NCBI GenBank assembly: GCA_010405405.1
Contig: MU004235.1
Coordinates: 1,936,157-2,000,156 of the forward strand
From: Microthyrium microscopicum
Taxonomy: Eukaryota > Ascomycota > Dothideomycetes > Microthyriales > Microthyriaceae
Direction: 5' to 3'
Length of the DNA stretch: 64,000 bases
Program-made: the position numbers and the translations under genes
Notes under the pieces: generated by a model
The model's database searches: none
The model's input: only the letters and a program-made list of their open reading frames with translations
Told to the model about the DNA's origin: nothing
Shown here: in pieces, positions 1 through 64,000 of the stretch
How the letters are laid out: every line of letters starts with the position of its first letter
How positions within the stretch are numbered: position 1 is the stretch's first letter

Positions 1-941
1 TTCCATGTATGCAGGCAATTGGGCCATGATTTGTAGTATTTCATGTACTGGATCTGTACCTACTGCTAAATTAGCAGTAACAGCATTCTCAAGGAAAATG
101 GATTTTCTTCTTCCAATAGCATTAATAATCTGTGGCAAAATATTAACAGCAACACACGTCCAGAGTCAAATGACTTACTCTATTGTTCCTGTAACCGAAG
201 CTAAGAGTCGTTTCCAGTGATGAGGTTGCATCATTTTTCGGCATATGTTGTATCAACAACCTCGTGGCATTGACGTGACTTGTCCATCCAAGGCAACGAT
301 TTTCCGAGTATCCATAAATTTCATACAGTCCAAGTAGCATGACGGTTGCGAGCAGCTCCAAACTATAGTCTCCTGCAGACTGCCCGACCAGTTTTTGTGT
401 TTCAAGCAAAGCCTTACTATACAAATGGACACTACAGTTTCTCATGGCGGCATCTTTTGTGGACATCGATATCCTAGCCGCACCTAGAGCCTCTAGAGCG
501 GAAGATATGGCTGGGCTGGAAGGCAAATCGGGGACATATCTGAGCCAGTCGTCTGATTCTGTACCAGAAGCCGTAGCTGACCGGAAGCTTGCTGTCAGAT
601 AGAAATCCAGAAATACATTTCGTAACAAAGTAGAAAAAGCACTCTGTTCACAGGTCTTGGGAAGTGAGAACACTGTAGGTGACCTTGCCGTTCGCTTCTG
701 AGCGCGGATCGAATTGCTTGATTTGGTATCGTAGTTGATGAATTTCATTTCTCGTTCGTATCCTGCGCAAATAAGTCCAGATTTGGTGCATGTCCCGCAG
801 GAAGGACGTTTCAAGTCACACTATTTGGGTCAGAACGCTTAGGCTCAAAAGGTATGAACTTCATGTATCAGGGTGACTTACTCCTTTCTTACGCCTTCTA
901 CACGTGTCGCAGCGTCCTGAACGCCCAGGTGCACCTACCAT
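1..941 (-). CDS. Zn2Cys6 fungal transcription factor, N-terminal part (runs off left edge)
   Basis: Sequence-specific nuclear regulator. Exons read as 941-882, 820-179 and 129-<1, joined by GT-AG introns of 61 and 49 nt. The first intron splits the binuclear zinc cluster. Spliced, residues 11-37 give Cys-x2-Cys-x6-Cys-x6-Cys-x2-Cys-x6-Cys, the complete six-Cys pattern of the Gal4 class. A basic linker follows, then a helical region (an FLDFYLTAS segment and a LLATVMLLGLYEIYG segment) that resembles the Fungal_trans_2 middle domain. The start at 941 is chosen because it precedes the zinc cluster directly. Targets are unknown. The 3' end lies outside the window. Confidence 0.88.
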
Positions 942-1768
942 TTCTGTTGCAGAGAATAAGTTCCGGAAGGATGCGAGGAAGAATAGGTTAAGCACTAGAT
1001 CATAATGCGACTTGATAACTTTGTAAGATTGATGGAAACTGCTACTTTTATGTGCGGGGATAATGACAGTCTAACATTCTAGAGGATTGACTTGAGCTTC
1101 AAGTTAGCTGCTCCCAGTATCTTTAAATAACCTTTGTATGTTGTGTCCAGCATGAATACGACCGCAAGAGCGGACAAGGCTGAGAACGATGCTTATGATT
1201 GGCGCGCACCTTGACTCCAAAAAGGGCCTAGTGTTCAGCCTCATTCTCAGCCTTATGGTCTTTTATGCCGAGCTTCAATGCAACATACAACTAATGACCA
1301 TTAGAAAGGTTATCGCTAGAATTCGCAGCTGCCAAGCAAGAACTCCATTGATTACCAAGATAGTATTTCTATACACATCAATGTGGTTGTAGCCAAATAC
1401 ATCCATCGAAGAGTCAGCATCTTTCCGGAATTTACCAAGGTCTTGCCTTGTCAGGTAAGAAATAAGAAGGACAATTCATCAGCCTAAATCTCAGCATTTG
1501 AAGCCTCGAACTGAAGTCTGCCTGTTATCAAAATCGCTGGTGCCTCTTACCATCAGTGACGTTTGAAGTCCTCCATTAGCAGCAGCCTTACATGCGTCCC
1601 TCTATCAAACCAATACACCAGTACTGTTTACCTTTCTCTACTTTAGCTCGATACCACGAATCTGTACCACAGATTGTTTGCCAAGTCTCACACTTATTCC
1701 AATCTTCTTTACTCTTGGTGGCTGAGCTAAGGTTAAACCCCAATTCCTTCTAGAGTCCTCTCCTTGCA
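942..1768. other. Intergenic region, no supported gene
   Basis: Between the divergently placed zinc-cluster gene and the Gln-rich gene. A 67-codon open frame at 1189-1392 has no recognisable domain and no splice context, so I do not call it. This stretch should contain both promoters. I see no clear named site. Confidence 0.5.
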
Positions 1769-2862
1769 ATGGCATCCTACAATTCTGGACCTTTCGGTGG
1801 TTCTTACGGTTCGCTTGCTACAGCCAGTCCAAGTGTAGCTTCTAGTGCATTCACGTAAGCTCTATTTCCAGTGCTCCGTATCTTTGAGACCTCCTAACCC
1901 CATCGAAAGGCCTTACCTCTCCGGCAATCGCTTGATATGCGCGAAGGTTCGGGACGATGACCCTCCCGATGGCGTCTTACCTCCTCGGGGTAGCCATCTG
2001 TTCTTTGCCATAGGCGCAAAGATTCTGGTTGGCTTTACGAACATGAAAAGCTGGAACCCTTCGGCCACTACATCCTACCGGTGGGACCAATTCAATGAAT
2101 GGAAACATCGACTCGACTACGCCGATGGCTATGACCCTCGAGCATTCCCCGGAACTGGAATGGCTTGGAAGCAGTCCTATCAATCAGTTCTTCGACTCAA
2201 ATTTGGTCAATTGTCTGGCAAAGGCCTGGCATCAACCACATACCCCTCGTGGACCCAAAATCCCTCCTCTCAGGCTCCTTCACAGACGCCTCAGCCTGCA
2301 ATGTTCCAAAATGGCACACCCTCACTGTTCTCACAGGTCAGTGAATCTTATGACAGCTAGGGGAAATATATACTTATCTATTTGAAGGTCAATCAACCGC
2401 AGTCAAATCAGACAGTTCTGTCTGCAGGTTCATTCGGAGCGCCTTTACCACCATCGACCCAAAAGTCGTATGCATCGAGTCACTTCAATTTAACGCCCCA
2501 AGAGACTCATCCTTTCCAACATCAGCAACCATTGTTCCAGACTTCTCAGCATTCGTGGCATCAAAGCAATCATCAGATTCAGAACGCTCAGCAAGTAACA
2601 GGGAGTCAGACCCAAATATTTCCAACTGTAAGTAAGGAGATATCGTGGATTTTGAATCATTGACGACTTAATTTACTAAATGCTCAAGCAGGCAGCTCCA
2701 CAGATCTCTATTGGAAACTTAAACCATGAGGAATTGACCAGCCTGGCAAAAGCTTATCTGCATTATGAAGGTCAGGCAAAAGAGCAGTATAATGCTACCA
2801 TGAACTCTGTTGTTCAAGGCTTTGTCTCTTCCTTCCCACAGCTACAAAATCGTCAGGGTTGA
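1769..2862 (+). CDS. Gln/Ser/Pro-rich protein of unknown function
   Basis: Exons read as 1769-1854, 1910-2336, 2388-2627 and 2692-2862, giving 307 codons plus stop with every junction in frame. Intron 1 has GTAAGC, a CTAAC branch site and an AAAG acceptor. Intron 2 uses a weak GTCAGT donor. Intron 3 has GTAAGT. The N-terminus is Ser/Gly/Ala-rich. Residues about 30-110 include a Trp-containing segment (KSWNPS, YRWDQFNEWKHRLDY). Residues about 125-250 are rich in Gln, Ser, Pro and His. The C-terminal 57 residues look helical (LNHEELTSLAKAYLHY). I recognise no family. The low-complexity Gln-rich middle recalls transcription or RNA-binding cofactors, but that is only a resemblance. Confidence 0.65.
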
Positions 2863-3979
2863 TCTGCACGAAGAGCGTGGTTGGTTTCTCGGGGCTATGA
2901 GAAGCCTTTACAACTGTCCAGTGCTCTGTCATATGTTCGCCAGGGGACATCAGCTGTGTTTGCAATGCTTATGACTCAAAAGTTTGGAATGTTGCATGCC
3001 TTCAGTTCACCTGCCATTCGTTGCTTTTCCTAAGATTATTGCTCTTGCTAAAATGATAAATTCAATATAACCAGGTTAGACCATGAAGACCCTGTGCGGA
3101 CAAAACGAGCTTTTCAGAGCACATAGAACCTGGACAGGAACTTTATTATTGTTTACACTCGGCTCCCATAATGGGAAACACGACCTGCTCAAACTCAAGG
3201 AATGGTAGTCGAAAATCCTCAAAGTCTTCTGGGCGGTACATCCCAAAGACTTGAACCTCGCTCTAAGCATGAAGTGAAATGTGCTTCCTGTGTTCACACG
3301 AGATCCACTGGGGTGTTTTCTAGGCTATCAGACACGGAATCACAAGTGGCTCAGCTAGTGACTGTGATGACCAGCCATTTGGTAGTCTTTACACCATCGA
3401 TCAAAACTGCAGCATATTTTTTATAAGCACACTCATGCCCAATGTCTTTGCAGGGTCAGATTCCCGCTGATCGTGCATCCCGACCAGGTTGATGACCTGG
3501 TAAACCTATCCACATGGCTTTTGCACCGATGCTATTGAGCCAGGACTGGGTACCCAGAGTTGGAAGTTCATTTATAGACCAGTTCGCCGAATTCACCGAC
3601 CGGCGTTTGACTAAGGCCCTGGCTTGGTAGGTCCTGACTTGCGAAGCATCCAGTAAACTGTCTTCGGGACATTACTAGTAATCGCAGTTACGGACAGCTT
3701 CACCATTTTCGGAGTATTTCCTATAATCCTTTGCCAATTCAATTCGCTATGTTCCGTATTCACTTATTCATTCAAGCACACAAGTTCAAAATAAGTCAAA
3801 TGGATGGTTGAATCATTAGAGATTCACTCAACAATAGAAATCTTTACACTCGGACGAGATGGGCTAGCTTTCACGCAAACTTCCTTCACCAGCTTCTTGA
3901 CCGCCACAGAAATATACACCCCCCGAGCTGATCAGTCATCAACAGTTGCCCTTGGAACCACAGTTCCTTGCGACTATAT
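2863..3979. other. Intergenic region between convergent genes
   Basis: About 1.1 kb between the Gln-rich gene and the minus-strand paralogue pair. Several open frames of 70-100 codons occur on both strands (near 3076-3426 and 3804-4257). They lack domains and overlap one another or the neighbouring gene's terminal exon and intron. I see no RNA gene or repeat here. Confidence 0.45.
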
Positions 3980-5015
3980 TCAGTTTTGCGGATCCTCTGG
4001 TAACCCGAAATCTGATTGGATCTAGTGATGTTAGTCAAATTAGAGTCAAGGCCGCGAGAACTCCGAATTTGAGTAATGAGCCTGATGATCAACTTACCTG
4101 CTCCACGAGCTCCCCTAGGCTGCCTGTACAAAAATGCTTTTGTATCACAGCGGCTTCACGAAGAAAGCGAGAAACCTTTTCGATGAGCTCCTCCTGGGCA
4201 ATGTATCCTAGGTGCTCGATGAGGCAGAAGACTTCTTTGTCGGTGAGTAGTTTCTGAATCTTCTTGGCCATGACACTCTTACGAGTATCTACAAGCCAGC
4301 CTTCTTTCAGCCAGGGTCTTCCGAGAGCTTCATTCAGGTCCATTGGGGGCCGTCCTGTGTTGTTTCGATCTTGAAGCCATGTCTCAAAGCTCAAGAAGCC
4401 ATACTGGCATAAGTCGCGATTTGCTTTCTCCACTCGAGTGGACATGTCATCATACAGGATTCTGGCCGACCCAACTTGTCTTGCAGACTTCTTAGTGAAT
4501 TTGTGGTACCAACAGTCCAGTGCGATTCCCGCTGCTTCAAGCTGCAGCTGCAAAGACTGCTGCTCAGTTAAACTTAGACCATCGAGTAACAGAGCTTGAT
4601 AAATATCTCGAATCCGTACAAGGTTTGGCAAATCATGACACGTTATTTGAAGCTCGTGATTCAACTGATTCAAAGCGTCAAGACAGCTATACATCACGGC
4701 ATCGTTCATCATTGATGTGGCCTTCTCAAAGTTCGTGTCAGAGCACGGATCGGAGATATATGCTACTAGACTGTTAGAGCGCTTTGCTGACTTGATAGAA
4801 GATCGTGACTTACGTTTGATCTCATGCTTTTCGACCCTTCTGATTGTAAAGAGCGTGCTACCACATGGAATGAGTGGCGCATTGTGCTCGTTGATAGTAC
4901 ACCCTAGGAGTGCGAGTGCAGGAGCACAAATTTGTCTCATGCGAGCAGTCCAGTAGTTGAGTCGTCTTATATGATGGTTCAGACGGACCAGAGCCTCGGG
5001 ATGGGAAATAGCCAT
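3980..5015 (-). CDS. Unknown protein, paralogue of the next upstream gene
   Basis: Two exons, 5015-4098 and 4021-3980, joined by a 76-nt intron (GTAAGT, a TGACTAAC branch site, CTAG). The product is 319 residues and ends IQSDFGLPEDPQN. It looks helical and soluble, with no signal peptide or membrane segment. It is related along its length to the gene at 6242-7567. Matching blocks are the N-terminal HPEALVRL...YWTAR region against YPAAIQRL...YWECR, LQLEAAGIALD against LQAEAAGVCGS, and QYGFLSFETWL against RFGIKDFPTWL. Both are on the same strand about 1.2 kb apart, so this is a tandem duplication. I do not recognise the family. Confidence 0.7.
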
Positions 5016-6241
5016 GGTGACACTTGCCTGAGGAGGATAAGTGGAGCTTCTGATGTACTTTTAGTAGGTGATATCATGACTGGCTTCGAGACACCAACGT
5101 AATTTCTCCACTTTCAAGTGAAGCAGAAGACATACTAGCCTAATCCTGATCCAAAATAAAAGCAGAATTTACTAGGTCCAGTCAAGTCTAGAAGACGAAC
5201 TCGCAGGCCTGGTCTGAAGTCCAAAGGCGCAAATATTCCGTTGGTAAATACAACAGGAAAGCGGAAGTGTGAAGCGGTGTTGAGGAATAGCGGCAATCAT
5301 TGAGAGGGACTTCGCGTGTTTTATATAGCTCTCCTCACCCCCACAAGTGAACGAGTCGAAGGGCTAGCTACCTGAGAACTTTCATTTGCTAACCCGTTGG
5401 CGTTAGTCTGCCTTCGTAAGGCACAAACCAGCAAGTATGAACTTGAGTCCGAGAAGTTGAGGTGAATTGACATTCGCCCCTTCACAAATTTGGCTATTGC
5501 AGTTCTGGGCTAAAGAATCTGGATTTGGCACCTACTGATTAAGCAAAAGAAAAGCCATCCTGTTCTATTGCAGAAGCAAAGATCGCAGCTTTGGAATTGT
5601 CTACTTCTGTCGCTCAGGCGACGAGTTGGTCGATAATAAGAATTACTCACTTAATAAGGAAATAGGTAGGTACTTATTCACGAAAGAAGGCAAAGTCCCA
5701 ACATCTGTCGCTGGTCTTCAATATGAAATACGGAAATATAATGGCGTACTGAATATGTTCAAACAAAAAGACACGCCACTCAACTGAATGATAAAGCAGA
5801 AAAGGCAAGTTAAATAAGGTGAATACTGGTCATGCCGCCGATCCATGGGCAGAGTCGCTGTGAAAGCGGTAAAGTGGGAAATGCATGCCATGCACGCAGT
5901 AAAAGAAAAACGATGACTTTCAGGCTGATTCCTGAAGGATAGCAACGGATCATCAACCGGTACAATGCATGAAATCTTTCGAGGTATAGAATTGGATCCA
6001 AAAGAAAACTGACAAACACAGAGTATATAAATCAATAATCACAACTTCAGACTTGATCTCCATTATTGTAAGAAAAAAGTGGCGAACAGCAAAGTATTGC
6101 TGAAAGTATTTTCCAATCCATCAAGATGCTGAAGCAAAGCAGACCAGAAACCAGCAGACAATTGCCAAGCTAGGCCAAGCTCCATGAATTTTTATAAGGC
6201 AGGGCTGTTAATTGTCAGGCTTCTTGATCCACCATACATCC
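5016..6241. other. Intergenic region between tandem paralogues
   Basis: About 1.2 kb holding the promoter of the downstream paralogue and the 3' end of the upstream one. Open frames at 5718-6035 on the minus strand are hydrophobic and overlap each other in two frames. No domain or splice context supports them. Nothing else is recognised. Confidence 0.45.
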
Positions 6242-7567
6242 TTATAGCGGGACCAGGTCGTCTGACAACTTAAACTCTGTCCAAAGCTGAGTAATCGGCT
6301 TTGTTATCCCTCCATCCGGCTCGAGCTGTCTAAATACTTCCCCGGCCGCTCGATAACTGGCGGCACATCTCTCGACAGAGTACTCCCAAGCAAGAGTGCC
6401 CACATCCTCTGCTAATTCAATGAGTTGCGGAGGGGACCATTGCAGATGTTTCTCGGTTCCCATCTTGATAGAGGTGGCTCGGACCTCCTCGAACCATGTT
6501 TCTCGACGAGCGGAGCACTCCAGAGCGCGATCCATATGCAGGTTAGGCTCCTCCGTATCTTTGAGCCATTGGAGCCAAGTTGGAAAATCTTTGATGCCGA
6601 AGCGACGCAAGGTCTCGTAGGATTTCCATTTCAAATGCCCTACTCGCATGCCTGCGGTCTATTAGCATTCGATCACCGGAGACAAACTGAATGCGGATGA
6701 TATATCCGTTCATTGCTATTCAGGTCTTGGGTAAATTCATCAAGTACACGCGCAAATACTTACTTCTGGAATTCATCTCCGCCCATGAAATGGTGGGTGG
6801 ATCCAATTCGCGTCGGAAGCGCTCAATAGTCTGTCCGAGCTTCAACTGCTCCTGTTTAAGCATAATATGGTGTGCCCAAGTGGTGTCTCGCTCACGGGTG
6901 GCTTTGTCTAACAGCGTGAAGCATGACCCAATTCTGCCCAGATTTTCGGTAGATGGAAGGTTGTGCAAGAGCTGTGCAACCTGTCTAGTAAGGTGAAAGA
7001 GATCAACCCAGCAATCCTGCAGGGCGGCTTCAGTCATTTCTTTCACCAGCTCAGCGAAAGTCCACTGAACACGGAGTGGATATATAACTGCAGATACCTG
7101 TCAGACAATGCAAGACGACGAGTAAATTCCGACCTACCAGCAATAGTATGTTTCGTTGTCCATATCGGCAAAGTTGAACCACAAACTCCGGCCGCCTCTG
7201 CTTGTAGACTCTGGAGCGAGCCTATGGCATTTAGTGAGTCAGTGGCGACTCGTAGAAGCCTACACTCCCAGTAAGCTATCTGCGTCTCACGGCAGTGTAA
7301 TCGCTGGATAGCGGCGGGATATGTTTCGAATCGTCCGTCCTGGATAGGGTCTATGATGATCTTTAAATTGAGAAAACAAGAACTTGCTGGAGAAAAAGCG
7401 GACGCAAAATTCGATTTTGAACGTGTTGTGCTGGGTAGACGTAGAATGATGAATGAGAGATGGTACGGAAGACAATTAGATGCGCCGGGGCCTTCAAGTA
7501 TCAAGTCCTCTAAGTACCAAGTTCTCGGAGTACACGGACCGATTGTCCGAGGGAACAGTAACTCCAT
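6242..7567 (-). CDS. Unknown protein, tandem paralogue of the 3980-5015 gene
   Basis: Three exons, 7567-7138, 7087-6764 and 6651-6242, give 387 residues with consistent phases. Intron 1 is 50 nt (GTAGGT...CTGCAG). Intron 2 is 112 nt (GTAAGT, a TGCTAATAG branch site, CGCAG). Homology to the neighbour starts only near residue 80 (RFETYPAAIQRL). The first 75 residues, from ATG 7567, have no counterpart and may be a 5' leader or contain an unrecognised intron, so the start is uncertain. The body is helical and acidic, with no targeting signal seen. The function is unknown. Confidence 0.62.
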
Positions 7568-8203
7568 AATCGAGAAGAAGAAGGAGCAATGTTGTTAAAA
7601 GGTATGCGCATCTCTATGAACAGATATTAGGAAAGATTGCTGAAAGTTGTGGTGGCTAGCGCAAATCTATAAAAAGCAAGGTGACCAATCAGAAGCCAGC
7701 TTCATTTCAGGTGCGAAGCAGTGGACCAATGGCAATGCAGCATTTCGCTACCTCCAACTTCATGCCATCAGATCGAGCTCATAAGCAGAGCTGTAAGCAA
7801 CCATAGGTATCGGCTAAGGCTTACATCTGATGCCGGCAGTGTGAGAACAGCGAGATGATATACATGTAAAAAGAGGTACCCAACAAAGACAGCACATACA
7901 AGAAGCTGGAATAATCACGACAGCACGTGAATGCACGAGTCAGCAATTGCTTGTCGCAGAAAGCGTGCTTTTAGCAAGTTGTTTATAGGAAGGATTCACT
8001 GTTAGAATAATTTCTCCGCAACAGTGCAGAATTCGGTATTTGCTGTGCTTTTTGCCTAAACCAGCAAACGGGCGCGAGTCTCAAACTTGGATTTAAAAAG
8101 TTGAGACGGATGAAAAAGCTCATGAAAAGAAATAGCTGCGCATTGCCTTACTTCAAGGATGTTAAAGCTACATAATTATATGCCCAGGCGTCGTTCTCAT
8201 CAA
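7568..8203. other. Intergenic region, nothing recognised
   Basis: About 640 nt upstream of the unknown paralogue pair and downstream of the first decayed 2EXR-like copy. No gene, repeat or RNA gene is recognised. Confidence 0.4.
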
Positions 8204-9030
8204 CTACATCTCCTCCTCAACAAGGAGCAAGCGTTTGAGGGCCGCAGTAGTTAGCCCTTGAAATTTTTCGTAGCAGCGATCTTCGGCCTCAAGCCAAGCT
8301 GAATGGTGATCGTTATAATATTGCTTCACCTGTATGTTATCAGCAGACTGCGCGATAGCTTTCAGACAGATAGTAAAGTCCCGCATCCGCTGAGTGCCTT
8401 GATTGGGATGGTTGAGCAAAGCACTTGTTCTGAGATTTCTGGTTTGCCAGCGTATGATTTTCACGAGCACGAGTCATCAAAGATGGTGGCCCGATTTTCT
8501 CATGATTACCATCACGAGGGCATGATTCAATAGAAAGGTAACCTAGGGAAAACTTACCGCGTTTCGCTTGGCCTTGCCACTTCAGTGTTGAGTTCGAAAG
8601 AACCCTTGATCCCACCACGAAACAACACGCTCAAAGGCTTCAAGTTGAAATCCAATAGCATGGCCATATCTCCACCAATGCCTTGGTCCGGCTTGGAAGG
8701 GCGAATTATAGTTGTAATATCACGGCACACGTCCTGCCGGATACGGAGCGCCACCCAGCGCATATCTCCGAACATTATTTCCGCCAAGGTGATAGTCTTT
8801 AGACGGTTTGGACCCTCTATTAGACGTTTGCTAATGGTTGCGGTTGGAGGGAAGGGTACTTGAAGCATTTTGCATGTCATATAGTCGCGGTATTTGTTGT
8901 GCGTTCTTGCATTGATGTCGAGCTGTACATTGGCAACATGACGCATCGCGCCTCTGCATTGGCTTTGCTAGTCATATGGAGTCAGATTGAACTTCTGAAC
9001 CAGGTCATAACCGCTAAGGTTAGGAAGATT
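8204..9030 (-). pseudogene. Decayed 2EXR/F-box-like family copy A
   Basis: The C-terminal two thirds is readable. Residues from 8946 downward (GPNRLKTITLAEIMFGDMRW, WVALRIRQD, LLDFNLKPLSVLF) match the intact copy at 10994-12261. A GTAAGT donor at about 8556 leads to a last exon ending in EAEDRCYEKF and LLLVEEEM. Upstream of 8946 the family match continues in pieces (QSQCRGA against NSQLPGA), but an in-frame TAG and a frame change interrupt it. The N-terminal LPAEIR module is absent. It is the 3'-most and oldest-looking member of the tandem cluster. Confidence 0.6.
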
Positions 9031-9322
9031 TGGGGTAGAAATATATATTCTAGAACGGATGTCAAAAAGTATGGCTCATGCAGAAAGATCAGAGCAGCCT
9101 CGACACGATGAAGGAGAATGTATAAGAAAGGGATAAAAGTTGTCTTGTAAAACAATTTGAAGTATTGTAAAGCAATATTGGTAAGTCGGTATCGAAAAGC
9201 TTGCTTCTGTATACCTATTTTGTACACATTGCTTGTTGTGGCAAGCATCCCCGGAGTTCCAACTCAAAGTAAACAAGTAACAATGGATTCCGCCCCTGTG
9301 AAGAACAGGTAGCAAATCACTT

Positions 9323-10587
9323 CTATACATCATCAGCTTGACAAGGAAAAGAAGAAAGGAACAGTATTGTTTGCCGATTCTTGCTCGTTTCCAATCCTCG
9401 CGAGAACATCTCTTGCTCCAGCATTAGCATTTTAGCTTTTGATTGAACAGAACCGTGCTCATGAATCTGTGACCTGCTCTTGCATTCTGTTGTATGCGAG
9501 CCTTTCTGACCGATGCCATTTAGCATGATCGTTGTTGTAACGTGTGTACACCTGCGTATTAATTTAGTAGGCTGCAGAAGAAGTTTTGTACCCTCATGAG
9601 GTTCTCTATGATTGCAATGCGTTTTGTTTTGTCAAGAAACTTACTGCTTATGCAATTGCTAAGTCTGCGTTATAGATGACATGTGTAATAGAAAGAGCGA
9701 TTCTTTTGGCTTGCAAGTCTATCACCAGGCCCTGATGGAGCAGAACAGAATGGGGGAGTAGGGAAACATACCGCATTTTGCTTGGCAAAGCTGGCTTCAA
9801 GATCATGAACGTATCGGACAGTGTTACCATCACGAAGCAATCCCTTCAACGGTGTCTAATTCCAGTCGAGAGAGGAGCCCATGTCTCCGTCTATGCCACG
9901 GCCAGGCCCGGGAGACGCAGCTTGGTGAGGTGCATTGCAAACTTGCTGCCAGATGCGATATGCTGCGTGGCCTGGTTCGCCGAAGGTGATATCCGAGATG
10001 CTCACGCTTTTGAGTGCATCCGGGCCCTCCAACATGCTGCGGAGTGGCTGAGTCGGAGGATCAGATTCAGGCAGATGAGTTGCTGGATCCGCGCCAATAT
10101 CAAGCTGCAGCTTGGTTATACGACGAAGAGCATTGGGAAGCTCGCTATTACGGTCGTAACATACGCCGAGGAACCAGAGACTAGCAACGTCAACCTTAAT
10201 TTCGAACATAGCGGTTTTATAGAAAGTTTGGACGGCTTCGCTGTGTATTTACCGACGAACAAGGAGCAATGCTCTCGACTCTCGTTTCTGGTAGCCTTGG
10301 CCGAGAGAGCTCAAATACTTCTCGTCATTCTCTTTGACGTAGACGGTCGAATTCCGAATGATCAGTTCGTAGATGTCGAGACGTAGTTCGGTAGGAAGGC
10401 GCATGAACGGAAACGGAGTCTCATCCTAAAAGAACATCAGCCTGCGCACATAAGAGACCATAATCTTCTGTGGAAGGCTTACCTGGACGACTTCACCAGT
10501 CTGAGTCTGCTAGCTTTGAGACTCACAGCCAGCAATAGCGATGTCTTCAGCAAGAGACAGGTTCTCCATTGTTGAAGCAACTTCCAT
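9323..10587 (-). pseudogene. Decayed 2EXR-like copy B with several in-frame stops
   Basis: Recent duplicate of copy C. It starts with ATGGAAGTTGC at 10587 (MENLSLAED against MDNLSLADD). After an intron it keeps PFMRLPTELRLDIYELI, then FYKTAMFEIKVDVASLWFLG. The frame is stopped by TAG after GCESQS, by TAA where copy C has RQVYSEA, and by TAG where copy C has LDWNL. Three nonsense codons in an otherwise alignable frame make it a pseudogene. The start of a GTATGT donor is seen near 9774. The last exon is not resolved, and the left border is approximate. Confidence 0.72.
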
Positions 10588-10630
10588 TCTTGCGAAAGAA
10601 AAGAACTTGTGCGTTGAATGCAAGTGAGGG

Positions 10631-10663
10631 AAAAGAAATATATAAGCTGGAGGGTTTAAATAG
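10631..10663 (-). promoter_or_regulatory. Core promoter block of copy B, identical to that of copy C
   Basis: A 33-nt block, identical at 12306-12338, lies about 45-75 nt upstream of each start codon. Read on the minus strand it contains TATTTAAA and TATATATTT, both TATA-like. Conservation of the block together with the coding region shows that the duplication carried the promoter. TATA function is inferred. Confidence 0.5.
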
Positions 10664-10780
10664 GGTCAACACGAATTGAGATATAGGCATGCGGTGAGGT
10701 CGGTGACGATATAGAATGATCTTAGCTTTAAGTAAAATAACACATAAGAACAGGAAAGTATAGTCAGGAGCAAGTTTCCC

Positions 10781-10806
10781 GTTACCCCCGTCGCCCGCTA
10801 TGGTAG
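10781..10806. repeat. Solo transposon end, related to the TIRs of the 40.2-40.8 kb element
   Basis: Read on the minus strand it is TACCATAGCGGGCGACGGGG followed by GTAAC. It matches the terminal inverted repeats at 40219 and 40847 (TACYATAGCGTG then a G-run). I find no partner end nearby, so it is a remnant or a single end of the same DNA-transposon family, lying upstream of decayed copy B. Confidence 0.45.
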
Positions 10807-10993
10807 GCAGGTACGGAATAGGCGGTGTGATATCAAGAAGGAGAACTTATGCACTACGATTGCAAGTTGTACGGTATATGAAGAATTGTTTCAATTATCT
10901 TAGCCGGAGGCAGTAGCTCAAAGACTGCAGTTTTGTGCCCACGATTAGAGTATCTTGTTTGAGCTTTGCTGAGTTCAGCAAGCTGCCTCAGGT

Positions 10994-12261
10994 TCAGTGG
11001 CGCTGGATCCACGAAAAGCGTTCATCGGGCAAGGTGACTGACTTCGCCAATAGCTTTTCGATGAATGCTTCGGCCTCAACATAGGTCAAGTCAACAAATT
11101 CAGGCTCTCCAATCCACAGAACTGCTTCTACTCCCATCTTGACAATTTTGTCGTATTCCCAGTCGACTAAGAAAACATAGTCGTTATGAGTATCGCGATA
11201 TGCTTTGCGTACCTAGAACGAGTCAGTGAGCCGTCGCAAGGTTTCTCTAGCCGTATTCAAATCATGCGCTAGCAATTTTTGCTTTTCTTCAGTAGTGCAA
11301 AGCCATAATCCTGGAGGCCATGATGAAATAAGACCACACACCGCTGACGCAGGCACATGTCTTAGCAACCATGACATTAAGGTTTTTTAGCACTAAAGAT
11401 CATGGAGAGTTGGACACTTACCGCTTCTCGCTTCGCGAAGTTAGCCTCGGTCTCGGGCGTGATCACAAGCTTCGCACCATTCTCGAATAACGACTCCAGT
11501 GGAGCCAAATTCCAATCCAGCGCGTCTGGCATGTTTCCGGCTACGGATACTCCTTGGTACGGTTTGAGGCTTGGATGCTGTGGAGTAGGTCTGAAACACA
11601 ACTCCTGTCGGATGCGAAGAGCCATCCATGACGGATCTTGGAACGTAACATGAGAAAACATTACTGTCTTCAGTCGATTTGGTCCCTGCTCCAAGCCGAG
11701 CTGAACCGGCAGGGTTGGCGATTTGTCCCATGGCCAATGTATGCCTCCGGAGCAGCCGTGTTCTTCTGCGCTGATGTCAAGCTGCAGATTCACAATACGA
11801 AGAATTGCACCAGGAAGCTGACTGTTACGGTCGTAGCTAACGCCGAGGAACCAAAGGCCGCTAGCGTCAAGCTTGATATGAAAGATCGCAGTCTCGTAGA
11901 ATAGGGATATAGCTTCGCTATAAACCTGTCGGCTGAGGAGTAGTAGAGCGACTGGACCACTTGCCTGGTTGTCGGCTTCGAGGCAGCAGACTTGTTTGCC
12001 ATGAACGGGTTTGGCGCAGACAACGGTATTCGGAAGGATGAGTTTGTAGATTTCAACACGAATTTCCGCAGGAAGACGCATGAAAGGGACGGGCTTTTTG
12101 TTCTGGCGATTAATATCAGCTTCTGACAATCCATGGCTGTCTGGATTCTGGGAAATACTTACTGGGACGACAAGAGCGACTTGAGTCTGCTCGCTTGGCA
12201 GTTCGCAGACAGGCTTGTCATCAGCGAGCGATAGATTGTCCATGGATGACAGAGCGTCCAT
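10994..12261 (-). CDS. 2EXR/F-box-like protein, copy C (intact)
   Basis: Exons 12261-12163, 12102-11422 and 11212-10994, all phase 0, give 332 residues. Introns start GTAAGTATT and GTAAGTGTC and end CCAG and TCTAG. After a 33-residue leader, residues about 36-60 read PFMRLPAEIRVEIYKLILPN, the N-terminal signature of fungal 2EXR/F-box-like proteins. LLLLSRQVYSEAISLFYETA follows, then a WFLGVSYDRN block and a GPNRLKTV block. The last exon contributes a Trp-containing helical tail ending WIQRH. Such proteins are often uncharacterised and expanded in fungi. An F-box-like adaptor role is plausible but unproven. It is the only intact member of the A-C subgroup. Confidence 0.75.
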
Positions 12262-12305
12262 GTTGGCGATTGAAGTGAGAGATGTGTGTAGAAAGCAAGT
12301 GAGTG

Positions 12306-12338
12306 AAAAGAAATATATAAGCTGGAGGGTTTAAATAG
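12306..12338 (-). promoter_or_regulatory. Core promoter block of copy C
   Basis: Identical over 33 nt to 10631-10663 upstream of copy B. It lies about 45-77 nt upstream of ATG 12261 and contains TATA-like TATTTAAA and TATATATTT on the minus strand. The promoter function is inferred from position and conservation. Confidence 0.5.
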
Positions 12339-13016
12339 TGATGAGCAGCCAGCAAAAGTCCCAGATCGAGGCTAGCGCAGGACAAAATTTGCCAAATCGG
12401 TGACCAATGTCCCAAAACGAAGCACGATCTGCACAAGTTACCGGTTGACGACATGTTTAAAGGTGGAAGACGGCTTAGCGGCGGTTTAGAGAGCAAGAGC
12501 GTAAAGACGCTACGCTCATTTCAGAACGAAGGTCTTTTGATTGGAATGGTTATGTGAAGGAGGTGGAATACGCTATACCGATCACAGAATATCGCTCATG
12601 TTGAGGTAGAATGTGGCAAAGTTATGGCAAGTGCGACATTAAATGTGTAAATCACCGCTGGGTACACCTTCCCAAGATCGCGGGAAAAGGGTGAAGGTGA
12701 TGGAAAAGAGGAATGGAGCCATATACCATGTCACGGTTGACTGGCAGGTATTTGAGGACTTAATAGACAACTACCTAGGTATTTTATGTTTGCTGGCGAC
12801 TCAGGATGATGGGATCACGCATCGCTTATTTCAAATCAGTTTTTGTCATTTGCAGTGGATTTAAAAAAGCAGTGGAGTCCCAAGAACATAGAGACCGACA
12901 ACTGCTTGCATGACCGCAGCCTGACTACTTCTAGGAAGGGGGTTTGACAAACATGGATTATACGAAAGCATCCATTAATGAAACGATGGTAAACACCAAT
13001 TCCACGCCTGCGACGT

Positions 13017-13980
13017 TCAAGCTTTCTCTTTCGGTATCATTGAACGTATCGCTTCTCTCGCCATCTCCACGACCTTATCATGAACCTTCTCCGCCTCGTG
13101 GAAGCGACCACAATCCTCTATATAATTGAGCCAGTCCAATTCGCCATGTCTTCGTTTGCTAAGCTCGACTGCGCTTGCGGCCTCAAACACTACTTTGGCA
13201 CCCCGGCTTACAAGCGGCCAGAAAGATTTGAGATTCCAATCAATCACCCGCTGGAAGATCGCCGTGGCCTCCAAGTCTAGCTCTTGACGTCCCATTTGTT
13301 CTTTGATAAGCCTCACCAGTGTCATGCTCGCATCCAGTTCAATGTGCTTAATCACCACGGTCCTCAGTTGATTTGGATGATGAGCGAGACTTCGCACAAC
13401 CGGGTGGGTGCTGGAGTTGGTCTCTGCTGTAGGATTTGTTCCAGAGTTTGGACAGAAAAGGGCGTCTGGGACGGAGAGCGTAAGGTGTACGTGTATTTTG
13501 GTCAGCCAACGAAATGGCTCCAAATTGTTGTTGTCGTGAACCAGTCCCATTTGGTATATGCTGCCGGCAAATTTCAACTGATCAACCGCGTACTCCATCG
13601 CGAAAACAGTAGTTCCGTAGAAGAATTCCATAAACTCCTCGCGTAGACTTGGCGGTTGGTGCATAGTAAAGAGGGAGCGCAGGATTTTTCATCGACGCGA
13701 TATGAGCCTTTGGGTCGATAACATATGGAAAAGGTGTTGTAGGGGATCAACGGGCAATCTGGAACGATATATTTGTAGATTCCCCAGCGCATCTCCAAAG
13801 GTAGACGCAGGAATGCCGGGGCCTTTGCCGTCTGCGAGCAACAGTTAGAATACGCAAGTCAGTCAATTCCTCGATTGGTGCAAAACTCACCTCTGATAAA
13901 TCTTGAACCTGAGCCAATTGCGGAACGTTCTGGTTGACGGGCGGACCAGTCAATTGTGTAGTCGAATTACTGGACGCCAT
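13017..13980 (-). pseudogene. 2EXR-like copy D, probably frameshifted
   Basis: Exon 1 (13980-13891) encodes a 30-residue leader. A 59-nt intron (GTGAGT...CGCAG) leads to FLRLPLEMRWGIYKYIVPD and LLCTNRQVYA. There the frame breaks. The expected continuation EEFMEFFYGTTVFAMEY is in the next frame, consistent with one lost base in GC(N)GAG near 13641. Downstream, HHPNQLRTVVIKHIELD and VIDWNLKSFWPLVSRGAK remain open to the stop at 13017. A single lesion in an otherwise well-kept gene suggests a recent pseudogene or a sequencing error. Confidence 0.62.
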
Positions 13981-14019
13981 TGCGCCAACCGAAAAGAATC
14001 TTTTGAGGATATATAACAT

Positions 14020-14828
14020 GGTCGTTGGTGGATTCGAGTCCAGAGATTCGGTGAGATTAAGGGTCTAAAGTTTAAAGCCCAAGTAGAAGCTCAGCGGCGT
14101 CGAAAGGCTTTGCAAGTGAAATCACGAGAGTCACTGCGTCACCATGCGAAGACAGGTGTTTGGAGGTGGTGCTAGCAAGCTTCTTGCTTATATGCGATTG
14201 GCAAGGACGACCAGTTGCTCTTAGTCATCGAGAGAACCGGGTCTCCGACATTCATCGAAAGAACATCTCCCATTTTTTGGCCTGCTTGGGGAAATAGTTG
14301 GACAGTTCGAAGTTGCATTAACGCAATCTGGATATTGGAAAGGACGGAACTGGTCAGCCACTATATTTGCCGTTCTTATTTTGATACCGGTACTACAGTT
14401 AGTCGAAGCAATTGGGCTTTTGTAGCAATTGGCATGTACATCACACGACCAAATAATCGGAAAAGATATTTAAAACAATTTGATTTTTGCAAATACTTTT
14501 TGTCAAGTGTACAGTACTGACTATCTTGGACCCCGAAATAACCTTTGGCTATGCGGTTTATCTTGTTTGTATGTCTTTCGAATGATATGCAAGACATGAG
14601 GGTGACAAAGGCAGGAATAGATGTATTGAGACCGATTGAGTGTCGTAAACAAATGATTCCCTTCCGTGTATTGCCAATATCCTCACAGGCTCCCGTGATG
14701 TTGTTCAAGATACCAAGGCTTCCCTGGTGAGATGGCAAAAATAGGTACAAAAAATCCATGAAAGCGGACAAGTCGTTTGGACAGTCATGTAATCATCTGT
14801 GCCACTTGAGATCCAATCTTTGACAACT
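14020..14828. other. Spacer between 2EXR-like copies D and E
   Basis: About 800 nt. Open frames at 14215-14520 (+) and 14376-14771 (-) overlap each other antisense and show neither the LPxExR module nor the family's later blocks. I see no gene. It should contain the promoter of copy D (TATATA at about 14010). Confidence 0.4.
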
Positions 14829-15803
14829 TCAATTCTTCACATTCAGGTTCCCCGCCACCTCCTCTACAATCTCGGCGACCTTAACCCATGCCCATCCGTG
14901 AGTTGACCAGTAACGCGACATGCGAAATTCGGGCGTTCCGAAATCGTGCTTCTCTGGGACGAAGTTCATCTCTGCGCTTGGAAACCCTCGGACGTGGAAG
15001 AGACGCAAAGTTGGCTTGAGCAGACGCTTGACTTGTCTTCGAGCTCGTGCATCTCTGCCATGTCTAACTTCGTTACGGAGCGCCTCCATCATCGCGCAAT
15101 CGAAGCCAATGGTGGAGATATCCAAGGTTTGCAACTTATTTGGAGCCCCTACGAAGCTTCGCCAGACGGTTTTGCCCAGGGGGAAGCCTTTGTGTACGTT
15201 GAGATTGCCGCCGTCAACGTATATGGCCACTTTGAGGTGGGCGATACGTCCTACAGGGTCAGGCGGCAAAGGTTGTTTTGGATCATAACGCTGACCAAGA
15301 AGATATGCAGTGCCAAGGCCACCTATCTCAACGTTCATATGGAACGTGGCTTTGGAATACCACATTTCCATGAGCTCGATATGTATTTGGTGGTTGACTC
15401 GCAGCATAGCCGGAGTGCAGGGCTCTTCATCACGACGAAGAAATGGTGGGTCGCCTTGAGGCCACTTATGGTGACCGCACTCGCGCGGCTTTAGCTGATG
15501 AAAAGCTGCGGGGACTTCTGCATCCGGGATCAGATAGCTGTAGATTTCGAATCGCAGCTCGAGTGGAATGTGCATGAATGGCGAAAAGCCATCGCTAGGC
15601 GGCACATCGGGCGAACCAGTGTTCAGGGCGGAAAGGGTTGTCTCTTGGTTGGGACCAGATTGCTGAGAAAGTTCTCGGACCTGAATGGGTTTTAGTAGGG
15701 GGTTTGTAGTCCTGTATTTGGTTCAAAAAAATCGGAAGCTTGCCCCACTTACAGTGTCAACGTGCAATGGCGCACGCAGAGCTGAGAACTGTACGTTTCC
15801 CAT
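14829..15803 (-). CDS. 2EXR/F-box-like protein, copy E
   Basis: Exons 15803-15753 (17 codons) and 15680-14829 give 300 residues. The 72-nt intron runs GTAAGTGG to CATTCAG, phase 0. Residues about 50-70 read SPFMHIPLELRFEIYSYLIP, the family module. MLRVNHQIHIELMEMWYSKA follows, then GAPNKLQTLDISTIGFD, matching GPNRLKT of copies A and C. It differs from A-C in having a short leader and no separate last exon. The C-terminus ends in a helical VAEIVEEVAGNLNVKN. Likely a cytosolic or nuclear adaptor-type protein; the function is not shown by the sequence. Confidence 0.72.
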
Positions 15804-16137
15804 GATTCTCCTATGGAGCCTGACTGTGAAGTTTGAGATGTCAACGATAGTTGAGGGGAAGAAGAAAGTTATGGAGTCGTCAGTGGCTGAGGCTTTATAG
15901 AGGAGGCCCAATCTTAAGTGAGGTTTGGACAACGCTAACTCAAAAGTTCAGTTGATGCTTTCCTGAATCGTGACCATTGAGGGAATGCGCTACCGTTCTG
16001 GGCGAGTATACTCCATGACTCAGTTTTTGAGGTCTTTCCTAATATGATGATGTCGAGCGACGAGATTGCTTAATTCCGGAGGATGAGTCTGGCGGTGTAG
16101 AGTGTTAGAGTAGTGCTAATTTTTTGACTTTTGATAA

Positions 16138-16968
16138 TTATTTGCCCGATAAATCGTCTTCCTCGTCCGTGATCATTGATCGCGGTTGTGATACAATCGT
16201 TTTCAGCTCCTCTAAACTCTTGATCATTTTGCGTTTCATTTTCTCAGCCGTTGTAAAAACAACATCTTTAGAGTGGCCCGATCGATCGACGATGTATCGC
16301 AAGTTCTTCCGAGTGTTGAACGGCAGAACATAGGAGAACCGGAGCTGTACACCTCGAAGCTGCCGCCAAGGATCAAAGTTGTATTTGACAACGGTATCAA
16401 AAAGCCTCGGGCCCTCGAGGTATGCTTCCAGTAATTTGGTGTACATGACCTCAGGTCCCATAAAGTGGATGCTTGTAAATGAAACATCACACAAGCTATT
16501 ACTTCCACTTGCAAGAGCATCAAAAAGAACAGTTGGGCAAGCATACTGCTGCCAGTCGCGCAAGTTACCGCCGTACCAGTAAAGACGATTGAATACCATG
16601 AGACGGCGCACGTGTCGAAAGGTAGAAGGCAGTATTTTTGGCTCACCCAAGCCGCCGTATTTCTTTCCAAGAAATTCGATGGATGGTCCGGTAATTTCGA
16701 TGTCAAATGGCAATACAGCGTAGAAAAGACTGATGGCTTCATAGTAAATTTGACGGCAGACACGAAGAATCGCTGGGCAGCAAGGCTCCTTGTCAAGTCG
16801 AAAAAACGAGTCGGGCGGCAGGCGGGTATATTCGTGGTATAAGAACATATTCATGGATGGGTCTGGAACAAGCTGCTGATAGATTTGGAGTCTTATCTCA
16901 ACAGGAAGTCTTAGAAAGGATGAATCCGATGCCATTGGCGTTTTTGGGGCACTGCGAACGTGGGCCAT
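16138..16968 (-). CDS. 2EXR/F-box-like protein, copy F (intronless)
   Basis: Single exon of 276 residues from ATG 16968. An in-frame ATG at 17010 would add 14 residues. Residues about 15-35 read FLRLPVEIRLQIYQQLVPDP. ILRVCRQIYYEAISLFYAVL follows, then the SNSLCDVSFTSIHF block equivalent to NRLKT in the other copies. The C-terminal 40 residues are Lys/Glu-rich with a KMKRKMIKSLEELK helix. It is the 5'-most and intronless member of the six-copy cluster. Confidence 0.72.
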   Translation of the reverse strand: MAHVRSAPKTPMASDSSFLRLPVEIRLQIYQQLVPDPSMNMFLYHEYTRLPPDSFFRLDKEPCCPAILRVCRQIYYEAISLFYAVLPFDIEITGPSIEFLGKKYGGLGEPKILPSTFRHVRRLMVFNRLYWYGGNLRDWQQYACPTVLFDALASGSNSLCDVSFTSIHFMGPEVMYTKLLEAYLEGPRLFDTVVKYNFDPWRQLRGVQLRFSYVLPFNTRKNLRYIVDRSGHSKDVVFTTAEKMKRKMIKSLEELKTIVSQPRSMITDEEDDLSGK

Positions 16969-17448
16969 TTTCCTGGTGTATACAGGCTGTTCATTCTTTA
17001 TATGGCGCAAAGTGGTTTTATCATACTTTTTGATGGTAGAATCCTACATAGTGCGTAATGCCGAAAACAATGAAGTGCTCAACAAAAGACGGGATGAAGT
17101 TAAGACGAGATCCCATTATAGTAAGAGGCAGATGCTGACTAAGAAGGAGTTCGAGGCAAGAGAAAGCACGAGTCTCAAAGTGGTTAGTGACAGGACGCAG
17201 CCGAAAGCTTTGACTTCAAATGATGGCTGCAGAAACGGGAAAATGGAATTTCAGAAAGAGAGACAACAACTTTCCACCAACACCATCGTCAATCCTCTCT
17301 TTTCCCCCATTTCTCATCAACACCCTTCAACTACCTCCAATCCTCGCCCTTTATTATTCACATAACTTAAGTGATCTCTTCTGGCGAGCAACCCCCTGCG
17401 CGACCTTACGCCAACGCGCTCCTCCATCCAGCTCAGATCCAGCTCGAT

Positions 17449-19785
17449 ATGGCTGACCTTAATGGCCTGCACGACGATGAGTACTTCTCGCTGAAGGAGC
17501 TAAACACCGCGGTGGTAGGTTTCGCACCTGCTCTTGATTTAGATCTACGCTAACTGATTCCAGCTTGAAGACATAGACAATTTCGAAGTTTGGGAGAAGC
17601 TCGTTCGTGCCACCGAGACTCTTGACGGAGGTCTAAACCGTAACTCGAGCCCCAATACCATCCATGCCACACGCGAAATATACAACCGCTTCCTTGCCAA
17701 GTTTCCTTTGTTCTTTGGCTACTGGAAAAAATATGCCGACCTCGAGTTTTCCATCGCCGGTACTGAATCAGCCGACTTGGTATGGCTCCCTCACATTGTG
17801 TTTGACTTGTGTCGTGCTAATACTCGACTTAGATCTACGAACGCGGCGTTGCCAGTATTTCAAATTCGGTTGATCTTTGGCAAAACTACTGCAACTTCAA
17901 AGTAGAAACATGTCACGACGTCAACGTGATTCGAGAGTGAGTATTACCCGCTAGCATTCCCTTAACCATCAAGCAAAGCATGCAATACACGCTGCACAAG
18001 AGGTTTCCAAATCGAGACGCGATTTACTCCACTTTCGGCTCTATAGCCTACTGGTATATCCCCTCCAACCTGGAGCCTTATTTTGCTTCTCACTCTTGCG
18101 CTCAGACCGTCTGCAAATGATGAATTACACATTCCATCCGCTCCTCGAGACACTATCACATACTGCCTCCATCTTTTTACATCCATCGTCCTAGCCCCGT
18201 GATTCATGGCATGAACTAGGTTTCTCCTGTTCAGAATAGCATACACTGTTCGACCCCTCTTCCTGCTCCCCTCTCCCTATCTTTGTTTTCCTGGCTAACA
18301 ATTCCCCTCTAGGCTTTTCGAACGGGGTGCGCTATGTGTTGGCCTAGACTTCTTGTCTCATCCATTCTGGGACAAATACATCGAGTTTGAAGAGCGTCAA
18401 GAGGAAACCGCGACGACCAATGTCTTTCGAATCCTCAATCGCGTGATTCATATTCCAATGCATCAATACGCCCGCTACTTTGAGCGATTCCGCCAAATGT
18501 CCCCTTTCCAGCCAATATCAGAGCTCTTCGAGTCCGAAATTATAGATCAATTTCGAGGCGATGTTGAAACCGAACTTGGCACCGATTCTTCCAATCCAGA
18601 AGTGGATCGTACCATGCGAACCCGCCTTGACAATCTACATCTGGAAATTTTCCACCGGACTCAAACCGAAACCACCAAGCGCTGGACCTACGAGCAGGAA
18701 ATCAAAAGACCATACTTCCACGTCGAAGAGCTGGACGAGGCCCAACTTGTCAACTGGCGTAAATACCTCGATTTCGAAGAAGTTGAAGGTGTCTTTCAGC
18801 GAACCTCTTTTCTCTACGAACGCTGTGTTGTGGCTTGTGCCTATTACGAGGAATTCTGGCTTCGCTACGCTCGATGGATGTATGCCCAGCCAGACCGCGA
18901 AGAGGAAGTGCGCAATATCTATATTCGCGCAAGCTGCATCTATTGTCCCATCTCTCGGGTCTCTATTCGCCTAACGTGGGCTATGTTCGAGGAAATGACA
19001 GGCCGAGTGTCGGTTGCTAATGGCATTCACGAGGCCATGTTAGAAGCGGTTCCAGGCCACTTGGAGACCATTGTGTCACGAGCCCATCTTCATCGTCGCC
19101 AAGGTGGACTCGACGACGCCATCAAAATTTTCAAAGAAGTTCTGGACGATCCTCAGTGCAGTATCACTACGAAGGGCCGAGTGGTTGCTGAGTGGGCACG
19201 TCTTTTGTGGAAATACAAAGGCAAGCCTGACGAGGCGCGTCAAGTGTTCAGCAAGAACGCCCATTGGTACATGGGCGTGGGTGGATTCTGGATCTCCTAC
19301 TTCAAGTTCGAGCTGGCTCAACAGCCCGACCCAAAGCAGTCAGACTCGCAATACAAACGTCTCCGTCAAATAGTTGACGATGTCCGCAAGAAGGGTCAAT
19401 TGCCACCGAGCATTGTCAAGGATATCACACACACTTACATGGAATACCTCATTGAAGAAGGCCCATCCTCCATCGCGAAGGAATATATGGAACTCGACTG
19501 CGAAGTCAATGGGTAAGTCTTAGCAAACAAGCGTGATGCTGGACTCACTAACCCTTCCCCAGCCCCTTTTCCATCAACATTACCCACAAAGCCAAGCTAG
19601 CTACTGACGGTAAACCAGAGACAACACACCGCCGGATGGTGCTGGAGAACGGTCACCCAGGAGTGGAAGTAAATGAAGCGCAACTACGAAAAGGCGAATC
19701 GCCATACACAAAATACTACCTACAACAGGGCGAACAGGGTCCAACCGGATCGAATGGGCAATCAGCGGCGATGCGGTTCTCTTAG
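17449..19785 (+). CDS. PRP39: Pre-mRNA-splicing factor PRP39 (U1 snRNP-associated HAT-repeat protein)
   Basis: Component of the U1 snRNP that helps recognise 5' splice sites. Exons 17449-17514, 17564-17779, 17833-17936, 18313-19512 and 19563-19785 join in frame to 602 residues. HAT repeats are evident: NFEVWEKLVRATE, FPLFFGYWKKYADLEF, SVDLWQNYCNFKVE, HPFWDKYIEFEERQE, VNWRKYLDFEE and EEFWLRYARWM. Length and order fit fungal PRP39. Intron 3 is unusually long (376 nt) against about 50 nt for the others. The stop TAG at 19783 is followed in the same frame by 63 coding-like codons to TGA at 19975-19977. They include PPKKRVVIPPFRRQKDVW, which looks like the true C-terminus. Read-through, a missed intron ending TTCTCTTAG, or a recent nonsense change could explain it. 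Confidence 0.9.
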
Positions 19786-20228
19786 AAAGATGAGCCAAAA
19801 TCCTCTGAGTCTCCTGAACCTCGAGCCCCTCCCAAGAAACGCGTTGTTATTCCACCCTTTCGCCGACAAAAAGACGTCTGGAATCACGAAATCTCTCGTT
19901 CGGGCCATTCATCGCCCTTCTATCAACACGATTCGCTCTCTGAAAAAGAGGATTCGTACATCAAAAAGGAGTACTGAAGCATATGAGCAGAGATGTGCGA
20001 ATTCAACACGTCAGTTTTCGCACTTCTAAGGTGCATGCAAGCCGAGTTTTTCTGTATGTGCTGGTAAAAGTCAGGTTAGATTCTTCACCATAACCACTGT
20101 TCAGTGTTAAAATGTATGTAGTAGCCGTTGAAATGAGAATCATTATTCCATTATTGACTGCCCAATGGCTTGAATGAATACGTAGCCGGCTCCCATCAAG
20201 TGCGATGGCTGCCATTGCCCCTTCACAA

Positions 20229-20290
20229 TAAAAGATGCTTTATCTACCATCGCACTCGATAATTGCCATCAGATCACCTCGAAACATCCG
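20229..20290 (+). repeat. Diverged unit of the 125-bp repeat, upstream of the metallophosphoesterase
   Basis: Reads ataaaagatgctttatctacc, then catcgcactcgata and cgaaacatcc. These match in order the repeat units at 21993-22270 on the other side of the gene. It is a single degenerate unit. Confidence 0.4.
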
Positions 20291-20916
20291 GGAGGCCTAC
20301 CCAAGCTTCGTATTTTGCCGTTTCATGAGTTTGGTGGATTTTTCCAGCACATTCGCTGGCTCCCATCGCCGTCGATGGCCACCACCACCTCTTCTAAGAG
20401 AAGAAGCTGTCATCTCCCATCGAATGATTAGTGAATATCAAGCATTGATAATCGCTCCGTTCAACATACATGAAGCTAATTAAGGAGATAAAATAGCGAT
20501 AGTTCACATCAAGACAATCTTCCCACTCATCAACTGGAGAGAGAAAACTTGGTTTGTATTGAAAATAGGCACTTTTTAGAACCATGGAACGGAGCAGTTA
20601 CCAGTCATACCTTTAGCTCACTCTTGGAGTTACAGTGCAACTTCGTATTCTACGAACCGTACCTGACTTGACTTGGTTATGTGAATTTCCAGGCACATAA
20701 AGCACTTGCTGCATGACTGTAGCCTACTGAGAATTTGCAACTTCCCATCTCCACACCCAGCTTCCAGTTCATCAACATCGCATGCGACAAATCCAAATCT
20801 CAATTCATCAAACTCCCATCAAATTGACTCAACACTACGAAGTCAAGTCGACAATCTTTACGAATCAACGAACATCATCAGCCAGACCAAATTATTCGCC
20901 ACCATCATACCTCATC

Positions 20917-21885
20917 ATGTCCATGTTCAATCCCCAACTTCAAATCATCTCCGACCTTCATCTCGAAACTCCTTTAGCCATCCCGAGCTACTCAAAATTC
21001 CGACTCCAACTACATTCAAACATTCTCTGTCTCTTGGGCGATATTGGCCTCGTAAAAGATGCCGGTCTATTCACTTTTCTGGAAAACCTCCTCAGCTCAA
21101 CCTCAAATCTAAGAATATTCTACGTCCTAGGCAATCATGAAGCCTACCAAATGACTCTACAAAAGGCATGTCAAACCTTGGAACAGTTTGAACAGCGTAT
21201 GCGTACGCGCTATGGCCATCGTTTCCATTTTCTCAATGGGACGAGATATGATCTCACTCCCGAAATCACAATTCTTGGATGCACTCTTTGGACACATATT
21301 CCCAAGCAAGCAGCCTCAGAAGCGCAAAATCGGCTCACCGATTTCAATGACCGGGGCATCAAAGACAGAGACGTAAACGAGCACAATTCAGACCATGAAA
21401 AGGATCTTTCGTGGCTCAATTCGCAAGTCCAGCAAATCGAAGAAGCCGAACCACATAGACGTATCATCATTTTGACACATCATAGCCCAACAACAGATCC
21501 AAGAGCCAACGACCCAAGGCACAATGACAGACCGGAAAACTCGATTCAGAGTGGATTCGTCACAGACCTGTCCAAAGAGCACTGCTGGATCTCTCCTGCT
21601 GTAAAAGCGTGGGCCTTTGGCCATACCCATTACAGTTGCCTATTTCGGGACGAGCAAACAGACAAACTCGTCGTCGCCAACCAGAAAGGGTATTCTAGCA
21701 TCGACAGAACAGTCGTCTGCCCTTCCCTTATTGTCGAAGCAGCACCAGATAGAGTAATCTCCATTGCCATCAACGACAAGATGTCACGGCAAACTAAACC
21801 TACCATCAAGAAACCTCAAGAGCACCTGCCTGCCCGCCAGTCGAGGTGGCAAAGTCTTGCTCAAGTCTTCAGAAAAAAGAACTGA
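20917..21885 (+). CDS. Calcineurin-like metallophosphoesterase
   Basis: Predicted metal-dependent phosphoesterase of 322 residues, intronless. All family motifs are present in order: SDLHLE (residues 12-17), LLGDIG (40-44, metal-bridging Asp), GNHE (72-75), THHSP in the second half and GHTH further on. An in-frame ATG at 20782 would add 45 residues of Thr/Ser/Asn-rich sequence before the first beta strand. I prefer 20917, directly ahead of the catalytic core. No signal peptide or membrane segment is seen. The C-terminus is basic. The substrate cannot be predicted. The gene is bracketed by related repeats at 20229 and 21993-22270. Confidence 0.85.
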   Translation: MSMFNPQLQIISDLHLETPLAIPSYSKFRLQLHSNILCLLGDIGLVKDAGLFTFLENLLSSTSNLRIFYVLGNHEAYQMTLQKACQTLEQFEQRMRTRYGHRFHFLNGTRYDLTPEITILGCTLWTHIPKQAASEAQNRLTDFNDRGIKDRDVNEHNSDHEKDLSWLNSQVQQIEEAEPHRRIIILTHHSPTTDPRANDPRHNDRPENSIQSGFVTDLSKEHCWISPAVKAWAFGHTHYSCLFRDEQTDKLVVANQKGYSSIDRTVVCPSLIVEAAPDRVISIAINDKMSRQTKPTIKKPQEHLPARQSRWQSLAQVFRKKN

Positions 21886-21992
21886 ATTCAAACATTATAT
21901 ACCCATGTAAACTTTATGACCGTTAGCAATGTCAAATAATCAACTGTTCTCCCATCAACTCTGCTGGCTGCCACCAATGCTCTTAAACAAAA

Positions 21993-22270
21993 GGTGCTAT
22001 GTTTCCCAGTGTACTCGATAAATTATTCGACTCAGAGCATCCTTGGTGGCAAACAAAGTACTCGATATAATAGCGTAGCGTTTGAGATTTGGCTGCAACC
22101 GCGCTGATGGATAAAAGATCCTATATTCCCCATCGTACTCGATAAATCATTCGACTTGAAACATCCTTGATGGCAAACAAAACACTCCACATAAGAGCGT
22201 AGCGTTTAGGATTTGGCTGCCAACGCCGCTGATGGATAAACGATGCTATATTTCCCATCATACTCGATGT
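21993..22270 (+). repeat. Tandem repeat, 125-bp unit, two units plus a partial third
   Basis: Units begin near 21993, 22117 and 22242. Shared landmarks per unit are gatgctatatttcccat, a tactcgataaat segment, an acatccttgatggcaaacaa segment, agcgtagcgttt, and gctgatggataaa. The third unit breaks off after about 28 nt. Divergence between units is moderate (roughly 10-15% by eye). There is no coding frame. A fourth relative lies upstream at 20229. Confidence 0.75.
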
Positions 22271-22477
22271 CTGCCACGAACAAATGTTGCACTATGTTGT
22301 TCTGCCGAAGAAACCTTGATTCTGTTCTGGTCCTCAAGCAATGTTTGACTTTGCTAGTACTAGTAGATCAGTTTAATTTACAGAACGGAAATATGGCCAA
22401 TTCCGAGATACAGCTTCGCAAATTGTTGGTACTTCTCAACTGATGTTAGTCTCCAAGAATTGACTGCACGGTTTACT

Positions 22478-23868
22478 TTATGCTTTGTATGTACTTCCTA
22501 TCTCACCACTGCGAATCTTCGAGAACGTCACTTGCGCATTCGGCTGTTCAGCAAGGATTTGCGCCGGCTTTCCTCCTGTCACCGGGCATGGCCCTCGTGC
22601 AGCTCCTGGTGTTCCGGGTGCCGCATTTTCTGGGATAGTCGAATCCATCCAGTGCATCGATCCACCAGCATCGTCCCAGATCGCCATTGCTAAAACCATT
22701 CCTCGACCAACAGCTTCACCCATTGTCTTCAATCCTCCTTGCGTTGCAAACGTGTTAGGTGCACTTGCGCCACCGCCGAAGAGACTCTTCTGCTTCGCGC
22801 AATATCCGTCGGTCATGCTATTCACGTCTTCCAGACCCTTGGCGGTCGCTTTAGCTTCCTGGTGGACTTTGCCGTCTTGGACGTACAGGCGACGAATCTC
22901 CTTGAGTGCACCAGAATCCTTATTGTCAACAGTGACAAATTGAGTGACGACAGTAAATGGCTTTGCAGAATCGATAGTCTTGCCTTTTCCGTAGAAAGAC
23001 TGAACACCATTGCGGTACGCATTGATCTCACAGCCATCCTTATCGCAGACACTGCGTAACTTGTTCTTGCCGCCTGGCGCATTACCACAATCCGGCTCGG
23101 AGCACGCATAGGGGCCAGTGACATTGCACGGATGAGGCGTATATGTCATGGCCGCGGAGTTGGCCTCCCAGATATCCATCTCGTTGCAGCAGGATCCTTT
23201 ACCAGCAAAGTTGGCCTATATGATCGTCAACTTAAAGTTCAAACGCCATTGGAAGTACCAAAACTTACCCGACCCATAAGCCAATTTTGCTTTGGACACT
23301 GCGCATCACAATATCCGACTCCATACTTCGCACCCGCCACATTAGTCGCGTCTTTATGCCCATTCAAGCTCATCTCGCTCAGATACAACGCGCCATTAAC
23401 ACCACACCCGGCCTTGCTAGTATCCACATCAAAGGCAAACTCCTTATTTAACAAGCTGAATTTCGCATATCCCTCCACGGCCTCATCATACAGATAGATT
23501 CTCGGCGAACTCTTTTGGATCTTGCCATCCTTCGTCACAAACAGATTCATTGTCACTGCATTACCAGTGGTCTTGAGTCCCATGCCGGGGTAATCAACTC
23601 CTTCAACAGCACAGGCTTTCGTGCAGGACTCGGCGTCAGTGCAGATGGTCTTGTTGAAGACGTCATTGACAACGCAATTAGTGTAGCCGCCAACATTATG
23701 CAGCCAGCGGAAGTTGGCGTCGATCACGATGGAAGTGTTGGCGGGTTTGCAGCCGCCGGCGATGGTGCAGCGCTCAGAGGGAAGGGAGGGATGGACCTCG
23801 GGCGTGTTGGTGCCGATTTGCTGGGCGATGGCGCTGGCGATGAAGAGGAGAAAAGGAGTGTATGCCAT
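22478..23868 (-). CDS. Glycoside hydrolase family 7 endoglucanase-like cellulase, secreted, no CBM
   Basis: Secreted enzyme cutting beta-1,4-glucan with retention of configuration. Exons 23868-23269 and 23215-22478 give 445 residues. The 53-nt intron runs GTAAGT to ATATAG. The signal peptide is about residues 1-15 (AYTPFLLFIASAIA), followed by mature QQIGTNTPEVHP. The catalytic segment reads CNEMDIWEAN with E212, D214 and E217 in the GH7 E-x-D-x-x-E arrangement. The N-terminal CTIAGGCKP and NFRWLHNVGGYTNC are closer to EG I-type endoglucanases than to cellobiohydrolases. The chain ends soon after the catalytic domain (EIGSTYKA), with no linker or CBM1. Abundant Cys fits the disulfide-rich fold. 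The split between endo- and exo-action is by resemblance only. Confidence 0.9.
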
Positions 23869-25276
23869 GGCTAGCAATACTAGGTGGGCTAGAAATGAGT
23901 GACTAGACCGGTACCTAAAGAATGATAGGATCGAAAGAAAGACGTAGAGGAAGGACGAGAAAAGGCATCGTGAGATCTGCTATAGGGAGATGCATAATTT
24001 CGAATTAATGTGTGTATAGAGATGGAATTACGGTGCTACGGCATAATTTCATTTCTAAATACGTGGATAGAGAAATATGTAAGTAAATTATAGATGAAAC
24101 AGCATTGACCTCAAGACACTTTCTGAAGTGAGATATTGGTTACCTGGTATAACCCTATTGCTATTGGCACATTCTGTAGCTATAGTCCCGCAGAGCCTCT
24201 TCTCTGTTTAAATACTTAGATATGTGAGAAGGAGAACAAGGGGAACAAGAAGACCAATAATATAGTGGGCCAAACATTCATTTTTGAGTCAGATGTGTGT
24301 CGGAATCAAAATTCCATAATTTGCAAAGCTGTGGATCAAAACATCATGTCACTGCGAACTTCAATATTACTTATAGGCTAGAGAACAGGGTGGTAGCAGT
24401 TACTACATACATGGCTTTGTATTACATGTTCTTCATGCTTCCTCGAGTTCCAAGTCGCGATGCTTGCTAGGTACCTTATAGATGCCAAGAGGCATTGTTG
24501 CCAACGTTTGTATGCTGCGTTACGTGAGGCTCCTTTAATCTGTCAAGCTTCGCACATTGTCCCTGCTTGAGATTTCAATGCTCTCGTAACAGTGCCTCCG
24601 GCGCAGCCTCGATCGACAGCTTCCACTCACGTGGTTGGTCTGCAATTCGGATTCATTGTCGTACATGACTGGGGCGGTAGTGAGCCTGTGTTGCAGGCTG
24701 CAATTCTTCCAAAATCCTCGACATCATGACCATTATTAACATGAGAGGATCAAGTGAGTTCATCTTCAAGACTCAACAGTAGCCAGTACGCTGTTTAAGA
24801 ATACAAAATCATGGAAGACCTAAGCAAGCAAGACAACGTCGATTCCTTGCATGGCCAGGTACGGAAAATGCTACCTGTTATATCTCTAGATCTCTTTTCT
24901 CCGTGCTTAGATCCTACAAAACTACCTGGCTACTTTCTGCTTGCCTGCCGTACCCGTTAGCTCCCCACACTCTAATAATCCTGTCTTCATTCTTCAATTC
25001 GATATTACTAGCTTCTTTAGGCAATGAATATGGTCGCAATAAATACAGCATTCCCTTATTCGTCCAGCATCAATATCGCCTCATCCTTCCGGTTTTTGAT
25101 ATTTGCTACTGAAACCTTGACAGAGCAATAAGAAATTAAGAGAAAACTGCAATCCCCTGGTTTTCAAATTACTTTAAGCTGAGCCTTTCTCTTTACTAAA
25201 TAAAGTCTACAACAACTTTCCTTGCCTCACCATTTTTTTGGGTTTTATCTAGCAATCAGAGCACCGGACGAAAGCT
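23869..25276. other. Divergent intergenic region between GH7 and GH72 genes
   Basis: About 1.4 kb of AT-rich sequence. It should hold the promoters of both secreted-enzyme genes, which face away from each other. CT-rich stretches and TTCTTT precede the GH72 start. An open frame at 24903-25112 has no domain. I see no repeat or RNA gene. Confidence 0.45.
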
Positions 25277-26831
25277 ATGAAGTACCAGGCAATTGGGGCC
25301 ATTTTTCTACTGGTCTCGAGGGGAACTTATGCGTTTCAGAAGCGAGATGTCGTGAGCAATCCAAAAACACCGCCAGTTTCGGTCAAAGGCAATGGTAATT
25401 GCACAGGTTTTGTCTTGTTCTACTGATGCTAATTACTGCAAGCCTTCTTTGCAAATAACAAGCGATTCTATATTCGTGGTGTTGACTACCAGCCAGGTAA
25501 TTCTTCTGTCACCGAATAGAATCAGCGCACCTCATTAAGATCTATTTAGGAGGTTCTTCAAAGGTCATAGACCCTCTAGCAAACCCGACTATTTGCAAAC
25601 GCGATATCGAGAAATTCAAAGCTTTAGGACTCAATACCATCCGCATCTACTCGGTGGACAATTCTGCAAACCACGATGAATGCATGAAGTCCTTGGCAGA
25701 CGCCGGTATATACCTCGCTCTCGACACTAATTCGCCAGCGTATTCCATAAATCGAAAAGACGAGGTATCAGCCCATGCATCTTACAATGAGGTAGGTCTT
25801 GTCCGATTTTCAAGCCAAGTAAAACAGCACTTTCTGATCCAACACACCTATAGGTTTATCTTCAGAACGTATTTGCAACGATCGACGCGTTTCAGAAGTA
25901 CGATAATACACTACTTTTCTATTCTGCGAATGAGGTCATCAACGAACAACCAGTGACGACTTACGGGGCACCATATGTCAAAGCCGTCATTCGTGATATG
26001 AAGAACTATATTAAAGCCCGAAACTACCGAAAAATCCCTGTAGGCTATTCAGCAACAGATGTAACGGAAAACCGCTACGAGACAGCCACATACCTGAACT
26101 GTGGCGGTAGTCAAGCTCGAACCGACTTCTTCGCATTCAATGATTATTCATGGTGCAACTCTGATTTCAAGACATCAGGCTGGGATCAGAAAGTTGAACA
26201 GTACAAAGACTATAGTGTTCCATTTTTGTAGGTAACTCGGCATCCTTGTGCTCACGTTTTAATCCTGTTTAGTATGTCTGAGTACGGGTGTGACAAGATA
26301 CGTCCGAGAGCTTTCACCGAAGTCGAAGCATTATACTCAAGACTGATGACGCCGGTATACTCTGGAGGACTCGTGTACGAATATACTCAAGAACCGAATG
26401 GATTCGGGCTAGTCGAAATTGAAGGTGACCAAGTTCGCGAACTTAAGGAATTTCAGATTGTCCAAGCGGCCTTCAAAAAGACACCGTTACCTGCGGATGA
26501 CGGCGGATACAACCCAAATGGAAGTCCCAGCAAATGCCCTACGAAGTCCGCCAATTGGCTCGTAAGAAATAGTTCAACTCCATTGATGCCGGCAGGAGCT
26601 CAGAAGTACATGCAGAACGGTGCTGGGCCCGGAGTCGGTCTCAGGACTGGAGATAAAGGAAGCCAATGGGCAGGAACGCCTAGTACTGGATGGACAGAAG
26701 ACAAAGATGCGGATGTGGATGTGGTGAAAAACAATACCACAGCGAAAAGCATTGGGAACGTCAACTTTCCAAGATTCGGTTTCTTGGCGGTGTCTGTATT
26801 TGTAGCCTTGGCTGGCCTAGGTACCTTATAG
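25277..26831 (+). CDS. GPI-anchored 1,3-beta-glucanosyltransferase, GH72 (Gas/Gel family)
   Basis: Cell-wall enzyme that elongates beta-1,3-glucan at the outer plasma membrane. Exons 25277-25394, 25443-25496, 25550-25791, 25854-26227 and 26273-26831 give 448 residues in frame. Signal peptide about 1-19 (FLLVSRGTYA). Hallmarks: FYIRGVDYQPGG, LGLNTIRIYSVD, acid/base Glu165 in ANEVIN, DFFAFNDYSWC, and nucleophile Glu266 in MSEYGC. After EYTQEPNGFGLVE the chain carries a spacer with NNTT and ends in a hydrophobic GPI-type tail (FGFLAVSVFVALAGL). It lacks the Cys-rich X8/CBM43 module, so it is the short subfamily. Small introns interrupt the catalytic domain. Confidence 0.93.
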
Positions 26832-27877
26832 ATGAACCTCTCTAATTTCACTAGGCTTCCGGCTGTCCTCAGGGACTGGAATATCAATGGCTTCTCAATT
26901 GCCACTTCAGCAATCTTGTGCTTGCCAACCAAGGGTCTAAAATTGGCGGAACGCGCAAAGGAGAGGTTGGTGACCAGGACCACAACCGACTCCTCCCTTG
27001 AGAACCTGGAGAAAGCTATGCCAGAGCTCTCAGTCACCTCTGCTCACGTCTACGCTATGCCATGATACATCAATATGGTGAAAGACGCACTGAAGAAGGC
27101 TAAAGAAATAGAGAAGGATTATGATAAACTCTTCGGCTACTATGTCAGAGCTACTACCGAAAACTTCCATTCAAACGCTCTATGCTAGCGTGGTTTTCTA
27201 GCAATGTTTTGTCCCTAGCAATAGTGAGAGCCCCCCTAAACAAGCAGCACTGAGAAGGGGCAACCAACAGGGGCGTTTCAGCCAAGAACTGGGTGTTATT
27301 TAGATCTCCGAAGGGGCAGAGATTCTGGTTCCTTAAGCATATTTTAACCAATACAATTATCATCAAGATCCTCTATTGCCGTCCCAAGAACTATCAGCAC
27401 CCCCTGCAAAGAAAATCACGCTAGAATGGAAGTTTTCGGTAGAAAGATGATGCGGGCTGCGTGGTACACGTGCACTTTCCCTAGCCGTCTTGGCTATCAT
27501 TTTAGCCTTGAGCTTAAATCGACCTCGCCGCAATTTTAATATACTTGTCTCCGCTGTCCACCAGTGATTTAAGACCAAGGAGAACATTATATCAGTTCCG
27601 GCGACAATTTACGAAAGGAGGAAAGGTAATGCAACTAATAGATTGCTTGCTAAGAAACTAGTAGGGATGTGCTCTAGGACCAAAAAGAGGCTAGTACTAT
27701 TTGTCCTAACACTCGTGTGCTCACTAGCTTCTTATCTACATGATTGGCTAAGTCCGTTGGATAAATCCAGGATTGACTATGAGCGGGGAGGGTGGCTGAT
27801 AATTACATTTCGTGAACTCGTGTACACACTCGATGGTTCGCGGACAGTGTTTCTAGAACAATGCGGCTAGCCTTGTT
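26832..27877. other. Intergenic region with an unclassified coding-like remnant
   Basis: The 77-codon open frame at 26832-27065 (LENLEKAMPELSV near its end) continues in pieces downstream with a Lys-rich helix-like segment (MVKDALKKAKEIEKDYDKLF). It is soon closed by stops. It may be an old mobile-element or gene fragment, but I see no diagnostic domain, terminal repeat or target duplication and do not classify it. Confidence 0.3.
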
Positions 27878-29776
27878 TCAGTGCCCTTTTAGCCATTCAA
27901 AAGCCCATATTGTGTCTCTTTCCGCGTCACTGTGCTCTTCAAAAATTGTGACTGATTGGGACTCGTACATTTCTTCCTTGCTTAGCTCGTGAAGGACAAA
28001 GTCAACCCCAACCGTCCGAAATCGAGCTTGAAGTGGCTGAGTCCTTGAGAGTATTTCGTAGGGAGAACCACGTTCAGTAAACCGAATAACGATTGTATGT
28101 AGTCGGGGGAAATCTGGCTTTGCATCTGGCAACTGGTGCAACATATGTTGAATGCTTTCGAAACGACCTGAGCGGAATCTAAGGCGAAGAACTTCAATTG
28201 ATTTTGGTAGAACTTTGACGAGAGAGCGTGCTCTGCATTTAGGTGGCATATCATAAGAAAAGCCTCTTGCAGGGCGCACAATGTAAGTATCGAGCTCAAG
28301 ATGGGTTAATTTGGTGAAGCGTTGAAGGTCGGTGATTTGATGCTGTCTCAGCACCATTTGATTTCGATACGAGCTGGGATTCATCGTCAAAACAAGACAT
28401 TGAAGACTTTCAGCGTGAAATCGTGATAAACGATCGACTATAGCATGAGCATCGAAGAGCATGGCTGGGTCGACCTTGGTTGATATGGACGCCGGAAGCA
28501 ACTCATCCTTGTCCTCGTCTGCTTCCACATCAATCGATTCTTCGAGTGGTAGCCAATACATCTCTCGAATCGTCTCAACATTTTTGTTTTGGCATAGCAC
28601 AGCAATTCGCTCGTCATAATAGTCTTTCAACTCAGCATAATCCATTCCTAGAGGTCCTGACTTCAAAGTACCTTCGCGGTCACAGATCGGAACCATGAGG
28701 GTCGAGTCCTGATGTCTCTGCGCCGCCATATTCTCTGTATTGACTGTTTGCGTGGGGAAACTCTGGGGTATGATGTCTGGTGAAGATATTTCCTGCTCGC
28801 TTTCCGAACCGGAATCGGGATCTGGAGGCAACTTGTAGATCATGTTGTCCTCCCAGATAAAGGTTTCGAGGGACTGCAGTGAATCAATTATATGTGCCAA
28901 TTGCTTCATGTTGGCCGACGACGTTGTCAGGCACAAGTGTTTAAGACTGCAGTTGAGTTGAGACGGCCAATCATAGACCATACGATCCCAGGGGCGGTCC
29001 CAGTAGGTATCAGGCCACAGCTTGTCCAGCACTATAGCTTTGAGCCTTGGCAGCAAGAGCCAGGCAGAGAGATCTCCAAGAGAAGTATATCTGGCAAGCC
29101 GGAGTTGAAGCTCTTCTAGATTTTGAAAATAGTGTTGGCCACCTTGATGCTTAATAAACCAAGTCAAACTTGCGTAGGAACCTAGCCAAGGCATGCTACT
29201 AATGCTCAATCGTCGGATATTCCAGTAGAGAAGCAATGCAGATATGTCGAAATAAACCGGATTGGGACCGCGGATCCAATCTTCTTTGTTGTCAGGCCAT
29301 ATTGCAAACCTTCCAAACTTTGCAATCATAGCATCCTTATTGCGAATGGTGGAGAACTGCGCTAAATCTGACGAGAACGCATGCAGATGAGACAGTGCTG
29401 TCGCTAACCAAGTGGCCTCCTCTTCTAACCTGGTCAAGATATTCGCAGTCTCACTGCAAGTGGGATGAAAGTGAGAGACGTGAATGTCCGATAGATAGGC
29501 CAGTATCCAAGCCTGTCTCCGCGGCAGGGCGGTCATTACTTGGCCGAGTACTTGCATTGGCGTAAGATAGCCGGGGTGGGCCTCAGGACCATTCTTATTT
29601 TGTTGGACCAACCAGTTTTTGCAGAAGTTGTGTTCCTGTATCAAATATTGGCCTGCAGAATAAGTGCGCTTGCAAGTGAGGATAATATTCTCAAATCCAT
29701 CTGGTCGAGCAAAATTGAGTATACGGCAAAGTAGCTCGGACGGCAGAAGTAGTAATTTTGACTGTAGGTGAGCCAT
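27878..29776 (-). CDS. F-box-like protein, large (about 632 aa)
   Basis: Single long exon. From ATG 29776 the N-terminus reads AHLQSKLLLLPSELLCRILN, an F-box-type start, followed by CKRTYSAGQYL. The rest is helical and Leu-rich with irregular LRR-like strands (NLEELQLRLARY, SLKHLCLTTSS, SLETFIWEDN, LTHLELDTYIV, SIEVLRLRFRSG). An acidic Ser/Glu loop (DSGSESEQE) sits in the middle. A likely substrate adaptor for SCF ubiquitin ligase, by family. The open frame extends 47 codons upstream to 29917 through a GC-rich minisatellite (Pro-Arg/Ala-His repeats). I place the start after it because the extension is pure repeat and the F-box follows 29776 directly. Confidence 0.72.
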   Translation of the reverse strand: MAHLQSKLLLLPSELLCRILNFARPDGFENIILTCKRTYSAGQYLIQEHNFCKNWLVQQNKNGPEAHPGYLTPMQVLGQVMTALPRRQAWILAYLSDIHVSHFHPTCSETANILTRLEEEATWLATALSHLHAFSSDLAQFSTIRNKDAMIAKFGRFAIWPDNKEDWIRGPNPVYFDISALLLYWNIRRLSISSMPWLGSYASLTWFIKHQGGQHYFQNLEELQLRLARYTSLGDLSAWLLLPRLKAIVLDKLWPDTYWDRPWDRMVYDWPSQLNCSLKHLCLTTSSANMKQLAHIIDSLQSLETFIWEDNMIYKLPPDPDSGSESEQEISSPDIIPQSFPTQTVNTENMAAQRHQDSTLMVPICDREGTLKSGPLGMDYAELKDYYDERIAVLCQNKNVETIREMYWLPLEESIDVEADEDKDELLPASISTKVDPAMLFDAHAIVDRLSRFHAESLQCLVLTMNPSSYRNQMVLRQHQITDLQRFTKLTHLELDTYIVRPARGFSYDMPPKCRARSLVKVLPKSIEVLRLRFRSGRFESIQHMLHQLPDAKPDFPRLHTIVIRFTERGSPYEILSRTQPLQARFRTVGVDFVLHELSKEEMYESQSVTIFEEHSDAERDTIWAFEWLKGH

Positions 29777-29882
29777 GGGCGAGGCGTGGGCGTGGGCGTG
29801 GGCGTGGGCGAGGCGTGGGCGTGGGCGAGGCGTGGGCGTGGGCGAGGCGTGGGCGTGGGCGAGGCGTGGGCGTGGGCGAGGT
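29777..29882. repeat. GC-rich minisatellite at the 5' end of the F-box gene
   Basis: Head-to-tail copies of gtgggcgaggc and gtgggcgtgggc variants over about 105 nt, immediately upstream of the chosen start codon. In the gene's frame it would read as Pro-Arg and Ala-His repeats. Strongly biased composition compared with the surroundings. Confidence 0.85.
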
Positions 29883-29917
29883 GTGGTATGTAGAGAAGCA
29901 GGTAAGTGGTGAAGCAA

Positions 29918-30803
29918 TTAAGAAAGCGGATGTACTTGACGATAACCGCTGTTAGTAGATTACTAGCGACTCCATCCTTCTAATATATCTGCCAGTGCAC
30001 CTCTAAATAAGCAATCTAGAGGTTGGGACATGTTTGCGCCCTACAAGTCTGTGCGTCAGATCAGTACCTGAATTTGCGATTGGATTATAACGAAAGCATC
30101 AAGTACGGAAGCTCACCATGGCCTACCCAACAAGATCATAAAAACCCAAAAGCCCATGCCAAACCGATATTGCCGGGTAGGCCGTAGTGAGCTTCCTTGC
30201 ACCTCGTTCACTGAAGAACAAAGAGTTGACGCATGTTTTCGTGATTCGACGCGCGTGGCCAGTCGATCCTTTGACGCGCCTTCGCAACCTCTTAGCAGTA
30301 GGTCTTGAGCATCAATCTCTTTCTGTGATCTGTAAGACATAAAACAAGGTTAGTACTCAATTCAAATTACTTCAGAAAGCGAAGCACCGAGCCTTGTCAA
30401 TCAGATGTGATTTCAGTCTTCAGGGAGTTTTGCATAAGGTAATTGTGTGGAACAAGTCGCATAACTGGTGAGTAAAGTGTCAGACTAGTCCCCATGGACA
30501 CAAAATTGAATGGCATATGCTATATTTCGATTAGCTGTAGTAGAAAGCAGTTATTGCACCTTGCCATATAATGTATCAAAGATGCCTCGATGGCAATCCA
30601 GTCTATTGCAGCCAAAGATCTGGCCCAGTTCAGACTATGTGAACATCAAGAGGGGGGAGACCTATAAAACAGATGAAGAAGTAATCCGCCGAGTAGTCCA
30701 CCCAAGGCGCCGATGCCCAACCGGATAATATGCCATGTTGTAGACAAAATTTGTAAGTGAACTCGCAATGCAATAATACATATATCTTAAATCAGAACAA
30801 GCT
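29918..30803. other. Intergenic region between F-box gene and TIM23
   Basis: About 890 nt. A minus-strand open frame at 30113-30340 ends in a short hydrophobic stretch (GFWVFMILLG) but has no recognised family. The plus-strand frame at 30510-30728 is likewise unsupported. No repeat or RNA gene is seen. Confidence 0.4.
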
Positions 30804-31718
30804 TCAATCGCTGGGGAACACCGTTTGACGGGCAAACTGTAAGTTGTTAGCTTTAATCCGTCAATCCACAGTTGTGTTACTCACAGCCCAAGCTCCGGCC
30901 GCCGATGCAACCAACCCGCCTGATATCAACATTGGCTTCACGCCTTTTGTGCTTCTGAATAACATTCCGCTTAGAGCTCCTGCTGCAACGCTGTTACCAG
31001 CATCATCTACTTTCATCAGTCCAATGTCTTGAATGTCCTGACTCGTGAGAACTTACGCTTTCCCCGTACATATCCGATATAGGAGTTGACGCCTGAATAT
31101 GATCACATTAGCCTTTTCCTGAGAGCTTTCAGGGACTTCCTACCATTGTACAACATGGCTATGACACCCGCTGAATTGCCCAAAAATGGACCTCGTCTCG
31201 TCACGCCGTTGAGTATAGCATTCAGTTGGATTCTTCCGGGCGCACCAGCTGGAATACTACGCGCCCCTTCCGCAAACCCGAGTCCTCCACCTATTCGGCT
31301 TTAGTATTTCCCAGGGGTAGTCACTTTTGAAGGCATACCGATCATGAGCGCTGTTAAGTATGTACATCCGGTACCATAACACAGATCATCACTCCATCCT
31401 CGACTCGGCAATGCAGACTTGCCGCCTGGTAGATCCGATAATACCGAGTCTTCGAGTTTTAAGTAATCGAGCGCGTCTTGTGAAAGGTTTGAAAGGGGAT
31501 GTAAAAGTGATGGATCGTCTAGGAATGAAGGGACTGTAGGGCCGCTGGAGCTGTTGCCAGATGATGGAGGGAATGCGGAGTCTGTAGGTACGGCATCGAA
31601 TGGATTCGAGGATTGAGCAGATGGCGATGCTGTGCTTTTGCGCCCTGTAAGGCTATCCCATCTATTAAATGTTAGCAAAGTCGATGAAGCGTTTCCAAAG
31701 CAGCACTGACATGGTCAT
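30804..31718 (-). CDS. TIM23: Mitochondrial inner-membrane import translocase subunit TIM23
   Basis: Channel-forming subunit of the presequence translocase. Six exons: 31718-31711 (only 8 nt), 31661-31339, 31290-31144, 31092-31057, 31006-30885 and 30836-30804, in frame to 222 residues. The spliced start is MTIWDSLTGRKS, like fungal TIM23. An acidic, Ser/Pro-rich intermembrane-space region follows (residues about 10-90). The Tim17/22/23 core has four hydrophobic segments: LCYGTGCTYLTALMIGGGLG, NSAGVIAMLYNGVNSYIG, NSVAAGALSGMLFRS and LISGGLVASAAGAWA. Intron 1 (GTCAGT, TTTGCTAAC, AATAG) leaves an 8-nt first coding exon, which an automatic annotation could easily miss. The C-terminus is FARQTVFPSD. 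Confidence 0.9.
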
Positions 31719-33623
31719 CGCGAAAATCAGAAAGAACGAAAAGTGCAAGCGCAGTGTAACAAGCTCAGGAGTTCGACGATCTTTGGCAGTGAAGGCAATC
31801 AACTTTTTTGCAAAAGTCTTGATGATGTCGGAAGCGCACTGACGGCCGCCTCGGCTCAAAGCCGAAGGATGATCCCCAGGTGCCCCAAACAGCCTTCGAT
31901 CCGGCCCGATACTTAATTCCTCCGAGGACCTCCGGGCCGATGCGGAGATTCAGCCACATGGGCTCGCCACGCCATGTGCCACGTTTTCGACAGGACTCCA
32001 CAATTCTCAACTTCACCTCATCTCCAAATACAGCGACCTCCTGTATCATATATATTAATATTTGAGTATAGCAGAAGCCTATGTTGTTTCATTACTACTC
32101 CAGGTACAGCTCAGCCTCCAGATCTTCTCTTCGAGTAGCCGACTGAGGCTACTCTATCCCCAGCGGCCTAACCTTCCTTGATGCTCATCATCGCATCAGG
32201 TCCATATCATAACATTTGAGCCTTCATATCTCTTCCTTCGCGCAACTATGCCACCTAGCTGAGACCCACGAAGCTTTTGTTATGTCTCAAAGAAGATCAA
32301 TGACTGTCTAGGCTCGTATGACCGTCTTTATTAAGCTGCATTCTGGACATAAATTGATCAAATTACTCTACGTAAGTAGGCCAGGCTTTCTTGTGCTACC
32401 AACAATCGACTACTGGCACATGGCAAGAAGACGAATTCTCATCCACTCAGAGTTAGGATCACTGGCTCGCTGACATTAACCATCGTCTCAATCTATCCTT
32501 TTCCACAACGAGGCCTATTTTAATCCACTTGTTTCGAATGACTGCTATATCTGCACTTCTATCCCCGTGCTTCGCGCAATGATCTGCTGGTTGATCCAGG
32601 AAACTGGCCAAGAAAACCCTTAGTAGCATTCCAAAAGGATCCTCCAGGCCGTCAAAGCTTACATCTCTGCCCCAGGAAGCCCTGTCACCAGCTATTTCCG
32701 CCCTAGTCACTCAATCTCTTTTCAGCGATCACCATATTATCAAGCTATAATTTCTTATGGCCTAGTTCGTGTTTCTTGTCTCCTGCTTGTGCCGCACTCT
32801 CTCACATTGGCTGGCTTGTCCTGGTTGATTGCTGACAGCCAATAAAGCCTGGTTTGCTCTCAAGCCAAGATTGTTCACCGATTCGATTAATGAGTTATCA
32901 GATCAAATCATATTAACTATTTTGATCCTCCGCTCCAGATTTGCCAGGAGACCCAGGTGTGGAATACTCTTCGCCGCTTTTTCGGCCCGTATGCTAGATT
33001 GTTGGCCGTCTAATTCCAGTTGGAAAGCATTGTCAGTCAAGCTGAGTAACAATGGACGGAGACCGACGCCGAATGGAGATGTCAAGTTATGCGCAACTGC
33101 TGATGAAACGAGCTGATGGTCCCTTCTCAATTGATTTTCTTGGACGTACTGCTTCCATTGAATTACTGGTAATATATACATCAAATCTCCGTACCGCACG
33201 CCACATGGGCTAAGCTTTGGGGATGAAGGATCAGTCACAACCAAAAAGTTCAATACCTGCTTCGCCACCCCTATCATCCGAGAAATTGGAAAAACAGCGA
33301 TCTTGAATACTACATTATCATTTCCTAGCAATGCTCATCCTGGCCTGGCAGTCTCTCATCAAGTCAAATTTGCTGCGATCCTCTCCCGAAATTGCGAAAG
33401 GGCTCGTGCACTCTATCTCGGAAGATTGTATTTTAATCTACTTCCTTTCGTGTCCTACCCTTACAACAGTGTAATATAAGGAAACAGGGTGGTCTGTTTC
33501 AATTCAACACCTTTTCTTCTGGAGCCTCCAAGTAACACCACGGCCAAACCCAACAACGTAATTCGAAAACGAAAACAATCAGTGTTGTGTGCGCAACACA
33601 ACACTCTCTCCCGATCGCCAACG
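31719..33623. other. Long intergenic region with two weak minus-strand open frames
   Basis: About 1.9 kb. The frame at 32903-33331 (142 codons; WKQYVQENQLRRDHQLVS, then a Leu-rich part) and the frame at 32459-32710 (83 codons) could be exons of one small minus-strand gene. I find no convincing splice pair or domain. The frame at 31765-32049 lies in the 5' leader of TIM23 and is not supported. No repeat is seen. Confidence 0.3.
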
Positions 33624-34806
33624 ATGCGACTGACAGTAGGGGTGTTACTGTCTTGCGCTGCGTTCGGCATCGTCGGAGCCTCGCCGCTGCATAGTTTGGA
33701 TGCACGGCAAGATCTCCACGATGTGAACCGAATAGCAGACCCATTGAATGCTCCAGAGACGCAAGAATCACTCGAAGCGCAAGAATTACAAGAGGCCCGA
33801 GAGGCAAGTCCGCAAGGTACGTACGAAATCGCGACTCAAAAATCGCACAACCCAAAAGACGTCATACACTGCATGGTTATCATTTCTTTTGATCAATACT
33901 GATTGCGATAAGTGACCCAAGCCGTTCCCACACTACCTTTCGTCCCAGGCTCAGTTGGTCCCCTCGATAAACCAGGCGGGCCTCTCGCCGGACTCACCCC
34001 CATCCATATGCCAACTCCGGCCTCATTCTTCGCTTCGCAATCAATAAAGAACCCCCCTTCCTCAACACATAACCCACCACCCCAACAACATACTACACAG
34101 CATAGCTCGCAACATAAACCAACCGCCAAACCGAGTCCCGCCCCTCAACATCCAAATCAACCACCGAAACCGCCCAATCCTCCCCAAAACGGCCAAAGAC
34201 CAAACCCTCCACCCGGTCTACCAAATTTCCCGAATTTCCCGAATCTCCCAAATCCATTCGAAGGTTTTCCCAATCTTCCGAAAGTTCCACCAGGATTTGG
34301 AATAGGGCCTGGACATCCACAACCGCAATCGGCGCCCCAGGACCACATCAAGTGTACCAACCAGGAAGTCAATTGCGAATTCCTCAAGAAACAATCCTTT
34401 GATCTTCAAAACGATGACGACGAGTGCTTGCGCATAGCGACCAGCTTTGACCAGGAAGGAAAGATTGATATCAAACCTCTGGCACAAGGCAGTGATACTG
34501 TTGTGTATGGGATCACCACAGATGGGTTGACTGCTTCGGCATGGTGTAATGATATTGGCTGGACCTTGCGAAGAATATACAGCAAGTGTCGGCGTGGCAA
34601 GCAGTGCTTTGGCGGTATGTTGAAATCGTATTCCTGGTTTCGTTATACTGACAGATATCTTAGGACAAGGTTATGCTGCTCGTAATTCCGTTTTTATGGT
34701 CTCCGTCGGTCCAAAAACTGGCGGGCCAAAAATTGTTAATAGATACCCCAACATTGAATTCTGGGATACGTCGCTTTTCAGGTGGAATGGCACTTGGACT
34801 AGCTGA
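33624..34806 (+). CDS. Secreted Pro-rich protein with Cys-containing C-terminal domain
   Basis: Exons 33624-33816, 33913-34614 and 34664-34806 give 345 residues. Intron 1 starts with a doubled donor GTACGTAC. Intron 2 is GTATGT...TCTTAG. The signal peptide is about residues 1-19 (LTVGVLLSCAAFGIVGA), and a likely propeptide follows, rich in Gln/Glu/Ala repeats (TQESLEAQELQEAREA). The middle (about 90-185) is low-complexity Pro/Gln/Asn with short repeats (LPNFPNFPNLPNPFEGFPN). The C-terminal 160 residues contain six spaced Cys (KCTNQEVNCEF, DDDEC, WCND, SKCRRGKQC) and end in YPNIEFWDTSLFRWNGTW. I do not recognise the domain. It is probably extracellular or wall-associated. An effector role would be a guess. 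Confidence 0.75.
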
Positions 34807-34980
34807 TGATATCCTTCTGGCATGGCGTTGGGAGGCTACTGTAAAAGTAGATGTTGTATCATACTGTAGAATATTATATTCCTTCCTAACTTGGTGTCGT
34901 CATATCTGTATCCCCATTTTGTCGAGCCCATCACTTGGTGGCTTCGTTTCAGATTTCTCCCTCATTCGTACAGTTGAGTC

Positions 34981-35679
34981 TCACAGTTCACGCAGACACT
35001 GCTCTTCTTCATCCCACTCATCACCATACCAGTTTCGCTGCATGTCCTGGAACATATAGCGATCCATTCCACCCTTCTTCTTCAACCATCCCGCCATACA
35101 CTCGATCTGCTCCGTCAAAGCCTCGGCCTGCACCCGCATATCCACCGCCATTTCGCGCTGTCTCTCCAATTCCACCGGATCATGCTCCGCATATCTCGCC
35201 ATCTCGCTCTTCAGCGCCGCAACCTCCTTCATCAACTCCGCATTCTGCTGCGCCAACACCTTTTTGCCCTCCTCATCATCCCCATCACCCTCGCGCTCAC
35301 TCATCTTGGCCTGCACCGCAGCTTCCGTCTCCTGCACACTCAACACCACCTTGTCATACTCGCTCTGCGCCGCATGCAGAGCTGCCCCACGCATGGTGGC
35401 CACGTCGGAAGCGAATGTCCAGTACCAATTGCCGGAACCAATCTTTTCGACGCGTAGTTCGCTGTCGTCGATGAGCGCTTGGATGTGCTCCTTGAGCTGC
35501 ATGGCGTGGATGCCGGCAATGGCGGGGAGGGCTTTTTCGAGATCTTTGAGGGTGTGGCAGGTGTTAGAGGCGCGGAGCCAGTTGAGCATGAGGGCGCGTT
35601 TGGCGGCGGGGGATGTTGGTTGTTTGGGGGCCTGTTGAGATTAGTGGAGCTGCGGTGAGACGGGAATTGGGTGGACCAT
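34981..35679 (-). CDS. MND1: Meiotic nuclear division protein 1 (MND1)
   Basis: Partner of Hop2; the heterodimer stimulates Dmc1/Rad51 strand exchange in meiosis. Exon 2 is 35631-34981. It carries the winged-helix region (NWLRASNTCHTLKDLEK, VEKIGSGNWYWTF) followed by a coiled coil (SEYDKVVLSVQETEAAV, QNAELMKEVAALKSEM), typical for the family, and ends at 217 residues. The first coding exon appears to be just the ATG at 35679-35677, followed by a weak GTCCAC donor, a CTAATC branch site and CAACAG. Spliced, it reads MAPKQPTSPAAKRALML. The weak donor makes the very 5' end uncertain; the rest is clear. Confidence 0.85.
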
Positions 35680-35802
35680 TGTGATGTTTTTTCGGTTTTG
35701 GAGAGACGGATTGGTCTTCGATTTTGTAATGAAAGACTCTAGTGAAAATTATGATTGTAGTTGTCTTGTTTTTCAGATGTGGAGAATTGGGGTTATTATG
35801 GT

Positions 35803-35885
35803 TGGGGATAGGATGAAGTTAGATGGACACCGCTATCGTGCGTTCCCCTTTGGGATCTCTGGTGTTCTAACTTCATCCCATCCCC
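35803..35885. repeat. Imperfect inverted repeat upstream of MND1
   Basis: The left arm at 35803-35831 (ggggataggatgaagttaga then ggacacc) is mirrored by the right arm at 35861-35885 (ggtgttctaacttcatccca then tcccc). About 22 of 25 positions pair around a 29-nt spacer. It could be a hairpin, a tiny MITE remnant or a regulatory palindrome in the MND1 promoter. Confidence 0.55.
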
Positions 35886-35963
35886 TTCTCCGCAACTGTA
35901 ATCCCATTTCTCAAGATCACTGTTGTTTCAAGAGATGTTATTCATCAAAGCTTCAATCTAGCT

Positions 35964-36497
35964 CTATTCGGAATCTTGCAGCTCTACCCCTTTGGCTTTG
36001 GCCCATGTCTTTTGTCGCAGACGATGAATTGGTTCCGACTTCAAGCCAACAATCCCAAGTCCTTCAACCCCTCCTACGAGCCACTTCCCAAGCAGCTTCT
36101 CTCTTCGCCAAGCATACACGCTGACATCCGCATTACTCGTCATTCCATGGTTAACCTTCGAGCGAGCAATATCGTTGCCAGATAGCTGCACACTGTAGAG
36201 ATTCACTTCTTCCTCTGTGCTAGCATCGATGAGATCTCTGGATGTTATGGGGTTGGGAATAAATTGCTCGCCGCTGCCCTCAAAATTATAGGTGATTTGA
36301 AGATGGGTTGCTGGGTAGAGCGGGTCGTTTGGCCGAGCAGAGGGTAGGGAGAGGGTGAAACAGAGAGGCGATGTAGCGGCAGCGATGGTTCGGGAAGAAT
36401 GGATTGCGGACTTGAAATCTGAGGGGTTGATGTCATCCGGCTGCGCTGGTAGCGTGGGCGGCGTGAAAGAGTGGATGGAGAGGCTAAATCTCGACAT
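35964..36497 (-). CDS. Unknown 177-residue protein
   Basis: Single exon from ATG 36497 (MSRFSLSIHSF). The open frame extends to 36617, but the extra 40 residues look non-coding. It is mixed alpha/beta with no signal peptide or membrane segment. Features are a Thr/Pro-rich start, a beta-like stretch (HLQITYNFEGSGEQFIPN), an acidic NLYSVQLSGNDIARSKVN region and a Gly-rich WLVGGVEGLGIVGLKSEP. The compact open frame suggests a real gene, but I recognise no family. Confidence 0.55.
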   Translation of the reverse strand: MSRFSLSIHSFTPPTLPAQPDDINPSDFKSAIHSSRTIAAATSPLCFTLSLPSARPNDPLYPATHLQITYNFEGSGEQFIPNPITSRDLIDASTEEEVNLYSVQLSGNDIARSKVNHGMTSNADVSVYAWRREKLLGKWLVGGVEGLGIVGLKSEPIHRLRQKTWAKAKGVELQDSE

Positions 36498-37042
36498 GAT
36501 AACTTCTGATGTAGCGCATTTGGAAGCTGAGGTGAAGTTAAAAGTCTGTTCTGTTGGCAAGCGAAATGGTAAATAAAGGGTGAAAAGTTGGATTGACCCG
36601 GATTTTATGAATTCCAACGACGGCGAAGCACACCGCCGTTAAAGCTTGAGGATTTCGGGAGGGGATTTTAATGAATGGTAGGTGAATCACATCCATGCAA
36701 GTATTTCAATCCTTCATCCTACGAGCTTGATGGGGTCTGATTCCAGGCTTGTTCTGTTCTGCCTGGCCGCCTTAGTGAGCAAATAGGGCATAAGCAGATG
36801 GGAATCGACATGATCATGCTGGATTCGAGACTGGAAAAGGCTTTCTATGAAAATAATTTTGACTCATTGTTATCCGCTATGATCTGCTTAAATAATTGCA
36901 AAATCACTCTCGATTATAAAGACTAGTGGTATCTGAACTATAACAAGCACTCCAATTCGCAATGTAAGGCTGTAACGCCGACCTTTTGCGCACATTTCTT
37001 TTGTCCTCGCGCACTAGAGCAAACCAACAGCCTGTCTAGATC
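36498..37042. other. Short intergenic region
   Basis: About 540 nt between the unknown protein's promoter side and the 3' end of the sugar transporter. AT-rich, no recognised feature. Confidence 0.4.
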
Positions 37043-39050
37043 TCAAGCTTTAAAGTCCTTGGCGTCTTTAATGTCGCCGTCGTCCTTCTCGTCCACTTTG
37101 TTGACTCTATGAACTGAGATATCCACGCTCTTCTTGACTCCATTGGTGTTGACGCGTTTGAGCTCATTAGCATCGCCTCCGTATCCGGCCTCGAGCGCTC
37201 GCCCAGAGGCCGCAGCGCCGCCGACAACAGCGTCTTCGCCGTCGAAATGTTTGGTGATTTCTTCGAGCGGCGTATTTCTGGTCTCGATATAGAACCACCA
37301 AACAACAAAGAGCTCAATGGTAAGCCACACGCACTGGCAATTATTAGCGAGGGATTGGCGGGTAAGGAATTGAACAAACTTACAAAAACAATGTAGTATT
37401 TCCAGTGTATAGCTTCAAGAGCAATAGGATTGACGTATGAGTTGAAGAACAGGGCGATATCAACGCAAAGCCACACCACAGTCATACCCTACTAACCTTA
37501 GTATTTTACCCTTCATTCGGAGTGTTCTGCTAACATACCTTGGCGCGAATACTATAAGGCAAAATTTCAACCGTATACCCAACCAACAAACCGGACCATG
37601 CAATGTTATAGAACATGTAGAAGATAAAGATCATAGCAACAACAGCATTACCCGCTGCTTTCGATTTCTTGACCTCCTGTTGCTGAGCGCAAATGGTCCA
37701 GACAATAAAAGTTCCTAACATTCCAGCAGTCGACACCAAGAATAGCTTCCTGCGACCAAGTTTGTCCACGAAAAAGCACATGGTTACAGCCACGATGAAG
37801 TTGAAAATTTGCAGAATTCCGTTGATGTTGAGCTGCGTTTTCGAGTCTGTGATGCCGATGGACTTGAGGACAGGCGCCATATAGTACGACACGAGGCCAT
37901 TGCCAGACCATTGAGAAAAGATTCCGGCAGTTGCTAAAATCACTAGACGGTGGCGGTTTCCTTTCGTTCTCCAGAGTTCTGACCAATTGGTTTGTTTGCT
38001 CTCCTGCTCCATTCGAATGGTTTCTTTGATTTCTTCATATTCCAGAACAACAACTTCGTCGTCGTCTATACACTGTTAGAACATTTCAAACTGCCATGAA
38101 GCACGGTAAACTCACAGTTTCCATTCGCATGTACTGTGGCGAGAGTTTTGAGGGCCTCGTCTGGTCGGCCTTTATCTATATGCCAACGTGGGCTCTCTGG
38201 TACGAACCATACGGCGCACACTTGTATGATCGAGGGTAGCGCCTGAACAAGGGATGGTATTCTCCAGGACCAATTGTTTGGAACACTTTCAGTTCCTCGG
38301 GTCAACCACGCAGCTATAATTGAACCGAAGTACCAAGTAGTGTTGTAGATGGTTGTAAAGACAGCTCGGTCTTGTGGATGCGCCAGCTCGGTAATCAACA
38401 GTGGACTATCGTCTTGTTAGCAAAGCGATAAACATAGAATGATAAGGAGGAAAAACAAACCTCGCACCATGCGCAATGGCAACACCGAAACCAATCAAGA
38501 ATCGAGCCGCAATGAACATCTGAAGATTTATACTTATGGCTTGAAGAGTTACGCCTATCAGCCTACTTTTATTAGCGAAACTGGTGGCCTCATCAATTAC
38601 TCCTGCTTACATGATAACGCATCCGATGAAGATACCCATCCGGCGACCGGCCAAATCAGCAGCGTAAGGTACAAATGGGATAGCGACTAATGAACCGATG
38701 GGCATGATAGCATTGAGTAAACCGAGTTGTGAACTTGAAGGATGAAAATCTACTCTTGTCAGCACATTTGTCAACAAAGAATAAAATTGACTTACAATCT
38801 ACCCATGGCTTGAGCGACTGAAGGCCATTAACCATGCTGCCATCATAACCATTTGTAGCCTAAGATGTTGGTTAGCGTCTATTCGCCGAATCCTCGTCTA
38901 GAAAGTGTCACATACGCTCGTGAGCACAACCAGCATCAGCAAGACGTATGTCTTTCGTAGAGCCGTGTCCTTATACCATGATTTCCTTGGAAACTCACGA
39001 TCCGCCAGGACAAATGTGCCCTTTGTGGGAGCTTTGGCGACATAGACCAT
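37043..39050 (-). CDS. MFS sugar transporter (sugar porter family, hexose/lactose permease-like)
   Basis: Plasma-membrane proton-sugar symporter by family. Eight exons: 39050-38916, 38859-38796, 38749-38611, 38562-38461, 38405-38116, 38065-37539, 37488-37384 and 37333-37043, in frame to 550 residues. Signature motifs: ADLAGRRMG in the TM2-3 loop, PESPRW after TM6, VDKLGRRKL in the TM8-9 loop, and VEILPYSIRAKGM near TM10. The N-terminal YDGSMVNGLQ resembles fungal lactose/hexose permeases. The hydrophilic C-tail is long and Lys/Asp-rich (VDEKDDGDIKDAKDF). Every intron is 45-60 nt with GTAAGT/GTATGT donors and TAG/CAG acceptors. The start could lie in a further upstream exon, but ATG 39050 fits. 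The substrate is not predictable. Confidence 0.88.
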
Positions 39051-40218
39051 GATACCGCGACTCGAGGTCAACTCACAGCATCCGAGGAAGCGATCAAAGA
39101 AGCTTCAAAAAGGCCAAGAAATTGACCGGAATCGCCAAAAGTCAAGATGGATAACCAACAAAATGAACGAGATCAAGTCTATTGTAGTAAGAAAAGCGCA
39201 TACCGCATTTTTCCCCAGCTAAATTCGGCCGTCAATGTCCCGAGCTTTTTAGAACAGGTCACACACCCAGCTCAGGGAAGAAAAAAGTCCGACCAGGTAA
39301 TATGCCACAACCAGTTGTTCCGGGAGCTAGTACACCATGTCCCTGGCAGTAGTGCAGTAGTTTCTGGGGCGAGGCTCCGCGTGTGCAGATGAAGGTATTG
39401 GCTATTCTCGGGTGAGCAGACCAGAAGAAGGCCTGTTGCGCCGCGGATTATGTCGTGGTGATTCGTGGATCATTTTTACCGGTGCGGTTGCAGTGGACGA
39501 ACCGTTGAGGATTGCTTCTAGAAGTACGGTACTTGGCGGGCGAGGGGTGTAAGATGTTCTGTCTGGTTATTGGGGGAACAGGTGCTGTGCAATGATCATT
39601 GGGGCAAGGGAGCGGGGATAGATGAATTTTTATATTGGTCCGAGATGGGGTGGACGGATATGTGCACGGTTCTGGAATTGTTGCGGTCTGGGTTGTTGAG
39701 GTTAAACACTGTGGAATAACCTGAAGATGTAGTACTTATGCGGCGCGAGCATATAAAAAGCTGATGGAAAGGTTGCCACTGTTGATATGAGAAGTTCTTT
39801 AGTTTACCGAGGACCAAGAATGATCCACCCAGGCCTGGTGTGGAGTTACTGTTACTTGAGTGCAGCAAGAATAGAATCAAATCATTCCGGCTAAACTTAA
39901 AGGCATGCAGAGAGATCTTCGGTGGAGTAAACTCACGTTTTGTATCGAATTTATAATAGTCTTGGTAGATTGGTTTGTATCAAGCACAGAACTATCGGAG
40001 AGGCAGGTACCTCTACATTCAACCATGAATAGTTAATTGCTAGATGTTGCACGAATAGTCGATATCGCAAAAAGTATTGACAAAACCTACTAAGTCGCGA
40101 CGACCTCATACGCCTGTCATGTCGTCCTGGTGGTCGGGTCCTGCGTAGAGCTGCTCTCCGGGAATTCATAGCAGGTATCAGAGTCCTTTAAAACTCCATA
40201 AATACTTACACATAATAC
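39051..40218. other. Gene-poor AT-rich region
   Basis: Upstream flank of the sugar transporter. Open frames at 39147-39392 and 39596-39880 are isolated, overlap simple AT-rich sequence and show no domain or splice context. Contains the transporter's promoter. No gene is called. Confidence 0.45.
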
Positions 40219-40847
40219 TACCATAGCGTGGGAGGGGGGGTAGAGGAAATGATGCCGTGAGATCTTATGGTAGACATTTTATCAACATGATATTCGAATT
40301 AGTGGCTAAATAGGCCAGCATGGCGTAGACGAGAACCATGTCTTAATTCTGGCAATAAGTAATTAGTTTTATTGCCTAGGAAGGATCACGATAAGAGACT
40401 AAGAAGGAGCAAAAGTGGTAGTTGGCAAGACTAAGAAATGAAAAATGAAAGTAGTCTATATGTACCAAAAGTGCAAAGTTGTATATTTAGTCTTCGTGAA
40501 ACTAGTAGAAGTTTGAACACTATATCTTGCTTATAAGTAAAATACGAGCCTAGCCTAAAACGTAAAGTAAAATATCGTAATCTATAAAAATGCCTAATAT
40601 CTCAAGTCTAGTATTATCAATAAACTATAACTCTAATCATAGAAAATTGCCTATTTAGGCAATTTTTTTTGGTTCTATCTAATAGCTTAGACATGATTTT
40701 TTTGACAAAATAGTCTTACTAGCTAGACATAATACTAAAATCTGACATTATGTCTACAAAGGATGCTGGAAAAAGTACCTTTTTAGAAAATGATATAGCG
40801 ATAGTAGTAGACATTATTTCCTCTACCCCCCGTCGCACGCTATAGTA
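40219..40847. mobile_element. Non-autonomous DNA transposon (MITE-like) with about 35-bp TIRs and TA ends
   Basis: The left end reads TACCATAGCGTG then a G-run and GTAGAGGAAATGATG. The right end, read on the minus strand, is TACTATAGCGTG then CGACGGGG and GTAGAGGAAATAATG. These form terminal inverted repeats of about 35 bp. Both ends carry TA, compatible with the TA target duplication of Tc1/mariner-type elements. The 560-nt interior is very AT-rich and has no transposase frame, so it depends on an autonomous relative. A related single end lies at 10781-10806. Confidence 0.7.
40643..40666. repeat. Perfect hairpin inside the MITE
   Basis: AAAATTGCCTA, a TT loop, then TAGGCAATTTT, an 11-bp perfect stem followed by a T-run. 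Within the AT-rich interior of the 40.2-40.8 kb element. Confidence 0.75.
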
Positions 40848-42385
40848 CCTACCTACTGATAGCGAGTAACTTCAGAGGTACACGTGCATGTATCGCTGAA
40901 GGACATTTAATAAGAGTTGTAGTACAGAAAATGCTGGATTCATTCGACAACGTAGATTTCAAGATATTGAGAAGTACTGTACATGGGTTGCGAGTAACCA
41001 AGCAGTTGCACTCTGCCTGCTAGTATTTAAGCTGAGCCAACAGTACGATAGGTACTGCTATCACGCGTCGATGTTCACTTGGTGTCTACTCCCATTTGTT
41101 ACGTGTCCGCGGTTATGGCACCATATTTTTCCTCGGCAGCTTCTTGCTCATCCGGTGCTTCATTTGTTTGGCTTCTTATAATTACCTGTTTCCTGCGCCG
41201 GCCTTAGGCATCGGCATAATTCGAGAATTGACTTTTCTGAACTCAAAGGTTTTGGGTTGATATCGCAAGTATCGTAAACGGTGCAGCTTGAAATAATGTA
41301 TGCATTAAACGTGTTCGTTTCTCGAAAGGAGAATGGGTGGTCTCCATGCGGCGTGTTGAAGTAGGGATTTCAATATGACGATCCTTCGCTATAAGTCACA
41401 AGTATGAAGATGAAAGAAGAGATTCGACTCGCACAGTCCAAAGGTATCACAGGTTTAGGTACCTAATCTTTCATCATTTCGGGGCTGCTCTGGACTTACA
41501 TAACTAGCATGGGCTACGACTATCTCCTATTTTCGACGGTTGTGGTATCTTACTGTTAGGCAACCCGATTGCGGTGCCCCTATTTTGCTTCACGGCTCCT
41601 GTTGGTCGTGCTTCATGATTAAGTGCTTGTTCGGCAGCCTTGTATTGCCGATCTAGTCTCCATCAGTAAGCAAATTATGCTTACAACTGTTAGTTCGGAA
41701 ATGTGCATCCTTAGTCTACTGATTGTCACTCAACTAAGAGCTTACGGTAAGTACCTAGTTAAAATGGAGATAGGTCTACTATGTGATTCATCTGTACTCT
41801 AAATAATTGCAAGACGTGCCAAAATAGGTACTCTAGTATCCATAGGTAGTACCTAAGGTCATTACCGTTCAAGTTGAAGGATTCTGTTGTAACCGGATGT
41901 TTTGACAAGGGCGTCAATTATCTTACCGTAAGGTTTTATCCTCTCCATAGCGTACTTGCTACCACCTAGATCTATGTTTATCTCCTCTTTGGGCCTAGTG
42001 CGAGCTTCAAAGCCAGACCGAAACCAAACTGCAAATCTAGGTGGTTGATTGACCATTATCCAGTTCATTATTTGACCATTTGATTCGGCTATCAAGAAAT
42101 TTGTACCCACAGTACCTGACTCAATAAGATTGAGTCAATGTTCCATCGCCTAGACTAGCGAAAAGCCAACCAGTGGTAGCGTGGAGGGTGGTACAACTAC
42201 CTAAGTAAGCTGTCCATCCCTACTTGGATATGTCGCATTTTTTGCTTTTATCTCAATACGTCATATGGTGGGCAGGTTATATTCAGAGTAGAGAAGATTA
42301 AGATCAACATCGACATCCAATTTACGTTGTGTTTCCTGTCCCTAATAGCGCTACCAAAGCTCGACGTGGAGCGTATCTTCTTTTC
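40848..42385. other. Gene-poor AT-rich region
   Basis: About 1.5 kb with many ggtacct/taggtacct short motifs and no convincing gene. An 82-codon minus-strand frame at 41862-42110 (SKYAMERIKPYGKIIDALVK) has no known domain. It could be a fragment, but I see no supporting splice sites. Confidence 0.4.
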
Positions 42386-43138
42386 TTACAGACAACTAGG
42401 AGGCAGTCCGTGAAATTCCAATCCATGTCGATGGTTTACAATCACGGCATACGCCATAGCTTGCTCCTTGTTTTGACTTTCATCTCTCTGTTTTGCGGTC
42501 TGTTGGTACTTTTCTTTCCAGCTAGCAAGATCCTCAAACTTGCCATCTATGTTCTTCCTATCTGATTCATATCCATTACGGCACCAGCTCCACGGAGGAC
42601 CATTTGAAGGAAAAGGGACGGGTTCGAACAGTCTACAATTCTTGCACACCTGATATCCAGCCCCTTGTACTCGAATATTGTGTCCTCTACTGTATCCTCT
42701 TGCTCCAGGCGTTCTCCAAGGAACCGTTAGCCCACATTCGATGCAAAATCGTAGGGACGCCTCTTTACGGCCGCGGCCGCGGCAACGCTTCCAGTTTGCC
42801 ATCACCATCTTGTCCGCGAACTTGACTGATTGTCTTAGTCGGAGGCAGTGATTGCAGGTCAAGAGTTCGTTCTGGATAGCCCATTCAGTGTCCTCTATGA
42901 TAAGCAGTGCTTCTTGAGAAGGCTTAGGGATAAAGTCTCGAAACTGTCTGCTGGTCATCCTAAGGTAAACAGTGTCTTCAAACGAGAGGTGAGAAATAAC
43001 TTCAAGTAGAAGCTCAGCTGGCAGTGCTAAGAGAGCAAAGGGCTTAGTCGCAACAGCCTCCAAGGATTCGGGGTGGCTTCGAATCCTTCTTCTGATCCTC
43101 TGGAGAAACTGCCCTGCTTTTTCCAGTTGCCACTTCAT
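42386..43138 (-). CDS. F-box protein with Cys-pair region
   Basis: Single exon of 250 residues. The F-box is at about 34-76: FALLALPAELLLEVISHLSF, then a RMTSRQFRDFI segment. Cys pairs follow (CNHCLRL, FCIECGL, VCKNC), a pattern common in fungal F-box proteins and probably zinc-binding. The C-terminal 60 residues are charged and Gln-rich. It probably acts as a substrate adaptor in an SCF ubiquitin ligase. It is the last ordinary gene before the Cys-module array that begins about 0.5-1.2 kb further on. Confidence 0.8.
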   Translation of the reverse strand: MKWQLEKAGQFLQRIRRRIRSHPESLEAVATKPFALLALPAELLLEVISHLSFEDTVYLRMTSRQFRDFIPKPSQEALLIIEDTEWAIQNELLTCNHCLRLRQSVKFADKMVMANWKRCRGRGRKEASLRFCIECGLTVPWRTPGARGYSRGHNIRVQGAGYQVCKNCRLFEPVPFPSNGPPWSWCRNGYESDRKNIDGKFEDLASWKEKYQQTAKQRDESQNKEQAMAYAVIVNHRHGLEFHGLPPSCL

Positions 43139-43659
43139 AATTTGCCGCTCCGTATAAAGTGCTCATACAAGAGGTGCCGCAAAGTCAGCCGAAGTATCGA
43201 AACGCAATTGCCCCAGTCAGTTCTATCGATAGTGTGAGGATTAATTGAAAAGTCCTACCAGCAGCTAGAATTTCATGGTGATTCCTGGCAGGTGGTTTGA
43301 TTCAAGTTTCTTGAAGTGCAGTTGAGCAGTGCAGAGGAGTTATGTATAAATAATTAGAGAGCCATGAATAATGGTCCTAGGTAGGGAATATTAATGACCT
43401 TGTCGGTCTGATTTGTTCTAGGGCTGCAACCGAACCAGATTGTCTCCTAATAGAATATAGCTCCTTCAAGCTTCGGATTCGAAGAGCATCCATTGCCCTT
43501 CCGCCCAATGGTAGTCTCCAGCAGAGCATAGCCAGTTGAATCATACAACAGGCCTCAGAGAATTCAGTATACATAACATGTGCATTGTTGGACTTTTGTA
43601 GGTCCAGTAGGTTATAGAACTATCTGAACGTTTGGTAGTGCGCCGCCTCATCCAGCCTT

Positions 43660-43881
43660 TGCGATATGTCACGTTACAATTCAGGTTTTTTCTAGCCAAA
43701 GCGGACAAAACTCAGTGTAGCCTGGGGCGCCGAATAGCGCGGGACATCTATCAGTTCTCAATGGCAACTCTCTAGGTAGCGCATCTGCTCTTTCTGATTT
43801 ACATCGTGACGAATATTCGCAAGAACACACGGTCGAAACCTCGGCCCTTGATATCGATTGTTGTTGTCCATTATGCAAGCC
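43660..43881 (-). pseudogene. Possible relic of a CPLCQ-family gene
   Basis: Reading down from 43731, the bases TGTCCGCTTTG then GCTAGAAAAA resemble the family's CPLCQEK codons with small changes (CPLWLEK here). TGTAACGTGACATATCGCAAAGGCTGG-like bases follow and could be a degenerate C-x3-CPYLK. An upstream MDNNN start at 43874 is followed by about 37 open codons. The match is short and the call is tentative. If real, it would be the leftmost remnant of the array. Confidence 0.25.
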
Positions 43882-44367
43882 TGAGGTGTAAATCAGACAA
43901 CCTAAGGTAAGTTAGGTAACGGCTGGTTGTCTCTGCGAGAATATCCTTCGACGTTTTGAAGTTTGTCCGCCCAAATGTTGCAGTGTAGTCGCAGTACAGC
44001 ATTCAAGGTGTCAAGGGAGACCATCAATTAGGTTATATTAGTGAAAGTCTTTGCGTAGATACGGAATGGCGTTGATTTGCTCAAAACATCGTTAGTTCAT
44101 TGCTTCTAAGATCAAAATCTACTTCGATAAGAAATAGAAAGAACTAGGCGGCTAGATTAGGTATCTAGATACCTGTTAGCAGCAAGCCTTAACGTGGGGC
44201 ACACTTGACGCAATCAAATAGTAAATAGTATTTCCAGTTTCTAGTCGTCATACTGATGGTTCGGGATGAAGACTAACTTAACGACAATATGATGCCACAT
44301 CTTCTGCGATTAACATAAGCGTTGTCTGCAGGGACTAAGTATAGAAACGAAGCTACTCACTCAATCT

Positions 44368-44810
44368 CTACTTCTGGCTTCCCTGCTCCTCCTTTCTCTT
44401 CTTTTCTGCCGCTCTCAGATATGGACAGAGTAAGCTACAAAAGCTTTCCTGGCATAGCGGGCAATCTGGAATTTGTTAACGTAGAGTTTCAAAAAAATAT
44501 GTTTAGGCCAAAAAGCGCTGAAATGAGTAGACAGTGCCAACTCAAGGTATTCTTACCTCGAGGCCAGGGTTTGGGTGCTTGCGGATCTATGAGCAGAGTT
44601 AGACAAGTCGCCTCATGCTGTTATAAGCTTCAGTTTACCGTCCAATTTGAAAGCCTCCTCCCAGTTCATAGATCTTAGCCCGTCTAACATGAGCTCCAGA
44701 AGCGTTGGCCCAGTGTGAGCGTCCGGCGCTTCGGAACATTGCGGCTGGACTCCAGCAGCGACTTGAATAACTTGGTACCCGGATCGAGGGTTGTTCACGT
44801 TTCCGCTCAT
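44368..44810 (-). CDS. CPLCQ-module family protein, copy 1 (99 aa, with a 30-nt micro-exon)
   Basis: Exons 44810-44639, 44586-44557 (30 nt) and 44465-44368, phase 1 at both joins. The product ends in WPRDCPLCQESFC, SLLCPYLR and a charged Lys/Glu tail. It differs from all other copies: a second intron falls inside the conserved module, between WPR and the CPLCQ codons, leaving a micro-exon that encodes DPQAPKPWPR. The 57-residue body is short and contains QCSEAP, echoing the CS[EA]xP motif seen in copies 2, 9, 10, 12 and 15. An in-frame ATG at 44891 would add 27 residues. The function is unknown and no signal peptide is seen. Confidence 0.7.
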
Positions 44811-45399
44811 CTTGCAAGGAACTGATGGACTAAATTTGAACTTGAAAGTTTGAAGTTGTGGATGGGCCAGAGGTGAGTAAGTTTGCGTCAATAGATTGGA
44901 GACGCGAGTGTTTATGTGTGGTAGTGAGCGAGAGAAGTTTTGGGGTAGATGATCAAGAGCGGATTCGAGGTTATTGTCACTGCGTTAAATTTATAGGTGA
45001 CGATCAAACTACGCTAAGCTTCTTCTGAGTATAGCTCAGAGAAGAAGTCATTTGTCGAGGCTTCTATTCATCAAGAAAAGAAAGAACGATTTGACGTTAG
45101 TAAGGGCCAAAGTAGTAGGTAGAAGGTAGTATTTTGAGTGACAACTGCATGTACATTGGATGGAACCACAACAATAGTATAGAACCCAACCACTTTTGCT
45201 ATCGCTACTTTTTGATTTGCTTACTTGCCTTCAAGCTTGGATACATGGAATTACATTATCTGTCTCGACCCAAGGAACAATCCCCGACGCCACAATTCAG
45301 TCGACTTCGATTGTAACAAGCGATGAGTAACGTAGACGGCAAGGAGTTCAGAACGCACTTTCTCTATCCCTTCTCTGGCTCTTCCCCTGTCTCTTCCTC

Positions 45400-45754
45400 T
45401 GGCACAAAGCTGGGCCACGACATATAGGTGTGGAGTTATATTTGAGGAACAATAGAGTAGCTAACGCATTGTGCCTAGCTCGCTTACAAGGCAAACGCGT
45501 CGCGTCAGACCACCCTATATACGCTCTTGGGCTAGTGGCTGTTGAATCGGTTTGGCATTTCGTCTCTCAGGCGGATCATATTGGATGGTGATCCATTCGC
45601 CATTGCGTTGAGTAGATACAACGATGGTCAGACTTTTGTGGAAATTGTGGAGACGTTGTTTGCGAGACGCGATTTCTGCCCCTGCTCTCGCAACACAGCA
45701 CTCGCAGGGTGGTGGGGAGAAGATGGCCATTGGCAAACAGATGGAAGCAGGTAG
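45400..45754 (-). pseudogene. Possible decayed CPLCQ-family copy
   Basis: An open frame at 45515-45736 carries TIVVSTQRNGEWITIQYDPP, faintly like the 'DR..P..VNTxGY' segment of copies 7, 8 and 10. Downstream near 45420, TGGCCCAG then CTTTGTGCCAGAGGAA could be a deleted module. Position and strand fit the array spacing, but the evidence is weak. Confidence 0.2.
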
Positions 45755-46214
45755 TAGAGTAATGAGGTTTGCAGATGAATGTTTGCAGAGTTGAGAGATC
45801 TGAGAGGTTTGAGCGACTTGGAAGGTTTGGGAGGTTTGGGAGGTCTAAGCCCGGATTGCTTTGTACTGCTATGCTATGCCACTTTGATGAAGGGTCAATA
45901 AGTGAAATATCGGAAGAGCAGGTGCTCAAACTTGAAAGTGAACACCGTAAATGTGAAAAGACAGAGGTTGGGAATCGCAGCTTTTAAAGTCATGAATGGG
46001 GAAAGGGGCGAGATGCCGTTAAGATACGGGCACGATTAATGGGCTGCGATATCGCCACCTTGAAAGAGGAGTTAAGGTTACAGAGACATCGTTTTCAAAT
46101 TTGGGCGTAAGTGACTAGACAATTCGAGCTCAGTCGGAAATGAGGTGATGGTGCAATATCAACAGGTTCGGGGTCTTTCGCACCACCTACATCAAGCAGA
46201 TCACGATTGAGCTA

Positions 46215-46705
46215 TTAATTCTTCTCCCCATCATCTTCTACGAAATGCTGCTTGGCCTGCGGATCTTGAACCTCCTCTTGACCTTGAGCCTCCCCTTGAT
46301 CTTGAACCGCCTTCTGGTCTTGACTTGCCTCCTGGTCCTGGATGTCCTTCTGGCGCTTTATTGAGGCCTTCATGTATGGACACAACAAATGACAGGCTCT
46401 TTCTTGACAGAGAGGACAATCACGAGGCCATGGCTTCGGTGCTTTTGGCTCTATGCGATTATCAGTCTCACCATGACATAAGGAAGTGAGGTCTACATAC
46501 CCTGTGGTGAGTCATCTTGCATTTGGGTCTCTTCGTACGCCGAACAGTATCGAAATAGCCAGGACGATGAGCCGGTATTTGGAGGAGCATGGTAGGCAAT
46601 GCAGCTTGACTCGAGATAACTCATCTGCAACATTAGGTCTTGTAGGCTAGTAGCGTGTGAGGCCGGTTCCGCTGCTGGTACGTAATTTGTGGAGGACGAC
46701 GACAT
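46215..46705 (-). CDS. CPLCQ-module family protein, copy 2 (146 aa)
   Basis: Exons 46705-46501 and 46450-46215. The 50-nt phase-1 intron runs GTATGT to GCATAG. Exon 1 encodes a Ser/Ala-rich body ending YCSAYEETQMQDDSPQ. Exon 2 encodes EPKAPKPWPRDC, PLCQERACHLLCPYM and a long Gln/Asp/Glu-rich tail with short repeats (QDQEASQDQKAVQDQG). Start 46705 follows the first Met before the Ser run; an upstream in-frame Met at 46798 is possible. No targeting signal. A 16-bp minisatellite lies just upstream (46891-46980). Confidence 0.7.
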
Positions 46706-46890
46706 GATTCTTCCAAAGAAGCCTTTGCGGGTTGCAGCTTTGAAGTGGTCGCGGGCGATGCAATTTTTCTGCAAGGAATCTGAGAGAAATGAACGCACGT
46801 AATGGTAAGTAAAACAAGTTGCAAAGTGGATGTTAAAGACTTTGAACGAGGAGAAGCTCTGTTGTTTTAAGCTCGATTGAATCTATACTG

Positions 46891-46980
46891 TGGTGAAATA
46901 TGCTGGTAGTGAAATTTGCTGGTGGTGAAATATGCTGGTAGTGAAATATGCTGGTGGTGAAATATGCTGGTGGTGAAATG
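46891..46980. repeat. 16-bp minisatellite, about 5.5 copies
   Basis: Consensus tgctggtggtgaaata, with tgctggtagtgaaata and one tttgctgg variant. Located in the upstream region of copy 2, not in a coding frame. Confidence 0.85.
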
Positions 46981-48045
46981 TCAGACTGCACCGGGTCTAA
47001 CTTCTTCAAGAAACCTGAGGTACAACTAAGTTTCAGGATGGAGGTGTCGTTTTAACATATCACATAGGCCGAACTCGTTAAGGAGCAACAGCTTCGCCAT
47101 GCCCATCTCTACTCATCATCCTATATATGTGTTCTTAAATGTTGCATTTATCGGCATTACCTGGGCCGCTCTATGACGACTTTAGATGGGGACACCAGCA
47201 GCTGCAGTATCGCTTTTGGCCGAGCAGGCACCCACGATGCCATGTCTTAGACTGCTCTGCCTCTACATATCTCTCAATGCATTTGTAGCACGCAAAGCGT
47301 CAGGATGACCGTACTCTTTGGCTCTATTTATGAGAAAACCAAATTTTCGGACTGCTCATCCGGGGCAATAGAACATTGGGCGCTATGGGGAGAAGTACTT
47401 CATGACCAGAATTGAGAGGATCATTGCATCATTGGTGGTACCGCGCCCTTGAGACAATCAAGCAGGAAATTGGCGTCGCTTTTTACGCTCATCTCAAATT
47501 CGATTACGGCAACCTGTGAGCAAAAGTTGATTGCAAGGCTGTGAATGTTCTTCAGGGCGCTCAGACTCGTGCCAGAAGAACTCACACACTCCTCGCTGGC
47601 CATTTGTACGCTCGGTCGGACTGGCAGGGACGTCGCGAGCTTGGCCAATAGGAAATAGATGGTTCGTGAGTATATAATAGACGCTTCCGAACATGCCGGC
47701 TATCTGTTTCAAAAGTCTGTCGAGAAACAGGAAGGTATTAGGTTTCTGATGTAGGTTCTGGCGCAGTTGTACTAGAGGCTAGGCACGTTACATAGCAAGA
47801 TTCAGTATGAGACGGGTATTGAAGCAATTGATTATCAACAATGACCATAGCTGGTCTCACAAAAGGCCGTAACCAAAGATCCGACGGCACTTGAAATTCC
47901 AACAGCAGACAAGAAAAATGTGGCTCCTCTGGACTTTGCTGCTCTGCTGCTTTGCTGCGCTAAGAAACGACTGTGTTTGCCAGAGCCTAAGAATACCTCA
48001 AAAGCAAACGCTCTGATCACGAGAAGCATGAAAACATCATCTCTT

Positions 48046-48507
48046 CAATATTTCCATTTGCCCTCGTTGAAAGCCTTCAGGTATGGGCAGCGAAGGTCAC
48101 AGAACTTTTCCTGACAAAGCGGGCATCCACGAGGCTATGGCTTTGCCTCGGATTTTGTCTTCGTCTGCGTCTCTGTTGGTTGGTTGTTAGCACCTCACGT
48201 GGAAAGGAGATTTCGTTGCCTTACCGTCTTCTTTGGGTGGCTCATTATATAGAAGAGCACCAAAACAGATGAATCGTGTGTTGGGACAAACAGCTGGAGC
48301 TTGTACTAGAGGTCGGAACGCTAATATGTCATACCTGCCGTTCGTCCACGAAGGAGGCCAACTTCGATAAACAATAGTGCTAGTACCGTAGACATCGCAT
48401 ACAATAAAGGCCCTTGGTGGGTTTAAGCCCGCACGAGGAGCCGTCAGGTGCAAAATCATTCTTGTGCGACGGGGCGTAAGGGGGAAGGAGAGATTGTTAT
48501 GGGACAT
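48046..48507 (-). pseudogene. CPLCQ-family copy 3, stop codon inside the module
   Basis: Exons 48507-48225 and 48172-48046, with a phase-1 intron GTAAGG...CAACAG. The last exon reads SEAKP, then TAG (48137-48135) where every other copy has TGG for Trp, then PRGCPLCQEKFCDLRCPYL and a short tail ending KWKY. A single G-to-A change explains the stop, so the loss is recent. The body is Pro/Arg-rich (APRAGLNPPRAF, YRSWPPSWTNGRYD). The FCDLRCP variant places it with copies 5 and 11 as a sub-family. Confidence 0.72.
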
Positions 48508-48836
48508 TGCTGGAGGCAGATCGATTTCCGTATTTTGTGTCTAAACAGGTTCTAGACGGATGTATAACTGATGAGCAACAGTATGGAGAAATGGGGTAAT
48601 GGAAACTGAATAGTACGGGGGAGCTCAATAGTCAAGACAAGGTTGGGGTTCGACCGGTGGCCAAACAAACACAGCTAACATTAAATAGAAAGAACGACAG
48701 CTATGGGAGACAGCCCAACTTCTGGCTCTAAATCTAAAGCTCCTTCTATAATTTTCAGTCCTGGTCCAGAGATGCTCGAGCGCACAATTATTTCATCAGA
48801 ACGCTAATCACAGCCACAACACCATTCAGCTCCGAC

Positions 48837-49204
48837 CTATGTCTGCCAGATCTCCTCCTTCCACTCTTCTTCCTGGGCCTGCTCCTCAGCCTTATTCTTG
48901 TTGGCCGTCTTCAACTACGGGCACAGCAAGTGGCAATAACGGTCTGGCATAAAGGACAATCACGAGGCCAGGGCTTGCCCTCTTGGATACAGTCAGCACA
49001 GGTAGGTATGTAAGTAGTTAAACAAGACTTCTCTATTTTCACACCTTTCTTCTCGACCTCTTTGATCTCCTCGGCAGCTGGCATAAGCTCAGAGAGCTCA
49101 CAAAGTCCTCCTGCCTGCAAAGGTATCGAAGACCAAGCCCACACGCTAGCGATATTGACCTCTTGGCCATCGTCATATTGTGCGCGCCTGAGTTTTGTTG
49201 ACAT
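48837..49204 (-). pseudogene. CPLCQ-family copy 4, frameshifted module
   Basis: Exon 1 (49204-49045) encodes 53 residues with ELSELMPAAEEIKEVEKK. The phase-1 intron GTGTGA...CCAAG leads to EGKPWPRDCPLCQ. One G is missing after CPLCQ, so the frame leaves DRYCHLLCP. In the corrected register the Tyr of CPYL is also TAG. The charged tail (KTANKNKAEEQAQEEEW) is still recognisable. Two independent lesions mark it as a pseudogene, although exon 1 and the splice sites are intact. Confidence 0.7.
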
Positions 49205-49767
49205 AGAAACGCCCCGTAAAGCACATGATGCATATATTTGCTCTCAGGTCCAGCGCAAGTCCAAGGCTACTTCAATGCTGTAACGAGTGTATGGGGCAGA
49301 CATATGTTGTGGAGGGTCTGGAGGTGGTCGAATATGTGGCGGTGGAAAGAAAGGTGCAGCACAGGGCGCGAAGCCTCGCGGCAGGAAGCTGCCGTTCATT
49401 TTTGTCGAGGAATAGTCTGATTAATAATGACAGCTTTTATCCCTGACGCGGAATGCTGAAGGAAGTGGTGAGCTTTTGAACGGGAACGTACGTGCGAAGG
49501 CAGGAAGGTGATAGTACGTATTTCGAAGAGCGGGTCGTTGTGAAGAATAGCAATATGTAAGTAGGTGCTATGGGTAAATGGCTGGAAGGAGTTGAAAAAC
49601 ATTCCGGTGGCAGCTACATTCCTCTTTCTGTGTCCAAGTGCAAGTGCAAGTGAAATGGCAGGAGCGGCCATAAATCTGGAAAATCCTTTGTAGCCGTTGA
49701 CGAGATGTATCGATTTCGCTCTCATTTTCTTCGCCAGAGACTCGCAACCGGTCCATCGTTCGCAGAC

Positions 49768-50375
49768 TCACTTCTTATCCTTCTTTCCATTATCTGCCTT
49801 TAGATATGGGCAGCGGAGGTCGCAGAAACGGTCTTGACAGAGTGGACACCCTCGTGGCCAAATCTCTATCTCTTTCTTTGGCTCTTCTGTAGATCGTTAG
49901 TCCGGAAATATTAGAACAGTCGAACTCGCGTACCAAGCCTCACCACATCGAGTGGCAGATCCGGCCAAGCTATCATATAAGACCATTCTGGCCACTCTGC
50001 AGAGCATTGAAACCAGCGTGGAAGATCATAGGCACAACAAAGTGGAAATCCCACATGATCGTAAGCAGTTCGACCTGGGAAACCATTTGGATCTGTCCAC
50101 CTAAAGATGGTAATATCTCGCAATAGGTTGCCATTTGAATTGTCGTACATAGCCTCTTTCAACCGCTTTGCTCGGGCCTGTATTTGTTGCAGCTGCTTGG
50201 TTGTAGGAGTATAAGGTCTCGGTAGGTTATGGGTATAACTGTCATATGGAAGACCAGCATAGTTACAGAAATCGTCTACCTGACCGACAGCGAGGTTCCA
50301 GGCCATGCGAATTTGGTTTTCATTCATGCTAGATTCTGGCTGGTCCTTATTTTGCCTTTTATCAGTGGTATTCAT
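49768..50375 (-). CDS. CPLCQ-module family protein, copy 5 (186 aa)
   Basis: Exons 50375-49934 and 49886-49768, joined by a phase-1 intron GTACGC...CTACAG. The body carries the family's helical segment (YTPTTKQLQQIQARAKRLKE), related to copies 7 and 8. A Trp-rich stretch follows (DLPRWFQCSAEWPEWSYMI). Exon 2 encodes EEPKKEIEIWPRGC, PLCQDRFCDLRCPYL and a short Lys-rich tail. EIEIW and FCDLRCP are shared with copy 11. An in-frame ATG at 50420 would add 15 mostly hydrophobic residues. No signal peptide is called with the chosen start. The function is unknown. Confidence 0.72.
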
Positions 50376-50639
50376 CTCGAAAGAGGAGGATGGAAGTTGA
50401 TGAAGAAAAAAGAACTTCAAGCTGTAGAAATTTATTGATAGGAACTACCGTCCTTGCAAGCGGGTATTTGAGTTTGCTCGGAGGAAGGTTTCAAAAACTT
50501 TGAAAGACTGAACAAGCTAAGCAGAAAGTAAGTGAGTGAAAAGTGGGAAAAAGGTGACTTATTGCAAGGTGCTGTCAAGATAATTGAAGGTGAGGCGCAA
50601 TGAAAGCTTCTTTGATTCTTATGTCTAAGGTTTACTTGT

Positions 50640-51334
50640 TTCCTCCGGTTTTGAGCCGCTTCATCTCATCTTCCTGCCTTTTCGAGGTCTTTAGTTACGA
50701 ACGCAGAAAATAGCGGAAATGGACCTGACACAGCGGGCAATTTCGAGGCCATGGCTTCTCTTGCCCATCTGGAAATACATTAGCAAGTTGACTTGGATGC
50801 GAAATACGTTTCGCATACACTTGTCTTCTTTCTGATCAACATCCTCGAGATACCAATGATATATATTTGGCCGTCCATGTCGCTCTGCGAATTTGCGCGA
50901 GGAAGGCTGAGAATCGAGGGTAAGGAGACAACGATGCTCCGAGTCGTAAACTCGTCCCAAGCTCGCCACCAAATTCATCATTTTGGTCCGCCTAGTAAAG
51001 ATTACTCCAGCTAACAGGTAGATGTCCGGGGCATCTCCTCGCCCGCTTCTGTCTACTGCCACACTTAGGTTTGCATGGTCCGAAGCTCTTGTAGAGTAGG
51101 GACATGAGAAGGGCCAAATTAGTAGGCAACAGGATCGTCAGGAAGGTCAATGTCATGAACGAGCTGTGCCATTTGGTGTGTAGCGCGAAGCCATGCAGAG
51201 CGGATCAGCTCAACTAGTTCGGGACAGGTCGTATTATGGAAGACGATGGGACTGCTATTCTTTTCAAGTGGTGGATATGGAGCGTGGCGGCAAGGGTAGA
51301 TACGTCTGTAAGGATCAGTGATGATTGTAGGCAT
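50640..51334 (-). pseudogene. CPLCQ-family copy 6, decayed module
   Basis: The last exon still reads GQEKPWPRNCPLCQ, but the next two Cys are Arg (VHFRYFLR) and the Tyr of CPYL is a TAA stop. A Lys-rich tail remains in frame beyond it. Upstream, frames at 50691-51062 and 51119-51334 (MPTIITDPYRRIYPCRHAPY) appear to be parts of the body, with no clean splice between them. Loss of the second Cys pair makes the product non-functional if that pair binds metal. Confidence 0.6.
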
Positions 51335-51726
51335 TTTGGTTCCGGGAACTGGATTGAGATGGATATACTTCGAGGAGGGGGTTTTCCGGCAGTTGAAGGA
51401 AAAGATGGATAGATTTGGAAAAAGGGTTCGCAGTTGGAGGAAAGTGTTGACAGATAGAGCAGCGTGTTGATGAAGTTTATGTTGTCTCGAGTAGGCCACG
51501 GACAAAAAAGGAGCAAAAGAGGTCGCGGTTGAGGAATCCGCATCACGGTAGGCATGAGTAGACGATGAGATATCAGTGTACAAGAGATTCGAGGTAAAAC
51601 AAGCGACACGAGAACTTCCAAAGCTCGATCTGGATTTGAGTTGGTTTTATTCTAACACAATGTGACCTCTAGACAATCAACCCTGGCCATGACAGATTCC
51701 CAGAGGAAAGAAGCCCATAACGTGGC

Positions 51727-52359
51727 TTACTCGCGCTTCAATCGCTTTTCTTCCTCCGCCTTCTTCAAGTAAGGACACAGCAGATGACATAACGACTCTT
51801 GGCAAAGAGGACAATCGCGAGGCCATGGTTTTTCTGCCTTCTCTGACCCGTAGTTAGCAATGCAGTGGTAAGGTAACAATAAGCTTAACATACCAGTCGG
51901 TACCAATGGAGTCGGCTTTTGAATGTGGTGTTCATCGCGAATATGTGCTGGAAGAGGCCCAGCCCAATACGCGCTCACAGTCTTCTCGGAGCAGGTATAA
52001 CCATGCGTGTTCACATACATCACTGGTCGACGATTCCTATCCAAAATTGTCGTACCAAGAGGGCTGCGTCGAAGCAGCGCCGAGAAAGTGACGCCAGGGT
52101 TCTGAGCGACGTTGCATTCCATCAGCTGTTGTAGTCTAGCTTCAAGGTTGTTGAGGTCATCGATAGTTGGCTTGAACAGAGGCGCTTGAGCAACTCGAGG
52201 GACGTGGCCGAAACCAAGGCCTGTCATTATTTGTCCTATTCGACCCATTGCGATACCATACATTTTGGCGATGTGCGCGTTGACCTGCGCTTCATTCTGT
52301 TCGTCGGTCTGCGCAGATGATGGCTCGCTTTTCGCTGCTGTCTGGTTGGCGCTTTCCAT
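51727..52359 (-). CDS. CPLCQ-module family protein, copy 7 (193 aa)
   Basis: Exons 52359-51894 and 51842-51727. The 51-nt phase-1 intron (GTATGT, a TTGCTAAC branch site, GTCAG) has no stop in frame, so an unspliced reading also stays open. The body has the helical segment FKPTIDDLNNLEARLQQLME, then TTILDRNRRPVMYVNTHGY with TCSE, the best-preserved form of the 'DR..P..VNTxGYxC' segment. Exon 2 encodes EKAEKPWPRDC, PLCQESLCHLLCPYL and a KKAEEEKRLKRE tail. It is a good reference member of the family. The function is unknown. Confidence 0.75.
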   Translation of the reverse strand: MESANQTAAKSEPSSAQTDEQNEAQVNAHIAKMYGIAMGRIGQIMTGLGFGHVPRVAQAPLFKPTIDDLNNLEARLQQLMECNVAQNPGVTFSALLRRSPLGTTILDRNRRPVMYVNTHGYTCSEKTVSAYWAGPLPAHIRDEHHIQKPTPLVPTGMLSLLLPYHCIANYGSEKAEKPWPRDCPLCQESLCHLLCPYLKKAEEEKRLKRE

Positions 52360-52616
52360 GATGAACGAAGGGATGGATGCGACTGGCACGAACGTGAGGT
52401 ATGAAAGTCAATTCAACGTCGTGGTTGAATGAACTTGCTTCGGTCAGGAAGTTGTCGAAGGTAAGGATCAAGAATTGCAAAAGTCATGAACGAAATAACA
52501 GAGCAAGGTATAGGGATTACTCCGGGTGAAATAGCTCGGAGTGGTGGAGATACGCCACTTATTCTACCTAAACAGGAACCTGAAAAGACACCTACCAACT
52601 TCTAGTCCCCGTAATA

Positions 52617-53278
52617 TCACGATAGGATCCGATCCGAGATGTCGCCCTCATTTAAAGTATGTTCCAGGTGCCTCTGTGGATCTCGTTCGAGCACCCTTAG
52701 CTTTTCCTTCTCAGCCTTCTTCAGATAAGGACACAAGATGTGACAGGGACTCGTCTGGCATAATGGACAGTTTCGAGGCCACGGCTTATCGACATCTCCT
52801 AGAAAGTTTTATATTTTCCGAGCATGAAGCTGGGCTGAACATACCACTTGACATGGATCGAGGAAACACGTTGTGCTTGAGTTCACTGATTCGTGCTGCT
52901 GGAGGAAGGCCATCGAAGCAAACCAGGTGGAGCGTCAGAGCATCTATATCCTCTCGTGTTGACGTGCAAGATTGGATGACCCATTCGATCAAACACTGTC
53001 AGACCAGATTGGCCAGAGGAGATGTTTAGATGGAAAGGTTCATCAGGGCGTTGAGCGGTATTTGCATCCCGCAATCGCTTCACGCGACGCTGCATGGAGC
53101 GCAAGTGTTTGATTGTAGGCGTGGGCGCAGTATTGTGGTTATAAATGACAGTGCCGCCGATGGTCGCGAAGATTTCGGTCAGCTCACGTACTGCGGCATC
53201 GTACATATCCTGAATTTGCGCGGCAGTGAGTTGTGGAGATGTCTCTTCAGTTTCTTGCCCTTGATTTTTGGCTTCCAT
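52617..53278 (-). pseudogene. CPLCQ-family copy 8, single frameshift in the body
   Basis: Close relative of copy 7. Exon 1 from 53278 reads MEAKNQGQETEE, then TPTIKHLRSMQRRVKRLRD and LTVFDRMGHPILHVNTRGY with RCSD. Near 52920 the frame must shift by one base to reach the rest (LPPAARISELKHNV) and the GTATGT donor at 52844. Exon 2 (52798-52617) is intact: DKPWPRNC, PLCQTSPCHILCPYL and a charged tail. The single indel suggests a young pseudogene or an assembly error. Confidence 0.65.
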
Positions 53279-53718
53279 TTTGGCTTGAGGATTGGTTGCG
53301 GGTATTGAAGAGGCGAACATTACAATTTGGAGCAATGCACATGTGAGTAGTCCGAACATGTTTTATACTAGTACAAGTTTATTGCCGCCTCGAGAGTTTC
53401 ACATAGCTTGAACAGTAGGTTACGGGGACAAGAGACTGCATAGACTCTAGAGAACAGGTTGCGTAGAAAAGGCTTAGCTAGGCGATTATAAAGCTAATAA
53501 TAGGTAAAAACGTAGCTTAAGGGTAGTCGAGGTTAAGGCATACAAAGTGAAGAGATGAATTCTCTACCTTGCGCTAATTTCAACAAGATCCGCTAACGCC
53601 ATCCGTAACCTCGACATCGAGTCCCTAGCTTCTCAAAATATAACCTCGAAGGCGCATAACTAAGCCTCAATGGCGAGTAGAACTAACGAAATATCTTTCT
53701 GTTACAAAAGGGTACAAG

Positions 53719-54374
53719 TTAAAGTCTCTGCCGCTTCACTTGTCGTTCCTCTTCGGCTCTTCTCAAGTACGGGCACAATAAGGAGCAGAAGCTCGTCTGA
53801 CAAAGGGGACAATCCCGCGGCCATGGCTTTTGCTCTGCTTTTGTCTAAGAGTCAGCATGATGTTGATAACAGTGCACACTTGTTGTGATATACCTTTTTC
53901 TTCCGGCAATACTGTTTCAGGTACTTCAAGAGATTCTGCGGGTTCGGGATTCTGATCGTGGATTGGGTATTCCGAGCAACGGATTACTCCTTGTCGCAAC
54001 AATCTCCGGCGGTATCGTGCGCGCGCTGTACGGATATTGGTCTGTATCCGGTGTTCCTCAGAGTTGCGGCTATTCATTCGCCTTTGGAATGCTTCAGACT
54101 GCTCTCGAATTTGCTTGTATATTCCATCAAGTCGGCTGTGCAACCGTTCTAAAAGCTCCGGTTGGCCGGCGCCTCCATTTATTGCGAGATGAATATCCGC
54201 TCTGAGGAAGAGTTCTTTCATTAGTTCGCGGTTGTTGGCATGATCTAAATTCTGTTGAGTTCGAATGGTAGCCAGTCTTGCCAGGAGATGGGGAGGTGGC
54301 GCAAAAGGTGGCGCAAAAGGTGGCGCAAAAGGTGGCGCAAAAGGTGGCGCAGCTTGGCCGTTGTTGTTACTCAT
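53719..54374 (-). CDS. CPLCQ-module family protein, copy 9 (199 aa, PPFA repeats)
   Basis: Exons 54374-53894 and 53837-53719, with a phase-1 intron GTATAT to ACAAAAG. The N-terminus contains four tandem Pro-Pro-Phe-Ala units, encoded by a 12-bp minisatellite. A helical, Arg-rich body follows (ELLERLHSRLDGIYKQIRE, ARARYRRRLLRQG) and then RCSEYP. Exon 2 encodes AEQKPWPRDC, PLCQTSFCSLLCPYL and RRAEEERQVKRQRL. An alternative acceptor (CTCTTAG) 9 nt upstream would put the module out of frame, so I prefer AAAAG. No targeting signal. The function is unknown. Confidence 0.7.
54297..54346. repeat. 12-bp minisatellite (gcaaaaggtggc), four units
   Basis: Four perfect head-to-tail units inside exon 1 of copy 9, read on the minus strand as Pro-Pro-Phe-Ala. 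Perfect identity suggests recent expansion and possible length variation between strains. Confidence 0.9.
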
Positions 54375-54769
54375 TCTGAGACTTATAAGCGATCAAGATG
54401 ATTTTGAAGAGCAAAGAATTGGCGCTTTGTTGTGAACAGAAAAAGTCTTTACTTATTTCTTGTAGAAGGGAGATTAAATCAAAGGTACAATATTTCACAG
54501 GAGTTCAGTCACTTTTATGTCAGCGCCACAACCTCAACCAAGGTTGACATCTACCAAATATCGAGATACCGACACTTTAACCAGTCAAAAATAGATAAAC
54601 GAAGTTTGTTTGATTATGGTATCTTTTCTTATTCAATGACGAGCAGACGCTCGAATATTACGCCTTTTAAGGCAAACAACCTATCCGCTCAAGACGTTGC
54701 AAATAGTGACATTATACCCAGATGGAGCGCCCTCCCCCATCCAAAATGTCAACCCTTTACATCTTCATG

Positions 54770-55381
54770 CTACTCACCCGGCTTCATTTGCGCTCTAAGG
54801 TAAGGGCACAAGGGGTGGCAGAAGCTTACCTGGCAAAGCGGACATCCACGAGGCCATTGTCGCTCCACCGCCACCGTGTCTCCTGAGGAGTTGTTAGCAC
54901 AACTATACCCTGCAGTATTGAAAGCATAGATACCTTCAGCGTCTATTCCTATCCGAGCAATAGCACGAGTCGTATGTTTCGGCCGCTCTGAACAACGAGC
55001 TGCACGATTTCGATTGCCTCGTACCGGGGCACGTAATTGTTGGTTCAATGCAGTTATTTGTCGCAAGTTGGCTCTCAGTTGGTCGAGCTCTGCCCTTATC
55101 TCATCGGTGTCCCCCGCTGTGTCTTCGGTTCTCGCGTGAGTAGTTCGGATGTTCGCGGGCGTTGTGATTAGACGCGCTGAGTTTGCCTGGGCGTGCGCTC
55201 GGGGGGGAGTTATTCGTGAGTTGTCGGACTGAGAAAGCTGGTGTAGTTGATGCTCAAACTGCGTCAAATCGTGGGAGACTGAGCGAGAACCTGTCAGCAC
55301 CAGTGCTTTGTGGTCTTCAAATTCTGATTCTATCAAATTGTCGTTGCGAAGTGTCAGCTTGGAAATAATGTAACGGAACAT
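54770..55381 (-). CDS. CPLCQ-module family protein, copy 10 (186 aa)
   Basis: Exons 55381-54934 and 54882-54770. The phase-1 intron (GTATCT, a GTGCTAAC branch site, CTCAG) is open in frame if retained. The body has a heptad-like helix (DEIRAELDQLRANLRQITAL) and RCSERP. The family's DR..P..NTxGYxC segment (GIDAEGIYAFNTAGYSCAN) lies partly within the retained-intron reading. That raises the possibility that the intron derives from, or is optionally read as, coding sequence. Exon 2 encodes VERQWPRGC, PLCQVSFCHPLCPYL and a short tail. The function is unknown. Confidence 0.7.
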   Translation of the reverse strand: MFRYIISKLTLRNDNLIESEFEDHKALVLTGSRSVSHDLTQFEHQLHQLSQSDNSRITPPRAHAQANSARLITTPANIRTTHARTEDTAGDTDEIRAELDQLRANLRQITALNQQLRAPVRGNRNRAARCSERPKHTTRAIARIGIDAEGIYAFNTAGYSCANNSSGDTVAVERQWPRGCPLCQVSFCHPLCPYLRAQMKPGE

Positions 55382-55677
55382 GGCTGTAAGACGTGGATGC
55401 TCGTGGATAATAAGTGGGAATTTGGATGATCAAGGAGGAATTGGGTTTGGAGTGGGAGACAAATATTCCAGTGTTGTGGTACCGGTGTGTTGGTGGAAAA
55501 TGATGCTGTGAAATTGGCTACCTGTGACCTAATCCATGCAGGGGTGTTGAGGAAGTTGTCAAGATGAGGAAAGAGCGAAAGTCACCAAGCTTACTGAGGT
55601 CGTTGTACAATCTTCTATTTCGATCTATTAAGCAGCAATATGTATCGGCAGATTTTTCTGGAAAACAGAAAGTCGAT

Positions 55678-56983
55678 CTACTGCAAGTCCATTAAGCTCA
55701 TTTTCACTTGCAGAGCCTCCTTCTCCTCAGGCAAGGATTTGTCGGCAGAAGAGTGCTCCTGAGTTGAACCTTCTCCCTCGCCCTTAGATTCATCTCCCAA
55801 TGAAAGATCTCGCAAGTCCAAGATTGTATCGCCACAGGAAGCTTCCTCGCTATCAAGACTGTTCTGTACAGAAGATTCATGCTTGTTGAGTGTGTGCTCC
55901 CGAATGGTGTCGTCGTCGTCGTCAGAAAGGTCGTTTCGCGCATTTGACGCAGCTTTTTCGCACATCACTTTGGCAATGAAGCTCTCTAGAAACCCGATTT
56001 TCCACGGACAGGCACTAGAAAGAGCTTCCTTGGCTATCTTGGCCTTCTTGCTTAATTTGTCCTTCTCCATCAGCTCGGCGTTTTTGGTCAGCTCGGACTT
56101 CTTGATTAACTCAGTCTCTTTTTCTTTGTTCGCACGCTTCAAGCAAGGACATCGCAAGTCGCAGAACCGCTCTTGGCACAACGGACAGCCTCGAGGCCAG
56201 ATTTCGATCTTTGACGTCTCCTTTTCCTCCTCGTCATGGTGGTTCTCTACGTAGGTTTAGTTATTGAAAAGTTTGTAAGAATTAGCCAGGCTTACCAGTT
56301 TGAGATGGCGATGGCGATTCATACACGGGCATCCCGGCGACAATACCAGCGAAATTACCAGCGACATAATCAGCGATCGCAGGATTCCAAGAACACCAGA
56401 GGCCCGCACGCTGTAGCCTAAGGACCATGCGAGGTGTTGTATTCTCATCCACATAATCTAGCACTGCAGCCAAAAGTGGGCCAGGAGGGGGAAGCCATGG
56501 ATTTGGGTGGAGGGCATGGAAGTTTGCATGCACTTGTCGCCGCTGAGCAATGCGGTCGAAGCCAAGAATGCCTTCAAATGCACTCAATTGAACCCTAAGA
56601 GGATATCTGCGGTTGGTCTGCTCTTCAAGTTGTCGGCGCTGGGCTTCCGAGCCCCTAGCAAGATGGTACAAAAACGCAGCTGTACTCATTGTCTTGGTCA
56701 AAGATTTGACTTCCTGATCCGGATCACCATATCGCCGGAAGTCGTCATAATAGCGAGAGCCTAGATAAGCTTTGTTTCGATAAGTCCCCATCCGGGATAC
56801 GGCAGAAGGAGGTGGACGATGAAGCTCTGGTATTTTGGCGCGGGGATCTGCAAATCGCTGGCGCATGTTATAGGGATCGTTGAGAGAAATTTCCAGCCGA
56901 TTGAGTATTGTATTATAGTAGTAGGTTTTGAGTTGGCGCTCGAACCACCCACATTCAGCGTTGTAGTACCATTTCTTCATCAT
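55678..56983 (-). CDS. CPLCQ-module family protein, copy 11, longest member (418 aa)
   Basis: Exons 56983-56296 and 56246-55678, joined by a phase-1 intron GTAAGC...ACGTAG. The 229-residue body is Tyr/Trp/Arg-rich (KKWYYNAECGWFERQLKTYY, GSRYYDDFRRYGDPDQEV). It shares no obvious segment with copies 7-8. The module reads KIEIWPRGC, PLCQERFCDLRC with CPCL in place of CPYL, and is followed by a 150-residue acidic/Lys/Ser tail (DLSDDDDDTIREH, SLGDESKGEGEG). The very long tail and new body show how freely the module has been combined. The function is unknown. Confidence 0.72.
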
Positions 56984-57627
56984 GAATGATAGTCAACAAT
57001 TCAGCTTGCAGTGGCGATATAGTACGACAGTCGCGACTCTGAAGAGGTAAATAGGAGGATACGACGGATGGATGTTGGATTGTGGTCAAGTTATAGGTTT
57101 AAGATCTCGTGGAGCTTTAAAGGCAAAAGATTCCAACATTCGCTGGTAGAGGTGATAGTCAAAATACAAAAGGCGACTAGTTTATTTCACTCTTTTTGAG
57201 GTCGTTAAAGTGACCAATCTAACCTCAAATTCCTGTTCGTGAGGTCATGGCTAATATGTCTTATCTATCTGCAAATGGGGTAAGACAAAGCGAGAATCGG
57301 GCTCATGAATGCTCGAAATTCAAGAAATAGATCGCATCCTCCGCAGAAATCATAATTGATAAGCAGATATGCAAATGGACTCCTTCCCAAAGGACTTGTT
57401 AGCAGATTGCAGTTCACGCTGGCCGTCACACTCAATATAATCATGATGTTTGTTTTGCCAAAGTATTTCATTTTATACCCATCGTGAAATTGAAAACATG
57501 TCTGGCTCTCAGGCGCAAGTACTATCTGAATTCAAGCTTTTGGTCGTCACCCCTTGGGCCTTCGCTTCCTCTAATATTAGACTGTCTCCTCTTCTTTCAA
57601 CAGAAAGGTGCCGATTCAAGTCGCATC

Positions 57628-58298
57628 TCAGTGAGAACCGGAGCCGTCATCAGCTGTATCCCGCTTTCGCTTCAAGCTCTTCTCGGATGCTCTCAAGTAA
57701 GGGCAGAGTAGACTACAAAATTTAGTCTGACAGAGCGGACAACCACGAGGCCATGCTGCTTCTGGCTTCTCCACTGGCAAGAGTCAGCATTATATAACAC
57801 CACCGTTATCATGTGGAGCTTTCACATACCTTTAGGTTCGGGTTCTGCTGGTGATCTATCGAAAGCCCGGTTGCATACTCTAGGGCGCGGATACGCGGAA
57901 CAACGATGAGCAGGCAAGACATGTCGTGCTCGATGATGAAGACGAACGAGACGAGCTGCTATCGGAAGTTGAAGGGCCGGGCGTTGGCGGCCAGGAGGTC
58001 CTCGACGGGAGCCCGTGCGTGTCGCGATCGGGAGCTGTCGTGGACGCAGCTGGTCGTGAATCATAGGTTGTTGAATCTTTGGAGGCGGAGCCTGCTGCAT
58101 ATCGGCGGATGGCTGTGCTGCTGGTGGCGGAGGAGGCTGCATCAAGGGGTTTTGGTTTTGGGATTGCGCGTTATACCAACGCCAAGTGGAAGACCAATGC
58201 ACGGGGTGTACTGGATCAGTACTCGTGTATACTGGAATTGGTTGACCTTGTGCGTGGTTATTGGAGCTATTAGTATTGTTTCCGTCGCTGTTGTTCAT
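57628..58298 (-). CDS. CPLCQ-module family protein, copy 12 (204 aa, Asn/Pro-rich body)
   Basis: Exons 58298-57830 and 57773-57628, with a phase-1 intron GTATGT...TGCCAG. The body is low complexity: an Asn/Ser run at the N-terminus, a Pro/Gln run (LMQPPPPPAAQPSADMQQ), then an Arg/Pro/His-rich stretch and RCSAYP. Exon 2 encodes VEKPEAAWPRGC, PLCQTKFCSLLCPYL and a short basic tail (EKSLKRKRD). The basic, disordered body suggests nucleic-acid or protein binding in the nucleus, as an inference only. Confidence 0.7.
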
Positions 58299-58806
58299 CG
58301 CTACAGTGTTGTGTCGCTACAACACAGGCAGGACTGAGATGCAACACACCAGGATCTGTTCGGAGACGATCTGATCGCCGTAGAACCTGATCGAGTGACT
58401 AATATGATGCGTCAAGAATCTCAGAAGGAGCAATTTAGACAATGATGCGGATGGGTCGTGTAGAATCAGGTTATGATACAGACGATGAAGCTAGGATTGT
58501 GATTTGGAGGTTCTTGAGGAGAGTACAAGTAAGAGAGTCGCATGGACAGCTGAAGTATAGAGATAAGCCACAGCCTTGATGTAGCAGTGACCTTATGTTT
58601 GAGGTGAAAATCAAAGCGCCTTTCTGATATAAGTCTAATCAGTTATCCAGATCCAACACCTCAAACTTCCTGCATTCGTCCACAGTTCTTCTGCGCGCCT
58701 TCAAATAGAGTTACAATAGTGCCAACATGGTTGTAGCCGCGGAAGAACAAGAAGTGGCCTTGAAGCAACAACGGATGGAGTCTAACCCGCAGAGAATTTC
58801 TGTCAT

Positions 58807-59316
58807 TTAGACATCCTCTGCCTGTTTCTTTTCCTTCTCCGCTGCCTTCAGGTAAGGGCACATTAGATGGCAGTATTTGTCCTGGCATAACGGGCAGTTT
58901 CGAGGCCATGGCTTGTCAACTGTTGCATCTGACCGCTTGTATCAACATAGACATCTTTAATACTCGAGTCTAAAGTACATACCCTTCAGTTCTGGAACCT
59001 CCTCTGCTGCTGTCACTATCCTACTCTGGAACATGTCGTAAAAGGAGCAAGGAAGAGTTATCTGGCCAGCCCGAACGCGTGCAATAATTTGCCAAAATTC
59101 GGGAGTGGTTGGACGGCGATAGCCTGTCGCGGTAACATACGCCTCTTCAGACAAATAAAACTGGAGGTCAAAGACTTCCCAGTACAGCAGTTGAATATCA
59201 TCCGGCGAGAAACCGGTGGGAGGTGGCCAAACTCCTTCGAACTTTTTTCGGATACCTCCTATGGCGACGTAGACAGGTTGGCTACGGCGATCATTGATGC
59301 TGCTAGTGCGTTGCAT
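58807..59316 (-). CDS. CPLCQ-module family protein, copy 13 (151 aa)
   Basis: Exons 59316-58983 and 58928-58807, with a phase-1 intron GTATGT...GGTCAG. The body of 111 residues is compact and mixed (KKFEGVWPPPTGFSPDDIQ, YWEVFDLQFYLSEEAY, TTPEFWQIIARVRAGQI). It lacks low complexity and looks like a folded domain. Exon 2 encodes ATVDKPWPRNC, PLCQDKYCHLMCPYL and KAAEKEKKQAEDV. The function is unknown. Confidence 0.73.
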
Positions 59317-60056
59317 TGTGTCGACTGATAGCAGAGACAGGCTCGTGTATTTTTGATTACAAGGTTAGGATGCTGTGAGAATTACGACTGGTGTGAGCCT
59401 ATTGGTTTATGATCGCAATGGAGCGGAAGCAGATCCTGATACAAAGTTTCGTTCGGGTTTTATAAGAGAAACCATCACACATCTTACAGCACCAGTTACA
59501 GCTTCCTGTATCGCTTAGTTTTGACATAAAGAGCAAATGGTCACGCCAATTCTGTTTCTAGCTATATCTTTAAAGGGAGCCATATCTTCAATAAGTTACA
59601 AGTGTCTTACTCAAATATATTATCAGATCATTCTTACATTTCGCAGTGATGACCTTTGTGGGCCAGGGGCCAATAGACAGAGGGAGAGAGAGATGCAGTA
59701 GGATATGTTCTTCAGCGTTGGGACGATTCATTCTTCACCGCTGATGTAACTGCGAGCATCGTCATGATTTTGCGAGATATGCGTTCTTAACTTTCTGCAT
59801 CGCCTGGTTTGCTTTCTTGGTCGCCGTTGTACAGGGGCCTACTTTAGTATATAACCTGATGTAAGTGTGGAATCGATATTTAAGATCACAAGACTTTTGC
59901 CATAACTGCATCTTGGCAAGATGAAAGTGATAAGAGTCAATGATAATGACAAGCTATATTGGGTCAGTAAGAGAGCATCAGCTCAAGATGTGGCGAATAT
60001 CTGTCTTGTATGTACTGAGAAGGCATAGTGCTCCACTACTGACCCATCCTCTGCGC
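59317..60056. other. Spacer within the CPLCQ array
   Basis: About 740 nt between copies 13 and 14. No module-like sequence is found on either strand. Should contain the promoter of copy 13. Confidence 0.4.
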
Positions 60057-60611
60057 TATAGTTTCTTCTTTTCCCCTTCGAAGTTTCCCGTTTTCCCCTT
60101 TCTCTTCAAAAGGCGGGCTTGACGAAGGTACACAGAAGCAGCAATGGTGATCTTCACAAAGGGTTCACCTGGCTGCGGCTTTAACTCCTCCACTCTAGCA
60201 CTTCTGTCACTATGGACTTGCCTTCACGACAAATGTAGATACCTATCCTTCTTCGTTTGGCTTCATGGTCGGGGGCTCGAGCTTGGGGTTCACTTGGAAA
60301 CTTCCATCTGGTAAAAAGACCCCATATGGCTTGAAAAGCTCCTTTACCAACTGAGACATGCTCGGTGCGTCAGAACATAAGAATGTGCCCACCGGGGGCA
60401 TGCGAAGAGGGGGAATAGGATGAACCCTCGCAGGCAAAGTCTTGCCGGGGTTGTTCTGCATATACACATGTTCGCAGGTGTTCCAGATTACCTGACATAT
60501 TTCAATATGTCTAGGCAGTACTACCCGTAATGGGGCAACCGCTGGTTGCTGAAACCGCTGTTGGTTTTGGCTGGGAGTTTGGCTTGAGTTTTGTGCTGGT
60601 AGAGCCGACAT
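60057..60611 (-). pseudogene. CPLCQ-family copy 14, degenerate module
   Basis: Exon 1 (60611-60243) encodes a Gln/Pro-rich body of 122 residues (SQNQQRFQQPAVAPLRVV, VIWNTCEHVYMQNN) that is fully open. Where the last exon is expected (60182-60123) the sequence reads KPQPGEPFVKITIAASVYLR and is followed by a Lys-rich tail ending EKKKL. KP-P and -VYLR match the borders of the module, but all four Cys are gone. The usual G|GT donor is also altered. It may be a decayed copy or a gene that has lost the module. The correspondence is by eye and tentative. Confidence 0.4.
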
Positions 60612-60673
60612 GTTCGCTGGTGTTGCAGTGTGGTCTGAAAGAGCTTTGCAAGAGATTTGCTCCAGAGACGACT

Positions 60674-60739
60674 GTCAATGTCAGTCCTTGGGTTCGAGAT
60701 GTAAATTGTCAATGTCGGTCCTTGGGTTCGAGATGTAAA
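60674..60739. repeat. Tandem duplication of a 33-bp unit
   Basis: Two nearly identical units (tgtcaatgtcagtccttggg then ttcgagatgtaaat), differing at one base, upstream of copy 14. Confidence 0.85.
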
Positions 60740-61191
60740 TTATATAAAGAACGTCGAGGATGAGATCTATTCTCAAGATGCTAAATACCCGAGTACTGTG
60801 AAGTTACCTACTGAGTTTCAGTGAATAGATATACCAAAAGCGGGTAGGTGGACAGGCTAGAAGAAACTGATGAGTGACCACATGAAGTCACTATTCCCGC
60901 TGGATATTTGGTGCGAAATGTTTGTTACTTTAATATTATAGATGAAGACAACATCTGAGGTAGATGAAATGCTTTGAAGAGAGGTACGTAAGCGCTAAGA
61001 AGGCGTTTCATGACTCTCATTTTTATTCCCGAATCCAGTAACGTTGACAAATGACTCGTGAGATCCTCTCATCAATCCCTTTTGTGTAGCTACCACGCTG
61101 AAGGACATTGACCTCAAACTCTGCGCCGTCTCATTTCTAGCTAGTAGCGACTAAGTATTCAAGTACGTTGCGTCGTTGTTCGAAGGCTCTG

Positions 61192-61579
61192 TTACTTGTG
61201 TTCGTCCTCCTCTTCGTCGACAGGTTCCAGCTCATCAATCTTTCTCTTCAGCTTAGCCTGTCTTTTGCCCTCAGCCTTAAGATACGGACACAGCAAGCTA
61301 CAAAAGCGATCTTGGCACAGAGGGCAACCGCGTGGCCAAGGCTTGTCCTCTAGGAAACATGGTTAGATCAAATTCTAATGCTTAATAGAAGGCAATTGCC
61401 TAGTACGCACCTTTCGGTTTTGATGGAATTTGGGAAAGAGACGGCTCGGGATTTCTGGACATGTCCGAAGGAAGTTCTGAGCAGACAGGGGCACGACGCG
61501 GTCTAACTCGGGCACGACGCCGGCTAACTCTAGGCGGAAGAACGGTACGTTTTCGAGCCGTCAATATAGTAAGGACCAT
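61192..61579 (-). CDS. CPLCQ-module family protein, copy 15 (108 aa)
   Basis: Exons 61579-61411 and 61349-61192, with a phase-1 intron GTGCGT...TCCTAG. The 56-residue body is very Arg-rich, with a short internal duplication (VSRRRARVRPRRAP). VCSELPSD follows and then SLSQIPSKPK. Exon 2 encodes EDKPWPRGC, PLCQDRFCSLLCPYL and a charged tail (KRQAKLKRKIDELEPV, DEEEDEHK). The basic body and acidic tail end are distinctive; nuclear location is possible. The function is unknown. Confidence 0.72.
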
Positions 61580-61969
61580 GTTGCCTGCAGACTGAAGTTT
61601 GGCGACTGAAGTTTGGGCGTATATTGTTGTTGAGGGTGTGAACTTTGCTGTGCAGGGCGGTGAGCTTTATAATCGCAGCTCAATGTGGGAAGCGGAACTT
61701 GGAAAGGCGATGTTCGAGAGATGATGTTGGAGAAGCGAGGTCAAAGACATCAAAGACATCAAGCGCTCCCGTTTATATAAATACTAGGTTGAGCCAATGG
61801 AAGCGGCCCATAATTCAAGTTACAGCAGTAAGCTACCTACCTTCCCGTTAGCATGATTGACGCTCACTGATGCACCTCTTTGGACTTTTATGCCCGCTTA
61901 TTGGCCGACTGGCCCTTCTTTACCTTCACCTGCTTGTTTGACGCCACCTCTTTAATTGTAAAAGCCCGC

Positions 61970-62368
61970 TTATTTGAGGTTTTGCGTTTGATTCCTTTTG
62001 TTGTTCTTTGTCACTGTCGCCTTCTTCTTCTGCTCAGCCCTTAGATATGGGCAGAGCAAATGGCAACAGTGGTCCTGGCAGGGAGGACAGTTTCGCGGCC
62101 ATGGCTAGGCTTAGACTCTGCCTCTGGCTAAACAATGATGAGATGCGATTCATTGACACAGGGACTAGTACTTACTCTCTGGCTCCATGGAGTACGAAGA
62201 TCTTGCCAGAAGTGACTCGGCCCAATCCATAGGCTCTTCAGAACAGAGCGGCACAGGAGGAGGTGGCATTAACCCTGTATTTTGGAAGAGGACAAGGTAG
62301 TTCAAGTGGCTGTTGGCTGAGGTTGTCATATAACTCTGGGGTGTTGAGACATCCTCACAGCTGCTCAT
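61970..62368 (-). pseudogene. CPLCQ-family copy 16, module out of frame
   Basis: Exon 1 from 62368 (MSSCEDVSTPQSYMTTS) has an intact GTAAGT donor. The module segment reads PWPRNCPPCQ (Leu replaced by Pro), then DHCCHLLCPYL and a Lys/Asn tail ending NQTQNLK, at 62105-61970. No acceptor joins the two in frame. Extra bases (TAG) sit just before the module, and the alternative acceptor TTTAG runs into TAA. Four Cys positions persist, so the loss is recent or the splice model is wrong. Confidence 0.55.
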
Positions 62369-62879
62369 GATGGCGAAAATATCGCCTTACCTGTTGTTTA
62401 GTCCAGCGAAAGCTTTTATATAGCTCAGAATAGACAAAAGAAATTGCAAAAGCGAGCAGTCTAGTGATGCTTGGCGATTTGAAGTTTCTACATCTAAAAT
62501 AAAGGTAGACAGAATAGATGGCCCGCTCATTTTGATTGTGATGGAACATCACTCATGGGGATTGGATATTCAGAGACACGATGCACTTGAACATTTCAAA
62601 TTTGACGACTCTAGTTAATGTTATACCCCCTTGGTAGGAATCAAAGGCTCTTCTGTTTTCAACGGACAATGATATCTTATAAGGTACAACGGGTTACGCC
62701 AATTGATTTATACAACGCACCAAGGGCTACCCAGCAATCATTGCCATTCAGTTCTCCACTCAAAGCGTCGTCCCCTTCTGTTTTGATTTCCAGCCCAAAC
62801 ATAATTGATGCCAACAATTCAGACTTCCATCACCCCCAAATCATTGTGTCAGCTCAGTTTTACAGCTGATCATGATGGT

Positions 62880-63140
62880 CTAGTTGTCCTCCACATCCGC
62901 TTGCTGCGTCTCTTCTTCTTTCACCTTCTTTTCCGCTTGTTTCTTTTCATCTTCTCTCTTTTCCTCTTGTTCTTTGTTCTTCTCGTTCGCAAGCTTTTCT
63001 TCCTCCTCTTTCTTCTTGTTCGCCGCTCTGAGGTATGGGCAGAGGAGGTGGCAGTAACGGTCTTGACATAGTGGACAGTTTCGCGGCCAGGGCTTGTCTT
63101 GTCTTGGTGGGCTCTTTTCTTCGCTCCTGGAGGACGACAT
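62880..63140 (-). CDS. CPLCQ-module family protein, copy 17 (86 aa, intronless)
   Basis: Shortest member, in one exon. It has 16 leader residues (SSSRSEEKSPPRQD), then KPWPRNC, PLCQDRYCHLLCPYL and a 45-residue Lys/Glu helix (KKKEEEEKLANEKNKEQEE) ending DVEDN. The intron present in all other copies is absent, so it is essentially module plus tail. That either reduces the family to its minimal unit or reflects loss of the body exon. It is useful as the smallest natural version of the module. Confidence 0.7.
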   Translation of the reverse strand: MSSSRSEEKSPPRQDKPWPRNCPLCQDRYCHLLCPYLRAANKKKEEEEKLANEKNKEQEEKREDEKKQAEKKVKEEETQQADVEDN

Positions 63141-63636
63141 CTTGAGCTTTGCACTGGCTGCTGTGTGTTCGATGTAAAGGTATGGTTGCTATGGACAGGA
63201 AAAGGTAAGTGGCGGAAAAGAGGATAAAAGGCCTTAAAGCTTAGTAACAATTCCGAGTCTGGAACCTTATGCAGCTTTTTCGATAGTTAATCAGGGACTC
63301 GGATTTCAAGAGCGGCAGAGTAATTCCTCCTGTTAAATACATCTGTAGCTCAAGATTCCATTTCCCTTAATTGCTACTTTTGAATACTACCTCTCTCGTG
63401 ACTTGTTCCTTCGCTTGCTATATATCTGTCATAGATCAGGATATTTAGAACATTCAAGGTCAAATCAGGGAGCTCCCTAATATAGAGACTAGAACCTTCA
63501 AAGCGAGAAAGTATAGATATAGAAAATCAGTAAGCATTCAAAGCTAACTTCATCACTTGATTCTGTTTAGCGACCACGGGCTCTACACAATAACTTTCAA
63601 TTTCCATGCAGCAAAGAGTATCTCACATCTCGAACT
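63141..63636. other. Spacer between copies 17 and 18
   Basis: About 500 nt with no module sequence or other recognised feature. Holds the promoter of copy 17. Confidence 0.4.
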
Positions 63637-64000
63637 CTAGGCCTTCTTAGCCTCTTCAGCTGCTGCCTCAACCTCGTTTTCGAGCACAGTCTTCTCCAAC
63701 AAGTCAGTGACTTCTTCCACCTTGGCCTTCTCCTCCAACTGAGCCTTCTTTGCGGCCTTCTTTGCAGCCTTCTTTGCGTACTTCTTTGCCTTCTTCACAT
63801 TCTCCGGTTTCTTCGCATTCTCGGCCTTCAAGTAGGGACACAAGACATGGCAGACCCGATCCTGGCAGAGCGGGCAATTACGCGGCCATGGCTCTATATT
63901 CGCAGGATGATTAGTCTGTGCTTGATTATTCCAGAGGATCATGATTCTTACTTTCGGGGTTGTTCGTGTCTTGAGCATCAATTTGCTCTTCCTCGGACTC
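63637..64000 (-). CDS. CPLCQ-module family protein, copy 18, C-terminal part (runs off right edge)
   Basis: The last exon 63893-63637 and the end of an upstream exon (>64000-63952, acidic ESEEEQIDAQDTNNPE) join across a phase-1 intron GTAAGA...TATAG. The module reads KPWPRNC, PLCQDRVCHVLCPYL. The 60-residue tail has Lys/Ala repeats (KKAKKYAKKAAKKAAKKAQ) and then an acidic helix. The array continues beyond the window. Confidence 0.72.
   Translation of the reverse strand, partial: SPRKSKLMLKTRTTPKVRIMILWNNQAQTNHPANIEPWPRNCPLCQDRVCHVLCPYLKAENAKKPENVKKAKKYAKKAAKKAAKKAQLEEKAKVEEVTDLLEKTVLENEVEAAAEEAKKA

Follow-up and report, generated by a model that had tools for sequence, protein, structure and literature searches.

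A single-locus tandem array of about 25 units sharing a conserved four-cysteine module in Microthyrium microscopicum

About 25 units carrying a common cysteine module (Cys module) lie head to tail at one locus of Microthyrium microscopicum (Dothideomycetes), all on the minus strand and about 1 kb apart (median spacing 976 bp). The window, i.e. the whole stretch of 64,000 nucleotides that was analysed, was searched in six frames together with the 29.8 kb to its right, using a profile built from 18 modules. This search returned 24 units above 2 bits between 44.4 and 68.65 kb (window coordinates), minus strand throughout, and a 25th, decayed unit near 60.1 kb was found by eye. Twenty units are inside the window: 15 strong ones (>40 bits; c08, c16 and c21 among them are damaged elsewhere), three that are broken inside the module (at 47.2, 48.9 and 50.7 kb) and two remnants (at 45.2 kb, marginal, and at 60.1 kb). 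The other five lie past the right edge. The array is bordered by an F-box gene on its left and by an amino-acid transporter, an SLC12-type transporter and Hsp70 on its right. Overall, 16 of the 25 units look intact, one is truncated and about eight are damaged. The units of the window are the following (window coordinates, strand, description, with the source in brackets where recorded):

44368..44810, minus: c25, intact-looking; P0006, 99 aa; extra phase-1 intron within the module, WPR^DCPLC (profile, public protein)
45220..45282, minus: c24, module remnant, marginal 3.7 bits (profile)
46215..46705, minus: c23, intact-looking; P0010, 146 aa (profile, public protein)
47174..47248, minus: c22, decayed module, 16.2 bits (profile)
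48045..48140, minus: c21, TAG stop at the Trp codon of the module, rest well kept, 44.4 bits (profile)
48897..49243, minus: c20, module divided over two frames (profile)
49768..50375, minus: c19, intact-looking, with the shared N-terminal domain; public model P0001 merges c19 and c20
50695..51340, minus: c18, damaged; stop in the front, truncated module, 25.3 bits (profile)
51727..52359, minus: c17, intact-looking, 193 aa, with the shared N-terminal domain (own model)
52617..53281, minus: c16, N-terminal domain, CS motif and whole module; in this assembly the frame changes between these parts
53719..54374, minus: c15, intact-looking; a model with a 53893-53835 intron fits (own model)
54770..55381, minus: c14, intact-looking; P0002, 186 aa (public protein)
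55678..56983, minus: c13, intact-looking; longest member, 418 aa (own model)
57628..58298, minus: c12, intact-looking, 204 aa (own model)
58807..59316, minus: c11, intact-looking, 151 aa (own model)
60100..60611, minus: c10, front with Cys-Ser motif, decayed module (by eye)
61192..61579, minus: c09, intact-looking; P0003, 108 aa (public protein)
61970..62380, minus: c08, Cys-Ser front and well-kept module (46.8 bits); stop codons between intron and module
62880..63140, minus: c07, module and tail, without recognisable front or Cys-Ser motif; P0009, 86 aa
63637..64000, minus: c06, intact-looking, 174 aa; start codon at 64219, outside the window (own model)

An exact DNA pattern matched the genome 17 times, on the reverse strand only, the backwards-read pattern giving 0 matches, and a protein query against the genome yielded at E<=10 at least 24 matches (at least 23 units) at 1980539-2004808 of contig MU004235.1; these genome searches found no Cys-module units elsewhere in M. 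microscopicum. The original prediction of a dense minus-strand family built round one invariant cysteine unit is thus borne out by profile, DNA-pattern and protein searches alike. The array does start at 44.4 kb, as predicted, but it continues for about 4.6 kb beyond the right edge at which it had been said to end. About 18 genes (16 clear and one to three faint copies) had been proposed; 20 units are present in the window and approximately 25 overall. The predicted span had been opened at 43,660; since the first module is found at 44.4 kb, positions 43,660-44,360 contribute nothing.

The intact-looking copies encode predicted proteins of about 100-420 residues, in which a fast-changing front is followed by a lone Cys-Ser motif, a phase-1 intron and the module exon with its charged tail. 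In the 16 copies whose exon chain was resolved, the intron directly before the module is always in phase 1 (9/9 public models having such an intron, five own exact-chain models, and c03 and c15 by hand). Introns preceding the Cys-Ser exon are likewise in phase 1 in all five cases. Eight public models were checked and have a single Cys-Ser 26-57 residues upstream of the module; according to a rule-based script, the motif occurs in 18 of 19 fronts, with 2.4 expected.

The module itself, located near the C-terminus of the protein, reads W-P-R-x-C-P-L-C-Q-x3-C-x3-C-P and then passes into the charged tail. Its cysteine spacing, C-x2-C-x4-C-x3-C, is present in 17/17 complete modules, all four cysteines being invariant. 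Among these 17 modules the synonymous sites are saturated (mean pS 0.93) while the amino acids are kept (mean pN 0.17), pS exceeding pN in 136 of the 136 pairs, and for this reason the module represents a real protein family and not a chance pattern. Random codon substitution across the copies, set beforehand as an observation that would speak against the prediction, is therefore not what the module exhibits. Judged by these substitution rates, the Cys-module family is old and under constraint on its module. The DNA self-matches of the array fall on the module in 67 of 68 cases.

As for the origin of the array, one ancestral gene would have been copied head-to-tail about 25 times in the M. microscopicum lineage, and the copies would since have evolved by birth and death. 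Repeat-induced point mutation (RIP) was rejected as the cause of divergence, the dinucleotide indices of the array being those of its flanks. Homogenisation between neighbours was also rejected, as the distance between 18 modules does not follow their position (Mantel r -0.05, reached by 3407 of 5000 shuffles). No common promoter motif was detected: when 17 starts were compared with 30 random draws from the left flank, their upstream 7- to 9-mers were not enriched.

Scans against Pfam and NCBIfam gave no family above its own cut-off for the module or the family proteins scanned, in line with the original statement that the module could not be assigned to a named domain; the strong profile match to a described family that would have spoken against the prediction was looked for in both collections and not found. 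Protein searches revealed no relatives outside M. microscopicum, and no viral or prokaryotic relatives were confirmed. Among solved structures no relative was found for the module or for ten proteins of one set (A4), and a further set (A3) gave chance-level matches only. Searches of the open-licence literature listed nothing on a Cys-module family.

The sole Pfam family matched by more than one of the 17 modules is zf-HIT (PF04438), with 4/17 at E<=10 and a best E of 0.041; its cut-off of 24.7 bits was not reached, the best of four singly scanned modules scoring 14.1 bits. Profile comparison gave probabilities of 88 for HIT, 19 for the CCHC knuckle and 0.5 for MYND. The module-HIT score of 25.45 was reached by 0 of 40 full column shuffles (maximum 17.5) and by 6 of 100 shuffles with the cysteines fixed. 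As far as sequence comparison can tell, the module resembles the second half of a HIT zinc finger, mainly by its cysteine spacing, sharing the core C-P-x-C-x4-C-x3-C with the fingers of Bcd1, Hit1/ZNHIT3 and ZNHIT2. The HIT finger has eight ligands, CCCC-CCHC, that bind two zincs, and HIT fingers bind RUVBL2, as described in the portion of PMC5460035 consulted. In contrast, the module is devoid of four of these eight ligands, i.e. the leading C-x2-C pair and the closing His and Cys: no C-x2-C is present in the 60 aa upstream of the module in the eight public models checked, and none of the 17 modules has the His or the final Cys after the fourth Cys (one carries an unrelated Cys two residues further on). 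The open frame of the HIT finger of M. microscopicum itself (L012) starts shortly before the core, as it does in the module. The CCHC zinc knuckle (PF00098; C-x2-C-x4-H-x4-C) is also a short unit of single-metal size beginning with C-x2-C-x4, but the third ligand of the module is Cys instead of His and its last spacing is x3 instead of x4, so that none of the 17 complete modules has the knuckle pattern. With zf-MYND (PF01753) the module has in common a C-x2-C followed by a C-x3-C; the spacing, however, differs and the other MYND ligands are missing.

Turning to the fronts, pairwise comparison of the N-terminal parts gave z>5 in only 5 of 210 pairs, one of them doubtful. An N-terminal domain is common to c16, c17 and c19, the fronts of which are homologous; its presence in a fourth copy, c11, was rejected (z -0.2 to 1.2 against c16, c17, c19 and c18). 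The claim that the surroundings of the module differ almost completely is slightly too strong: the fronts are mostly unalignable, but there are shared elements, namely the intron, the Cys-Ser motif and this N-terminal domain. The latter two features had been overlooked in the original prediction. The closest N-terminal pair, c16/c17, has a dN of about 0.79 and a dS of about 1.69, values that point to weak constraint and do not demonstrate positive selection. Among 17 first exons, codon usage favours the expected frame most strongly in only 11; many fronts remain open across 50-230 codons.

One reading of these data, an unlikely one, is that only the module matters, as a small metal-binding domain in redundant copies whose fronts drift under little constraint. 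It would agree with the low pN of the module against saturated pS, the concentration of DNA self-matches on it, the mostly unalignable fronts, the weak codon signal of the first exons and the existence of c07, which has no front. The retention of Cys-Ser far above expectation, the length over which many fronts stay open and the dN < dS of the c16/c17 fronts argue against it.

Recognition of self or of foreign organisms, with fronts detecting self/non-self variants and the cysteine end triggering or scaffolding a common response, is an improbable explanation that would account for fast fronts, a constant end, many diverged paralogues and damaged copies. Birth-and-death turnover and divergent parts are also seen in fungal het/NLR families, according to the part of PMC10197012 consulted, where multiallelic polymorphism with balancing selection is given as the mark of het genes. 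Against this reading, the ORFs and proteins of the family that were scanned gave no Pfam match above cut-off to HET, NLR or any other named domain, and dN is below dS in the closest front pair; moreover, a single genome was read here, in which allelic polymorphism is invisible.

Hydropathy (19-residue mean) revealed no clear secretion or membrane stretch in the intact-looking copies. The maximum of 1.98 is found solely in the upstream start of c16, followed by c13 (1.27), c10 (1.14) and the remaining fronts (<=0.82). The upstream ATG of c16 sits just past a TATA-like element; no other start is strongly hydrophobic. Fungal effectors are often small, rapidly evolving proteins encoded in tandem clusters, which the array resembles, but its predicted starts are polar by hydropathy and by eye, except for this ATG of c16, and secreted effector-like proteins are scarcely to be expected here. 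A selfish family of meiotic drivers of the wtf kind, maintained by killing spores that lack it, is very improbable as well. The wtf genes are similar in size to those of the array, and their proteins are multi-span membrane proteins, whereas the array forms one tandem locus and its fronts have no strong membrane stretch. Copy number and rapid divergence are also comparable, and the wtf family of fission yeast is lineage-restricted, old, diverse and partly decayed, as described in the parts of PMC9562144 and PMC7032740 consulted; gene conversion is discussed there for wtf, in contrast to the saturated divergence without homogenisation seen here.

We tentatively favour, on the basis of sequence, an adaptor-like intracellular repertoire that would have evolved by birth and death and would combine a metal-binding docking end with variable fronts. 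The four cysteines would form a compact finger round a single metal ion, probably zinc; the module end would dock to one shared cellular partner, and the front would contact a different target in each copy. It is this combination of a shared docking end with copy-specific fronts that would make the repertoire adaptor-like. Because of the resemblance to the HIT finger, the RuvB-like ATPases (Rvb1/Rvb2) may be named, on weak evidence, as the first candidate partner. Counting against the adaptor-like repertoire are the damage in about eight of 25 units, the weak first-exon codon signal and the small number of related fronts, and c07, with its perfect module and no recognisable front, is unaccounted for by it.

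Tandem lineage-restricted families are already known; the present one has a conserved end without a curated name. With saturated synonymous sites, and with M. microscopicum as the only species in which the searches found it, it is an old, constrained family resembling an orphan. Fronts that prove to be specificity parts would make the array a new recognition system of fungi. If they are not, it would be a clean case of paralogue drift round one fixed motif, and the module would also be a candidate for a new minimal metal-binding finger.

The resolved introns preceding the Cys-Ser exon and the module share phase 1, which would allow in-frame splicing of the front of one copy to the end of another. 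An intracellular recognition repertoire of an undescribed kind, consisting of some 16 working receptors or adaptors with fronts of their own, a common new four-cysteine finger and possibly combinatorial splicing, is decidedly unlikely. That the locus is a combinatorial exon array, the front of one copy being spliced to the module exon of another, has very little probability: common descent equally yields the uniform phase (16/16 and 5/5), and every unit carries a start and a stop of its own. Retention of introns by design was rejected, stopless 3n introns (c04, c14 and c17) being at about chance level as estimated by hand. Public model P0001 does span two neighbouring units, as a combinatorial array would predict, but the two introns bridging them, one in phase 2 and one in phase 0, might be artefacts of annotation.

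In the 36.9 Mb, 20-contig genome of Microthyrium microscopicum, a dothideomycete of the order Microthyriales, a search with a profile of the cysteine module (W-P-R-x-C-P-L-C-Q-x3-C-x3-C-P, near the protein end) found 24 minus-strand units above 2 bits, spanning window coordinates 44,401–68,649 and including a marginal member at 45,220. Inspection by eye brought the total to 25 with a decayed unit near 60.1 kb. The units, numbered from right to left (c01 at 68.6 kb, c25 at 44.4 kb), have a median spacing of 976 bp over all 25; 20 lie inside the window and five outside. No copies elsewhere in the genome were found by genome-wide protein search (E ≤ 10) or by exact DNA pattern, the counts being lower bounds. 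The array is flanked on the left by an F-box gene and on the right by an Hsp70 gene and two transporter genes, one for amino acids and one of SLC12 type. By our own tally 16 of the 25 units look intact (c01–c06, c09, c11–c15, c17, c19, c23 and c25), eight are damaged by a stop, frame change or decayed module (c08, c10, c16, c18, c20, c21, c22 and c24), and c07 has no front, the variable N-terminal part.

Strong purifying selection has acted on the module. In the 17 modules that are complete, base entropy averages 0.55 bits at first, 0.39 at second and 1.34 at third codon positions, and mean pS is 0.93 and mean pN 0.17, with pS exceeding pN in all 136 pairs; these values indicate saturation, and the copies are therefore old. 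Homogenisation between array copies is absent. Likeness of the units at the DNA level is confined to the surroundings of the module, 67 of the 68 self-matches having a module on both sides, and the longest (c03 versus c04) covers 164 bases.

The fronts change faster than the module, yet are under some constraint in the c16/c17 pair, where dN is 0.79 and dS 1.69 for the fronts and pN 0.19 and pS 0.81 for the module. Among 210 N-terminal pairs from 21 sequences, z exceeded 3 in 19 and 5 in five, namely c16/c17, c16/c19, c17/c19, c03/c04 and, doubtfully, c05/c10. An N-terminal domain is common to three copies, c16, c17 and c19: in genome searches the c16 front matched c17 (E 1.2e-10) and c19 (0.022), the c19 front matched c16 (0.003), and neither had matches outside the array. 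Copy c11, placed by eye as a fourth sharer of this domain, was unsupported by the pairwise test. The expected frame ranked best by codon usage in 11 of 17 first exons, a weak result. A lone Cys-Ser motif upstream of the module was present in all 19 of the N-terminal sequences entered in a count; a scripted rule scored it in 18, where 2.4 would be expected. The count is biased upward: the bounds of c03, c08 and c10 were drawn by hand around a motif already seen, c18 lacks the motif, and c07, c20, c21, c22 and c24 were left out. In the eight public models checked, the motif lies 26–57 residues ahead of the first module cysteine, and a C-x2-C pair is absent from the 60 residues upstream of the module.

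Searching 5.8 billion proteins with a profile of eight family members returned ten proteins at E ≤ 1 among 1284 candidates, nine of them named Microthyrium microscopicum and the tenth, P0009, encoded in the window. Further searches of the same proteins, at E ≤ 10, gave two matches among 2 candidates and six among 942. No relative outside M. microscopicum or its contig was found in these searches, which depend on common 5-residue words and similar length, so that distant or longer relatives may have escaped.

All ten proteins and P0011 can be traced exactly, exon by exon, on the DNA of the array. The public model P0001 joins c19 and c20 via introns in phases 2 and 0, a fusion that is probably an artefact of annotation. 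A phase-1 intron precedes the module in all nine public models having a pre-module intron (P0001 first unit, P0002–P0008 and P0010) and in five of our own models with an exact chain, its length in these being 47–61 nt; c03 and c15 agree by hand, giving 16 of 16 in total. P0009 (c07) is intronless. The five neighbours c01–c05 carry an extra phase-1 intron ahead of the Cys-Ser exon (four by exact chain, c03 by hand), and c25 another, also in phase 1, within the module. In c21 (window 48111–48140) TAG stands in place of the module Trp codon; in c25 (window 44466–44556) an intron ends after WPR, two codons past that position. Copy c21 may be either dead or re-spliced.

Nothing among Pfam or NCBIfam families scored above cut-off with the family proteins. 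The sole Pfam family matching more than one of the 17 modules was zf-HIT (PF04438; four modules, best E 0.041, below cut-off), and profile comparison gave the module a probability of 88 for HIT, 19 for CCHC knuckles and 0.5 for MYND. The HIT score of 25.45 compares with a maximum of 17.5 over 40 full column shuffles, and the probability was still 79 after removing the four modules reading CSLLC. With cysteines fixed, however, 6 of 100 shuffles equalled or beat the real score, so the resemblance appears to be mainly one of cysteine spacing and falls short of showing common descent. HIT fingers are described as RUVBL2-binding, with two zincs held by a CCCC-CCHC set (PMC5460035; see also PMC9418376), whereas the array module is without four of these ligands and is therefore not classed as a HIT finger. 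At L012:1400–1600, where the same genome has its own Bcd1-like HIT finger, an apparent intron lies by eye shortly ahead of the finger's second half, near the site of the array's intron, and the phases seem to differ.

The proteins combine a constant cysteine end, a charged tail and a changeable front, and hydropathy gave no strong membrane stretch in them, the c16 upstream start excepted. As judged from sequence, this anatomy fits intracellular adaptors having a single common docking end: the cysteine end would bind metal and dock to a common partner, and the adaptor-like proteins would bind targets. A serious alternative, favoured by c07 with its module and no front, is that nothing but the module is of importance. 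Viewed from one genome, it is also possible that the array is an allorecognition repertoire.

Elsewhere, four minus-strand ORFs at window 11377–17043, alike in their openings (MRLPAEIRVEIYKLI, MHIPLELRFEIYSYL and similar), suggest a second small tandem family, presumably F-box or 2EXR-like. Between 40000 and 42000 GC drops to 0.40, with TpA/ApT 1.18 and a CpA index of 0.94, a shift towards RIP (repeat-induced point mutation) unlike the adjoining array. Two adjacent minus-strand ORFs at 22478–23979, the first a glycosyl hydrolase family 7 piece, are probably a single cellulase gene with an intron, the family match coming from the first ORF.
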